Source: Petrosia ficiformis
Lineage: Eukaryota > Porifera > Demospongiae > Haplosclerida > Petrosiidae
DNA length: 64,000 nucleotides
Assembly: GCA_947044365.1 (NCBI GenBank)
Contig: OX345636.1
Coordinates: 18,826,548 to 18,890,547 of the forward strand
Direction: 5' to 3'
Shown: positions 1 through 64,000 of the stretch, piece after piece
Layout of the letters: each line of letters begins with the position of its first letter
How positions within the stretch are numbered: position 1 is the first letter of the stretch
Notes under the pieces: model-generated
The model's database searches: none
What the model saw: the letters and a program-made list of their open reading frames with translations, nothing else
Told to the model about the DNA's origin: nothing
Position numbers and translations under genes: made by a program

Positions 1-535
1 TCCTGTAGCCATGCCTCTTGTAGTTATCCATCACTCCTCCTGTTATTCCTGAGGAACTGAGAGATATTACTCTCACAAGCTATGTACATCTCTCTGAACG
101 AATTATTTCATTGAATTGCTATAGTGATTTCCACCACTTGAAGAGAATCACAACATGGATCCTCAGATTTGTTAACAACTGTCGACACTCCAAGAGTGAC
201 ACCCAACAAGTTAACAAGTCATCGATACTATCAGTCAAAGAATTGGAATTAGCTGAGTAATACTGGATCAAGCTGGTACAAGAGACACACTTCACCAAAG
301 AAATTAACTTGATTAAGAGGAACTAAACTCTACCCAAAAGGAGTTGTTTGATTACTTTACATCCTTTCATTGATAATGAAGGAACTTTATGCCTCAGTGG
401 CAGGATTGGTCATTCTAATCTCCCATACAAACAACTTCACCCAATTATACTCCATGGTAATCACCAAATCACCAAGATGATTATAAAAGCAGAGCATTTA
501 CGTCTATTACATGTTGGACCGACGATGTTAGCATC
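1..535 (+). pseudogene. BEL/Pao retrotransposon pol remnant (linker and integrase N-terminus)
   Basis: The plus-strand translation from about position 60 follows the Pao-type region between RNase H and integrase. It has a 'HHLKRITTWILRF' segment, an 'LSVKELELAE' segment, then 'LHPFIDNEGTL' and 'KQLHPIILHGNH', which resemble the integrase zinc-binding region of BEL/Pao elements, ending in 'LLHVGP'. In-frame stops interrupt it (after 'ELELAE' and after 'LIKRN'), so it is dead. The left end is cut by the window edge. The frame then runs directly into a Ty3/gypsy-like integrase tail. The family call rests on motif memory, not on a search. Confidence 0.6.
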
Positions 536-1148
536 GATCACCACTGCACCATACCATCCCGCTAGTAATGGACTAGCCGAAAGAGCAGTACAGATCCTCA
601 AGGAAGGCCTTAGAAAGATGGTGGATGGTGACATGGATACTAGACTAGCTAGAATATTGTATAGATATCGAATGATGCCACATACCACTACAGGTGTATC
701 ACCTGCGGAACTGTTAATGGGAAGAAAGCTTAGGTCTCATCTTGATGTATTGCAACCGGATATGTCTTCACATGTTATGATCAAGCAAGCAGCTCAAAAG
801 TCAGGATTTGATAAAAGCAGTAAGGAGCGAACCTTTAAGATTGGGGATCCAGTTTATGTTCATAACTTTTCACAAGGTAAAAAGTGGTTATCAGGAATCA
901 TCATTAAAATGCATGGATTACGAACATTTGAAGTTAAGTTGAGTGATGATCGTGTCGTACGAAGACATCTTGATCACATTCGTTACCAAACCACTGACCA
1001 AGCTGAGGAGATACAAGAGGATCTGCCACTCGATCTTCTACCTGTTCCAGAGAAGGTTTCTCAAGAAACACCACCACCAATGATGGAACTTCGACGTTCA
1101 AGTCGTGCTCATTGTCCTCCAGATCGCTATACCCCTGATATTAACTAA
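536..1148 (+). pseudogene. Ty3/gypsy integrase C-terminal part
   Basis: This open stretch starts with 'TTAPYHPASNGLAERAVQIL', the conserved segment around the last acidic residue of Ty3/gypsy integrase cores. It continues with 'HTTTGVSPAELLMGRKLRS' and a C-terminal 'GDPVYVHNF...W..G.I' module, and ends at a TAA at 1146-1148. The first two catalytic acidic residues are absent, because the upstream sequence is BEL/Pao-like. A polypurine stretch and an LTR-like sequence follow immediately, as expected at the 3' end of pol in an element without env. Either recombination or a nested insertion fused the two families in one frame. It is a partial copy and inactive. Confidence 0.75.
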
Positions 1149-1149
1149 G

Positions 1150-1412
1150 GATGGAGGAAATGTGGTGTATGAGGTTTATACTGTTCCTTAGATCTGACAG
1201 TGTTAATAACTGTTAATAGACTTGTTACTGAGATATATATATAATCCAGCTCTTTGTTCTTTGTTATGTATCAGTGTACTTTTGTTACTGGCCAGAGGCC
1301 TGCTCTTATTTATGTATACTATAAAAGTGGTCATTTATTGTATTTAGACCAGTATGTTCATTTGAGTTAAATAAACCAAGTTAGTAATTACATATATACC
1401 AAGAACACTACA
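1150..1412 (+). repeat. Polypurine tract and 3' LTR of the gypsy element
   Basis: A purine tract (1150-1160) directly follows the integrase stop and precedes a sequence opening with TG at 1161. The LTR holds a TATA-like 'actataaaagtgg' near 1318 and an 'aataaa' near 1370, as expected for promoter and poly(A) signal. I place the end at the CA at 1412; 1420 is also possible. No 5' LTR is present in the window, so the boundary cannot be confirmed by comparison. Confidence 0.55.
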
Positions 1413-1420
1413 ATACTACA

Positions 1421-1850
1421 ACCAATGAAGAAGATGATGAACAACAACAACAAGGTACAGTTAATGGGCCTCCCCAATTAGAAAGTTCAGTAGTTAGGAC
1501 AGACTTTAACATGCCTAACATGGAAGCTGTTGACATCATTCATAATGGAGATTTCAATTATCCAGTTATAAGACTACCAGCCTATTAGTTTGTTTACTGA
1601 TGCTAAAGCAGAGGGAAATGACATTTCCCTGTTTGTTTCGAAATTGTGTCAATGATTTTCTAACAGCCCGTGATCCAGCAATAAGTATTATGGACTATAT
1701 TCAAATCCGTTTATTTAATGCTGATAATAGATGGGCTAGTAACATTCCCATTTATTGTGGTCATGTAATCTCCTTGAGCAACACAGACTGCGTGATGCAG
1801 TTTGCATTGCAATGAGAATCCGATCCTCTTCGGGGGTAGATGACCTAGAA
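1421..1850 (+). pseudogene. Possible Helitron Rep/helicase fragment
   Basis: Translations in two plus frames resemble the 'helitron-like N' region that precedes the Rep domain. One segment has 'NDFLTARDPAISIMDYIQ' followed by 'RLFNADNRWASNIP', and after a one-base shift 'LLEQHRLRDAVCIAMRIR' continues the pattern. The fragment is short, frameshifted and lacks the HUH motif, so the family assignment is tentative. Confidence 0.3.
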
Positions 1851-2197
1851 ACCATTTAGAACGTCTCCTATCCCTATCTAGCCTTCTTCTCTTTTCCCTG
1901 GTTGATTCCAGTATGCATACATATACACGTGGTTGATCTCCCTATCTTAACCAGACCCTCCCCTTGTTTGCAGTTGAAGGGTCTGCCTAGCGAGACTACA
2001 TTCCCTGTAACTACAATAAGTCACTTGAGTTAGACAAAAGACCTTGTAAGAAAGCCATAGATACCAAAATCATGCCGCGTTAGCTGCAGGAAAGTAGCAA
2101 GGTGAGTGTAGTAATAAGTCTTGCTATTCGTGATGACTCCATGTTTCATTGCGCCCACAACTAATTAGTGTTGTGTTAATTGCATTCTTGAATGCAG

Positions 2198-2247
<50 letters not shown>
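2198..2247. repeat. (TA)n microsatellite
   Basis: About 50 bp of nearly pure AT dinucleotide repeat with one slip ('ataat'). Confidence 0.95.
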
Positions 2248-2248
<1 letters not shown>

Positions 2249-2569
2249 GCTAGCTGAGATTCAACCTCCACACTGCACGATTAAAACTTTTGGCTTTGAG
2301 GGTTATTTGCTTCATAAATAACTACACCATCTAAACTGCTGAAGATTATAACTGTATGTGTAGTCTACCAAAACAAAGGGGTAGATAATTTACATGGATA
2401 CAGTTGATTATATAAGTGGTATTTTCATATAATGTGTAAGATATCACAATCAATATATGGTTGAGGCAAATGTGTTGAATTGAATTTGTGGTCCAATGCA
2501 TCATCAACTGGATCCTCCAGCAATGAAGAAAGTGATGGAAAAAAATGAGAGTGGTCCAGATGTGTCATA

Positions 2570-2812
2570 GAAACCCACACAGAATGGGCAGATGTTCGTA
2601 TCACCACCACTTAATCTGAAGCTGATTGTTTCTGACAATGGAACAGCTTTTACCAGTTTAGAATTCCAGATGTTTGTAAAAAGCAAAAGTGGAATATACA
2701 CCGTAAGAGTGCACTACCGGACTACTACCCATACAACAACAGGTCAGAACTTATAATAGGGAGAATCGCAATCTGGATCTAGTATACCCAGATACACAAA
2801 GAAAGGTGTTGA
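2570..2812 (+). pseudogene. Ty3/gypsy integrase core fragment with internal deletion
   Basis: The plus strand reads 'LKLIVSDNGTAFTSLEFQ', the D-N-G-x-x-F catalytic segment of gypsy integrases. After 'KSKSG' it jumps to 'HYRTTTHTTTGQ' and, one frame over, 'RNLDLVYPDTQRK'. These are positions normally more than 50 residues downstream, so the middle of the core is deleted and the frame is broken. It belongs to the same broad family as the tail at 536-1148 but comes from another copy, because the TTTG segment is present in both. Confidence 0.65.
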
Positions 2813-5417
2813 GTAATTTGTTGTGAAAGTACATTTACTTTAATTGCCCATGCAGTTTCGTTCTATTTATTTATTTTTCTAGCGAACACATGTGACATTT
2901 TATGAATAAACAACAGTGGATATGCCCTGTTTTCCGTAGCCAACTTTTATGCTGTGCTAGTTCTATTTCACTCTGTTTTTCTGTTAAGAATTTTAGATAC
3001 GTAACACAGGGAGTCAGTAATATGTCTCGTTCGGAAAAGAGCAGGCTGGTGAGTAGAATATTAAGTGTGTTGGATGGTCAGAATGTTGAATTCAGTGCAG
3101 CATTACCCTGTACAGTAAAGGAATCTCCTTTTCTTTTTTGACAAATAACTTTAAAAGTAATGGAAAGGTCCTTTAGGAAGTGTATACATTAGTGTATAAA
3201 CTCGGTGCTTTGGGAATTAGGTATGAGGGTATCTGCATCACCACCAAGGGTGTAACTAGCAATTGGCTAGAGCAGGCTTTAAGCCTACCCTGAGATTTTA
3301 AAATTATCTGCAAAATTTCAAGTACAACTCGATTTCCTTCTACCACAGTACCCAGTGATAGCTAGCCTTTTCACTTTCCTCTTTAGCCTCAGCCATCAGA
3401 ATTAATGTTTATTATAGCAATTAAAGTTTATTATTACATGTGTGTGTGATATCCACTATCTCTACAAATCAATCCATGTGTTTCCTAGCTGCAAGAAATC
3501 CTCTTAACATTAGTATCTTAAAGTATTGATACATATCACTACCTACACCACCCATAATTGATAATTGATTTTAGGATATGTTGTACAAACGTACATAGTT
3601 AAGGGAAGGTGCATCATTTCAGGGGAGTTGGTCAATTAATAGACATGGCATGTAATGGTATGCACGCTTGAACTCTACACTTACAGGTCACCCAGCGGGA
3701 AGAAAGCTGCTTGTAGTTTACATACAAACTAGAACTAACAGCTATCCTACCTGAAATATATCCCTAAAGTTTTACAGGATCCTTAAAAAAAGTAAGAATA
3801 GATTTTATCAAAGTAACAACTATACATGTAATAGTTTGCTGTCTCTTCTTTAAAATGTTGGTTTCTCACAGACAACCAAGATTTAAAATTTTACAATGCC
3901 CACTTCGTATTTTTTAGGACTTTGCTACAGGAGTATCAGGATGATTGTTCTCTTTGTCTGGCATATTCACTAAAGTGACCTTTCCGCAAGTCATGTTATC
4001 ACATATGCAGCATGCGAAGGGCATAAACTCTGCATGGTGTTGTATTACAGGATCTATATTTAATTCCAAATTTCAAATGTTTTTTTTATTTTTATCTGAA
4101 GGACTTGTGGTAATCTATGAAAAATGTAGAGGGGACAAGACTAGTTGTAATATTAATAGATAAGTTTCAGAAATGTATGCCTTTTTGCACTATATATAGC
4201 CAATCTTTATGTTTTAATAGCTTTCAATAGTGGATACAGGATCCAGTAGAACATCTTTCTCTATAAAACCCTATATGGGTCACTGCTTAATTATAACAGC
4301 GACAATAAAAGAATAATGATACAAAATATATGCAACTCTTTGTTACATCATCTCGATAGAGGCTACGAATCCATTCCAGCATCTTTATTTATCAGTGTAA
4401 AACTTTATAATTGCATGTGTTTATAAGTAATTGATAATATGAATACCTGTAGAAAATCAGTGAAGCTCCCACAACCAAAAAATGATTCCTATGCCTTTGC
4501 CTACAGTTCAAAATTACAGTTCAAAATAAGGAATTAGCTTGAAAATGAATCACATGAAGATGTAAAGTTATGTTAAATCTCGTACATAATCATCAACCTC
4601 TCCTGACTCATATTCTTCTCTTCAAATGTAGCGTCTTCATCAATGTCTTCTATTATCCTCAAGGTCTTCCTTATTTAATTTCTCTTCTTCATGTGTAGTA
4701 TTCAACTGAGTAGCTCTTTTAAATGCTTCTCCTCACAAAATAAAAAAAATTTCACAATGCCCTTTTTGTATTAGGACAAAAACCTAAGCTGTACATGGTG
4801 TTGTATCACAACATCAAAACTCCAGAAAAGAGTGATTTCACTTCTTGGAATCAGAGACCCAGTGTGCATGATGATAAGAGATATAATTATGATCTTGATA
4901 ATCTTGAACTTGTCCAAAGCTACATCATCACCCAGCCATAATAATGAAAGCTCTTTTTCTTTGACAAACCTACCTCCCATGTCTAGCTATAAAGAAAATG
5001 AAATGTTAAGTAGGAATACAACAGAAGTAGCCAAGGTCTGAGTATCGTCACCACACTAGAATGATAATCATGTTCTTATTGTAGAGTCTGTCTATGTATT
5101 CATACAGTTAGAAATTGCTTCCTCAATTTGTCATAAGTTCTAGAAATGTTTTGTGTTCTAGAAATGTTTTGTGTAAACTTTACTATTATTTTTACTATGT
5201 ATGTATGTCTTTGATTTTTAAAATGAATGAGATTTTATGATCAGGTGATTGATTAACAATTACATCTGCTATAAGCAGATGTATGGTTGCTAAGGGTTTT
5301 CTGAACAGTACAGCAGTTATGAAGGAGACCGTAGGTGTATGCCATTTCCAGCTGTTCATTGAAAACATATTTATCCATTAATTACGATCAAGACAGAACG
5401 ATATAATTTACCTCAGG
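2813..5417. other. AT-rich stretch without a supportable gene
   Basis: Apart from the interspersed repeat at 3590-3860, I see no conserved coding pattern here. Short open frames at 2902-3141, 3945-4163 and 4832-5041 have no recognisable motif and no splice context. Confidence 0.5.
3590..3860 (+). repeat. Diverged copy of the 'catccctatgattgc' MITE family
   Basis: The segment 'gttaagg...ttggtcaattaat...catggc' followed by 'acctgaaatatatccctaaagtt' matches the interior of the elements at 43815-44233 and 53503-53941 in the same order and orientation. The outer terminal repeats are not recognisable here, so this is an old truncated copy. Confidence 0.65.
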
Positions 5418-5850
5418 TGATGATAATCTATTGTAGGCAATATGATGACTGTTCAAGTCTTTATAGCTTCTTTAAATGTGGGTTAGGGGATATCTTTACT
5501 GAACCATGTGATGCACCCCACATTACAGATTTTCATTTAGTCAGTATGTTTTCAAGTTGTATTGATTAGGCAACGAAATTTAAAATTCTGGAATTATTCA
5601 CAACTAATAGCAAATGTTGCATTTGGAATGGCATTGACTGTCCTGATATATATACACCAGACTATTTGGAATCATACACTGAATAAACGGGGAGAGCTGG
5701 TAGAAATAGGAGTACAGCTGTTACTCTGTTGAAGACAAAAGGCTGGAAACATTATGTTGATGATGGAATGAAAAACTATATAGAAAATACTGATCAATGC
5801 AGTAGGAAAAAATTGTTTTCTGAAATTGTACATAATGGACATTCGTGAAC
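5418..5850 (+). pseudogene. RecQ-like helicase C-terminal domain fragment
   Basis: The plus-strand frame reads 'MIIYCRQYDDCSSLYSFF', then 'LGDIFTEPCDAPHIT', 'HLVSMFSS', 'NGIDCPDIYT', 'LESYTE', a stop, and 'TGRAGRNRS', then 'MKNYIENTDQC'. This order follows the helicase C-terminal lobe of RecQ-type proteins: motif IV, motif V ('AFGMG.D.PDI') and the arginine-bearing motif VI ('Q.TGRAGRD'). At least one frameshift (at 'VAFGMA') and in-frame stops show it is dead. Lineage-expanded RecQ-like genes or mobile-element cargo are both possible sources. The 5' half is not nearby. A different RecQ fragment lies at 63262-63720 on the other strand. Confidence 0.7.
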
Positions 5851-6095
5851 ATGCACAAGAATAATTATACTTTGTTAAAGAAATGTAAACAAATCCTAAT
5901 ACTATGTAAAATTATTAGTATACTGAAACTTTGCATTACTATAATGGAAATTATATACATATATGGAAATTCATAGTTAGGTTGATACTGTATAGCTTGG
6001 CGGAACAAAACATTGGCAGTTACGCCTAGAAACAGGGAAAATTTAGAGTTTATATAGTTATTTTTGAATATGTTTATTATTACTGAAGTATATCT

Positions 6096-6300
6096 GTGGT
6101 TGGGGTTTGTTCAACACGTGTACGTGTGCAAGCACAAAGCATTTTCGATATGACCAGCTGTATATTTGGCCATCGCGTCTACAAGAATGTATGGATGCCA
6201 AAGCTAGGGGATGAACTGGAGTGCAAAAAAGGAGGAGACAAGGAGGTGTTGTTGTTAGGCATCTATCGACTTCCGCTAACCTCTACGTTATGGCCCTGCT
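6096..6300 (+). pseudogene. Possible HIRAN-like domain fragment
   Basis: The frame opens near 6096 and contains 'FGHRVYKNVWMPKLGDELEC'. This resembles a short module ('GYHVYK.VW.P..GE.L.C') that I associate with small HIRAN-like proteins of basal animals. The expected continuation ('AVAV...VG') is missing, so it is degraded or a chance match. Confidence 0.25.
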
Positions 6301-6440
6301 GGACATTCTTGTTGACTTCCTTGAGTTCCTTTGCAGATAAAAGAGTACAGTCATTCTTGTCAGGCAGTATTGTTTTTCTCACTCTTTTGATGTGCTTCAA
6401 CATGGTGATAATCACATGTGGTTTTGTACTATATTTTTAA

Positions 6441-7293
6441 TTTTAGGGATTTAATATTGACGAATTTAAGTTTACACCGCCAAACCACCGAAGTATTTTC
6501 TCTGCCAATATTTCTGGCTTTACGGTACATGTCTGTCAAACAAACTTACTATCCACTCTTCCAGATCATTTCCAGACATTTTTGTGTAATGACTTTGCCT
6601 TAGGCAAACCAAGTAGTCAATGGCTTTGGTGATACTCCAAGACATGATATTTTATTAAGTCCTTGACAACAATATCTCGTCTTTTTCTGAAGATGCCCTA
6701 AAATGCTTTCCACTTGACATCGTAACATAATCGTCCTGATCAAAATGAGAAGTATGGGTATAATTGTACTTGTTTTTGTAACACCCTCAAAACTTTTTAT
6801 CTGAGTCGAGTGCAGTTATTGTTTCTTTACAAACTCTGTTTAAATGGTCATTATGCAAGTCTGAGGAATATTTCCCTCAGGCACACCTTGAACATTTACA
6901 ACAAACCAGCTCCACAGTATTTGGTGAGCCATCCTCGGAGGAAGTAGCATATCGTGATTGATTAAAAAAAAGAAAAGCTTCGTTCTTTCTACCAGTAGCA
7001 ATAATTATAGGTAACATATATCGCCAAGCAGTTAAGACTCGCCCCCCATCACCCTATTTTATTGCGTCTATAATTCAAGTAAAACAGGTGTAAACTTACG
7101 ATTTGAATGGAGTTATCAAGTATCAACTTGTTGAACAGTGGAAGCTGAACTCAACGAAAGTGTAAACCACACTCTCGATAATCCAGTTATAATCCTTTCA
7201 TGCTTGTCACAGAGCCACAGATTTGCAGGAACAACATTTGAAGGAGTTTCCTCTAAAGACTTCATTCCAAACTTGGTCCTTCCAATGTAATTA
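6441..7293. other. No supportable gene
   Basis: Non-coding in all frames as far as I can read. It could contain decayed 3' sequence of the MULE pseudogene that ends at 7294. Confidence 0.4.
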
Positions 7294-7835
7294 TCAGTCT
7301 GGCATAATGTCCCAGCTCACCGCTGGTGCAAGTTCATTTTCACTGTTAGTGTGATTGTCCAATTTTACTCTTGAGACCCTTTCAAAGTGCTTTTGTCTTT
7401 GCTGCCTAGACATTCGAAACCATTTACTTTCAGGAATTTCTAAGTATTTGTACTCATCACAAAATTGATATTTCCCCCTTCCTGTAATAGCTCTTTCCAC
7501 TTCTCTTTGTTACTCATCTATTATCTCTTTCAGGTGAGTAACAAATGAAGGTAGCTCATTTTTGTTGTGGTTCACTTTTCGGTTTAGAACAAAATTAATG
7601 GATTCACTTGCATTGGTTGTGAATATAGCTGGTGGTACTCCAAGACCAGTATCTTCTCGTATGGGTTTTAGCATTCCTGTAGTAATGGCATCAAGTTTGT
7701 TGTTACAAAACCACTCCAACAAGCCAGCACAACAAGTAGGATTGTTTTCTTCCTTTCTCTTCCATTCTACTCTTTTTTCCTCAAGCTTGTGGTATAATAC
7801 CTCCTCGCTTTCGACATCAATTAGTCCCTCACAAT
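7294..7835 (-). pseudogene. MULE transposase pseudogene, copy 1
   Basis: The minus strand reads 'HCEGLIDVESEEVLYHKLEE', then 'CNNKLDAITTGMLKPIRED', 'LGVPPAIFTTNASESINFVL', 'ELPSFVTHLKEIIDE', and after an in-frame stop near 7508 'VERAITGRGKYQF' and 'LEIPESKWFRMS'. This is the segment after the catalytic core in one animal Mutator-like family, where a 'TTNPNEAINS' type motif and a 'VEKAIIGRGKY' type motif recur. A second, different member lies at 9424-10575 in the same orientation and aligns with it block by block. The catalytic N-terminal half is absent. Confidence 0.65.
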
Positions 7836-8160
7836 GGTAGGAGACTCACCACGATGGGAGATGATGTTTCGTGTATATAGCGTTAGGGGGCGTGGGCAAC
7901 GTTTAGATTGGAATTGGTTTGACATAGGGGCGTGGTCACGACTCCAGTCCACTGAGGCGGTGAGTCCAAGTAAACCAGTCCAGTCATCCAGTCCAGTGTT
8001 TACACACTCCTTTCTTGAGTGGAAACTGACCAGAGGGCATAGTTTTGTGCATCCATAGATTGTCTTGCAGGAATTATATCACCAATAAGCCCATGAGTTA
8101 ATTCTACTCTGAAATTGATGAAGTGTTTAACATGACTACATTGCGATGAGCATCTTTGAA
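7836..8160. other. GC-richer spacer between MULE and piggyBac scraps
   Basis: This stretch is less AT-rich than its surroundings and has repeated 'ccagtccag' words near 7975-7995. An open plus frame (7834-8058) has no recognisable motif. Confidence 0.3.
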
Positions 8161-8173
8161 AAGTACATATGAA

Positions 8174-8400
8174 TTAGTAATGGATGTGAAAAAAAATTTT
8201 GGATACTTTCAATCTTACATGGTAATATCGTCGAAGCTGATCTCTGTGATTCACACCACCCATATAAGAATTGTATGATAGTACTAATGCTCTTGAAATA
8301 ATTTGTTTTGTTCTACCATGTCTTTGTTTGCATGGTATCGTTGTTGTTTCAGATGGTTGTCCCTTTGTTTTATCCAATCACATGATAGCTGTTACTTGAA
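8174..8400 (-). pseudogene. piggyBac transposase fragment
   Basis: The minus-strand frame contains 'VLSYNSYMGGVNHRDQLRRYY', the piggyBac signature 'YN.YMGGVD..DQL..YY' around the third catalytic aspartate, which is Asn here. That substitution alone would inactivate the enzyme. Upstream in the same frame 'DKTKGQPSETTTIPCK' resembles the linker that precedes this motif. Everything else of the transposase is missing. It is unrelated in sequence detail to the bounded piggyBac at 31320-33852. Confidence 0.7.
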
Positions 8401-8527
8401 CTCGTTGTCTTATTACTGATTCTCTTCTGATACTGTTGTTGTTTCAGAAGGTTGTCCATTTGTTTTATCCAATCATATGACAGCTGTTACTTGAACTTGT
8501 TGTCTTTTTGCTGATTCTCCTCTGAAA
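8341..8527. repeat. Tandem duplication, two ~92-bp units
   Basis: The segment from 'ttgttgtttcagatggttgtcc' through 'ctgattctcttctga' repeats immediately as 'ttgttgtttcagaaggttgtcc' through 'ctgattctcctctga', with roughly ten differences. The first unit overlaps the 5' side of the piggyBac scrap, so the duplication includes part of that transposase. Confidence 0.85.
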
Positions 8528-9217
8528 CAAGAAAATATGTGTATACACTTGAGTTGTAGTTATTATCACAGGTAAATGTACCACCATCACTATACATTTT
8601 ATTGGGGATACGGGAAAATGTGGAATAGCATAAGTAACCCTCGCCCCCGCGTAGGGTAACTGACCTAGGAATATTGGCACTTTGAAAATACTATCAGCAG
8701 ACGGCAAATCACACAAGGATCAAAAGTAACAATAGGCTTTTGCTAAAACATTTTGTTTTAAAGTTATGACAGTTTTTGTAACTCACGGTTGCCATTTAAC
8801 AACTTTCAGATGACGTCTCGTAGCAAGAGTTCACTGAAACACAGCTCATCTTGCTTGAAGATATCGCTGTCGAATCACAGCTTGAAATGAAGTAAAATTG
8901 AACTAGTGGTTCCTACAACTTTGAGTTGGCTCTAAGCTTTCTGCCATGACTAGACTGCAATTTCTAGCTCCACCCATTTATTTCATCCACGTATATAATA
9001 TAATTTCAGTATAATTAGTCAAATATCGTCTTGTTAGTTGCTTACACTTCAGAATTCATCTCAATAACACATCATATTAAAATAGATTTTCAAGGCGCAG
9101 GCTACCATAGGAGTATGCGGGGCCAAATTTGTTAGCGCCTATGCATGCACACACCCTTTGCCAGGGGTATCCAGTACTTGTAAAGCTGTATCCACTAATA
9201 TTAGTACTCAGGTGATC
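8528..9217. other. No supportable gene
   Basis: No conserved pattern seen on either strand. Confidence 0.4.
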
Positions 9218-9320
9218 AGGAAAGTTGCAAAAAGGATACCAACCACTAAAAGAACTTTGTTGATGTTCAGGATAGTTGCCAAAACGATACCCACCAATAC
9301 AAGAAGTCTTTGATCTTTAT
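9218..9320. repeat. Imperfect tandem repeat, two ~51-bp units
   Basis: 'caggaaagttgcaaaaaggatacc...' and 'caggatagttgccaaaacgatacc...' align over about 51 bp each. Confidence 0.6.
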
Positions 9321-9423
9321 GTTCAGTAGGAGTGCTACTTGATGTACAAGCATGGGAAGCTTCGGGTTGAGCACTTTTCTTTCTATTGCAAACACTATCA
9401 GAAAATGAAACTCTGTAAAGTAG

Positions 9424-10575
9424 TTACAGTTTTTCTTCTTTTATCTTTGGTTTGCCACCTTTGCGGCCAGCTCCAGCTGGCATAGCATGCTTTGATGCCT
9501 GGAAAGGTCGAGTGGTCTTGAACTCTGTACTTTAGAATACCAATCAAGAAAATCTACCAAGTCACCATTAACTTCTGATGAAGCAATGGAATGCGAGCAA
9601 ATAGAGAGTGAAGTAAAATGGAAGCATCGATCATCACATTTGTATACTTTTCCACTACATTTGGCTGGGTTCCTGATTTTGAAAGAACATACCTATCCTT
9701 CTTGCACCCACCTGGAATCCTTGAAATTGACAACTTGTCAGAAACCAGCAGACAAGCCTTTTGCCACATCCCTTTCACTACATCAGTAGACAAATTCAAT
9801 TTCTGTAGTGCTATTTCCTCTGTTACACTTAATTGGTTATGCTGGATGGTAACAGTGGGCAGAGCTTCTGCTTCATCCTTCTCCAACAAGCTGATAATTT
9901 CTTGATATGAGCTCGTCTCTGCTGTTCCATTCATTCGCCACCAAATACCATCTATTACTTCTAAATGTTGATAGGCCTGCTGCATTTTGTAGTTACCTCC
10001 TCCAATGATGGCTTTCTCTACCTGTGTTTGTTGCTCCAAGACTAAATCCTTCATAGATGCTACAAATGCTGGCAGTTGTTGCTTCATATAGTTAGTCTTC
10101 CTTTTTAGTGCACTGTTGATTGCTTCATTAGGATTTGTATAATAGGGTCGTGGAGGGCAGCCAAACCCAACAGATTCCCTTGTGCTACGAAGGGTTCCAG
10201 AGCAGAAGTCTGCAAACTTGTACTGTACAAACCATTCATAAAACATAACACTTCTTCCAGTCTCTTTGTCTCGTTTTCCCAAACACTGCTAGCAAAAGAA
10301 AGATTAGCTTCAAATTCTTCCTCATCTAGATTGTCAACTAGACCTTGATGACGTGTACCATCTGAATCTACCCAGCCAAAGATCTCTTTGACATACTGCA
10401 TAATATCAGGCTGGGATGTACCAACACCAGTGAGATGTTGACTTGAAGATGACAAAAACAGCATAACAAACTATATCTTTAAATTGATGCCATAATGCCT
10501 CTATGATGTTTTTTTCCCCATCAGTACCAGCAGCCTTAATACTTGATAAAGATCGACGTAAACCAACCAACGTTG
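9424..10575 (-). pseudogene. MULE transposase pseudogene, copy 2
   Basis: Reading down the minus strand: 'SLSSIKAAGTDGEKNIIEAL' (the GTDGE motif of Mutator-like transposases) at about 10560-10500; then 'VDSDGTRHQGLVDNLDEEEF'; after a frameshift near 10270, 'CPPRPYYTNPNEAINSALKR', 'VEKAIIGGGNY' and 'GMWQKACLLVSDKLSISRIP'; and a C-terminus with 'MPAGAGRKGGKPKIKEEKL' that stops at 9424-9426. At least two frameshifts break it (near 10470 and 10270). It is longer than copy 1 and keeps the C-terminal tail, but it lacks the N-terminal zinc finger and the first catalytic residue. Confidence 0.75.
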
Positions 10576-10668
10576 AGAAAAAGAAGTTGTAGTTTCGAAA
10601 TTATTTTATCTGTAAAGAAAGGGTTACACAACAGGTATTTCTATATACGTGCTCCCCTATTGGAGAAA

Positions 10669-10745
10669 AAATATACATATACACATATATATATATATAT
10701 ATAAATTATACATACACATATACATACATATATATATATATACAT
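10669..10745. repeat. AT/ACAT simple repeat at the LINE 3' end
   Basis: A run of 'atacatatacacatatatat' type repeats at the 3' side of the minus-strand LINE, probably its degenerate tail. Confidence 0.8.
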
Positions 10746-10891
10746 AAACGAAAATAATATAACAATAAAGAGAAATGAAATAAAAACAATGAAATAAAAT
10801 TAAACAAAGCAATGCAAGAACAAGAACACGACATACATAATACAGACATTTGTACATTAATATTGCAAAAACAAATAATACCTGACAAATA

Positions 10892-12594
10892 TTACAGTAT
10901 CTGTTTAAGTTTACTTTTAAAGCTATGATACGAGCCACTTAGCACTACATGTAAAGGGAGTGCATTCCATAGGAATGGCGCATTAACAAAAAAGGAATAT
11001 CGATAAACATTAACTTGTGACTGTAGCAGGTTTATACAATACCTATGGGATCTAGTAATAGAAGTATTAAAGGAATAATAGTCCTCAAATACCAAACAAT
11101 CCAGATGATTAACCATCTTGTATAACTGACAGCAAATCAGCAGATTTCTTCTTTGCCTAAGGGTTTGCCATCCCAGCTCAAGACAGCAATCATCGTATGA
11201 ATGAGACCATTGAAAACTATCTTTGTCCCACTTTGCACATATCCACCGAGCTGCTCTCTTCTGAACCTTTTCAATCGAGTCACATGAAACTTTGTCATAA
11301 GGGCTCCATACTGGAACACTAGTCTCCAGTTGTGGTCGAACTAGAGCAACATACGCCCTTGACTTTGCTTGTTTGCTACATCCACTCATATTTCGTCTCA
11401 GCAGATTAAGCAATCTAGTTGCTTTGGAAGAAACTTCCAATATGTGTTTCGACCAAGATAAACTCTGAGTGATCTTGATTCCAAGAAATTTAAAAGTGAT
11501 AACCCACTCAAGAGAAAGGTCATTGAGTCTGTAATCAAAGGAGATAAATATCTTCTTTTTCGTTATCCTCATAACCTTACACTTGGACACGTTTAGTTTC
11601 AATTGCCATTGCTGAGTCCAGAGGTATAATTTTTAAAAATCATATTGGAGTAACTGTGCATCATCATTGTTCCTTATTTCTCGGTAGAGAATGCAATCAT
11701 CAGCAAATAGCTTTACAGTTGAATTAAGACTTGTTCCTATGTCATTTACGTATAAGAGCAAAGGTCCCAAAATGGATCCTTGAGGTACACCCGATATTAC
11801 TTGTGCCCAGTCTGAAGAATGGCCATCAACAAGCACTCTTTGTTCACGATCACTTAAAAATGCTTTGATCCAGCGAAGTAGGGTACCTCTGACCCCGATA
11901 TGCTCCAATTTCAGGAGCAACCGCCTGTGTGGGACAGAATCGAAAGCTTTGCAGAAGTCTAAGAAAATTACATGAGAGCTTGCTTTACCATCAATTGACT
12001 TTACCCAGTCATGAACAGTAGATAACAGCTGGGGTTAGCTGGGGTTGGCAGGAGTGGCCCCTACGAAAACCATGCTGAAAAGACACAAGTTTGTTATTCG
12101 TATTCAAAAATTCAGACATTCGATTATGAATCAAACGCTCAAGCATTTTTACAACAATACTGGAGAGGCTTATTGGACGATAATTAGAGGGAATACTCTT
12201 ATCCCCCTTTTTAAACACGGAGTATCCTCTTATCCCCCTTTTTAAACACGGGAGTAATGTTGGCTCTTATCCAATCTTTTGGTAGTTCTCCAGTTTGCAT
12301 AGACATTGTAAAAAGTTTGGAAATGGGTTCCATAAGCCATGCTGCACCTTTCAACAATCTACCGGGAATTTCATCTTGGCCATAAGCTTTATTGATGTCA
12401 ATTTTACAGAGTTCTTCATATACCTCATGCTCAGTGAAGGATATTTCATCAATACTCACATTACTCCACGAATCCATAAGCTCATCCTGTAACTTGGTAA
12501 GCATTGAATTATCTTCACTAGTAAAAATTGAACAAAAATATTCGACGAAGAATATCCGCAAGCTTTTGCTGATCCATGTCTGTTGAATCCACAT
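10892..12594 (-). pseudogene. Non-LTR retrotransposon (CR1/L2/Jockey type), reverse transcriptase
   Basis: In minus-strand order: 'LCKIDINKAYGQDEIPGRLL', 'ANITPVFKKGDK', 'NYRPISLSSIVVKMLERLIH', 'FQHGFRRGHSC', 'FLDFCKAFDSVPHRRLL', 'SGVPQGSILGPLLLYVNDI', 'KLFADDCILY' (the RT active site) and the thumb region 'FKFLGIKITQSLSWSKHI'. The C-terminus 'FLWNALP' at about 10950 is the usual end for this group. The 5' end is truncated near 12594, so the endonuclease is missing. Damage is light: one stop at about 11633, plus a local ~29-bp duplication at 12197-12250 that breaks the frame at 'FKKGDK'. It is 5'-truncated, as LINE insertions commonly are. Confidence 0.85.
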
Positions 12595-13495
12595 GTGCGT
12601 GCAAGTCAGTGTGCATATGGGTGGAGTTTTTTATCGTTTTTGTGGTTTAATGCTTCATGAAATATGGGCGTGACCGGGCAGTGAGTCATCTTTTCCGACA
12701 AGATGTTGACATTGTCACATGGAATGTTAGAAACCTTCGCGTAGAACGTTAAAGACTTTCGTGTAGATTGTCACGTGGAACATTAGAGACCTTCACATAG
12801 AACATTGAGACAACTGTGACCTTCAGGGCCACAGTATAAATGCCCAATTAAATACCATGTACAGATCAGTCGAGTCTAAAGAAATTACTATATCTTCAGT
12901 TATATTTGTAATTGTAAGAAAGTTTATGAAGTTGGCTTGTTCGTTACAATAAAAGTAGTTTTATAGATTGTGTACAGATTATTAAAAATAATTTGTGTAG
13001 CACAGAAAGTAAACTAAGGCCCACTATATTTGATTATTAGTTTCTCATCCAAAATTCCCCAAAGTTGACAAGGGAGGGAGGTTATTACCATTATGCCATT
13101 ATTGATTTACAGGAACATAATTATCAATAATAAAGAAACTATATATACACTACAAATGCTTGTATATAATACAAAACCAGATTAGTGCTACAAAAAAGTA
13201 TGTAAATGTACACAGAAAGTTAAGTTTGCTTTTCTGCACTAGGTGATACATTGGGATAACATGCAGGGTTTTGCACATGTTCTGTCATCAGTACTGTAAT
13301 GCAGCAGAACATACAAATTACCTCAAGCTTTTCCAAGGGGTCATACCACCATAAGGCATATCTAGGGTTCAGAACATACCAGGGCTCATTAATTATTCAT
13401 AAATTAATCGCAATTAATAAAGGTTATATATGTAGTTATTGATGATTATTAAAGTTATTAGCAGGGGTGATATATTATTTATTATAACTATAAAA
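12595..13495. other. No supportable gene; minor repeats
   Basis: It contains an imperfect tandem repeat at 12709-12812: 'attgtcacatggaatgttagaaaccttc' recurs about 56 bp later as 'attgtcacgtggaacattagagaccttc'. Nothing else is recognisable. Confidence 0.5.
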
Positions 13496-13900
13496 TTATA
13501 ATACTGATAAGGTCGAGTGCATCAAATTGTGAGTCTGGGCAAACTTTAGGATGAGATCGTTGATGGATTTCCAAAGCCGAGACGAAAGATCTCGCTCAAT
13601 ATAACATCTAACCTCTGTTGAGTGTAAATACGTTCTCAGACGACGAAGGGAAGAAAAGCTACGCTCTACTGTTGCTGTTGAAGTCCCGAGTGTCATGGCT
13701 ATCAGCAGGCACTCCCTTAGAACTGGGAATGCTTCTTTCACAGGAGTAATTCATTGTGCTTGGTGGTGGTATTTCTCACAAACTAATTCTTTAAAGTTGA
13801 TATTTCGTTTTTAAGTTGCCCTGAGGAAGAATATCGCTGTAGTGACTGAGGAGTGGAGACAAGCAACTGGGTGAAAGGAAATTTTTAGATGCATGATTTT
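13496..13900 (-). pseudogene. hAT transposase C-terminal dimerisation domain
   Basis: The minus strand reads 'FPVLRECLLIAMTLGTSTAT' followed by 'VERSFSSLRRLRTYLHSTE'. This is the hAT dimerisation signature ('TATVERSFS.LRR.KTYLRS') found in the TTF-zinc-finger hAT group (ZMYM/THAP12-like relatives). Upstream in another frame 'QLLVSTPQSLQRYSSSGQL' suggests a frameshifted continuation to about 13900. A TTF zinc finger on the same strand lies at 17833-18279, with a LINE in between. Confidence 0.7.
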
Positions 13901-14079
13901 GGTCGATTAGCTGAATGAAGCTATAAAAACATAATTTAACTTAAATTAAATTTAGATAATAATAATTATTTTCTGTACTGTTCTTTTTAGTACATGTTTT
14001 AAGTTCCAACATCATTCTGATTGTTAGTAGTTTTTTTTTTGTTTTTTTTTTTTCTTTATGAAAATGCGATGCAAATCAG

Positions 14080-14330
14080 TCCGCAAAACAAAACAAAAAG
14101 ATAATAATATATGAAGGTGCTATAGCTATTTACATAAATAGTTAAACAAATGTGAATTAAAAGTGAGTGGTTTAAAGCTTAATGACTGTACCTAAATGAA
14201 GTGATCATTGACAGTTGACGGAAAAACAAGATGTAAATGAATAAATAAATAAATAATAGATGAAGGTGCTAAAGCTAATTACATAAAAACATTGAAAAAT
14301 AAAAGGGTTAGAGCTACTGACTACATCTAG
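14080..14330. repeat. Duplicated LINE tail segment
   Basis: 'atgaaggtgctatagctatttacataaa' (about 14112) recurs as 'atgaaggtgctaaagctaattacataaa' (about 14259). Together with A-rich and 'aaat' repeats this looks like 3' tail sequence of the minus-strand LINE. Confidence 0.5.
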
Positions 14331-14433
14331 GGGGAGAGAGTTCCAAATAGGGATAACACTAATGAAAAAGGAATGTCTATATGAGCTTGAGTTTTAACAA
14401 AAGGTTGAAGAAGGGTTTGATTATGAGGGTGAT

Positions 14434-14476
14434 GGGGAGAAGGGAGAAGGGAGAAGGGAGAAGGGAGAAGGGCGAG
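14434..14476. repeat. (GGGAGAA)n tandem repeat
   Basis: Five to six copies of 'gggagaa' in the 3' untranslated part of the minus-strand LINE. Confidence 0.9.
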
Positions 14477-14521
14477 GGTGGAAAGTAAAGACATTAGATG
14501 ATATAATAGACAAATTATTAA

Positions 14522-17432
14522 CTAAGTTTTTGAGATCTTCTCCATGTTGACAGGGGTTGCCAGCAGGGTAGGGTAATCAGCCTTCCACTGTTTGGTTATC
14601 ACTTTACCTGCAAATTTTTGCACATTTTCCATTCTGTTTATGTCAGTGGAGCTATGGGGGTCCCAGACTGTACTACAATAATCCAACTTAGGCAGTACTT
14701 GGTTCCTAATCTGAGGTGGTGATTGGTGAAACCTGCGATGGATGAAGCCAAGGTGTTGTTTGGCCTTCTTGCAGGTATTTTTGATGTGACTTGACCATTT
14801 GAGGTCATGGTTGATAGTTACACCAAGGTACTTTACAGAGTCACATGGAAAGATCAGATGATTGTTAACACTGATGTTAACTGGAATAGTGCGCCGAGAG
14901 CGGGTTATTGAAAGCAGATTTGTCTTAGAATGATTTGCAGTGAGGCCGTGAGATTGCATCCAGAAGAGGATCTCATTGACATGTTCTTGATGTTCCTGGC
15001 AGCAAGTTGTATAGTCTATTGGTTTGTAAAGAAGAATATCATCTGCATATAGTATGAGTTTGGCATTGGTGGACAAGTGTATGTTTGCGATGAAGTTCAT
15101 AAAAATGTTGAATAGCACCGGCCCTAGAATGGAAACTTTGAGGTCACTGTTACAGTGTCCGACATGGTAGGACTACTCGCTGCTGCCTGTTGGAGAGATA
15201 GTCCTTGATCCAGTGTAGTAAAGGGCATGGATGCCTAAGGTTTGAAGAGAGGATAAGATCTGCGAATGAGGTACAGAGTCAAACGCTTTCTTGACATCAA
15301 AGAAAATAACAGTTGCTACTTGGTGGTGTTTTTCAAGTAGTTTATGCCAGTCATTAGAGACAGAAAGCAGGGCTTATTGGGTGGAGGACTGTGGCGTGAA
15401 TCCGAATTGACAGTTTGACAGGAGCTTGTTTGAAAATAAGAATTTAGACATTCTCGTATGCACTACCCTTTCCAGAACTTTGGAGATTAGGGATAGGAGA
15501 GATATAGTTCGATAGTTGCAGGGAGAAGTTGAATCGCCATCTTTCGGAATTAGAGTAACGATGGAGACTTTCCAAAGGTAAGGCAGCCTGCTTTGCTTGA
15601 GAGATAGATTAAATATCTTGGTGATTGCTGGAGAGATGGCAGTAGCAGTCCCTCGGATCATCTGGCTGGAGATGCCGTCTGGGCCAGAGACAGTGTTGGT
15701 TTTATAAGATGACAGGAGACAGTAAACTTCTTCATGGGTGCATTCAATGTTGGAAAGTGAGTGTTCAGAAGTTGGTGTTTTGTCAGGAATGGAGGACGTA
15801 GTTGGTGGAGTAAAACGTGAAGCAAATATACAGTTCAGAAGGTTTGCTTTTTCCAGTGAAGTTGTGGCTGTAGAATTATTATGCTTCAATTCTGCAGGTA
15901 CCCTGTTTTTCTGTGGAGAAAGGCTATGATATGCTGACCAGAAGTCCCTAGGGGATTTTAGCTTGTCAGCAAGGCTCTCTAAGATTGCAGATCTCAGAGC
16001 AGACAAAACCTTATTCTGGGCACTGGTGTACTTAGACCATGTTTGCTTTGTTTTGAGTAGTTTGGCTTGTTTGAAGAGCTTAAGTTTTCTTTTGACAGCT
16101 TTCTTAAGGTCATTGGTCAGGAATGGGAGGCTATGACTCGAGATGGAATTGCTTGAGTCATTGTGTTCATGAAAAAGTCGAGGCATTGTGACCAGAGAGT
16201 GTTAACATCCTCTGAAGGAAAGGGGTCAGCAGAGAGACACTGAAGGGTGGAATTGGCCACATCAATGTCTGCTTTCTTGTATAGCCAGATCTTTCTAGGA
16301 GGGGTGGTTGTTCTTAGCAAGACAGAGTTATGGTCAGAGCCAGGCACAGGAGGTTGAACAGAACAAGAGGTGTTAGGTAGGTGTTTAGAAACATAAATGT
16401 GGTCTATGAGTGTGGCTGAGGTGGCAGACTCCGTGGTGGGAGAGGTGACTGCTTGCTTAAGGCCAAACTTATACTGAACGGAGGAAAGTTGTGGGTGGTT
16501 TGGACTGCTGATCAGATCAATGTTGAAGTCACCAGTGAGTAAAAGATTCCTCAGATGTGGTGCTGGCAGCTCCTCCAGTGTGGATTCAAGTTCATCAAGG
16601 TTTGATGAGTCCGACGATGGTGGTCTATAGTACAGTCCACAAGTGATAGTCTTCCATGTCAACTTGAGGTCCACTAGCAGAAGTTCGATTCTTGGGTGGA
16701 TCAGACGCATTGACATTGTGATAGACTCATGAATGTAGACTGCTACCCCACCTCCATGCCTGTCTCTGTCCCTACGGGTTAGAGAGTAGCCATTGATGTG
16801 GAGCTCGTCATTAGATATTGAATCATCTAGCCAGGTTTCACAGATGGAATATGATGTAGGGGGTGTTGACTGAGACAAGTACTTTGAGATGGTCGAGCTT
16901 GGGAAGGAGGCTTCTGCAGTTTGCATACAGAATAGAGATGAATTCTGTGGGGAGAGAGAGAGGAATCTGAGTCTGAGCTGGTTGTACACTTAAAGGTGTC
17001 AAATATGGAGTCAGAGTTGGAAATGTTGAAGAAAGGCATGGCTTCCTTCTGACAATTCTTACAACTCCAGGGCTCATCAGACTGCTGAAGCACAGAATAC
17101 TCTTCCTTGGACACACCAATGCACTTCGTATGTAGCCAGTAACAACAAACTTCACACAGAACAGCATGTTGTCTTGAAGTAACAGGTTTGAAACAGACAC
17201 CACAGGGATGGCTGCATTGCATTGGACCAGAATTACATTCAATGTCACCAGCAGAGAGCAATAGTAACAGTCGCAACACACAAGGCGGATCAAATTTCCT
17301 GAGTTTGACAGGTTTAAGTATCGGACGCCATTTCCAGGTGGCTAGATGAATCGAGCAACTGTTGACACTCACTACTCTTGGAACAAAATAGAAATTATGG
17401 TTACCAGGAGGTCCCCCTAGGAAGTATGACAA
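14522..17432 (-). pseudogene. CR1-like LINE with PHD finger, endonuclease and reverse transcriptase
   Basis: This element is nearly full length on the minus strand. First comes a cysteine-rich PHD-type finger ('CGVCFKPV...CEVCCYWLHTKCIGV...WSCKNCQ', about 17215-17055). Next is an apurinic-type endonuclease with 'SICETWLDDSI', 'RRDRDRHGGGVAVYI', 'LLLTGDFNIDL' and 'PGSDHNSVLL' (about 16850-16300). Last is a reverse transcriptase with 'TVSGPDGISSQMI', 'NYRTISLLSLISKVLERV', 'FFDVKKAFDSVPH', 'SILGPVLFNIFMN' and 'LILYADDILLY' (15700-15030). The frame breaks near 16990, 16150, 15375 and 15120, so it is inactive. The PHD plus endonuclease plus RT order is known for CR1-related elements. Confidence 0.85.
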
Positions 17433-17717
17433 TCATGGAATAGGTTGAGGAGGTGGCCTTAACCGGTAAACAAGGAAAACAACAAAAACAGTGGAGAACA
17501 CAAAATAGCACCTCATCGCCATTTTTAATAATAATTGGCTTCAGCTATTGATTCCTACTCACTCACCCTCCCTTGATAGTTGGAGTATGGATCCTCAAAG
17601 ATTTCTTCTTCATAACACCTCTAATCATTAATCATTTGCACTTTGTTGTTACATATTCTTAATTAATTTTTGACACTTCAATGAGTTTTTATAATTTGGT
17701 TACTATGTACAAAGAAG

Positions 17718-18440
17718 CATAGGCGGCGGAATGGGGAGAATATGGGGGGGGGGGGCTGAGACTTGCGGCGCGCAAAGCGCGCCGCAATTTTTATTTTAAT
17801 TTTTTCGTAATTATATTCATGTTGTGTGTGGTCTAATTAATAATTATTATTTTTACGCTTGATAATGATCTGAAAGTAAGCAATTGTTTCAAATGAGCAC
17901 TGTGACAGTGAAAACAGTAAACTTTGCCTTGTGACTCACAATAAGTAAGCCATGAATACTCACAAAACCACACACCACAAACTGATTGACCATGCTTCCC
18001 TTTTTCTGACTTGTATGTTACAGGTGTATGATTTTGTTTATCTCCACTACAGCAGGCGGATGAACATTTAGAACAACCAGATGTTGCATCAGATACTCTC
18101 TTTTCAATGTGCGAAGAAGTCACAGTACTACTAGTACATTCAGTGCCGGCCACTGAAGTCAAACTATCAGTAGTATAGCTGCCAGCCAGCTCTGACTGAC
18201 CATCTGAGTCATAATCAGAAGATTCACTAGATTTATCACCAAGACCAACACTCGCAATTTCTTGGTCGCCAGCTTCCAATCTTCGTTTTTAGAGAAGAAA
18301 GAGACAATAGAACGCTGCTCAGCCATGTGTTCTTAAGCAAACTGCACCCATAATAGTTAATTGTAGTTATTAATCATTGGATTGGGGGCTGAGCCCCCCA
18401 TTTAACAACTTTAGGGGGGCTCTAGCCTCCAAGCCGCCCT
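17718..18440 (-). mobile_element. Small hAT-like element carrying a TTF zinc finger
   Basis: The ORF at 17833-18279 (minus) ends in 'GVWFCEYSWLTYCESQGKVY' and 'CFHCHSAH', the TTF-type zinc finger at the N-terminus of a hAT transposase group. It is preceded by a Ser/Asp-rich segment typical of these proteins. G-rich, loosely inverted ends ('aggcggcggaatgggg' on the left and 'ggcttggaggctagag' read on the other strand on the right) flank it, and both sides contain 'ggggggctgag'. No clear 8-bp target duplication is visible, so the boundaries are tentative. It may instead be the N-terminal exon of the hAT whose C-terminus lies at 13496. Confidence 0.45.
17763..17787. other. Perfect GC-rich hairpin
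   Basis: An 11-bp perfect inverted repeat (TTGCGGCGCGC) is separated by only AAA, next to a run of G. It stands out in AT-rich DNA and lies near one end of the presumed hAT element that carries the TTF zinc finger, so it may be a subterminal structure of that element. Confidence 0.8.
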
Positions 18441-18495
18441 TGCAAACTAAAGGTATTGATTGGGTTTTCCCTATTCCTATATACATGCACTTCAA

Positions 18496-18545
18496 TTAAA
18501 CAATGCGCCTATATATAAATAGGCTTGTGGCACGCAACGAATTAA
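18496..18545. mobile_element. Remnant piggyBac terminus
   Basis: 'gcgcctatatataaataggc' followed by 'tggcacgcaacgaattaa' matches the terminal and subterminal sequence of the bounded piggyBac at 31320-33852 (end: 'tggcacgcaacgagttaa'). It ends in a TTAA, so it is a deleted relative of the same family. Confidence 0.7.
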
Positions 18546-20374
18546 CCATTGTGATTGTAACAAAATAAACAACAAAGCAATTATAGCTAACCCACTACCA
18601 AGCCCTAACAACCGCCACTGCTCTGCATATACACCTGTAACACTATTTGGAAAACACACTTGTGAGATTTTGTAAAAGCTTTTGCACAAACTTTCAATGT
18701 CAAACTGAGCCTGGTGGGTTGTCAACTTAGATAGGGACTAGTTAGATAGAGTCAAATGTAACCTGGCAGTGATTGGATGTGTCAAAATAACTCTGGCAGT
18801 ACTTCATCGTAGTTGAACTTAGCCTGGCAGTGATGGCAATTTGCTGACACAGTGTACACATACATGTATAAACTTGACTACCTTCATATTATAGCCTCTC
18901 GCAAAAATGCAAAAATGAAAGTTGGTTAAGCGTAGTAAAACATATAACATGACTGACATCCCGGAGTTAATTGCACAACGCTGTATTGATATTTCAGTTC
19001 CCTTGCAACAACTGTTGTTTAAAGTGTGAAATTCCCCACACTAATGTTATATATATATATATATATAGTGTACTACACCCACATCCTGGTAGGAACATAT
19101 CATGGGAATCCTGGGATACTAAGACAAGTGCATAGCCAGACCTAGCTTGTGTATGTCCTAGGATCATCCTATAGGATTGTCTGCATATCCTGGGATACTT
19201 GCTAGCTTGTGTATGTCTTGCGATCATCCTAGGATTGTCTGCATCCTGGGAATCTTGGATACTCAGACAAAGGCATATAGCCAGACGTATGTCCTGGGAC
19301 ATCCTACAAGTGTCTGCATATCCTGGGATACTCAGACAAGGGCATAGCTGTGTACGTCCTGGAATCATTCTGGGATACTCACACAAGGGCATAGCTGTGT
19401 AGTTTGTGTTTGTTCTGGGATCATCCTAGAATTGTCTACATATTCTGTACTTATATCTATATATAGCAGCAGTGAAACTCAAAATTAAGGGTTTGACATC
19501 AAATGTTTTTGTGACATCAAAACTGCAGGAATGTTGGCAGAGCAAATCAGAATAGTCACTTGAGTATCTATTTCATTATGACAGTACATTAATTAATAAT
19601 AGCAGAAATAGCATAAACAGCATAAGCAGCGTAGATGGCATAAATAGCATGCTATATATTTATAAGAGATGGTGGAATTAAGAAATAGCATAATAGCATA
19701 GCATGTATTCAGTACCATACAATAACACAAATAGCAGTGGCAAAATCAAAATAGCAAGCCTTTCATATGCTATTATTATGCTAAAAGCCAATACTGCACC
19801 TAAATTAGACTCCACTCATTCCTGCTCAGCAGCTTCAGTATCATCTTCTTCCTGATTATTATAATCGTTAGTCTCAGTGAATAACAATGTATCACAATGC
19901 CAATAAAACAAAACATGAGATATATAATTTTTACCTAAACATCCAGACGATTTATACTAAGTTTTGTTATCATAGTGTTTGTTAGAGCTTCCCCAAGCAG
20001 CTGACTTGGGTAAGCAATATATATGGAAATTTGAAAAGTTCATGCTTCAGAAGTTTGGAGTTCATAATTTTTATCAGATTGTTAAAAAAACATTGATACT
20101 TTTGCTGGGATTAATGACTACTAAAAGAAATGTAGAGATGTTTGTGTGATGTATATACAGGTCCAATTGCCTACAGACCTGGTATTCTTGTTTTCTAGTT
20201 ATGTGTAGTGTAGGAGAAACTTTTGTTATGAAATTGGGAGAATAAATGAAAAACACCATTTGCTTGCAGACCTGGCTTGATGCTGTGTTTTTGCAATAAT
20301 TGGTAACAAAGGTTGACCAGGTGGGTGTGGCTACAATAATTAAAAACAGCACTGCCCACGTGACTCACTGTAGC
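18546..20374. other. Upstream region of the RRM/F-box gene
   Basis: No gene seen. It holds a minisatellite (19085-19445) and a patch rich in 'atagca' words (about 19596-19770). The last few hundred bases must contain the promoter and 5' UTR of the gene that starts at 20375, but I see no unambiguous TATA box. Confidence 0.4.
19085..19445. repeat. Minisatellite, ~70-bp units, about five copies
   Basis: The unit 'cctgggatactcagacaagg...gcatagc...gtgtatgtcctgggatcatcctaggattgtctgcat' is repeated with indels and truncated units. Open frames on both strands here are by-products of the repeat. Confidence 0.85.
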
Positions 20375-23300
20375 ATGGCGACTATTGAGAGCCAACAGCA
20401 AGTAAAGGAATACACGATACATGTTGGCAACATCAGTTACAAAGTATGTTAGTTGATAGTATATTATCTTAATTACAAATTTACTTTATTTAGACAACAA
20501 GGAGAGAGTTGTCTGAATTCTTCACGATGTTTGGTGAAGTCAAGCACTGTTATATTGCAAAAGATCGCCGAAAAGGATGGTCTAGAGGGTATGTTAATGG
20601 TTTTTATTTCTGTTGTTTGATTATCACGTATCTAGCCTTTTCTTGCACATAAACCAACCATGGAAAGTAATGTTTAACAAATTTATGATCTTACATTCTT
20701 CCTATGGTTGGTTTCTTACAGTGTTCGATGTATACAATATATATATATATGTAATATAATTATGTATAATTATAAGGTAATTGCAGGTAACTCTGGACAC
20801 ACCCAAACTTCGGACAGTTATACCTATTTCTACAATAGTTCTACTGTCACTAGCTACGCACATATGCTTGAAAATGAGCATGATACAATGAGTATGTAAT
20901 ACTTTATTTACTCACAAATACGCAATTCACACTAACGAGTTGTAGCACTACTACTTATTAGTGTGATATTTGTAAGTAAATAAAGTATTGCATACTCATT
21001 GTATCATGCTCATTTTCAAGCATATGTGTGTAGCTAAAGTCTATTTGATTTCACTTTGCCATCAGAAAAATTGAAATAACTTTCTAATTATTCGACCAAT
21101 TTCAATATTACAAAGTTTATTAGACTGCTGACAGTCACGCGGTTCTAATGCTATATTTTTGACAGTTGTTAAATGTATAAATAAAGGGTTAGCTGTATTA
21201 CCCATAAGCAAAAGTATAGTGGATACCATTGACCACATGGAATGTAATTAATTTTGTTACGTGTGCTCCTTAAACAATAGAAGGAAAACGGCCAAGAAAA
21301 TGTAAGTGAAAACACTGTAATATCATTATATATATATATATAAATAGTATTTTATATAAGTATTTTATTAACACTGAAGTCTTCAGAAGTCCATCTGATC
21401 TTTGGCTGTCCTGTCTACTACTCTGTCTCTTAATGTTGATCTCTTGGCCTTCTTCTCCTCTTCAAAAAATCGTCGTACATTCTCTATAATGTATTTTGTC
21501 TGTGAAGTGAGGCGTATACCTCTTCCAGGCTTTTTGGCAACTTTCTGTGCCCGCAGTTGATTCAGAGGTGGATGGAATTGAAGATCTAGATCTCTTACCA
21601 CTACTCGTGTTAATATTATAGCTGCATACAACAATAATTTTGTTTCTTTGATTTTATATATACCCAGTAAAAAATTGTTTTAAAATCTCTGTATTATGCC
21701 TGCCTTCAAATAACTGCCACGAATTTACACGTGGTTTGGCGGGCGTCACCCGCCAATAAATCTCACCACAAAAATTTTAATTGCATATGCAAGTACATAT
21801 TTTTCTCTGAATTTTCTCCCACGCATAATTTACGGGGGCAAAGTGAACGCGAATGGACTTTAGTGACAGTAGAACTATTGTAGTTGCAATGCTGCTCTTC
21901 GTTGAGAACGAGTACGAAATAAGTATAACTGTCCGAAGTTTGGACGTGCCCAAAGTAACCCACAATTACCCTATATGATTATATATATGTGTAGTCTACC
22001 TCCATTTCCTGTACAAAGTCAATCAACAAAATTGAAATGAGCATGGTATAGGCTTATAGCCCCATGTACATGTACTTAATCTTTCTAAACGCTTCAAAAT
22101 TACAACGGGGTGGGCGTAGTGTGTACAGGTAGCTATATATGCAATCTTTGAGTGTTCACTTGAACGACGTGTACTACATTCTTCATAATTATTATTCATT
22201 GATAATTATGGGTCGTAATCAAAATGGCTGCTTCTTTAGCTCGGTAAGCTATAAGCCTTCCTATAACCATACTGGAAATCTGGAAGTCATAGTAGTAGTG
22301 GAAGATGCTTTTTAACATCATAACAGAAATGTAAGTAGTAAAATCATTATTAAAATGTAGTAAAAAAAAGTTTGAATTTGAAAAAGTTTGGGGGCAAACT
22401 GGGGGCGCCTCTGACAATATTAAATATGACTGCAGAGCAATACAAAAGAAAGGAAAGAACACTCACAAAGACTGTACTGCTACTTATAAGTTGTTCTGGA
22501 GAGGATTTACCTCCAGAAATGTATAGTATGATATATGTTAAAAGTGTGCATTATAGTGCATAAAAACTATTATAATACATTTAAGCATATATATTCTACC
22601 TAACACATCATTCACTTTATAAGTGTATTCCATTATTGATTACTTAGCAGGAAGACTTGTATGCAACTGATTTTTATACCACTATATGCGAAATTTAATG
22701 TAAATTTCAAAAATATAAGTTTCAAATAAATTATATGCTATCAATTTATGCACTTATGAATATTAAAATTTATCATAAACACCAAACGGGATGGAATAGC
22801 CCAGTTGACTATATATATATATATAATTATTACGTGTTTTGTCTATATACTCTGCTAGCTTACGTTTACATGTGAGCTAGTAGAGTATATAGACAACCAG
22901 GAAGAAAGGAGTTAGCAAACTGCACCAATAGCTGTTGTAGCACTGGTATAATTATGATAAAAAAATAAGGCAAGAATCTAGAAAACAAATTAATACGTTA
23001 TTGAGTTTCAGAAATAAGACATTCATTAGCAATTATTCTTGTAGGTGAGAACTTTGAAGCAGTTTCATAAACAATCGGTGTAATAAGAGTGGAATTGCAC
23101 TGCTTTTGAACTCAAGTACATTAGGGATATTTTTTCCTTCAGAGTTCTTGATAAGTTTTGAAGCATGGACCAAATTGGCGCATAAATGGTTAGTATGTGT
23201 TCCATTGAAAATACATCTTGAGCCAAGTAACAAAGTTGATCTTGTTAATGACAGTAAATCATAATTAACCGCGCCACTGGCCCAAAGAGGGAACTGTGCA

Positions 23301-23886
23301 GTGCCAAATAAGGAGCCCTTTGGGACAATGGTACACCATATAAGCTTATCAAAAACACTGTTTCCTCTATATATCTTAGGTTTGGTTTTGTGTCATTTTA
23401 CAATGCTGAGTCAATTGAGAGGATTTTCAATTCATCAGATGAGGACCTTGTTCTAGAGGACAGGTAATGTTTTAAAATGTTTGAACTTGTTATCATAAGA
23501 ATACATACACAATACTGTGATATTGTACGGCTTTAGTTGGATTGAAGTTCCTTAGAGATTAATTTTGATGTATTTCGAGGTGTGTAAAACATTTTTGGAA
23601 CCATGCTTATTTTAAAATCAAGAATTTGGTAATATATAGTCTGTTACCAACAGTTACTCAGAAATTGATAACTTATTGGTGGTAATCACTACTTGTAATG
23701 TGATTCACTTAATTTTTAAGTTGAAGTAAAATGTGAATCCTTTAAATTTATTTTTTACAGATTACTCCGTGTCAGTTATGCACAGAGTAAAAAACAGCGA
23801 CGAATTATTGTTGACGAAAACAATACTACCGTAGGAAATGAAGTGCAAGTATTGCAGGTGAAGGAATGTCAGGAGGAATTAACCAA
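20375..23886 (+). CDS. RRM-encoding exons 1-4 of the RRM/F-box/LRR gene
   Basis: Exon 1 carries RNP2 (residues 15-20). Exon 2 covers the first helix and loop ('SEFFTMFGEVKHCYIAKD'). The exon 2/3 junction splits the glycine of RNP1 ('SRGFGFVSF'), and exon 4 supplies the last strand ('LLRVSYAQSKKQRR') plus a linker. Both aromatic positions expected in RNP1 are Phe, and RNP2 has the usual hydrophobic/Gly/Asn pattern, so canonical RNA contacts are preserved. The 2.8-kb intron between exons 2 and 3 holds two MITEs. Confidence 0.85.
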
Positions 23887-26800
23887 GTGAGTTTATACTT
23901 ATTAGTAAGTTGTAGGTAATTGGTATTTTGCAGTACTTCACAAAAAAACAACGAGCGAATTTTGCACTGTGGCGGCTTGAATTCATGTATTATACACACG
24001 TGAAATGAAATTCCACATGAAATGCTAATAGTCTTCATGATGACTCAGGAGTGAAAGAAACTCCTAAATTGTAAACACAATTATAACATTAAATGTAGTT
24101 GAAACATATGAATTAAATTAAATGTATGATTACAATGGAACAACAGTAGTTAAATTAAAACAAAATGATGGAAACAAAAGTGATGCACAAAACAATAGTA
24201 GACTTGTAACATCAAATCCCCTCAAATTTTCATTTTCTTGTGTAATGTCTATCACATTAAATCATAGTCTCTTTTCTTCCTTGTTGGCCTTGTTAATAGT
24301 CATCCTAAATTCTTTAGGGATAAAGCCTTTATTATCCCGATGACTTAGGTCTGTACTCTGTACTCTGTACTCTGTATTACATGCAAGTTTAATAGCTTTT
24401 AATTGTGTTGAATCAAGCTTATTTTCCTTCTTTTGCCATGACATTTCTTTGGCTGTGAAGATACACAATGCTAATGTACCAGCTGCATTATTTCTTGATC
24501 AGCACCCTGGTTACATCTCTTAACTATAGCTGGATCTATGGTTGTAAGGTGAAACATTCTCCTTCTCCTTACTTTAGTCAAGTATCATTGGAACGGTAGA
24601 TGTGTGGAGAACTTATGGTGTAATAACAACCCACATAGTTGCCGAACACAGTGGGGATGGGGTGTTAGTGGTGGATGAGAGGGATATGGTAACATTGAAG
24701 GTGTTAATGACATCATTTATAATAATCATTATTACAAGATCAAGATCAGCGAGAAGTGAAAAATAGTGTGGTGCATGATGGAAATGATGGATTTTATTAG
24801 TAAATGAGAAGGGATACACCCAGAATGGGAAACAAGAGAAGGAGTTATGGTGACTAAACACAACTGCATGAAATATAAATGATTATGATATATTGAACTG
24901 GACTGAATGAACTGATAAAATATAAAATTATATGTTGACTATTACTATTTTAAGTGCTGGAATGGTAGTCTGAAAGTTTCTCAGACAAACAACATGATAA
25001 ACATTAGATCATCAGTCACACACTTCCAATTCTTCGAAATCATGTTTTTCTATTTCTGTATCTGCTGCCTGTTTTTCCGATCTAACTCCTGGTCTTCGAT
25101 GGCGCATACTGGTTCCCAATAGTTCACAGGTGGTTGAGGGTGAAAGTCTTCAAGACTTGGTCCATCAGTGGAAATGTACATCAGTGCACTGAGTGCTGAA
25201 TTCAGCGTTCCAGATTCCTCTGTCTTAATGCAATTCATCATTGAAAAGCCTCTTTCACAGACAACTGTATTTATAGGTAAAAGTAAACTAACAGAATACA
25301 TGAGAAACGATGAATTTCCTGAAAAAGGAGTGTTGGCCACAGGGAATAGAAATTTCTGCCACAGAGAGGAATGTATTTGGATACAAAGAGTTTGAGACAT
25401 AACCGTTGATCTTCAGCTCTCTTTCTTAAATCACCTGGACAGCATTTCAAAGTGGTCTAGAATACGACTAATTTTTTCCAGATTGTACTGGTGAATTCTG
25501 TTGTTGGCCAGTTGGTTGGATCTAGTACATTGGTATCTTGGAGCACACCCTTGGATTGAAATCGCTTTTCAATGTATTTCACTGCTTCTTTTGCATGGAG
25601 ATTGCTGTCTATGGCTATATTAACATCTTTACCTCCAGCAACATCCAAGCTCCGAAAGGTAGTTGGTTCTTTGGGATTATCAAACTCTTTGAGGAATTGA
25701 TTTGTTGTAGGACCTAGAGAGCTGCTCTAGAATTCTAGTAGCAAAAAAGTTCTGTCTCATTTATTCGATCCACAAAAACCTTCTGATCATGAGTAGCAGC
25801 AATACAGCTAACAAAATGAGTGGTAGCCTTGTGATTTTGATAGGCAGAACCAAGGGATAATCCATTGCATTCTTGCAGTCTAAATGGAACAGCAAATGAC
25901 CTAAGAGGCTGTTGTAAACAGTTTTAGCATTGTTTCATTTTGTTGTTTAGTCATACAAGCCACTGATACATTGAGTGGCTTTGACACACTGTTTGTTTTT
26001 TTCACTGGATTAATGATCAAAGTGCGAGTGTTCGAATAATTTCTTGTCCCCTTGTAGAATGTAGAATTAACATCAGCAGCTATCTTTGGTCACTACAGAG
26101 AATAAAAAGGCAATTGTTTCAAGTGCTCTACATATAAATTTATATTAATTATATAAGTACACTATGCTTATTTATGGTATTACCAATTAACCTTCCTACA
26201 GATTTTACAATACATCAAGTCCTTTTCAACATCATGCTGCACCTATGGCCAACTATCAATCCGATTACCGTAGATTGAAAACATCTTTTCACTTTCTTTC
26301 TAGGAGGCTGTTCATGATCACCAGCTTTATACAAATCGCTTCATTGGGGGGAGATGATGACAAGATAAGATTCAGTTCTGTTTCACGACTACTGTGAGAT
26401 TTCGTAGACACAAAACCAAACTGAACCAGCATGTCTTTCTTGCTTGTCATCATTAAACAACACCTGTTACGTGGGTGTGGTCACTCTAAAAGTTTGGAAA
26501 TTTTAGTGCACATCAGGGCACACTGCAAGCATTATTTAGACGTTTTTATAGTGCAGTTATAGTGCATTGTTTAAATGTTTTATAGTGCAATTATGCACAC
26601 TTGCGCACCATTATTTCCCACCCTGGATGCAGCGATGCAGCAATGCAGCAGGTAGTTGGGTCTGGGGACATGCAAATTTCCCAAACATTAACAACCTTGT
26701 CAAAATAATATTGGCACAATCCCAGTCACTAACCCATCATATTGTTCAACTGCCAAGGATAATCAAATTTCCATGAAGGGCAGTACACAACCTTGTTGCC

Positions 26801-29800
26801 TTCACTTTTCATCTTCTGAGAAACAGGAACTGATTCCAGACTGATGCTCTGTTTGCCATTTTTCATGCACGTGGCACTTTATTAATGATTAATTAATTTT
26901 AAAATGCAAAGAAAGAAAGAGGGATGATGGAAGTGTGGTGCAGTGCCATGCTTCCACACTTTAGCTACATCACTGAAGATGATAGTAATATGCAGTACTT
27001 TAACAAGCTAGTATACAATTATGCAATCCAGTCACAAGTTTGACACACAACCAAATGCGTGTGACACAGAACAGTGCATGTGACTCTACAACATCATGCA
27101 TGCTCCTTAGTACAGTCTAATGTAGATTATACCACTGATGAAGGTAGTTGTATAACTTCCGAAACGTTTGGTTATTATAAAAACAATTATTAATTGGTGA
27201 AAGTAAACATAGACCAATGGATATTACACTACCCAATCATTCAGGACTTTTCAATAAGTTCTAATACAAAGGCTTCTTTCAGTACCTCTGCTTATGGCAT
27301 ACTCTTCTTTCAGTATTAGGAATTGCATGCTGCTACTGCTAAACGATTTCGTTGTGCTGCTCTTAATTGGGTGAAGAATTCAGCTAAACTGAGGACTAAC
27401 CTCTCAGTGTACAGTGCTGGGGCAAGGACAGATAGATCTTGTGCTCTATTTTCGCATCAAGATCAAAGTGCAGTTTAAATTTATAACTCTGATTAAAAAG
27501 AGCCTGCTGCAAGCTATCATCTAACTATACTAGAAATTGCTTTTTGAGAAAGGATATCAAAGTACCAAAACATGGGTACTCTTTTATCGAGAGTGTTCTG
27601 TTTGTTTGTTTTTGGGGCAGTTTTTGCATGAAAATTGTGTTTGAAGTGCCCTACAAGTAGGGCTTTGCGATATTGGATAAATTAATATCACGATACTATA
27701 TCCTGGAAATACCCCATTATTACTAAATGTAGTACTAATAACTACATATATCTCTTTTGTATCCTGAAATTACTTTTACAACACTTTTCAATCAAAGTTA
27801 ATATAAATCAGTGATACCTATGTAATGATTAAGTGATAAAATGGTAAAATATATGTACAGTTCAAACATTTTTTGCTAGAAAAACTAGCATTTCCACCTT
27901 TTCTGGCTTTAAGCAAGCCCTTGTCAAAGTTACAACTTTTTCAGACTTACTAAACAGACGCTTGGAAGCAGTACTTGTGGCTGGTACAGAGAGATATTTC
28001 TTTGCAACTTTAGAGAATGGGATATATTTCTTCATGTCCCTTCCACCATTTAAGGGGATCTTTTTCAGCATGGTTCTTTCAGGTACATAGAGACTTCAAA
28101 CTTGATCTTTTGCGAAATTGCTATTGGTGAGTCTGTAAAGTACTGCCATATTGCACTTTTTGTCCTTGGTTTAAGTACAAGTTTCAGCAATTCGTCATCG
28201 ACTTCACAAACAGTGGGTTCCAAAGAGGGGTGAAATAACTTCTTCCATTCTTAAGCAGCACACTCTTATCTTTTGGTGATTTGGGGTTAAAGGTCTAACA
28301 TAAGTTATATAGTCATTCATTTGCTCTTTTGTTTCTTCTGTGAATATTAAGGTAACTCCCCCATAAGTTGCAGCGGTTTTATGATCCGCGACTCTGACTA
28401 ATATAGTCTTTTGTTCCACAAGTTTAAATACAGCTTCATAGACAATGTTAACTCGACGTCTTCAACGTTATGATATCGTTCAACAACGTTTCAATAACGT
28501 GTATACCATAATAACATTACTGTATTTTGATTATACTGTTATATACGATATTACTAACATGGAATAATAGATAGTAAAGATATAGTATCGTTGCCGATTT
28601 AATACCGTGGTAACTACTAATACCAATATGTTGCAAAGCCCTAGTAATGAGATAGGACTCAAAACACCGAGCATACCACTTTCCTACAACTGACTTTCTT
28701 CCTTTTCTGTAAAAATTTTAATCCTCCTGCTGTCAGCACCTCCTTCTAGTTTTCGCAAAACACGAAGATTAATGAGGTTTGAACAGTCATAGTAGTGTTT
28801 TTTCACATGTCAAAGCAAACCACAGAAAATGTGATAAAATGTTTGGTGGACATTGATTAACTTCAGTATGTATAGTTTCTGTGATGAAATGAGCTAACTA
28901 TTTGTTTATTACATTTGTACTCAGTCATACCAAAAAGATCTTTAGGAACCTTATCTTTTTCACTTTCTTGTTTCACATTTTGCTATTTACACCACTTTAT
29001 TGGCATGCATATTCATTATTCTTTGGTAAATGTTGAACACAGACATACCATTTGTATATGGGTCTTATACAACCAACAATCTGAGCCTGTTCATTAAATT
29101 TAACACCTCCAAAATCAATGACAATTATATCTCACCATATTACAATTACAGTCTAGTTTCAAACTTCAAGTGTCCTTGTATGTGTGTAGCCTTTATTGGA
29201 GATGTAATTTCCTGAAACGTTACTAAAGGTGCTTTTGTATTATCACCATCAGGAAAATGCCTGGAAGAAATGTTTGACTGTAACATCAACTTATTCTTAC
29301 AAATCCAAAAACTTTCTACCATTTTCACAGATAAGCTAAGGCCTAGTTTAACCAGAACTGAAGACTCCTCATCATTTTCAATTAACACTCTCGTACATTA
29401 CGCCACTTGTATTTATATTAAATAAACAATTGGTAACTTTATCTCTCTTTTTTCTTCAGAAATGTAAGGTATGAAAACTCAACTGTACTTAGTGATGATG
29501 CTCTCTTTCTGGTGTTCTCGTTTCTTGAATTGAAAGATTTAATCACAGTTGAAAGAGGTACATAGTATAGAAATAGTTAATTTAATCAGTAACTTATTTA
29601 AAAAGAATTTTAATTATTAATTTATTGCAAACTTATTGGTCATTCACAAATGTAAGTGTTGCAATGAACCTCTCTTGAGATAAAATGCATAATTATAGAA
29701 ACGTATAAGAGATAAGGAAAGTTAGAAATAAAGTGGAGCATAGTGCAATGCAATGCAGGGTAAATGAATGCACTGCTCGTGTATGTATTTCTAGTATGTA

Positions 29801-32800
29801 TTTTGCTATTGATTGAGATACGTCGGTAATTGATTTAGGGGATGGTACAGGCTGCTTGTCACTGTGTGGCAGCATTTCCAAACGCAAAGTTATCGTTCTT
29901 TTGTTGGTGGAGATAGGAATGATCAGGTTTGGGTGATGGATTACTACTTTCAGCAATGTAGTTACTCACTGACATGTTACGATTATTGCACAGGCGTCAC
30001 AATGAATTTGTGAATTAATGCTTATAATTAACTAGTAATTAATTGTATTAATTAGTTCATTGAATAATTATTCAGGGTGAACTTTAGCATTCCACTCACC
30101 CAAAAATGAGCCGAAGTATTTACGCTTTTCTTCATAAGTATAGTTATATAGTGTGTAATGTACATGTACATGACTACATGTATAGCAAATGCGTCATTAG
30201 ATCGATGTCTACTTGTCTAGTAAATTATCCAATGATTTTTTACACGGAGATGCAACAGTACATTCATGTCATGTACTGAATGTTTTGTAATACCTCAATA
30301 TGCTGTCTCGCTTATTTTTTAAATGTCATTTCTAGATGACTTGGTTCGTGTTGTGTCCAAACCCAAAAAATAACTTTCTTCTGCAAATCAACAATTGCAT
30401 CACAAATGCCATTATTGGGATGCAGCGATTGATATCTGTTACCCTTAATTGGCTGGTCTGTTTCTTCTTCTGAACCTTGACTACTGAGAAGAATTGACCA
30501 CTGATATGCAGTGTAACATATTATTGATAGCATAGTCATAAATTCATCAGCTGTGGAAATAAATTGTAAATTTTGTGGCTTCATCAGAAACTACATCTCT
30601 CTCAGGTGTTTGAAGTATTGCTATTATTTCTGTTTGAAAATTTGTTTTTAGTTTAATCGTAATTTTATCAGACTCCTCCTCTGACGTTTACGGAATAAAA
30701 AAATAAGGAATTGGGTTTCGTTGAGGAAGAGGATGATATATCACATGACTATTGGTCAGATGACGAAAACGAGGATGTCAACAGGCTATGAGTATGATTA
30801 TGGAGAACAGCGTGACTATTACAAATGTTCCTTAACATTGGATGGTTTGGTATAATTGGACATACTACTGAGTGTTCATTGGTATGAGGGTGAAGCTGGG
30901 CTTTTTTTACAAAATTGTCTTCAGTGAAGTGGAGTTCGGCCATCTTGAGAAGTATCAACGCACGTGAAGGCCAGGTGCGCATGCGCATAATATTATAGCG
31001 ATAATATTGTCTGTGGAAAATTAGTGCGATACTATTTATCGCGAGTGTTAATATCGCGTAGAGGCGATAATATCGTGGTATCGCCCAACCCTACTGTGGA
31101 AACAACATTCTCCCAATTTGTGGGTGGCTATGTTGCAGATTTAATGTTATGTGATTTTGATTCAGGAAATTTATAAAAAGAATTTACAAATTTGCATACT
31201 ATTGAAGTACATACAAAGTTGAGAGGTCAAGGCTCTGGCAAGGAAAGAGCAAATGAACAAAAATGAAACCCTGTCTTGTATAAAAAATATGCATGACTAC
31301 ATATACAATAGTACATTAACTCGTTGCGTGCCACGCGCCTATTTATAGGCGCGTTATTAAATTAAATTGTATTATTGACCAGTGCCACGCGCCTATATAT
31401 AGTAACAGGAGGAAACCACATTGTAGAAACTCGTTCAAGTGTGAAAAATATATAAGCATCTGTAATATGGCTTTTTCAACCTCTGATGTATTGCAAATGA
31501 TTGATGATTGGAGGTCTGATGATGAAGAAGACATTTTTGAAGATCCAGAGTTCCAGCTGCCAAGGGAGGATGAGAGTGAGGAGGAATTAACAGATGAAGA
31601 GACTACTAACAATGAGAATTATATAGGTATAATATACATAAATGTAAAAAATAAATAATTACTACAATAAAATATCAAATAATATTACATAATGATTATA
31701 ACAGATGAAGGAGAAGAATTAACTGACAATGGAGTGGAAAGTGAAGTGACAGAATTAGGATTACAGGAAGAAACCAGTAGTGATAAAGCAAGTAGAAGTG
31801 ATGTAGTATCTAATAGAAGAAAAAGAGTATATAGGAGACAGGGAAACCAAGAAAGGAAAAGAGCTCATATAGTAAACACAAAAACCAGTACATTACCTTG
31901 GACAGAAGTAAAGGCAGAGGAAGATTTTGAATCCTTCAGGTTCAATTTTATCGGTGAGCCACAGGGACCAGCACAAATATTACCACCAAATGTAACGCCT
32001 CTAGATGTTGTCTCGAAGTTTTTTGATGATGAAATAATTAGCCTTTTAGTAGAGGAGACAAACAGGTAAAACAAAAGCACACACATACAGATACATACAG
32101 GTCATTGTTACAAATATTTCTTATTTACCTCCAAAGGTATATATCTATGAAAAACGAGAGATTGAGGATAGCAGGAAAACTTGGACCATCTTCTAGACTA
32201 GGCAAATGGTCACCAGTCAGTATACTAGAAATGAAAGGATTTTTAGGTATTATTATCAATATGGGAATAATTAATCTACCTGAAATTTCTGATTACTGGA
32301 AGTTATCTTGGGAATCCAATATCCCTTTTTTCAGCAGAGTAATGCCACGAAATCGTTTCCAAGACATATTCTATGGTCTTCATTTTAGTCATAGTGAAGC
32401 AATTACTGTTACGAAATTGGACAAACTAAAAATGTTTCTAACAAAACTCGTTCCTAAATTTAGACAACACTATTCTCCATCTCGTCATATTAGCATAGAT
32501 GAGACAATGATTGGCTTTCGAGGAAGGTTTGGTTCAAGACAATATATGCCTCAGAAACCCACAAAATGGGGTATCAAAGCCTTTACAATGGCAGACAGCG
32601 CAAATGGCTACCTCCTTGATACAATAATATACACTGGAGCTGACACTTTAGGAAATGAGAATAGCTACAGTACATTCCCTAAACCAGCACAAGTGGTTTT
32701 ACATCTCGCCCGTCCCTACCTAAATAAAGGTTATCATATTGTAACAGACCGTTATTATTCCAGTGTCCCACTAACCTTGGAGTTGGAAAAAAAATCTAAC

Positions 32801-35800
32801 ATCATACACTGCCACAATAGTGAAAAATCGAATAGATTTACCAGATCCTATTCGAGATAAAGGATTCAAACTCAAATCTGGTGAATTCAAGGCATATCGC
32901 TGTGAAAATGTTTTAGTGACAGCATGGAGACCTGGAAAAAAAAATAAAATAATTTACATGATTTCAACTGAAGCAAATTTTAGGGTCATTACCATCAGTA
33001 AAAAAAATTCATCAGATCCAGTTATTAAACCCGAAGTTATAGATATTTACAACCAAACAATGAATGGTGTTGACCTTGCTGATCAGCTGACAGTATCTTA
33101 TGGATTTGTCCGCAAGTCCTGTAAATGGTGGCGTAAGGTTTTTTTTTGGCTGTTTGAAGTAACAATTATAAATAGCTACATTTTGTACAAAGCAACTGAC
33201 CCCAGAATCTCCCATGTTCAATTTAGAAGAGTTCTTGTTGACCAATTAACGAGGGACTACATCCAACAATCTGTTCGCAGACCTCTAGTAGGAAGACCCC
33301 GTTCTTCATTAGAGAATCAGCCTGAAAGATTAGATTCAAGAAAGCATTTCCTAGCTAAAAGAACATTAAAAGAGCAGTATGAATGCATACTTTGTAGCAA
33401 ATCCACCAAGAGAAAGAGAACCCTTTACCATTGTAAAACATGCAAGGACCATCCCCCTTTATGCCCTATCCCTTGCTTTGAGAAGTACCACACACAATAG
33501 ATAAGCTGCCATATCATATATAAGTTACTCTCTAGTTACTAAACTGTACATTTACATTATTTCTTTAGTTTAATGTTTAAAATTAACAAATACACAATGA
33601 ATTACAACAATACTATGAATTTTTCAAAGATTACTTACCTCGTAGCAGAATATCTCTCTTCATATCGATAGCTGAAGTGATACAACAAGTCTCCATGTTT
33701 CTCACAGGTTTATCAAACGTCAGAGAGTAGGAAAATGGCCGCAAAAGTAGAGCGTCTGAAACGTTGACCTTTCTTTCTGACCACAGAAATTAATTTGGTA
33801 TTGGGGAAATTTCCCCACAAAAATTAATTCATTTTTTATGGCACGCAACGAGTTAATTAATAATAACTCGCTTTTAACTAAGGAATGGCCCCATTTTTTG
33901 ATTCACCATTGTTAAGCATCCCATTCCCCCAGACTTAACCGAATAGTATGCCCCCGCAGAGACATTGTTTGTAAAGCATTCTGTTGACCAGGCTACAAGT
34001 TTGGAGATTTCTGATTCAAAAAGGCCATGAACATCCGTTTTCATGTGGTGGAACAGTCCATTTTGTCTGATCTGTTCGGTGTTGTATACAAAACACTCTT
34101 GCCCTCCTAGTGTACCTGCAATGTTGTCTAACCAAATTGGTACATGATTGAGCAGGTGTTGCACCTATATGAAAATAAGGAGTCAGTGATCGAAGTGATC
34201 AAAAGAATTATAATTATAATAAGTAAACCAATATATTTATAATTGGATTCAAATTAAATTTATGTAATAATGCAACATATTTTTCACCTCTTACTGTATG
34301 TACAGCATACATGCATATATGCTTAGTTTGAATGAATAAGTAGTCAAATTTCTCAGATGAGGCAAGGCAGTGGAAAGTTATATAGTTAGGGAAAGAAGAC
34401 GGTGGAACAAAGGGAATAAAGGAAGGTCAATTCACTGAAAATTGCCGTACTCATGATGGATATATTTTAGTAACTGATAATCATCGTTTACAGAAACTAA
34501 CATTCAAAGGTGATTGTGTGAAATCAATAAGCCAGCCACACAATTGTCTTTTTCAGTTTAATGAACCTATTTGTATTACAGTTCATCCTACATTCAGGAA
34601 AGATATTCACTGCTTTAAAAGAAATCAAGTTCTCATTTTTTGAGAAAATGTCAAGCAACTGTAAGTAATGTGACTTTTGACAATGAAGGATGTTTGTATG
34701 CTGTTGATTGTGATAATAGCAGTATCAAGAAGTTTACATCAAGAAGAGAGTACATTTCTAAGTTTGGTGTATGTGGGTCTTATCCTAGTCAAGTAAAACA
34801 GCCTACTACAATCTTCATAGATAATAATCTAGTGTATATTGTTGAGTATGATAGTTATCGTATCTCGATGTTTGATACTAATGGATCTTTTGTAGATTGT
34901 TTTGGTACAAGGCTTCATCCTGATAACATACTTCTGACTGCAGTATGCAGTTTATTCTTTTACTTAACATCCAAACTCTGAAAGAAGGGACCATCTGAGG
35001 ATAAAAAGACATACCTTCTTTAGATGAACCACAAAGAATTAGTACCTTATGCATTTTGTTTCAGGGTACCACAACCATTCTGAGAGGTATTTGTAATACA
35101 CTTGTGTGTCACTTGAAAAATAGATTTATTTTTGCTATGTATACAACACATGGAACTGGGAACTTAGTGATTGGTGAACTATTTAATTGGCACTAGTCCA
35201 TTATTTGGTTAAAATGTAATGGCAAACAGACCAGGAAGAATAAAACATTAAAGTAGACTAGGACTGAGTAAGTGGTAGAAATTATACTATGAAGAGATGG
35301 TATTTAATTATTATAGCATATAAATACATTGTGCTACACTTGCTATTAAACTATGCTCTTGAAGATGAGCATATTGCGAATTTTTAATTAATATTGAGTT
35401 AGGCAGTCAAAGTTGCAGAGTAGAAAAGGACTAATTTTCATCCGCTGGGAATTTTTTAATACACGTGGCTCTTTATTTTGATCTTCCTCTTTTGGATGTA
35501 TATGTTTTGAAACTGAAAGAACAAGTACAGTAAATGCTACACACACACTAACAGCAACTATAATGAAGTCAACTTCCAGTTTTCAGATTGTGAAGCGTAA
35601 GGTTATCTCTTATTTGTCTGTAACCCTCAATTGGCTGGTCTGTTTCTTCTAAACCTTGACCACTGATATACAGTTTATAATATTATTGATAGCATAATCA
35701 TAATTCCATCAACTATGAAGATAAATTATAAATTTTGGGGCTTCATTAAAAACTACATCTCTCTCAGGTGTTTGAAGTATTGCTCTTATTTCTGTTTGAA

Positions 35801-38800
35801 AATTTGTTTTAAATTTTAATCGTAATTTTATCAGACTCCTCTGACATTTACGAAATAAAAAAAGAAGGAATTGGGTTTCGTTGAGGAAGAGGATGTTATA
35901 TCACATGACTATTGGTCAGATGACGAAAACGAAGATGTCAACAGACTATGAATATGATTATGGAGAACAGCGTGAATATTACAAATGTTCCTTACCATTG
36001 GATGGTTTGGTATAATTGGACATACTACTGAGCGTTCATTGGTATGAGGGTGAAGTGCGGAAAGTAATATTTCTTAAAAGCTGACAGAATAAAAGAAGTG
36101 AATGCAGGTAAATGCATTACCCAACAAAACTTCAATACAATAAGTAACAACTCTAATTGCAACAGTTACGAATTGAATGCAATACCCAAATGCAAATTGT
36201 GGTATAAACACAAAGAACAAATACTAATTTTAACAAATTGAAGGAACAATATTGCAATTCATTGCTTAAATATTATAACAATATCAAATGTATAAAATTC
36301 ATAACCCTCCCAAATAATGTAAATGATTATAACAATTGAATGCTTGATAAATGTGTTATCTAAAGCAATTTGCAGTGAATACATAAATGTAGTGTAAAGT
36401 AAAAGGAAGCTTTCTCCACTAAAGTTTTTAGTTGCTTCGTGTAAATAGTGCAAAGGAAGGCCTCTATATGTATCGGTAAATAAGGTCATCCTCCTCCACA
36501 TGCATATGGACTCAGTGATGACCTTGATGTCCGAGGGAATGTTTGTGGTGGAGACATCAATTGAGGAACTGGGGGTACAAATGATGCTTGAGAATTATAA
36601 GGATGACAATGGTGGTGTGTGTTGGTATTGCTGATTCACTGAAACTCTTAAGTAGAACTTTCAGCAATGTCTTTGTGACATTCAATATCTAGCAAGCTAA
36701 TACACGAGTGAACATATTGTTGTTTGGTCTCGTCAATATGACGAATTAATGCTTTCTGAGAATGTTCATGCACACACATCCATATTTCTGTTAATTTTTG
36801 AGATTTTTTTTTTTTTTGGCTAAAGCTGCTGTTTCCTGAGATAATAATTATGATATCTATCATTTGGAAAGTCAAGATAATTACTTACATGCCACCCAAT
36901 TTTCTACAAGATAGTAACAATGCCACATTCTAACCATCCATAAAATTTCAACCACATTTTTGTTATGAACAAACGAAATTAAAGGCAACCTAAATGATGC
37001 TTTAATTATGCTAATTAAAAATGGCTGTACACTAAAGTGATCTTTATTATTCATTCAATGCCAGGACAAAAATGTTAAGTACACCCATAAAGCAAAACTC
37101 CTTATGTTTTTCCTAAAATGTGTGTAACCACATCTATTGTATTAATAATGAATGCACCCCTACTACCATTGCTAATGTGGCCACCATCTTCTTTCAGATT
37201 TCTTTTCCTGGCATCTTTTTTTGGCTCCTTTTGTTTTTATTTTTTTTGTTTTTATTTTTTGGCTATTTTTTTTTTTTTTTAAATTTTTTGCTAGCTAAGT
37301 GTACACATGTCTATAATTAATTACTACTCCTTAAAGCTTCTTGTCGTGGTTGCCTTGTTGGTAATGCTGAGACCTGTTGTTGCGGCCCAAGGCATACTTG
37401 TGGCAGGCTGATTACTTCCCTTTGTGATCATTGTAAAAGCATGGGATTTTCAGAGACTAACTCGGCATTACCCACAGGCAAATGTAGCGTGGTATATCTT
37501 CCTCCTCTTCTGTGAACAATGGCAACATTTACCATGTTTCATCTTGTGCAACAAGATGTGGCCACCAATATACCTACATATATATATCAAGTATTTCCAC
37601 AAATTATAATTAAACTGCTGTTACATATCCATTTTACATACATGCCTTTCCAAACAGCAAGCAGCCTGCAAATGTGCAACATATTTTTCACCATATTTGT
37701 CACCTCTTACTGTATATACAGGACTACATATACAATAGCACATTAATTAATAATAGCTCACCTTTAACTACGGAATGGCCCCATTTTTTGATTCACCATT
37801 GTTAAGCATCCCATTCCCCCAGACTTAACCGAATAGTATGCCCCCGCAGAGACATTGTTTGTAAAGCATTCTGTTGACCAGGCTACAAGTTTGGAGATTT
37901 CTGATTCAAAAAGGCCATGAACATCCGTTTTCATGTGGTGGAACAGTCCATTTTGTCTGATCTGTTCGGTGTTGTATACAAAACACTCTTGCCCTCCTAG
38001 TGTACCTGCAATGTTGTCTAACCAAATTGGTACATGATTGAGCAGGTGTTGCACCTATATGAAAATAAGGAGTCAGTGATCGAAGTGATCAAAAGAATTA
38101 TAATTATAATAAGTAAACCAATATATTTATAATTGGATTCAAATTAAATTTATGTAATAATGCAACATATTTTTCACCTCTTACTGTATGTACAGCATAC
38201 ATGCATATATGCTTAGTTTGAATGAATAAGTAGTCAAATTTCTCAGATGAGGCAAGGCAGTGGAAAGTTATATAGTTAGGGAAAGAAGACGGTGGAACAA
38301 AGGGAATAAAGGAAGGTCAATTCACTGAAAATTGCCGTACTCATGATGGATATATTTTAGTAACTGATAATCATTGTTTACAGAAACTAACATTCAAAGG
38401 TGATTGTGTGAAATCAATAAGCCAGCCACACAATTGTCTTTTTCAGTTTAATGAACCTATTTGTATTACAGTTCATCCTACATTCAGGAAAGATATTCAC
38501 TGCTTTAAGAGAAATCAAGTTCTCATTTTTTGAGAAAATGTCAAGCAACTGTAAGTAATGTGACCTTTGACAATGAAGGATGTTTGTATGCTGTTGATTG
38601 TGATAATAGCAGTATCAAGAAGTTTACATCAAGAAGAGAGTACATTTCTAAGTTTGGTGTATGTGGGTCTTATCCTAGTCAAGTAAAACAGCCTATTACA
38701 GTCTTCATAGATAATAATCTAGTGTATATTGTTGAGTATGATAGTTATCGTATCTCGATGTTTGATACTAATGGATCTTTTGTAGATAGTTTTGGTATAG

Positions 38801-41800
38801 GGCCCCATCCTGATTACACACTTCTGACTGCAGTATGCAGTTTATTCTTTTACTTAACACTCAAAGAAGGGACCATCTGAAGATAAAAAGACATACCTTC
38901 TTTAGATGAATCACAAAGAAGTACCTTATATATTTTGTTTCAGGGTACCACAACCATTCTGAGAGGTATTTGTAATACACTTGTGTGTCACTTGAAAAAT
39001 AGATTTATTTTTGCTATGTATACAACACATGGAGCTGGGAACTTAGTGATTGGTGAACTATTTAATTGGCACTAGTCCATTATTTGGTTAAAATGTAATG
39101 GCAAACAGACCAGGAAGATAAAACATTAAAGTAGACTAGGACTGAGTAAGTGGTAGGAATCATACTATGAAGAGATGGTATTTAATTATTATAGCATATA
39201 AATACATTGTGCTATACTTGCTATTAAACTATGCTCTTGAAGATGAGCATATTGCGAATTTTTAATTAATATTGAGTTAGGCAGTCAAAGTTGCAGAGTA
39301 GAAAAGGACTAATTTTCATCCGCTGGGAATTTAATACACATGGCTCTTTATTTTGATCTTCCTCTTTTGGATGTATATGTTTTGAAACTGAAAGAACAAG
39401 TACAGTAAATGCTACACACACACTAACAGCAACTATAATGAAGTCAACTTCCAGTTTTCAGATTGTGAAGCGTAAGGTTATCTCTTGATTGTCTAACTAT
39501 TCTCAGTAAGATTTACTGCTAATCACATTATTTTGCAGACAGAGTTCGGTATGTAAGAATTCAATATTACCTCTTCTTGCATATGTAATTTCATTCGGAT
39601 TTTGTGCAAAACGACTTAACAGCTTACATTTAAATTGTTATGCAAAGCATTACACCTTTTTGCAGTGTCCACAAACAGAAGGGATTCACCAGTTCTTTCT
39701 TTTCCTTTTTCCACGTCCTTTCTCTACTTTACTGCCTTTAGGCCTTCCAACTTGAGCAGCTTCAGTAGGGGTAGCAGATTTTTTAGTAAGCCGTTTTGTC
39801 CTCTCATCCATGTGAAACTTTTGGAAACATTCCCGAGTGAAAACACATAAAGGGGCTTCACACTTCCTACAATGCCGTGTTGTTTGCCTCCCCACTCCAC
39901 TAGTGAGTTTACAGTACACACAGTCTTTGACTTTTTGCAATCTGGATGGTATATGGCCAATGGAAGGATCACATTCTCTGACAGCAACAGACAGATGTAA
40001 CGACACTTCTATATGGCAAAGTTGTCTCACTAGCATTTCCCGAAAATTAAAATGAGTCAACGTTCCTCTTGGATGAACCTCTTTGTATATGATGTACGAG
40101 TTGACAACAGCAATGTCAATGAAATGAAAGAAAAGGGTTTTCCAGTATTTATGAGTTTCCCTAAGAACATTAGTTGATCTGAATGATCTACGCCATTCAA
40201 AAAGCGATTATAGTTGTGAACTATTGCTGGAATTGGTACTTCTTTCTTCTCAGTTGCTCCCTGATCATTTTAAAAATTTCTTGTAACTGTTCCTGGATAT
40301 TCATTTGACATTACAGTGACGCATTTCCATACAGCATACACACAATTTTTATCACGCACATATGCACCTTCACCTCGACTTGCAGATTTACGCCCTAAGT
40401 CCATCTTTAGCTGTGAGATTTCAGCAGGAACTCCAATGCGGGTATGGTCAAGCGTACCTGTTACATGAACCCCAAGATCATACAAGGTTGTCACAAGAAT
40501 AGGGCTAGTATAAAAGTTATCTGAATAAAGAGAGTACCCTTGTGATAGATAGTCATTCATCAAACTCATCACAACATCATAACCTAAGCCATTGGAGGTT
40601 CTCACTTCCCCATGTTTTCCACGATACACAGAGAAGCATGATGTATAGCCATTATGCGAGTCGCACAGGCACCACAATTTGAAACCCCACTTGACGGGTT
40701 TATTTCGTATATATTGACGAAATGAAAATCGAGCTTTGGAGCGCACCATCCTCTCATCAATACTGATCTCGCAATGTAGTTGGTAATAATGTTTACAGCG
40801 CAACTGAAGGCTGTCATTTAGTGGTCGAAGTTTACATAACTTGTCTCCTTCTTCCCTCAATGCTTTCTCTGTTTCTTCATCTACTACATGTAAAAAGGAC
40901 ATGTAGCTTTCAAAACGATTCCGGCTAAACACTTTAGAGATTAGGGGATCATAGCATAGACTCGATGGCTTCTACATCAGTCTATATCGAGGTATCCTGC
41001 GATATCCCAAGTGTATAAATACTCTCATGAGTGCATAAAAGTCACCTGGGATCATGTTTTTGAAGTAACGATGCATTGTTGGACGTTTAGTCTTTTGGCG
41101 TTCAGCATACTCATTAGTAGCATCACAAATTTTCTGGACTATTTTGTTATCAAAAAAGAGTTGGAAAAGGTCTGCGGGAGATGGTTCCACACTAAAACCT
41201 GATGGTAAACATGCTCCTGCAGCTCTGAAATCATGAGTTTTAGGTACATCATTATCAACATCCAACAAGTCATGTACCTGAAATTTTTTGACTGGGGTTT
41301 TACCTTTCGATGGTTTAGACTTCCCATGTTGCGTTCCATAATCAGAACACTTGCCACGACCCTGACCCCTGGCACGACCACGGTCCCTACCCCTGCCAAG
41401 AACATCACGTCCTCTCCCACCTGGTGAAGAGACAGTACTGCTGAGACTATCATCACTGTTTCCTCCTGATTCACAACTATCATATGTACTTTCACAAGAG
41501 GAGTCGTTGCCGTCTTTATTCGACATTTCTGCTTGTGGGTCACTCAGAGCAAAATCTGAATCTGTACCATCTTCATTTGAGTCATTGTCATCAGGAGCAG
41601 ATGCTGATGATTCATCAAATAAAAGCTCAATAACTTCAGATGTAGCGTAAACATTAGTTTGATTGCTTTTATTGGTGTCATCAAGTTTCTGAAAATAAAT
41701 GAATGATAAATCATTATAGTTTTTTTTTTAAATTTACCTTGCAGGCTTCTTCCTCAGGGAGTTCTTGGTCTTAAGGGCTTTCATAAGTGTCCAGCAAACC

Positions 41801-43850
41801 TAGCCATTCAGAGCTATATGACCGCATACTCACCACATCATCGCTATCATCATCCAACAAACACAACACCAAGGGCGGATTTAGGGGGGGGGGGGTTTGT
41901 GGGGTTGCAACCCCCCCAAAACATTTTAATTTTGAAAGACTTACACACGATCCTCACTCACAGAAGAACACTTTCAGACATGGCTGTGATAGCTATACAT
42001 TACCAGGAGAGAATTCCAGTAGAAGACATTTTGAAGGCTTTCATTTAACAACATCCGAGGCGCATCTTCCAGAAATTGGTATTAGAGGACCTTTTTCTTT
42101 TGTTAATTAATTTACCACGCCCTTTATGAATAATTAATTAGCTAAAATTTCAACCCCACCATACAATAAATCCTGTATCCGCCCCTGAACACTTGGTTTA
42201 CATCCATGCTGCCTACTATCATTTTACTTTTCTAATTATACAATTAGAATATTTCTGGCAGAAAAATTAAGTGCTGCTAATAAGTTGCTAAATTTTTAGC
42301 TTTATCTCTTATGTCAATTTTGAGATAAAATATGTGAAAAGTTCCAGCAAATTTGTGTGAGTGGGAAACTAAGAGTTAATATCTGCCGATACCGATAGTC
42401 GATTTTATTCAAAATATATTTTTAAAAATAATGAGCCACAGATGTTTTGCACTTGTTGCAAACAGCATAGCGAGTGTCCTCAGCGATTGTAAAGAAGTTC
42501 CATATTCTGGACGTTTTTGCCATCTTGATTCTCAGCTGCATGCTGTGCATGTGTAAGGTCAAGGTCAAATGCATAATGTGCATGCAGGAAAACACGTGAC
42601 TGCTTTTCTATCGGTATGGAAGCTTTTAACCGATATCCGATTCCCAGTTTGACTGTAATATATCGGCCAATATGATGGTCGATCCGATTATCGGTGCATC
42701 ACTAACAAAATGCTGGCAGATTGCTGTGAAAAGCAACTGCATTACGTTGAAGCATGTAGAGATATGCAGGTTATACATGTACTTGCTTCAAGAAGTCATC
42801 AAGGAACTGTATTGAGCCTTGCTATCAGCAGTTCTTCTTCACATAGAGTTAAAGTCACCAGATGTAAATGAAACTATTATATAGATGAAATCCTTCCCTT
42901 ATAAACACTAGGCCTTTTCTTGACAGTTTTTGTCTGTGTCAAACAAGATAGATTTTCTTGGAGGGGGGGGAGGTGTGTTGGATACTCTAAGACTTCATTG
43001 ATTAGTGTTGGATATCCTACTACCACCCTTTCCCTCTGTATGAAGCCCTAATAGTAGTCATGTATGTATATAGGGTAACTTATCCACCCAATCTTTTGTC
43101 ATATGCAATATTTTTAATCATTACTCAACTTCATCATCATTAATTTATATTATTTTCATTCTAGTATGCAAACGATGGTATGAACTGATCAGAAAGTTTT
43201 GGCATAGCAAGAAACTATTGCATTTCAGGAATATATTCACTCCTTTCAAGGGACAATGTAGAGGACTCACTGATAAAACTTTACTGTCAATTCTAAAGAG
43301 AACTTGTGGAGAGTTACAATATCTTGATTTGTCTGCCTCTGCATATCAGTTATCAGACTTTGCTCTTGATATTATTGGTGAGTACTACTTCTAAGTATTG
43401 TTGTGCAGTAGTCTTAACAGATTTTTATCACTGTAAGTGTTCTGAAGTTAACAAAACACTTTGAAAATGTGTTACTAACCAGTCAGGCTTTGTAATATAG
43501 TAGTATATCATAAATAATCTCCATTAAACCTTCTGGTTTTGTTTTGTTCAGCTAACCTTCTTTTGATTCTTTTAGTGTATCTTTTAATATCTCTTTTCTG
43601 TATGTGTGTGTTTTGTTTTTACTGATATTTATTTGTAGGTACTTACTGCCCAAAGTTAATAGATCTAGACTTAACAAGAGCAACCTTAACACAAACGTCT
43701 GTAAAACTTCTTTCTTCAAAAATGTCTTGTCTTAAGGTACATACGTAGTATTTTTTAACACCTTCATGCATATTTAATTAGCTTTGGCAGAAATCTTTTT
43801 ATGGCCCGTAGGGCCATCCCTATGATTGCTTTCCCACGGGTTCGATGTAT

Positions 43851-43885
<35 letters not shown>

Positions 43886-46800
43886 TGTGTATACGTAGTT
43901 AAGGAAGTTACATCATTCCCGGGGGCTTGGTCAATTAATGGGCGTGGCGCGTAAAAGAACGCGCGATCATTGATCAAGCTCTACACAGCAGCAGAAAGAA
44001 ATATGTGTAGCTTACGTAGAAACTGGAACTAATAGCTAGCTATTCTGCCTGAAATATATTCCTAAAGTTCTACAAGGTCCTTTGAAAGGTCAGGAGAGTA
44101 GATAATCAAAATAACAAGCTGTTGTCTTTCATGCTTGATAAAGTCAGCCATGATTACCGAATGCTGGACACCACAAAGCAGTCATAGAGATACGTTTATC
44201 TTTACTTAAATTTGTAAAGCAATCATAGGGATGTTTTTTTCTCTATATACACTTGTTTTGCTATGCATTATATATAAACTAAACTAAACACATTTTCTGG
44301 CACCCTGTCATTTGATAAAGGCTATAAAATAATTTGGTTTGCACTTGTTGATTTTTACAACATCAAACATTTGTTCCCCAATGGATATGAAAGTCTTGAA
44401 TCAATCTCTGTAATGTAATGTACTGTAATTAAATAGAATCACTGATACATACATGTGCATACATGTTGTATCATTCTATTCAATAATTCCATTGATTTAT
44501 TATGCAGAGGCTAACATTAAAGACATGTGGATTAAGTGAAAAATGGTTAGTTACAGTATTAATTCAATTTTGAAAAATTGTCTGCATTTCTCTCCTATAG
44601 TTTGTGGTGGTTTTTACACAACTTGAATCATATAGAATATCTTAATATTCAAGGAAACAGACAGATTACTGGAAAGGTATGAGTAAAATTGGCCTTGACC
44701 TTAACAAGAAATCAATATATGGTATTCTTATGATTGATATCGTAACAGAAATTTATTATCTTGTAACCCTTTTAACATGACGGTCATTAACAAAGGACTG
44801 CACATGACCTCTCAAATTTGCAGTGGTCATTATATAATGACCAATAACATCCAGCTCTTCAAACTCTCCTTAGAATTGTTTCAAACTTTCCACTAATAAT
44901 TGTCTGTCTTATAACTGAGTACCTACAGAGTTTAAACTACATGTACTACCATGTTACTTTCATGAAGGACCGTGACAATACTTGACAGTGGAGAAAGTCG
45001 ATTCCAAATTTTCTAAAAAGTGATTAAATGCTTGTCCTGAATTACTTGCTTGGAATAGCAAGATTTAGCTTACACTGTAGCTGGAGGAGTCTCCAGCTTC
45101 TGTGAAATCACTTCATTTCGGGCATACTTACAATTGTGTAGATACAAAAGCCAAATCTTGGATGGGCTGCTGTCATTTGAAGATAAAGGTTGTTGATCCT
45201 TGCAAATGAAGGCCTCCTCACAAGCTGTGCACCTTGACGTATGTAAAACTGGATAATATTGTTCATTTGGTACATGAGGTTGATGATGAACTAATTTGTT
45301 ATTTAGTAGTTTTCATTTTCAATACTGGTTGAATACCAGTGCTTAGATGTTTCTGCATGTTTATGGTGATCTTGGAATATCTTACAACAGTCTTACTTAA
45401 TTTACATATAATATGGTGCAACTCCATCTTTCATTCACCTTGAAACCACGCTTCACATTTCACTCTAGGTAAAGCGTTGTCAACTTGTTTACAACATGGC
45501 GAACTAATTGGCTTACACATTTGTGTGAAAACTCTTTTGAATATCAATACACTTGATTTACATGTATTGTTAGTCAGGTGAACTTCACTCTTGTGTGGAA
45601 GCGGAGGTTTAGGATTCCAATGTAAACTGAACTTACACCATGCATATATAGCATTGTGTGGGGGGCTCAGCTTTCCATACAGGTGGAGGTGAGCTTGTGG
45701 GCATTCCCAGAGCAATCTATTTTATGTTTTGGTTGTGGAATAGATATTACCTCAGAGATAACAAACAGAAGTAATATGCTCGATCCTTATTGATTTCAAG
45801 ATTTTAAAACTTTGGAAAAGGTTAGTAGTTGAGCGATTTCAATAATTGATTATTGATGAGGATATAAATCAGCTCCCTAGCGCCAACAAAGCTGTGAATC
45901 ACCTTCCTTTTACTCTTCTGTTAAGGTATAACCTTGTCACTTGGCAATATCGTAATACAGTACTAATACTAACTCCATACTTTTATTATTAGTTATAATC
46001 GTTATGATCTTACTTCCTGGCTACTGCAGAATTTCTGCATCTGACACAATTTCACTGTACACTGTGGTCATGAACCTCTGCCTCCATGCGAGAGTCTTGT
46101 TTGCCTGACACATTAGGTATTACCGCTAGATCTGGTTTGTAAGCGTTGTTTAGGAAGCTTTTCTCCTTTCTGCCTTAACACAATATTCAGCATTTATGTC
46201 AGCCTTAGTAGTTTCATAGTTTTATTAGAATTTTCAAAAATATGCAACAACTATAATAATTTTTGTACATGTTCCTATACATGCCATGCCCATTAGTTGA
46301 TGTCTTCCATGGAAGGCCATCAGTTTTTAAAGTGATGTCATTAATAACATTATGGAAGTTGCTAACCAAGACTTCACTGTACTGTTCCTGTAGGTGTTAG
46401 ACAAACGAAAGGGTGAGGTATAGGATGCATGTTTGATTGCCACTGTAGTTAGCCCACTTAAAGCACTAATAAAGTTTCAAAATTCAGTAATTATGGTATG
46501 AGGTGTACTTATGTTGGTGAATATCAGGAAGAAAAATGCTAGAGAATATCAATATATAGTTGTGTCGACAAATGACGTATTTGCATTGAATGCCAAAAAA
46601 GTACATTGAAGTGTACCAGACACCCTCTTGCTCGTTAAGAGTGTGGGCGGCTGGTGACAGGACTAGTAATTATATGGAAAGGTGTTCAGTAATCATTAGT
46701 TCTTTTATTGCTGTAATATTAAATAACACGAAATTGGAAGTATTACTTACATGTGTTTATATATAATTCAATGTACATTCATTTGTCAGTTATAATTATT

Positions 46801-49800
46801 ATTACTATTTTCTCACAGTGTTTCTACATTGCAAGAGGAAAGCTAATAAAGACTATTATTATGAATGATTGTATTAATGTAAGTATAAATTTGAAATAAT
46901 ACTTGATAATTATATAATCTGTGTTTGTTCATTAATAATTTATTCTGCAATGTGGATGTTCACACCAACAGAGAAGAATGTGGAATTCTTACCGCTATTA
47001 ATGGGAAAAATAAAATATATTATACTGTTATGTCATTCTAGGATAGTTTGTTTGGTCATGATTATGACACGAGTGCAATCAAATACAAATGCAATTATTG
47101 GGTTTGTCTGTGAGTGGTAATTTACCAGCAATAGACTTGAAGTTGTATTTCCATGTATTTGTTTGCTACCAGAAGTCTTCTTAATGTCGGGTAACTAGAG
47201 ATGTGTGGTGTGGAAACATTGAGCCAACTTCCAGACATTTTGCACCCCTCTTGTCCTGCTCTCTACTTTGTATAAAGTTCAAGTTTGAGTTTACCAAATT
47301 AATATTTCTCTAGAGTTATTGTCTTTCATACAGTGTAAAATGTTGTCCACACCACTAATAATAACAGGTGAGAGATGGACACCCAAAATCTGTAGCCATT
47401 TTGTCAAGTTTTCAAGCAGTGATCTCATGGATACAAAATTAAAAGAACCATGTCATAATTATATACATTAAGGATTAAAACTAGAAGGAAACATTGCAAG
47501 TTTGTCAATTGAACGAGCCCACTATAACTTGGTGTCTCAGTATGAAATTATAGTCTTTTACAAGATATTTGTGATTTTGTGGGAAATCTTATGCCTAACA
47601 GCGATTGCTCCTTAACTCTCATTCTATAGTCTATAGCTTTATATTTCTCTTAAGGAAATGCAGGTAAGTGAGGTGACTCCATTTCTCCTGCACTGAGTTG
47701 AACAAGAGTCTGGAATTTATTAGCATTATTGTTTTTTTCTCTTCATAGCTTCATCATATCTTTTCTTTTGTCTGCATTATCCCAGAAACCTTAAGCATTT
47801 TCTAGCTGGGTTGGTAATGAGTGCTCTACACCAAGTAGAAATCGTTTGATTGTTTTGTGTTTAAGTGACACAGTGTGTGTCAGGTTTGGATGTGCAATCA
47901 TAATTTTAAAATTTAATTGTATGACTTTATTGGTATAATAATGCATTTGTTTTTATTTGTGTAGTTTACAGATGAAGGTCTGCAGTTTCTCTCTCAAGGT
48001 AATCCTAATCTAGAAGTTTTGGAAATTAACCATTGTGATTCAATATCTTGTAAAGCTGTTACATCACTTGCTAAGGTACACTTGAGAATTGTATTCATCT
48101 GCTACCTTGTTTTAAATAAGATCTAACTGGAACTAAGTATTTGGGTACAGAAAAACAAATGATTTCACAGTTTGGCAGAGCTTCAGCAATGAAATAACTA
48201 AACAATTTAGTTTAATATCTTCAGTGACTTGTATTATTGTCATAATTACTTAGTATTGTAGCAATAACACATATTTCCATTTTATAACAATCCTTGTTAC
48301 ATGTAGTATTGGATTGTACATCACAATACTCTCACTCTTTAGAAATGTTGCAAGCTACGAGAATTACAGTTTATGACAAGTATCAGAAAAGGTAATATAT
48401 TGCTCAGTTGTCAACTGCATGTAGTTGATTTAAACTGTTTCAAATTTCATGGAACATGTCATCATATATAACAAAACAATTGAGAATAATTTTGTACCTG
48501 TGCCTTGTCTTGATTTACATTGTATCAGCTCCAGTGTATACTGATTAGGAATTAATATTTTGCCCACTTTTCTAAGCTACTACATGTGTCACTACTTCTT
48601 AATTATTTGCTTTTGTCAGTAGTATTTGTGTGATAAAATAAAAGAGCATACAAAATTCCAGTTAGCCCAATTACAGAGGTTTCATCTGGCTTCATTTTGC
48701 AGAGCCTTTGTAAATATCACTCTGGAAAAATGGCCAGCATTGGCATTACCATGTAAGGAGTAATAATGTAATATTATACACATAATTAATACATAATTAT
48801 CCAGCTGTATTGTAGCAGTGTAAATTAGTTATTAATTCTCAGTAAATAACAAATAAGGAATGAGATGTCTATCATTATGGAATTAAATATTGTTTTTATT
48901 GCTTGTTTTTTTTATTAGAACATGTACCTGATACAACAGCTTTCCACATCCTTCAAAATCTAGTTAGCCTACATATCTCAATGTACATGTATATCATTTA
49001 TTGTTATATAATCATTATGAGATCACTAGACATGCACTGTGCTTTCAATTCTCTACTATAGGAGGTTTTGGTACTTAATCATAGAGTAGAAATGAAGGAT
49101 GCAGCACTAGTTGCTATTGGACAGAGCTGTCATAAACTGAGGTGAGATAATAATATCCAAAACTGCATGGATTAGCTACTTTTTTGTTGATTTAAGACAA
49201 TATAGTTATGGAAGAAAATATATTCTTACCCTTGCTTTGTGGTGTCATCATTCAGTAATCATGGCTCATGTCTGAAACCCAATAGTCTATTATAGTTATT
49301 TCTTGTCCACCCTTCTTACTGTTTTATTAGGGATGAGCAATGGGTTTTCAGCATCATGATTGTAATAACCACGATTTCTGTTTATATGATGATTATTGAA
49401 TCCTATTTTAAACAATTTCCACTGAAGCTTATTATGGCCCATAGGGCCATCCCTATGATTGCTTTCCCATGGGTTCGAACTATACATATATTCTTGTGTC
49501 ACCTATGCGAGTATGCGTTGTATATGTAGTTAAGGAACTTACATCATTCCCGGGGGCTCGGTCAATTAATGGGTGTGGGACGTAAAAGAACGCTGCCAAA
49601 ATCCTCCAGAATCACATTGTCTTCTTCAGCACAAATCGTTTTTGTCCTGCCACAATCTTTGCCTTCTTTTTAGGAGACATTCTTACACACGTGTACGCAG
49701 ATGGACGTGTCCATAATTCATGATATTCTATAATGAAATATTCAATTTAATTATCTGCACCCTTCTATTCAAAAATCCTGGTGAGAACCCTCCACACACA

Positions 49801-52800
49801 GACAGAAAATATAATGATAGTAACCCTCCACCTACGTTTGTGTGGGTTAATGAATTAGTTGTAGCTTTACTTATACCTGAAATTAGTAAATATTGACTAG
49901 TGAAGTTTCGCTGAAACTAAATGGTCTTGATTTTGATATCTATGTCATTCTATAGTAGTTTGAAATTTCCAAACTTTGTTTTAAATTTATTATTTGATCA
50001 AGGTCGATTCCCCACCTTAAAGAGTCAACTTCTCTCTGGAATTTTGTTCTATTAGCTTAATGCTAGTGTATACATAATTACATATAAATATTAAATTATT
50101 TTATATTAGATATTATATTATCTTACATGTATAATATTTTGTCATTCACAGAAAGCTTTCATTAGAAGGATGCTATGACATATCAGATGAAGGTCTGATA
50201 GGCCTATGTGATAGTCAGCTTCAGGACTTGAATATTAGTTACTGTAGAAAGGTGAGTTTAATGTTACTAATCCACTTATTTATTAACCTCTGGCAGAGGG
50301 TTATAGTAGTCTTCTGGTGTGTGTATGTCTGTGTGTGTGTCTGTGTGTTACTGCTTGATCTCCACCACTGCAAGGTCTTACTGTATTCTGAGCATATCTG
50401 CAGAATACTGGTATAGTGACAGGTAAGAAATAAAAGCGATTTGTTCTGAACTGGTCTTGTTTCAGAGAAACGTCCGTGTAAATTCTCGTTGATTTGTCAC
50501 CATCTTGAAATTTTATCATTTTTGCTGATGTCAGCAGGAAACACTGAAACACTAATTTTTGCCTCTTTGAAGCTTTGTTTCTTGGGCTTTGTCTATCGTC
50601 CTAACGAGTGTTTATACAGCTATTTGTGAAGTTCAGAAATTTGCTAGTTCTCAAGAGATCTGATGGCCATGCTATCCCATAATTTGCATATTCATGATGT
50701 ACTACTGACTTCTTAGTGTTGATACAAATGGTGTGTTCCTGGCTGTTGCAATAGGTTACTTAGGCAAAGTTGTTCTGAGTGTGTCTATTTATCATGAGTG
50801 TCATACATATAAAGATAGAACAAGTTTTAGCTGACATTTTGATCAAAACGTAATCTTTAAATGCTTATTGTTTGCCACTTTCGTAGATAACTTGGAGGAG
50901 CAATGGTTATATTCTTTATTTAGCTTGTAGTCGAAAATATTAGCAGGATGAAATCATGATGCACATGTTTATTTTTGAGTTGCTTAAATTGCTTTACAGT
51001 TTTGTTTTAAATATTTTTTTATTTCACAAATCTTTATGCAACAATTTAATTGAAACGTAGATTACTGATAGAGGAATTATAAGAGTTACTCTTAATGGTA
51101 CCCTAAGGAGACTTCAGGCTCGAGCCTGTTCTGAACTGACACTTTTGGGTAAGAATTCTTGTTAAAATTAATAATTATTAATCATTTCTTATACAATGAC
51201 TAACTTGGATGATGAATGAGAAAATTGTCATTTCATAAATATTTGTTGTTTGTTGAATTTAATCATCCAAATATTTGGTTGCCGTATCTTGTATATGAAG
51301 GAACTTTGGTGAGCTTTGGATTTGACTCAATAATGATGCATAGTATATGAATGTGTTGTTTTTGAAAGTAACAACATTAAAAATTATAAACATGGCAATT
51401 ATACAAACATCATTGAAAAAGGCAAACATAATGTAAAATATGCTAACATTAAATATATATATAAAGTATTTGTGTATTTCATCAAGTTCATCTTCACTAG
51501 GTTCAACTATTTCACTCATATGCATCGTTAGGTAATATTAGATCTCTAGCAATTCTTGGCCACAATGTATAAAACTTTCTCTCAGTAAGGGGTACTTTCT
51601 TACATTGAAACAGTTTCAATATGATAATCTGTCTAGAAGTGATGCATTAGATGAATTAGAACAACTTCACATGTTATAGTATATACTTGATTCATGGATG
51701 ATTTTGATGACCCTTGCAAGCCAACAACATTTCTTGGATATGATGTAGTAGGTGGTAAAAGGAGATAGTAAATATCAGAATGGCACCAAGGCCATCTTTG
51801 GAACCTGTGCACCATCTGTACCTAAACCTACAACATGTACATTATAATTTACTATTCATTACATAATTTGCTAATAACTGTTGCTTATCAACCAATATCA
51901 GTGTCCTTGTATGATGCAATATACTCTGGCATGAAAACGCTATATTTCATTAGCTTTTTTGCCATTTCACATGCTCCATCATGATCATCATCAGCAAGAG
52001 CTGGACATTTTGTAAACCTGAAGAGCTATTGTGTGACACAATGCTATAGGATGATAATGAAATTTGTGAACAGGTGTTTTCATGACTTTTCAAACACAAA
52101 TGCATCACACAGAAATGTGATCTTGAGTAAATTTAATTGCGATCTATCATTATTATTGCTTATAGCTCAATTTAAACAAGCTTACCTTGTGTGATAAGTG
52201 CTATGTTAGATCCAATCCAAGCATGGACTGAAAAACCTTTTCACTATTTATTGATCATACTTAGGTAATGATTATTGTGAAATGTTGATCACCACAGTTT
52301 TATGAATACACATGTGTATTAATTTCTATTGTTTACTAATCAGGTGTAACTGCTATAGTGGAACATTGTCCTGGACTCAGAGAACTTGATTTAAGTGGTT
52401 GTTTAGGTATAGGTAATAAACTACTAGCTGAACTGCAAAGAATATTATTAGATGATGAGAACTGTCACAGAAAATCATCAGAGTTTACTCTAAATATAGG
52501 AGGTAAGTACCACAACAAGTTTAATGTTTATAGTGTACAGTTTATAGTGCTACAGCATACATGTATGTCTTTAAAGAATAATAAAAAACATTTCCAATAA
52601 AAATGGAAGAAGATGTAGGGATGTCCAAACCCAAAAAGCATGCAAACAAGGTTGGGAAGCTAACATAGGACCCAAAATTAAACAAACCACTCCATATAAC
52701 CCTACATAAGTACTTACACTGCTATAAAACAAAATACAAAGAGCTGTACTTATGTAGGGTTATATGGAAGTGGTTTGTTTAATTTTGTGTCCTATGTTAG

Positions 52801-53555
52801 CTTCCCAACCTTGTTTGCATGCTTTTTGGGTTTTACTTACAAATGATGTACATTCTCTATTTCACTTACACCACTGTCTGCAGTCCTACAAGAAGTAGTG
52901 TCAGTCACTGTGTCAACCATTCAGTATTCCAATGCTTATCATAGTATACAATATTATTATACAATGTCTTTAATATTAATAATTAATGTATTCATTATTA
53001 TAAGAATGTATTTGCTCACAAATGTTATTACAATTCCAATGCAACAAGCACTTCCACCTTTTCAGCTTCAATGTTCCAAATGCGCATGCGTAATTAAATT
53101 CCACTTAGGAAAATGGCGTCCAATTGGAGATCAAACTTTTGTAGTCGTTGAGACTATCTTCTTTCATAGTATCTGAAGATATCATCTTGATAGTTGTAGA
53201 CCAGAATTTTACTATAAATGCGACTAGAATGGTGCTAAATTCATTGTGATAGTTCAACAAACAAAAAAATGAATATCATAATAATAATAATAATAATATT
53301 ATGATGAAGATTTTGCCAGTTTTGCCACTTGCCGGTTCTCTACCTTAACGACACTCTTTGGCCATCTAGACGGTGTTGGTAGTCATGAAAACACTAGATA
53401 TGAATAGGTATGTGTGTATTAAAACGTATGTGTATATATTACCAGAGATTTCAGCTCATCACTTGCAATTGAAATGTATGGGCGGCCATTTTTTTTCAGT
53501 GCCATCCCTATAATTGCTTTCTCACAAGTTTGAACTATATGTAATATATTATATA

Positions 53556-53586
<31 letters not shown>

Positions 53587-56500
53587 TGTATGTATTTGTG
53601 TTACTTACACAAGTATGCATTGTATACTTAGTTGAGTCATTCTGGGTTCTCGGTCAATTACTGGGCGTGGCACATAAAAGAATGCGCTGCAGACTGCAGG
53701 AAGACTTGGGAAGAATGTAAACCACTGTTGTATGTAGCGGTGAAACAGTATGAAGATGATGCAAGAATCTTTAGCAAGTAAGTATAATAAATTTAGAACT
53801 TGAGGGAGTGCCTCAGTCTCATGAAAGATCTGTTTGCTTAGACAAGTTCCACTTAGTTCTTCAGAACCCAGTTTTTGAATATGCAGAAAGTACCATCAGC
53901 AATGATTGATACATGGTCATCGCAAAGCAATTGTAGGGATACATTTTCTCAATATGTCTTGTTACATTATTTCATAATTACAATCATAGTGTAGTCTACT
54001 ATGTTTGAGTGCTTGTGCACTTCATTGTCATACACATGCATGTATCCCTTTGTGTCGCACAAATTCTATGTTGTATAAATGACTAGATAATCGTAATAGT
54101 AACTTTTACATTAGTATAGTCAACTTTCTTTTTTTTTTATATTTGTCCTTATCTTCATAATCATATGTCTGTGCTTGTTGCATTGTTATTACATGTTAAT
54201 TGCATACATTTCTCACCAGGTACTTTGATCACTACAGAAGCAACTGAAAAATTTGTGGAATGTACAAATGCTAATGTTTCCTTGCAAGATTTCTCAATCT
54301 CATCACTATGCGTTGATTATGATCCATACATGAACATAAGTGAGTTCTTAGGCAAAGTTATAGACTATGATTGTTTGTTATACAATTATGGAAGTGTTAT
54401 CCAGATCATTTCTAAAAGTACATAAATGCATACATATTTATGTAATGTCTTCGTTTCCTTTTGTTTCTCGAATAATGGGACTTTTGAAAGCTCTTCATTT
54501 ATATACGTTTACATGATCTTTGATTTGCTCAATGATGTATACAGTTATCTTTTTGGTCTATTCCTTTGCTTCCCTCTCTTGTCTTGAAATACAACAATAG
54601 AAGGGGATGAAGCTTGAGCTAAACGACAAACTACACTATCAGAAACCCCATGGAAGGCAGCCAATGGTTTTTGGCAGGCCACCTGCATTTTTGAGCCTAG
54701 AAGGAGTAGATGTAATGGTATACATGAGTGTGTGTGTGTGACCAATTTACTTACACAATATGTATAGCAAGCCCTTCTTGATACACAAGACTGTGAGGGG
54801 TTTCTGGGTCTTTGCCTCTTTACTTGGTTTGAGGTGATGAGGCTGAGGTAGGCATCTTGTAAATCTTTGTTACCATGTGTGTTGAAAGTTTCAAGAATGG
54901 TATCCGTCTACCTGGCTGAAGTGATCAAAGCACTTTTACTTACAGTGGCAAGTGCTACCAGTAACCTCAGTTTTTGAAAGTTAAAGGTGAGGTATATTAT
55001 TTGCCCTTGGCTCTTTTCGATTTTATTACATTACACTTCCATGTGTCTGGTCTACAGAGTCTCTTTCTTGGCCTTTTGGGTGATTCACTATCACTACTGC
55101 TGTTGGTGGAGGCTCCATTCCAGTAACATTTACTATGAGCGATACTGATGAGTAAAGAAATGCACTGATCTCTGCCCCAACTGCAACATAGCGGTAAAAG
55201 TAGTAGTCATTATGGAACAACGAAGTAATAAAGCTTTCACCAACTTCAAATGTACTTGAAAGCCACACTTAATCATAAGCTGCAATGTCACTTTGTCAGA
55301 CAGCAAAAAAATGGTAGCCCAATTTTACATATGCAAGGTAGAGTAAACGATCAATATTCGGACCATAGCTATAATCGGACAAAAATACAAGGAACTGACA
55401 GTATCAAATTATAAACTAAACACATATAAAGAAACACCAAAGGCATGATATAAACATAATAGTATGTAGTCCTTGGAAAGCTCCTGTACTCCGTGCTAAA
55501 TCAAAAATAGTGCCTAGTCCGAAACGATCGATGTTCAGACAAATCTATCGATGTTCGGACACGCAACAATAAAGTCGAATAGAACTGTGGGATTGCCAGT
55601 TTATTAGTACCGACAGATGGTGAAAACCGTCTGCTATATAACGCACCATACTAACAAATTCTGTTACAAGTTACTTGTCAACAATCAGGTTCAATCTCCT
55701 ACGATGACACGCCCTCAATTATTGGACTAATTTAATTGAACAATTAATTGAACAGTTAATTATAGATATTTGATTTAATGACAACAAACGAAGTTTTCAA
55801 GGGGCTTCTCCAGAGCCAAACAATACAGGTGGTACCATTTAAGGCACACATCACATGCTATCCAAATTGGATATTCGATATTAGTCTTATTGATAATGCA
55901 TGGTATACTACTGCATACAGTATCCTCTTCCATTTCTAGACCTACAGTAAAAGATGATAACATTAATTGGTTTGACTCAAACAAAGTAAAGATCATGAAA
56001 CAACTCTTCACACTTCACATACTTCATATATGAAGCCTAAATTGCCACACATTATGCTGGCATAATTATGGCAACCATTATGATGTAAATTCATCTAGTA
56101 GAATTATATAGCATTGTGTATAATAGCTTCATTTAAAAGAGACCTTTGAAAATAGCTATGAATATTACAATACCGCATCACCCCATCTAGCTTACTTACA
56201 AAGGAGTGTGTGCACACATTGATCATCACTTGCATGAATTACATAATAGCTTAACATAGTTGGAAATGTGTGCAATAAAAAAAAGGCTCCATGCATGAGC
56301 ATTGTAATGAGTATCCATGTCAATACTGTACTCATCAAATATCTCAAAACTGCATGTACTTTTAGTAATATTTTTTGCAGGTCCTTCTGTAATTGTAACA
56401 TTAAGTTTATACAAGTTATCAAAATAACCATCACATGGTTACAAATTAGAATATGTCTCACTTTCATCGTCATACTCATCAGGTTTCTTAGAACTGCATG

Positions 56501-59500
56501 TAGTTTTATTAATAGCACCTCTTCCTGGTCTTTTTGTATTTGTAACTCTAGATTCAACTTTATTAACATATTAAAATAATTACATGTACACGGTCACAAA
56601 TTAGAATAGGTCTCACCTTCATAGCCATACTCACCTCTTCCTGGTCTTTTAGTATTTGTAACATTAGGTTCAACTACAACACACAGTATTAATTCCATGG
56701 AAATAAGAATAATTATATAGGCTTTATTCACCTTCACTGCTACAGTAAGATGTATTGACACATCTGGTTTCTGTATAATGGGATGTACATGTATAAGTAA
56801 TATCTTTTTCAGTTTGATGGGAAGACTTCGTGCCAACAATAGATGGTATAGAATCTGTGTAATTAATAAAATGTAACAGAGAAGTATTTTGAGTACCTAC
56901 CACAAAGAGGATGAATCATAGAAGAATTGATTGAGATATTGCATTCATAATTTTCATCATCCATTTCCGGATTATATGTATCTAAGAATGAATGATAAGG
57001 TAAGGATGAATTTATGTGCATATGTAAAAAGGGACAATAAAGTACAATTAACTAAACTGCAAATCTTTAGTACTATATAGTCTGCAGTGATATGCACAAA
57101 TCATTATTAATATAAACATGGTAATATTTGCCAAGCTTTCAAAAGCTCAATTATCAAATTTAACATGTGATATGTTCAACTTGACCAGGTTTCAACAACA
57201 GTACCTACAACTTTATTGTTTATACAATAATTCCCTTAAGCTTCATGTGAAGCCCAAAATTGATTAATCCCTTGGTCTATCTAGATAGTTGACAACTTCT
57301 GAATACACTTTACCTGCTATTGATTTAATCCTCCTGCCTTTCTCTTTTTGTTCTTTTTCTTTCTGTTTAGTGATTCTATTTTCCTCTCTTAGCTTTTGAA
57401 GTTCTTTTGCTGCTTCAGCTTTAGCCTTCTTCCTCTCTTCCCTCTCTTCTTTAGCTCTCTGCTTCCGTTGTATTTCATCTTGCTTTTTTCTTTCTCTTTC
57501 ATGAAGTATCTTCATATTTTCCACACTAGTTAAAACTCGACCACAAGATTTAGGCTTTAATATTTTTTTTGGTAGGTGGCTCAGGATAAGTGAAAAACTT
57601 TTCAAGTGTTTTTGGTTCACCAGAAGGCATACACACTTGATCTAAAGATTTGATAGGATGGCTCTCAGATTGAACATAAGGAGATGAATCAGGTGTAAAT
57701 GGTACATTTAAAAGTATTGATGCTTCCTCAGGGTGTTCTATTCGTAGCCACTGGTTATATCAGTCATCACAAATAAGGTCATATCCTTCTTCAAACCGTT
57801 TGTTAAAAGTAAATAATTCTTCATCAGTGAAACTAATCTTAGGTGACTGGTGATGACGTCTAGCTGGCATTGGACTATACATTGGAATAAATGTTAAATT
57901 ACTCTCGAAACGTGATGATGGTATTGCAGTTGTACACCTAGATAGAATTGCATCTCTGTTAAGGGGATATATTCCTGTTGTTGCAAATCCTGCCATGATG
58001 TTACCAATGGTCATTGACTTCATCCATGCATCTGAAAATAATTTTGAAAATGTATATCGTGTTATCGCTTTGCTTGGGTTGTCTACTAAATACTGATAAC
58101 ACACTTCTCTCCACATACACTTTAAAGGGCCAAAACACCCCTTGTCAAGTGGTTGTGACAAATGACTTGTATGGGGAGGAAGAGCAAACAAAATTATGTC
58201 CTCCTTTGCTGCCTTAAGAATGGTTTCTGGGCAGTAGTGAGAGGAGTGTCCATCCAGTAATAACAAAATAGGTCTAGCAACAGGAACATATCGTAAAAAG
58301 TGGTTATGGAACCATATGTCAAACAGTTCACTATCCATCCATCCACGTTCAGAAAGACCATAAATGGTTCCTGGTACCTCCCCTTCAGTCAGAGCAGGTG
58401 CTAGAGTTTTGCGGTCCCAGATCACCATGGGTGGCATACAGAAACCACCAGCATTAACACATCCTACTACTGTTATCTGTGATTTATCACCTGATGACAG
58501 AGCCACAGGATTTCGATTTTTACAAGAATATATGCCTTTGGGTGGTTTAGGATTTAAGGGCATACCAGTCTCGTCCATATTAAAGATTAAACAAGGTTGA
58601 TTACGAAGACTATAGTTATCAAGAGTTTTCTCAAGTAAATCAAAATAGTTTTCAAATATTTCAGGATCAGTAGCAGTAGCACGAGCATGAGAGAGTGGTG
58701 CAGCAATTCTTAACATTAAATTTGGGTGTCGCTTAGTAAAAGAGGTCCACCACCCATCACTAACCGTACGATAGATTCCTCTTGATTCATTTATTCTTTG
58801 TATTAAGGCAATAACCTGCTTCCGAGTTTTTGCATATCCAATAGTGGAACAACGCAACAGAAACTGTACAAGATCTTGCTCCTCTGTATCCTCTAAATAA
58901 TTTGCTGGCCCACTTACAGCACCTGGTTTAATTCTACCGCTAACTCTGTCGCCTAAAGTAGATTTGGGAACATTGTGCTCCATTGCAACTCTTCTAACAC
59001 TAAAACCATGATTAATAACATCATTGAGAGCATGTGCCATTTGCTCTTCACTCCATAGTTTATATTGCCCATATCTAACGCTTTCATTAACAGGTGACAG
59101 GTGTGTATATTTTGGTTGCACAGAATTAAACTCTTGATTTGAGAGATAAATATGACATTCCTACACGGTAATATAAAATTTAGATAAGAATGTTTATATT
59201 ATTATTCCACTCAGAATGCATCTATAGAGGCAAAATTATGATAACAGTAATCTGAACTCGATTGTTTAAATTTGTTTTCAAATAAAAAGGTGTGAATACA
59301 AGCAAAAGAATAATAATTGTTTTTTCACCACACATGCTCTTAAGCAAAGGCATTTTTACACATTGACTCACTGAAACTATTCAAGTAGTACTCCAATGAG
59401 GTTTTGTATTATAGCTTTTTCTATGCAAAACTATTACTTGTATCAACTATGGTTGTTACTGGAGACCCAAGAGGAAGCTGAATCAAAATAGAAATCTAGA

Positions 59501-61613
59501 ACAAATATGCATAAGGCTAAGACAACCAAATTAAAATAATAAATTTGAATGGGGGGGGAGCAATGCAAGTGTACAAAAGCACCTATAAAAATGGTTGGCC
59601 TAATTAATATTAATGACAATTAATTAATTTACGTTTAAATTTAAAATATGCAGCCAACAAGGTATTTATTTACTTGGAATCTCCATAGTTAACAAACTAA
59701 AACGATACTAACCATTAAAATCATAACATTTTCTTGGGGACCTAGGCCCCCACAATTGGCCACACCACAAATTATGTACAGGCATTTCATTAGTAAATCC
59801 TACTCTATACTTGGCTTCTAAGGAATATTTCTATCAACACCCACAATTAATTTTTACTACTCAAAAAAAGTAAAGAATTATGAGCTCTGAAGTTGAATTA
59901 TGGCACCAGATGCAATGAATATTTGGTGGCTAATGAACCTTCAATAATTTATGCATAATTCAGTACTCTCATAACCTTTTTACAAATTGGAACAAATTAT
60001 ATGATAACCATTATAATCATTATCCATTGTTTTTAATAACCTTGAATCGCCATAACTTGAGTAGGAAACTTCAATCTTCTAGAGGGAAAAAATATAAACA
60101 TATCATAGCTACTCTGCCTACTCAGCCTACTCAGCAGATCTAAATACTTACTCTTCAGCTTTTAGTGCACAAGGTGATCCTGAGGAGCATGCGCAATGCA
60201 ATTTTAGAAGTCCGATAATTGAGGGCGTGTCATCGTATGAAATTGAGTATGATTGCAGAAATGCAACTTGCAACAGAATTTGCAAGTATAGTGCGCTTTG
60301 TAGCAGACATTCGCCACCAACTGATGGTATTAATAAACTAGTAGTCTGACGTTTCTTTTCGATTTTATTGTTGGGTGTCCGAACATAGATAGATTTGTCT
60401 GAACATTGATCGTTTCGGACTCGGAACTATTTTTGATGTACCACGCAGTACAAGAACTTTCCAAGGACTACTCGCTATTATGTTGATATCATGCCTTTGG
60501 TGTTTCTTTATATGTGTTTAGTTTATAATTTGATACTGTCAGTTCCTTGTATTTTTGTCCGATTATACCTGTGGTCCGAATATTGATCGTTTACTCTACA
60601 TTGCTGTTCTCAGATGTGACCCAATGAAGCATGGACTCAGTGCGGAATTTAAGTGATCCATATCCACAGAAAAGTGTGATACTCATAGTTGTTGCTCAGT
60701 GTGATGAATGTAAATAATAGTGATTATTTCAAAATCTTTCAGTTTTGGACTTGAACTGTTCTTTCATTATGATGGTCATTTAGTGCATTCTATCGTGAAT
60801 CAACAACAGGAATCATATGACCAGAAGTAGGTTCATTTTCACTTTGAAGAACGTCCATGGTTTCTGCAAAGTTTTGCATCACTGTAGTGCAGTTACTTTA
60901 AAAAAATTTTCTTTATCTTCAATGGTTGCATGAGGTGTGCTTGCAGTTAACTAAAACTAAAACCCTTTTAGTAACCATAGTATTATTTTAGTTAATAAAC
61001 TAAACATTCGAGAAAATCATTCTTTCAAACCATGAATTAATACATTGTAAGGACGTTGCATAAATTTTGTAATAATATTTAAGGTAGCTGTAAATTAATT
61101 ATTACCAACATGTAAAAAATTTAGTTAGTTGTCCATTTTTACTACAAGAATTCAGTGTTTCCACAAAAGGTGGTACCATGGCTCCACCCACTATTTACTT
61201 TTTTGCTCCCCTAACCAATAGTTTACACTAGTTTTCATATAGAACATCATGCACCACTGAAGCACTCCTCCACCTGGGGAATATTAAGAATTATATCACT
61301 CGGGTTATAATGTTGGCTTCAAATTCTGCCTATGATTTGATACAGTTACACTTTATTGAAGTACATAACTAGTGTTATACTTTTCTGTATTTTAGATCCA
61401 TTGGATGTTGATGATTGGGAATCAGATCATGAACCTTGTATTGTGTTACCAGGATTAGCACATGAAGCACATCAAGGAGCAATAGACATTGTTGAAGAAG
61501 AGCATTTTGTGAAGGATTTTCTCCTAGAAAGAGCAGAAGACTGGTTGATTGGGGAAGATCCTGCAATGTTCAGCGATGAATTTTCAGATCCTGAAGAATG
61601 GGGAATACATTAA
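20375..61613 (+). CDS. RRM - F-box - leucine-rich-repeat protein (19 exons, 641 aa)
   Basis: This is a probable RNA-binding substrate adaptor of an SCF ubiquitin ligase. Exons: 20375-20443, 20494-20588, 23380-23463, 23761-23886, 29460-29557, 43165-43377, 43639-43736, 44508-44545, 44601-44676, 46819-46878, 47965-48075, 48343-48391, 48919-48962, 49062-49141, 50152-50251, 51061-51148, 52344-52502, 54220-54339, 61396-61613. Every junction is GT-AG, the phases agree throughout, and the total is 1926 nt with stop. The start ATG has a good context (agcATGG). Domain order: RRM at about residues 13-95 (RNP2 'IHVGNI', RNP1 'RGFGFVSF'), F-box at about 134-170, leucine-rich repeats at about 185-540, acidic tail. 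Less certain are exon 13 (donor GTTAGC) and the last junction. I recall C. elegans EEED8.10 as a possible architectural relative, unverified. Confidence 0.85.
20770..21090 (+). mobile_element. Old MITE, copy A (interrupted)
   Basis: 'cccaaacttcggacagttatac', 'acaatagttctactgtcacta' and 'tcactttgcc' occur in order and match, on the opposite strand, the element at about 21740-21968. Copy A is split by a nested 182-bp palindromic MITE. Confidence 0.7.
20853..21034. mobile_element. Nested palindromic MITE with TA target duplication
   Basis: Two arms of about 80 bp ('gctacgcacatatgcttgaa' and its near complement) form a long hairpin. TA flanks both sides (20851-20852, 21035-21036). The sister MITE at 21740-21968 has the uninterrupted sequence 'cactaaagtc' (read on the minus strand), which is the empty site. 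A TA duplication suggests mobilisation by a Tc1/mariner-type transposase. Confidence 0.8.
21383..21634 (-). pseudogene. Possible N-terminal fragment of a DDE transposase
   Basis: The minus strand reads 'RLTSQTKYIIENVRRFFEEE', resembling the HTH region at the start of some IS630/DDE_3-like proteins ('K..I..NVY.FF..E'), followed by a basic segment with 'RVVDRTAKDQ'. Only this N-terminal stretch is visible, so the assignment is weak. It could be an exon of a decayed element inside intron 2. Confidence 0.3.
21740..21968 (-). mobile_element. Old MITE, copy B (empty-site copy)
   Basis: This is the inverted relative of copy A. It preserves the uninterrupted stretch 'actgtcactaaagtccattc' on the minus strand and has an apparent end at 'tagggtaattgtgggttac' (minus). 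Confidence 0.65.
22840..22895. other. 20-bp hairpin
   Basis: 'gtctatatactctgctagct' pairs with 'agctagtagagtatatagac' across a 14-nt loop, with one mismatch. It lies in intron 2 of the RRM/F-box gene. Confidence 0.75.
24122..25000. other. Intron 4 segment, no gene seen
   Basis: It contains a short tandem repeat of 'tgtactc' (about 24352-24376). No recognisable coding. Confidence 0.5.
25050..26300 (-). pseudogene. hAT-type transposase pseudogene (ZNF862-like group)
   Basis: On the minus strand an N-terminal scrap 'DLMYCKICRKVNW' (about 26250-26190) is followed by weak segments. 'HAKEAVKYIEKRFQSKGVL' (25648-25457) comes next, then 'PINTVVCERGFSMMNCIKTE' (25400-25050), the hAT dimerisation signature of this group, ending with 'PPVNYWEP'. 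The order matches domesticated or mobile ZNF862/C17orf113-like proteins. Frame breaks separate all three parts. It lies antisense in intron 4. Confidence 0.6.
26301..27124. other. Intron 4 segment, no gene seen
   Basis: Minor local repeats ('tatagtgca' words near 26530-26590, 'gcagcgatgcagcaatgcagcag' near 26630). No coding pattern. Confidence 0.4.
27125..27215 (+). ncRNA. Hammerhead-ribozyme-like core motif
   Basis: 'CTGATGA' (27135-27141) is followed by a potential stem II (GGTAGTT/AACTTCC around a GTAT loop, with one mismatch) and then 'GAAAC' (27161-27165). These are the conserved core blocks of hammerhead ribozymes found in Penelope-like elements and related repeats. A short stem I (ACCA with TGGT at about 27200) is possible. 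I cannot place a clean stem III and cleavage site, so this may be a decayed copy or chance. Confidence 0.3.
27658..28643 (-). mobile_element. hAT element remnant with ZBED-like C-terminus
   Basis: The ends carry inverted 'tagggctttgc' and 'gcaaagcccta'. Inside, the minus-strand ORF 27862-28071 reads 'FSKVAKKYLSVPATSTASKR' followed by 'LFSKSEKVVTLTRACLKPE', the dimerisation signature of ZBED/Ac-type hAT transposases ('A.KYL.VPATS..SER.FS.AG..V...R..L.PE'). The usual Glu of 'SER' is Lys here. The upstream minus ORF 28204-28419 may be a shifted piece of the same protein. No matching 8-bp target duplication remains. At 986 bp it is internally deleted. Confidence 0.65.
28644..29459. other. Intron 4 segment, no gene seen
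   Basis: Short frames on both strands, no recognisable motif. It ends at the acceptor 'tttcttcag' of exon 5. Confidence 0.4.
29460..43377 (+). CDS. F-box-encoding exons 5-6 of the RRM/F-box/LRR gene
   Basis: Exon 5 reads 'LSDDALFLVFSFLELKDL' and, across the splice, 'ITVERVCKRWYEL'. This matches the F-box consensus (LP.D.L..VF.FL...DL..V..VC+RW) that binds Skp1. The leading proline is Ser here, a common variation. The 13.6-kb intron cuts between Arg157 and Val158 and holds the piggyBac, the NHL duplication, a second piggyBac and MITEs. Exon 6 continues into the first leucine-rich repeat ('ELQYLDLSAS'). Confidence 0.85.
30440..30897 (+). repeat. Interspersed repeat, copy 1
   Basis: This matches 35618-36057 over about 450 bp, with shared blocks such as 'aattggctggtctgtttctt', 'ctacatctctctcaggtgtt' and 'attgggtttcgttgaggaag'. 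I see no terminal repeats and cannot name the family. Confidence 0.8.
30985..31095. mobile_element. hAT-type MITE terminus
   Basis: Several 'cgataatat' words form small palindromes, ending in 'gtggtatcgcccaaccctac'. Read inversely this begins 'tagggttgggcgatacc', typical of hAT-derived MITE ends. The other terminus is not clear. Confidence 0.5.
31316..33856 (+). mobile_element. Complete piggyBac transposon with TTAA duplication
   Basis: The body 31320-33852 (2533 bp) has 14-bp perfect terminal inverted repeats (ctcgttgcgtgcca) flanked by TTAA at 31316-31319 and 33853-33856. Copy B of the surrounding duplication at about 37718-37755 contains the same flank joined without the element ('acattaattaataata'), which fixes the boundaries. 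Subterminal 'cacgcgcctat' repeats occur twice at the left end. Confidence 0.95.
31467..33500 (+). pseudogene. piggyBac transposase, three exons, one frameshift
   Basis: Proposed exons are 31467-31626, 31705-32065 and from 32137, with in-phase GT-AG introns. The N-terminus is acidic, as usual. The core has 'HISIDETMIGFRGRFGSRQY', 'YHIVTDRYYSSVPL' and 'MNGVDLADQL', giving the three expected catalytic aspartates. The C-terminus has a cysteine-rich finger ('CILCSK...YHCKTC...CPIPCFEKYHT'). An A8 run near 32785 shifts the frame, and the two long frames overlap there; one A fewer would join them. This is the only break I see, so the copy is young. It may be a sequencing error or a real lesion. Confidence 0.85.
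33874..34164 (-). other. Unrecognised minus-strand ORF in copy A
   Basis: 96 residues, preceded on the minus strand by an acceptor-like 'ttttcatatag', so it could be an exon. It contains 'FHHMKTDVHGLFESEISKLV' and 'SGGMGCLTMVNQKMGPF'. I do not recognise the family. Copy B (37764-38054) has only one residue difference, near the C-terminus. Confidence 0.35.
34424..34981 (+). pseudogene. NHL-repeat protein fragment, copy A
   Basis: The plus strand reads 'DGYILVTDNHRLQKLTFKGD' and then, after a one-base shift at a T-run near 34640, 'VSNVTFDNEGCLYAVDCDNS' and 'IDNNLVYIVEYDSYRISMFD'. These are NHL beta-propeller blades as in TRIM-NHL and related proteins ('G.IYV.D....RI..F...G'). The RING/B-box part is absent. 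The same frameshift is in copy B, so the lesion predates the duplication. Confidence 0.65.
35618..36057 (+). repeat. Interspersed repeat, copy 2
   Basis: Second copy of the 30440-30897 repeat. It abuts the right edge of duplication copy A and is absent after copy B. Confidence 0.8.
36058..37740. other. Spacer between the two duplication copies
   Basis: AT-rich, with long T-runs near 36808 and 37260. Open frames here have no recognisable motif. From about 37718 the sequence matches the left flank of the piggyBac (the empty site). Confidence 0.5.
37764..38054 (-). other. Unrecognised minus-strand ORF in copy B
   Basis: Counterpart of the ORF at 33874-34164, with one residue changed (Leu to Arg near the end). 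Confidence 0.35.
38315..38880 (+). pseudogene. NHL-repeat protein fragment, copy B
   Basis: Same blades and same frameshift as copy A. It differs at a few residues and ends a little differently because of small indels. Confidence 0.65.
39686..41810 (-). pseudogene. Second piggyBac (PGBD4-like) transposase pseudogene
   Basis: Reading down the minus strand: an acidic N-terminus, a Gly/Arg-rich stretch ('GRGRDRGRARGQGRGK', about 41400), 'FFDNKIVQKICDATNEYAE', then after an in-frame stop at 40972 'MFSRNRFESYMSFLHV', 'CEISIDERMVRSKARFSFRQ', 'GYSLYSDNFYTSPILV' and, past a second stop at about 40267, 'NYNRFLNGVDHSDQL'. A frameshift near 40150 leads to the C-terminal finger ('CVYCKL...RHCRKCEAPLCVFTRECFQKFHM') and a basic tail. 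The three catalytic aspartates are still visible. A probable intron lies at 41691-41740. It differs clearly from the element at 31320-33852, and I found no certain terminal repeats. Confidence 0.8.
41872..42186. mobile_element. hAT-type MITE
   Basis: The ends are inverted: 'agggcggatttaggggg' on the left and 'tcctgtatccgcccct' on the right. A long G-run follows the left end. Flanks resemble each other ('aacacc' and 'gaacac') but no exact 8-bp duplication survives. Confidence 0.6.
42376..42710. mobile_element. MITE with 'gtgatgcaccgataatcgg' terminus
   Basis: The right end, read on the minus strand, is 'tgttagtgatgcaccgataa' and continues 'tcggatcg', a terminus typical of widespread hAT-like MITEs. 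The left end holds 'ctgccgataccgatagtcga'. The left boundary is uncertain. Confidence 0.5.
43639..52502 (+). CDS. Leucine-rich-repeat exons 7-17 of the RRM/F-box/LRR gene
   Basis: Successive exons carry AMN1/FBXL-type leucine-rich repeats: 'CPKLIDLDLTRATLT', 'LNHIEYLNIQGNRQIT', 'NPNLEVLEINHCDSIS', 'LQNLEVLVLNHRVEM', 'CHKLRKLSLEGCYDIS', 'SQLQDLNISYCRKIT' and 'CPGLRELDLSGCLGIG'. The regular 'C..L..L.L..C..I.' pattern is that of FBXL substrate-binding horseshoes. Exon 13 (48919-48962) was placed because it restores both phase and the 'LQNL|EVLVL' repeat. Using a longer version with a later GT breaks the frame. Confidence 0.85.
43815..44233 (+). mobile_element. MITE, 'catccctatgattgc' family, full copy 1
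   Basis: 18-bp terminal inverted repeats: 'catccctatgattgcttt' at 43815-43832 and 'aaagcaatcatagggatg' at 44216-44233. The interior includes a (TA)n tract (43855-43881), 'gtcaattaatgggcgtgg' and 'gcctgaaatatattcc'. It sits in intron 7. The flank 'atggcccgtaggg' is itself palindromic with the element end. Confidence 0.85.
44677..46818. other. Intron 9, no gene seen
   Basis: I see no supported coding. A minus-strand frame near 45240-45060 has cysteines ('CRCTACEEAFICKDQQP') that could be a decayed zinc-binding segment, but nothing else supports it. Confidence 0.3.
46879..47964. other. Intron 10, no gene seen
   Basis: AT-rich, no repeats or coding patterns recognised. Confidence 0.4.
49448..49598 (+). 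mobile_element. MITE, 'catccctatgattgc' family, truncated copy
   Basis: It starts with the same terminal repeat and continues through 'cggtcaattaatgggtgtgg' to 'aaaagaacgc', then stops. The right half and right terminus are missing. Confidence 0.8.
50316..50350. repeat. (TG)n microsatellite
   Basis: 'tgtgtgtatgtctgtgtgtgtgtctgtgtgtt' in intron 15. Confidence 0.85.
51149..52343. other. Intron 16, no gene seen
   Basis: Short minus frames (51259-51525, 51633-51815) without recognisable motif. Confidence 0.4.
52627..52833. mobile_element. Fold-back (near-perfect palindrome) MITE
   Basis: The left arm 52627-52713 and right arm 52746-52833 are complementary over about 87 bp with only a few mismatches, separated by a 32-bp loop. 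The arms begin and end with 'aaacccaaaaagcatgcaaa'. It lies in intron 17. The target duplication is unclear. Confidence 0.85.
53276..53299. repeat. (ATA)n microsatellite
   Basis: About seven 'ata' units in intron 17. Confidence 0.85.
53503..53941 (+). mobile_element. MITE, 'catccctatgattgc' family, full copy 2
   Basis: Left repeat 'catccctataattgcttt' (53503-53520) and right repeat 'aaagcaattgtagggata' (53924-53941). The interior has a (TA)n/(TATG)n tract and 'cggtcaattactgggcgtgg', collinear with copy 1 at 43815-44233. It sits in intron 17. Confidence 0.85.
54220..61613 (+). CDS. C-terminal exons 18-19 of the RRM/F-box/LRR gene
   Basis: Exon 18 contains a strong donor (ATAA|GTGAGT at 54340). 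Splicing to the acceptor 'tgtattttag' before 61396 keeps the frame and yields 'DPYMNINPLDVDDWESDHEP'. The tail is acidic and ends 'FSDEFSDPEEWGIH'. The alternative is read-through to a TAA at 54423-54425. I prefer splicing because donor strength, phase and composition agree, and because the 61.4-kb exon has no other upstream partner. The intervening 7-kb intron contains the pogo transposon. Confidence 0.6.
54545..54705 (-). pseudogene. Possible exon of a DDE-type transposon protein
   Basis: On the minus strand, after an acceptor-like 'ctccttctag', the frame reads 'CQKPLAAFHGVSDSVVCRLA' and 'DKRGKQRNRP'. This resembles a segment ('C...F...HGI....V.R......P.DKRG.H.NRP') found before the DDE domain in several animal transposon proteins. 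It is a single short fragment, so weak. Confidence 0.3.
55775..56840 (-). pseudogene. Downstream exons of the pogo-like gene, ending in a PHD-like finger
   Basis: The last minus-strand segment (56011-55775) reads 'IPCIINKTNIEYPIWIACDV' and 'CLKWYHLYCLALEKPLENFV' and then C, matching the half PHD finger ('W..C..C..WYH..C') at the C-terminus of some pogo/Jerky-like proteins. Between 56840 and 56192 short repeated segments ('TRRGA' and 'TKRPGRGEYGYE'-like words next to acceptor-like sites) look like several small exons of low complexity. Exact splicing is not resolved. Confidence 0.5.
57264..59121 (-). pseudogene. pogo-like transposase (Psq/CENPB HTH and DDE_1)
   Basis: A 453-residue open frame (59121-57760) is followed by a frameshifted coiled-coil part. 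The N-terminus has a Psq-type helix-turn-helix ('EEQMAHALNDVINHGFSVRR', 'HNVPKSTLGDRV'). A CENPB-like second HTH follows ('WWTSFTKRHPNLMLR'). The DDE_1 core carries 'FNMDETGMPL', 'LLLLDGHSSHY' and 'PPHTSHLSQPLDKGCFGPLK', giving three acidic residues. A TGA at 57760-57762 sits where related proteins have a sense codon ('D..Y..WL...HP'), and an A8 run near 57560 shifts the frame before a highly charged coiled coil ('RKQRAKEEREERKKAKAEAA'). Damage is small, so the copy is recent. Confidence 0.9.
60599..61395. other. Rest of the last intron, no gene seen
   Basis: AT-rich. It ends with the acceptor 'tgtattttag' of exon 19. Confidence 0.5.
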
Positions 61614-61949
61614 AGTACAAAATTTTATCCTTCATGTTACATGTCTAATTCATAATCTGTTTTCATTTTTGTAACCTATATTCTATATTTGTTAATCACA
61701 AACGTGTTGTAACTACATAGTATAATAATTTTAATGCTGTTTTGGAAAGGTGAAATCGAGAATCAGAAATGTTGGATGAAAATATATATCCAGGAGTGGA
61801 AACAGTCTTTGGAATATGATTATAATAGTATATTAAACATTGTATAAACCCATGACTATCTGAGACGACAATAATGCAGTGCCTACCATAATGTTAACCG
61901 GATATAGGCCTAGTCTAGTTATGAAAACGCCCACTTCTGGACTTACTTC
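61614..61949. other. 336-bp intergenic region
   Basis: It lies between the stop of the RRM/F-box/LRR gene and the ATG of the next gene on the same strand, so it must hold the 3' UTR of one and the promoter of the other. No canonical AATAAA is clear. Confidence 0.5.
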
Positions 61950-62069
61950 ATGTCAAACGAGGTACGTTAGTTTATGAAAAGCAACATTACATATTTTACA
62001 TAATTATTATATTCCACAGTGGACAATTAAACTGAATACTGGAGCTGAGATACCAGCTTTTGGTTTAGG
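61950..62069 (+). CDS. Aldo-keto reductase, first two exons (partial)
   Basis: Exon 1 (61950-61961) encodes MSNE and ends at a GTACGT donor. Exon 2 (62020-62069) follows the acceptor 'attccacag' and encodes 'WTIKLNTGAEIPAFGLG', ending at GG|GTAAGT. 'L.TG..IPA.GLGTW' is the first strand and coenzyme-proximal loop of NADPH-dependent aldo-keto reductases, and the residues after the junction should be Thr-Trp/Phe. I found no convincing third exon before the window ends, so the rest lies beyond 64000 behind an intron that contains a MITE and an antisense RecQ fragment. Confidence 0.65.
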
Positions 62070-62272
62070 GTAAGTAATAAATGATGTGGACTAGTGAGGT
62101 GGGTCTGGCCATTTGCTGAAACATTTTTGGTTCTATTGCATTCTCTGGAAATAGAACTGCTACAATTACGTGCACCTAGTATGTTTTTTGCTAAAGAACT
62201 TCCAGACTGAAGGTGTTTTCATTGCAGTAGCAAGAACACTACGACTAGTTAGTTTCATAGCCAGACTCTACC

Positions 62273-62893
62273 TTAAGGTGGTACTAGGGAGTGGGCGGAT
62301 GCGACTCCAATCAGTTTCAAAATAGAATATTATATAATATGACTCTAACCTGGTGTAATGGCAACCTTCATATCTTCTAATCACCTTTATAGGGTCCTGG
62401 AATTGATAAAACATATATAAAATGTCCATTTTTGCCATCTTAATAAGTACAAAACGGAGAAAGCCACGCCCACCAATCATGGCGTGCACCAAGTACAATG
62501 CATTTAGAGAAAACAAATAGAGCCGTTTTCTGGAAATTCATTTTACTATTATAGTTACAAGAGGCTGAAGAAAGCTGAATTCTGTAGCTTTTCACTGAAA
62601 CCATAAAATCTTCCTTTCTAGGCACTATCAAACTCCGATCTTTCTCAGAGAGCAACTACAGTTACCCGCCATTGCTTACCACCCACCGCCCCCTCCACCA
62701 CCCGTGGGGCGTGTTTAGGTTTGTTTCTGAAAATAAACTATCAGTCAAAACATTTAGGCCCAATAATTATACCCCCGGGTGGGTGTGGCTTCCAAAAAAT
62801 ACAGAATGGAACCAGATTGTATGCAGCAAGAAGCTTGCAAGACTAGAAACTGATTGGAGTAGCATCCGCCCACGGAAAAGACTACAACCTTAA
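62273..62893. mobile_element. TTAA-flanked MITE (613 bp)
   Basis: TTAA at 62273-62276 and 62890-62893. Terminal inverted repeats of about 45 bp share 'gtgggcggatgc' and 'actccaatcagtttc' (left 62277-62321, inverted right 62845-62889). TTAA duplication indicates piggyBac-type or Kolobok-type mobilisation. It lies in the intron after exon 2 of the aldo-keto reductase gene. Confidence 0.8.
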
Positions 62894-63261
62894 GCTCGGT
62901 CAGGCTGACTATGGGAGACTAGCAAATAATGGATGACAGACACTATTACTGTTTTGTACAATTATTTGCCCCCTGTCAGAAGGGTAGATGGGATGCGCCC
63001 ATGGTCATTTTCTTTATTGTACATCATTGTTGTTTCATTGATGCATGTAACAGAATAATGCAGTACTGTTGTTGTAGTGCTATATTTGGTTTTGTTTTAT
63101 CCCCAACTTGCTCTAAGTTCAACATTATTTTATTTAAGTAAAATACCATGAGAGAAATTTCAATATCTGCAGGCATAGTCTTGTGTGTACAGAAGGAAGG
63201 AACGTCTGGGTAAACTGTTATTGATAAAGTTCGCACGATGGAATTTAATTAGTTGCAATAG

Positions 63262-63720
63262 TCACGTGATAAATGTACACATTACGCAAGGCGTCAAATA
63301 ACATAGCAGTATTCTGCTGAGCATGTAACACTCCTTTGAAGGCCTCTGAAAGACATCAGTCCAATCATAATTAGTGAGTAACAGTTCTGGGCTGGTAAGA
63401 ATAAAATGAAACTTCCATGCAACTATCTGGGCCATAACTTCTGTGTCATTGCTACTCTTCACATGAATAGCCTGCAAACCCTTTCTTGTCAATGATTTCT
63501 CTTGAAGTGTGATGATAGCATCCAAAGGACTAACTATTAAGTACTTTCAAGTATTAAGAAGTATAGCCTTTTAATATATCAAACAGCATTGGCAGATTGA
63601 TATAACTTAATGGCTTGCCAAAACCAGTAGTTAGACATACAAAAACATTGTGTCCCTTGACAAATTCATTAATAGCATTCTCCTGTTCTGGTTTCAGGGA
63701 AGTATATCCCAACATTGCTA
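63262..63720 (-). pseudogene. RecQ-like helicase N-terminal lobe fragment
   Basis: The minus strand reads 'LKPEQENAINEFVKGHNVFV' and 'CLTTGFGKPLSYINLPMLFD'. This is RecQ motif 0 and the Walker A region, but with Pro in place of the Ser/Thr of TGxGKS/T. A break near 63560 (stop and shift) follows, then 'IVSPLDAIITLQEKSLTRKG' (motif Ia) and 'WKFHFILTSPELLLTN' (the 'SPE' motif), after which it dies out. The mutated P-loop and the frame break mark it as inactive. Confidence 0.7.
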
Positions 63721-63889
63721 CAACCTGCTGCAGTCAGATCCATTTTACAAGATCAACACATCACTATGCATCTCATGTGATATTAATTATATTCATGAGT
63801 GTAGGTTTTATCAATAACAGTTTCCCCAGATGTTCCCTTCTTGTTGGATGTCTGTGCACACGAGACTACTGCAGGCAGTGATTTTTCTA

Positions 63890-64000
63890 GGATAATATTA
63901 TTCGGGGGGTACAAAGATTAATGAATGCTTCACAAACAAATTTTTTGGGGGGTGGGGAATTACCCCGTCTAAAGGCCACTGACTGCTGGTTCATCTCTTG
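63890..64000. other. G-rich segment at window edge
   Basis: 'agtgatttttctagga' followed by two G-runs resembles the start of a hAT-type MITE seen elsewhere in the window (41872, 17718), but the rest is cut off. Confidence 0.25.

What the first reader, a model, noticed from the sequence alone, without database searches (positions are those of the whole stretch)
20375..61613. A host gene that joins an RNA-recognition motif to an F-box/LRR ubiquitin-ligase adaptor
Nineteen GT-AG exons on the plus strand give one 642-codon frame with an intact RRM (RNP2 and RNP1 both canonical), an F-box and a long AMN1/FBXL-type repeat array. F-box proteins normally recognise proteins through the LRR; an N-terminal RRM implies RNA-guided or RNA-tethered ubiquitination. 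The architecture is uncommon, and the reading frame has stayed intact while its introns filled with transposons, so it is probably under selection.
Basis: partly seen in the sequence, partly recalled or inferred. Interest (0 to 1): 0.85.

Follow-up and report, generated by a model that had tools for sequence, protein, structure and literature searches.

The report
Sponge RNA-binding F-box ligase adaptor
This probable sponge gene really does join an RNA-binding domain to a protein-tagging (ubiquitin ligase) adaptor, but the same combination is already recorded, almost unstudied, in snails, clams, worms and insects, so it belongs to an old animal gene family rather than being a new invention.

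Summary
Confirmed: nineteen exons with GT-AG introns on the plus strand (20375-61613) splice into one 642-codon frame encoding RRM, F-box, about 13 leucine-rich repeats and an acidic tail. It is not unique. Its nearest relatives are database proteins named "putative RNA-binding protein EEED8.10" and similar, in molluscs, an annelid, hymenopterans, a leafhopper and a nematode, with the same domains. A profile of 23 relatives matches the spliced protein at 454.6 bits over residues 7-608. A tree of F-box+LRR alone puts it with them at 100/99 support. So the RRM-F-box join probably predates the sponge-bilaterian split, and the two-gene alternative is very unlikely. A further detail: the sponge protein and 9 of 9 full-length lophotrochozoan members end in an acidic tail with E-x-W-x-[LMI]-x at the C-terminus. 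Best reading: substrate receptor of an SCF ubiquitin ligase whose RRM contacts RNA or ribonucleoproteins. RNA binding, Skp1 binding and ubiquitylation are inferred only. Verdict: new member of a known, nearly uncharacterised family.

The parts
20375..20443 (+). exon 1: start codon, RNP2 (residues 1-23)
20494..20588 (+). exon 2: RRM, first residue of RNP1 (24-54)
23380..23463 (+). exon 3: RRM, rest of RNP1 (55-82)
23761..23886 (+). exon 4: end of RRM and start of linker (83-124)
29460..29557 (+). exon 5: end of linker and F-box, first part (125-157)
43165..43377 (+). exon 6: F-box, rest, and first LRRs (158-228); best conserved exon, 166 of 335 aligned residues identical to five lophotrochozoans
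   Evidence: (64.2 bits alone)
43639..43736 (+). exon 7: LRR
44508..44545 (+). exon 8: LRR
44601..44676 (+). exon 9: LRR
46819..46878 (+). exon 10: LRR
47965..48075 (+). exon 11: LRR
48343..48391 (+). exon 12: LRR
48919..48962 (+). exon 13: LRR; least certain exon
   Evidence: 73/1000 shuffles as good; best of 11 candidates
49062..49141 (+). exon 14: LRR
50152..50251 (+). exon 15: LRR
51061..51148 (+). exon 16: LRR
52344..52502 (+). exon 17: last LRRs and first residue of the conserved G-G-T
54220..54339 (+). exon 18: rest of G-G-T, end of LRR domain, start of tail
61396..61613 (+). exon 19: acidic tail ending in E-x-W-x-[LMI]-x and the stop codon
29558..43164 (+). intron 5 (13,607 b), carrying DDE_Tnp_1_7 (piggyBac-type) transposases on both strands
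54340..61395 (+). intron 18 (7,056 b), carrying a DDE_1 (pogo-like) transposase on the - strand

Best explanation
The gene is a sponge member of the EEED8.10 family: an FBXL-type F-box protein with an N-terminal RRM and an acidic C-terminal tail. Most likely it works as the substrate receptor of an SCF (Skp1-Cul1-F-box) ubiquitin ligase: the F-box docks on Skp1, the LRR horseshoe and possibly the C-terminal Trp motif hold the substrate, and the flexibly linked RRM brings the ligase to RNA or to ribonucleoproteins so that RNA-bound proteins are ubiquitylated. Shown here: gene structure, domain order, family membership, conservation of F-box core residues, of an aromatic RNP1 residue and of the tail motif. 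Inferred: Skp1 binding, ligase activity, RNA binding, RNA-directed substrate choice.
For: Intact frame and splice sites; RRM, F-box, LRR over Pfam cut-offs; full-length match to the family profile; F-box+LRR tree with RRM left out, 20 family rows against 25 other F-box/LRR or LRR proteins, 100/99 for the separating branch; same domains in relatives; L135, L147, V158, W170 identical in 24 of 24 rows and C159, R161, W162 in 23 of 24; RNP1 position 5 aromatic in 22 of 22 rows with a residue there; AlphaFold model of a snail relative (P0145): RRM, 59-residue low-confidence linker, three-helix F-box, LRR solenoid, low-confidence tail, best PDB match SKP1-bound FBXL2 6o60, then FBXL17; C. elegans EEED8.10 is called an F-box gene in PMC5423972 (passage).
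Against: No transcript, binding or ligase data for this gene, and none seen for a relative. The RRM face varies: His at RNP2 position 2 here; RNP1 position 3 non-aromatic in 11 of 22 rows, and insect rows lack the RNP1 Gly, so RNA specificity is unlikely to be conserved and weak or no binding is possible. Two relatives (P0047, P0073) show no RRM; they look like truncated models, which was not proved. In the tree the sponge row falls among molluscs and annelid (83/89, not starred), not at the base. LRR solenoids outside ligases, such as ribonuclease inhibitor, also match the model well.
Confidence: 0.55

Rival explanations
1. The protein is an SCF substrate receptor, but the RRM is a protein-protein module (as in UHM-type or other non-RNA-binding RRMs; recalled) that recruits protein substrates without RNA.
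For: RNP2 position 2 is His here; RNP1 position 3 is non-aromatic in 11 of 22 rows; insect RNP1 lacks Gly.
Against: RNP1 position 5 aromatic in 22 of 22 and RNP2 position 2 F/Y in 19 of 21 rows, a pattern expected of an RNA-binding beta-sheet (recalled); best PDB sequence matches of the RRM are RNA binders: Nab4, hnRNP D-like, PABP, hnRNP A1.
Confidence: 0.3
2. The F-box protein works outside a ligase, for example as an RNA-processing factor that uses Skp1 only as a stabiliser.
For: C. elegans eeed8.10 is named among AS-NMD genes under PHA-4 control (PMC5563511, passages); the same paper collated 83 'splicing mediators' by homology and literature, so the label may rest on the RRM alone.
Against: Strongly conserved F-box core; LRR solenoid closest to SCF receptors FBXL2 and FBXL17.
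Confidence: 0.12
3. Two neighbouring genes (an RRM protein and an FBXL) misjoined by the reader.
For: Introns of 5,573 and 13,607 bases lie before and inside the F-box; no cDNA.
Against: The same fusion in mollusc, annelid, insect and nematode proteins; phases fit throughout; full-length profile match.
Confidence: 0.02

Closest known systems
EEED8.10 family (database name 'putative RNA-binding protein EEED8.10'; e.g. Haliotis rubra P0001; other members under other names: Gigantopelta P0145, Owenia P0147, Setaria digitata P0043)
   Same: Same order RRM - linker - F-box - LRR - tail; aligns over residues 7-608; grouped at 100/99 on F-box+LRR alone
   Different: 34% identity over 81% of the query to the best-scoring database hit; RNP2 His; shorter N-terminus than most; sponge host
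FBXL2/FBXL17/SKP2-type SCF receptors
   Same: F-box followed by LRR solenoid; among the top sequence and structure matches in PDB
   Different: No RRM in these (recalled); this family is separated from the 25 other proteins tested (FBXL2, FBXL17 and SKP2 themselves were not rows)
FBXL3
   Same: F-box/LRR protein whose C-terminal tail carries a functional Trp (W428 enters the cryptochrome FAD pocket; PMC9845712, passage)
   Different: There Trp is the last residue and the substrate is known; here Trp is fourth from the end, in an acidic tail, partner unknown
RNA-binding ubiquitin ligases (RBULs)
   Same: Combine an RNA-binding domain with the ubiquitin system
   Different: PMC5707401 (passages) defines them as HECT, RING or RBR enzymes; 'F-box' and 'cullin' have 0 occurrences in its main text; here the RNA domain sits on a cullin-ligase adaptor

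Membership tests
EEED8.10 family | RRM, F-box and LRR in this order in one protein | tested here: met
EEED8.10 family | Full-length sequence similarity to known members | tested here: met
   454.6 bits, residues 7-608
EEED8.10 family | F-box+LRR part groups with the family's, not with another FBXL | tested here: met
   100/99 support, 20 against 25 rows
EEED8.10 family | Similarity to the C. elegans EEED8.10 sequence itself | not tested
   The C. elegans protein was not retrieved; membership goes by database names and the nematode Setaria P0043
SCF substrate receptors (FBXL) | F-box with conserved core | tested here: met
   Pfam F-box-like 36.6 bits; core residues conserved
SCF substrate receptors (FBXL) | LRR substrate-binding solenoid | tested here: met
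   model of relative P0145, not of the window protein
SCF substrate receptors (FBXL) | Binds Skp1-Cul1 and promotes ubiquitylation | not testable with these tools
   needs biochemistry
RNA-binding proteins of RRM type | RNP1 consensus (recalled) | tested here: met
   RGFGFVSF
RNA-binding proteins of RRM type | RNP2 consensus with aromatic second position (recalled) | tested here: not met
   IHVGNI, His16
RNA-binding proteins of RRM type | Binds RNA | not testable with these tools
   needs CLIP or in vitro binding
RBULs (RING/HECT/RBR with RNA-binding domain) | RING, HECT or RBR catalytic domain | tested here: not met
   no such Pfam match at E <= 0.001

The most novel reading that the evidence does not exclude
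A cullin-based ligase present since the root of animals in which RNA, read by the RRM, chooses the substrate, and a C-terminal Trp peptide on an acidic tether (kept from sponge to snail) plugs into the substrate or folds back on the LRR as a gate, in the manner of FBXL3's Trp tail.
Probability: 0.25. Interest if true: 0.75.

Novelty: new member of a known kind. Interest (0 to 1): 0.42.

Why it matters
An RNA-binding domain fixed on an SCF adaptor from sponges to molluscs, insects and nematodes would be a direct route from RNA to protein ubiquitylation. The family goes in databases by the name of a worm open reading frame; the held library names EEED8.10 in two papers, and in the passages seen neither studies its function. 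The sponge copy suggests that the fusion is as old as the split of sponges from other animals, if descent was vertical, and that the extreme C-terminus is under constraint, which gives a concrete part to test.

Tried and rejected
An exon at 48703-48752 between exons 12 and 14 was tried and rejected: it brings an in-frame stop. Two-gene reading rejected on relatives and phases. C. elegans mel-47 was considered, from memory, as a possible neighbour of EEED8.10 and looked for (search listing only, 20 of 1,723 papers listed); dropped, none of those papers was opened. Kinesin-light-chain 'W-acidic' motif considered from memory for the tail; sponge and Solemya ends seem not to fit; dropped without a tool test. 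dN/dS was not computed: no close relative available. Paralogues in the own genome were not assessed: the protein search of the own genome did not complete. Distribution beyond the named groups cannot be judged: one search scored only the 7997 candidates sharing most words and listed no hit named as another sponge; (profile, 120 of 193 hits listed) showed no further RRM-bearing member and did not list several known (P0002, P0004, P0009, P0011, P0016; 8 hits at E <= 1e-8) did not list the insect members. So no absence claim is made for cnidarians, deuterostomes or other sponges. Paper searches for an RRM/F-box combination: none, 20 of 257 papers listed, of which one was opened (PMC5707401); one paper on another matter (a plant transcriptome); none; one on another matter (bacterial toxin systems). 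The library lacks most subscription journals.

Full report
What is there. Nineteen exons on the plus strand, 20375-61613, with 18 GT-AG introns, join into 1926 nucleotides, 642 codons with the stop. The start ATG has an in-frame TAA 26 codons upstream at 20297. Introns run from 50 to 13,607 bases. Candidate poly(A) signals ATTAAA/TATAAA lie at 61832 and 61843, before the next gene. The window lies at 18.83-18.89 Mb of contig 1 of a 191,215,263-base assembly in 29 contigs. This fits Petrosia ficiformis, a demosponge (191.25-191.27 Mb, 18 chromosome-level scaffolds, longest 63.28 Mb; PMC12648040, start of abstract and passages). The paper gives 35 scaffolds, so the species, and that it is a sponge, is an inference.

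Domains. Pfam: RRM_1 at residues 16-76 (1.3e-12), F-box-like 138-172 (3.8e-9), F-box 135-169 (1.2e-7), LRR_6 and LRR_4 over cut-off. By eye there are about 13 repeats of the LRR type seen in FBXL proteins. PDB sequence matches: FBXL2 (6o60, 1.7e-24), FBXL17 and SKP2 for the F-box/LRR; Nab4, hnRNP D-like, PABP and hnRNP A1 for the RRM. RNP1 is RGFGFVSF.

Relatives. A database search gave 112 proteins at E <= 1e-3; 14 of the 112 carry a precomputed RRM: Haliotis rubra (34% identity over 81%), Mya, Tegillarca, several hymenopterans, the leafhopper Graphocephala and the nematode Setaria digitata. The six best hits are all of these; many of the rest are general F-box/LRR proteins of plants. A profile search listed 120 of 193 hits and no further RRM-bearing member. 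A search from the Haliotis F-box/LRR region gave 8 proteins at E <= 1e-8, all mollusc or annelid family members, adding two more Haliotis, Gigantopelta, Solemya, Lottia, Mercenaria and the annelid Owenia. It did not list the insect members, so it is not sensitive enough for absence claims. Of 22 members scanned, 20 match RRM_1 and 22 F-box-like. These 22 were picked by me as family members, so the figure describes the chosen set.

Is the chain real. A profile from 23 relatives (aligned together with the window protein, whose row was then removed) scores the spliced protein 454.6 bits, aligned over 7-608. The same profile on 3881 six-frame open stretches of the window finds 11 of 19 exons at i-E <= 0.2, all plus strand; exon 10 follows at 2.9, and two minus-strand chance matches have i-E 0.95 and 1.5. 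Some single LRR exons align to another repeat of the profile. Against five lophotrochozoan relatives 18 of 19 exons beat at least 999 of 1000 within-exon shuffles; exon 13 does not (73 of 1000 as good). The alignment was fitted to the real sequence, which favours it. Among 11 frame-compatible alternatives for exon 13 the chosen one is best, 454.6 against 447.1 bits.

One origin of the fusion. A tree of residues 130-530 (F-box and LRR, RRM left out) with 19 of the 23 relatives (P0144, P0022, P0023 and P0047 left out), the window protein and 25 of 126 other retrieved proteins places the window protein with the family, on one side of a branch with support 100/99. The tree is unrooted. Inside the family the sponge row falls among molluscs and annelid (83/89, not starred), which does not follow the animal tree; several branches are long. 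With vertical descent the RRM was joined to this F-box/LRR protein once, before sponges and bilaterians parted.

The tail. The last 60 residues hold 17 acidic and 2 basic residues. The terminal pattern [ED]-x-W-x-[LMIV]-x-stop is met by the window protein and 9 of 23 relatives: the 9 full-length lophotrochozoan ones (a 390-residue Tegillarca model ends early); in these ten the first residue is Glu and the fifth is L, M or I. The insect and nematode members do not meet it, though two insect ones have Trp third from the end. None of 126 other retrieved proteins meets it. This supports exon 19 across its 7-kb intron and suggests that the C-terminus is a functional peptide. FBXL3 offers a precedent for a Trp tail in an F-box/LRR protein (PMC9845712, passage).

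Structure. AlphaFold of the Gigantopelta relative with 22 rows (mean pLDDT 77.3, pTM 0.70) gives an RRM, a low-confidence 59-residue linker (118-176), a three-helix F-box, a confident LRR solenoid and a low-confidence tail ending in a short helix. Foldseek's best PDB match is SKP1-bound FBXL2, then FBXL17; plant F-box receptors follow, but so do ribonuclease inhibitor and NLR proteins, since the solenoid is a common fold. A flexible linker fits an RRM that reaches for RNA independently of the LRR, but shows no binding.

Literature seen. EEED8.10 occurs in two papers of the library: one calls it the F-box gene upstream of pink-1 in an operon (PMC5423972, passage); the other names eeed8.10 among AS-NMD genes whose promoters bind PHA-4 (PMC5563511, passages). 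A paper on RNA-binding ubiquitin ligases defines them by HECT, RING or RBR domains and counts at least 26 putative human RING-type ones (PMC5707401, passages). Searches for RRM-F-box proteins brought nothing relevant among what was listed.

Verdict. What is added: a sponge member, evidence for a single origin of the fusion, and a conserved C-terminal Trp motif. RNA-directed ubiquitylation remains a good untested hypothesis.

Noticed in passing
window 32042-33500 (+): DDE_Tnp_1_7 (piggyBac-type, name recalled) transposase with zf-Tnp_2 in intron 5, split over two overlapping reading frames.
   Followed up: partly
window 39686-41727 (-): A second DDE_Tnp_1_7 transposase in intron 5, opposite strand; two adjoining open stretches match, and a third next to them (39686-40207) has no Pfam match.
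   Followed up: partly
window 57760-59160 (-): 466-codon open frame with DDE_1 and Psq-type HTH (pogo-like, name recalled) in intron 18.
   Followed up: partly
window 33880-35600 and 37700-39500: Two long, closely similar direct copies inside intron 5, seen by eye.
   Followed up: no
window 15374-16989 (-): LINE-like pieces upstream of the gene: endonuclease (Exo_endo_phos, over cut-off) and a reverse transcriptase match below its cut-off.
   Followed up: no
window 61950-62068 (+): Probable first two exons of an aldo-keto reductase gene (family named from memory) about 340 bases after the stop codon.
   Followed up: no
window 54340-54425 (+): Reading through the exon 18 donor gives a 28-residue alternative C-terminus, without the Trp motif.
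   Followed up: no
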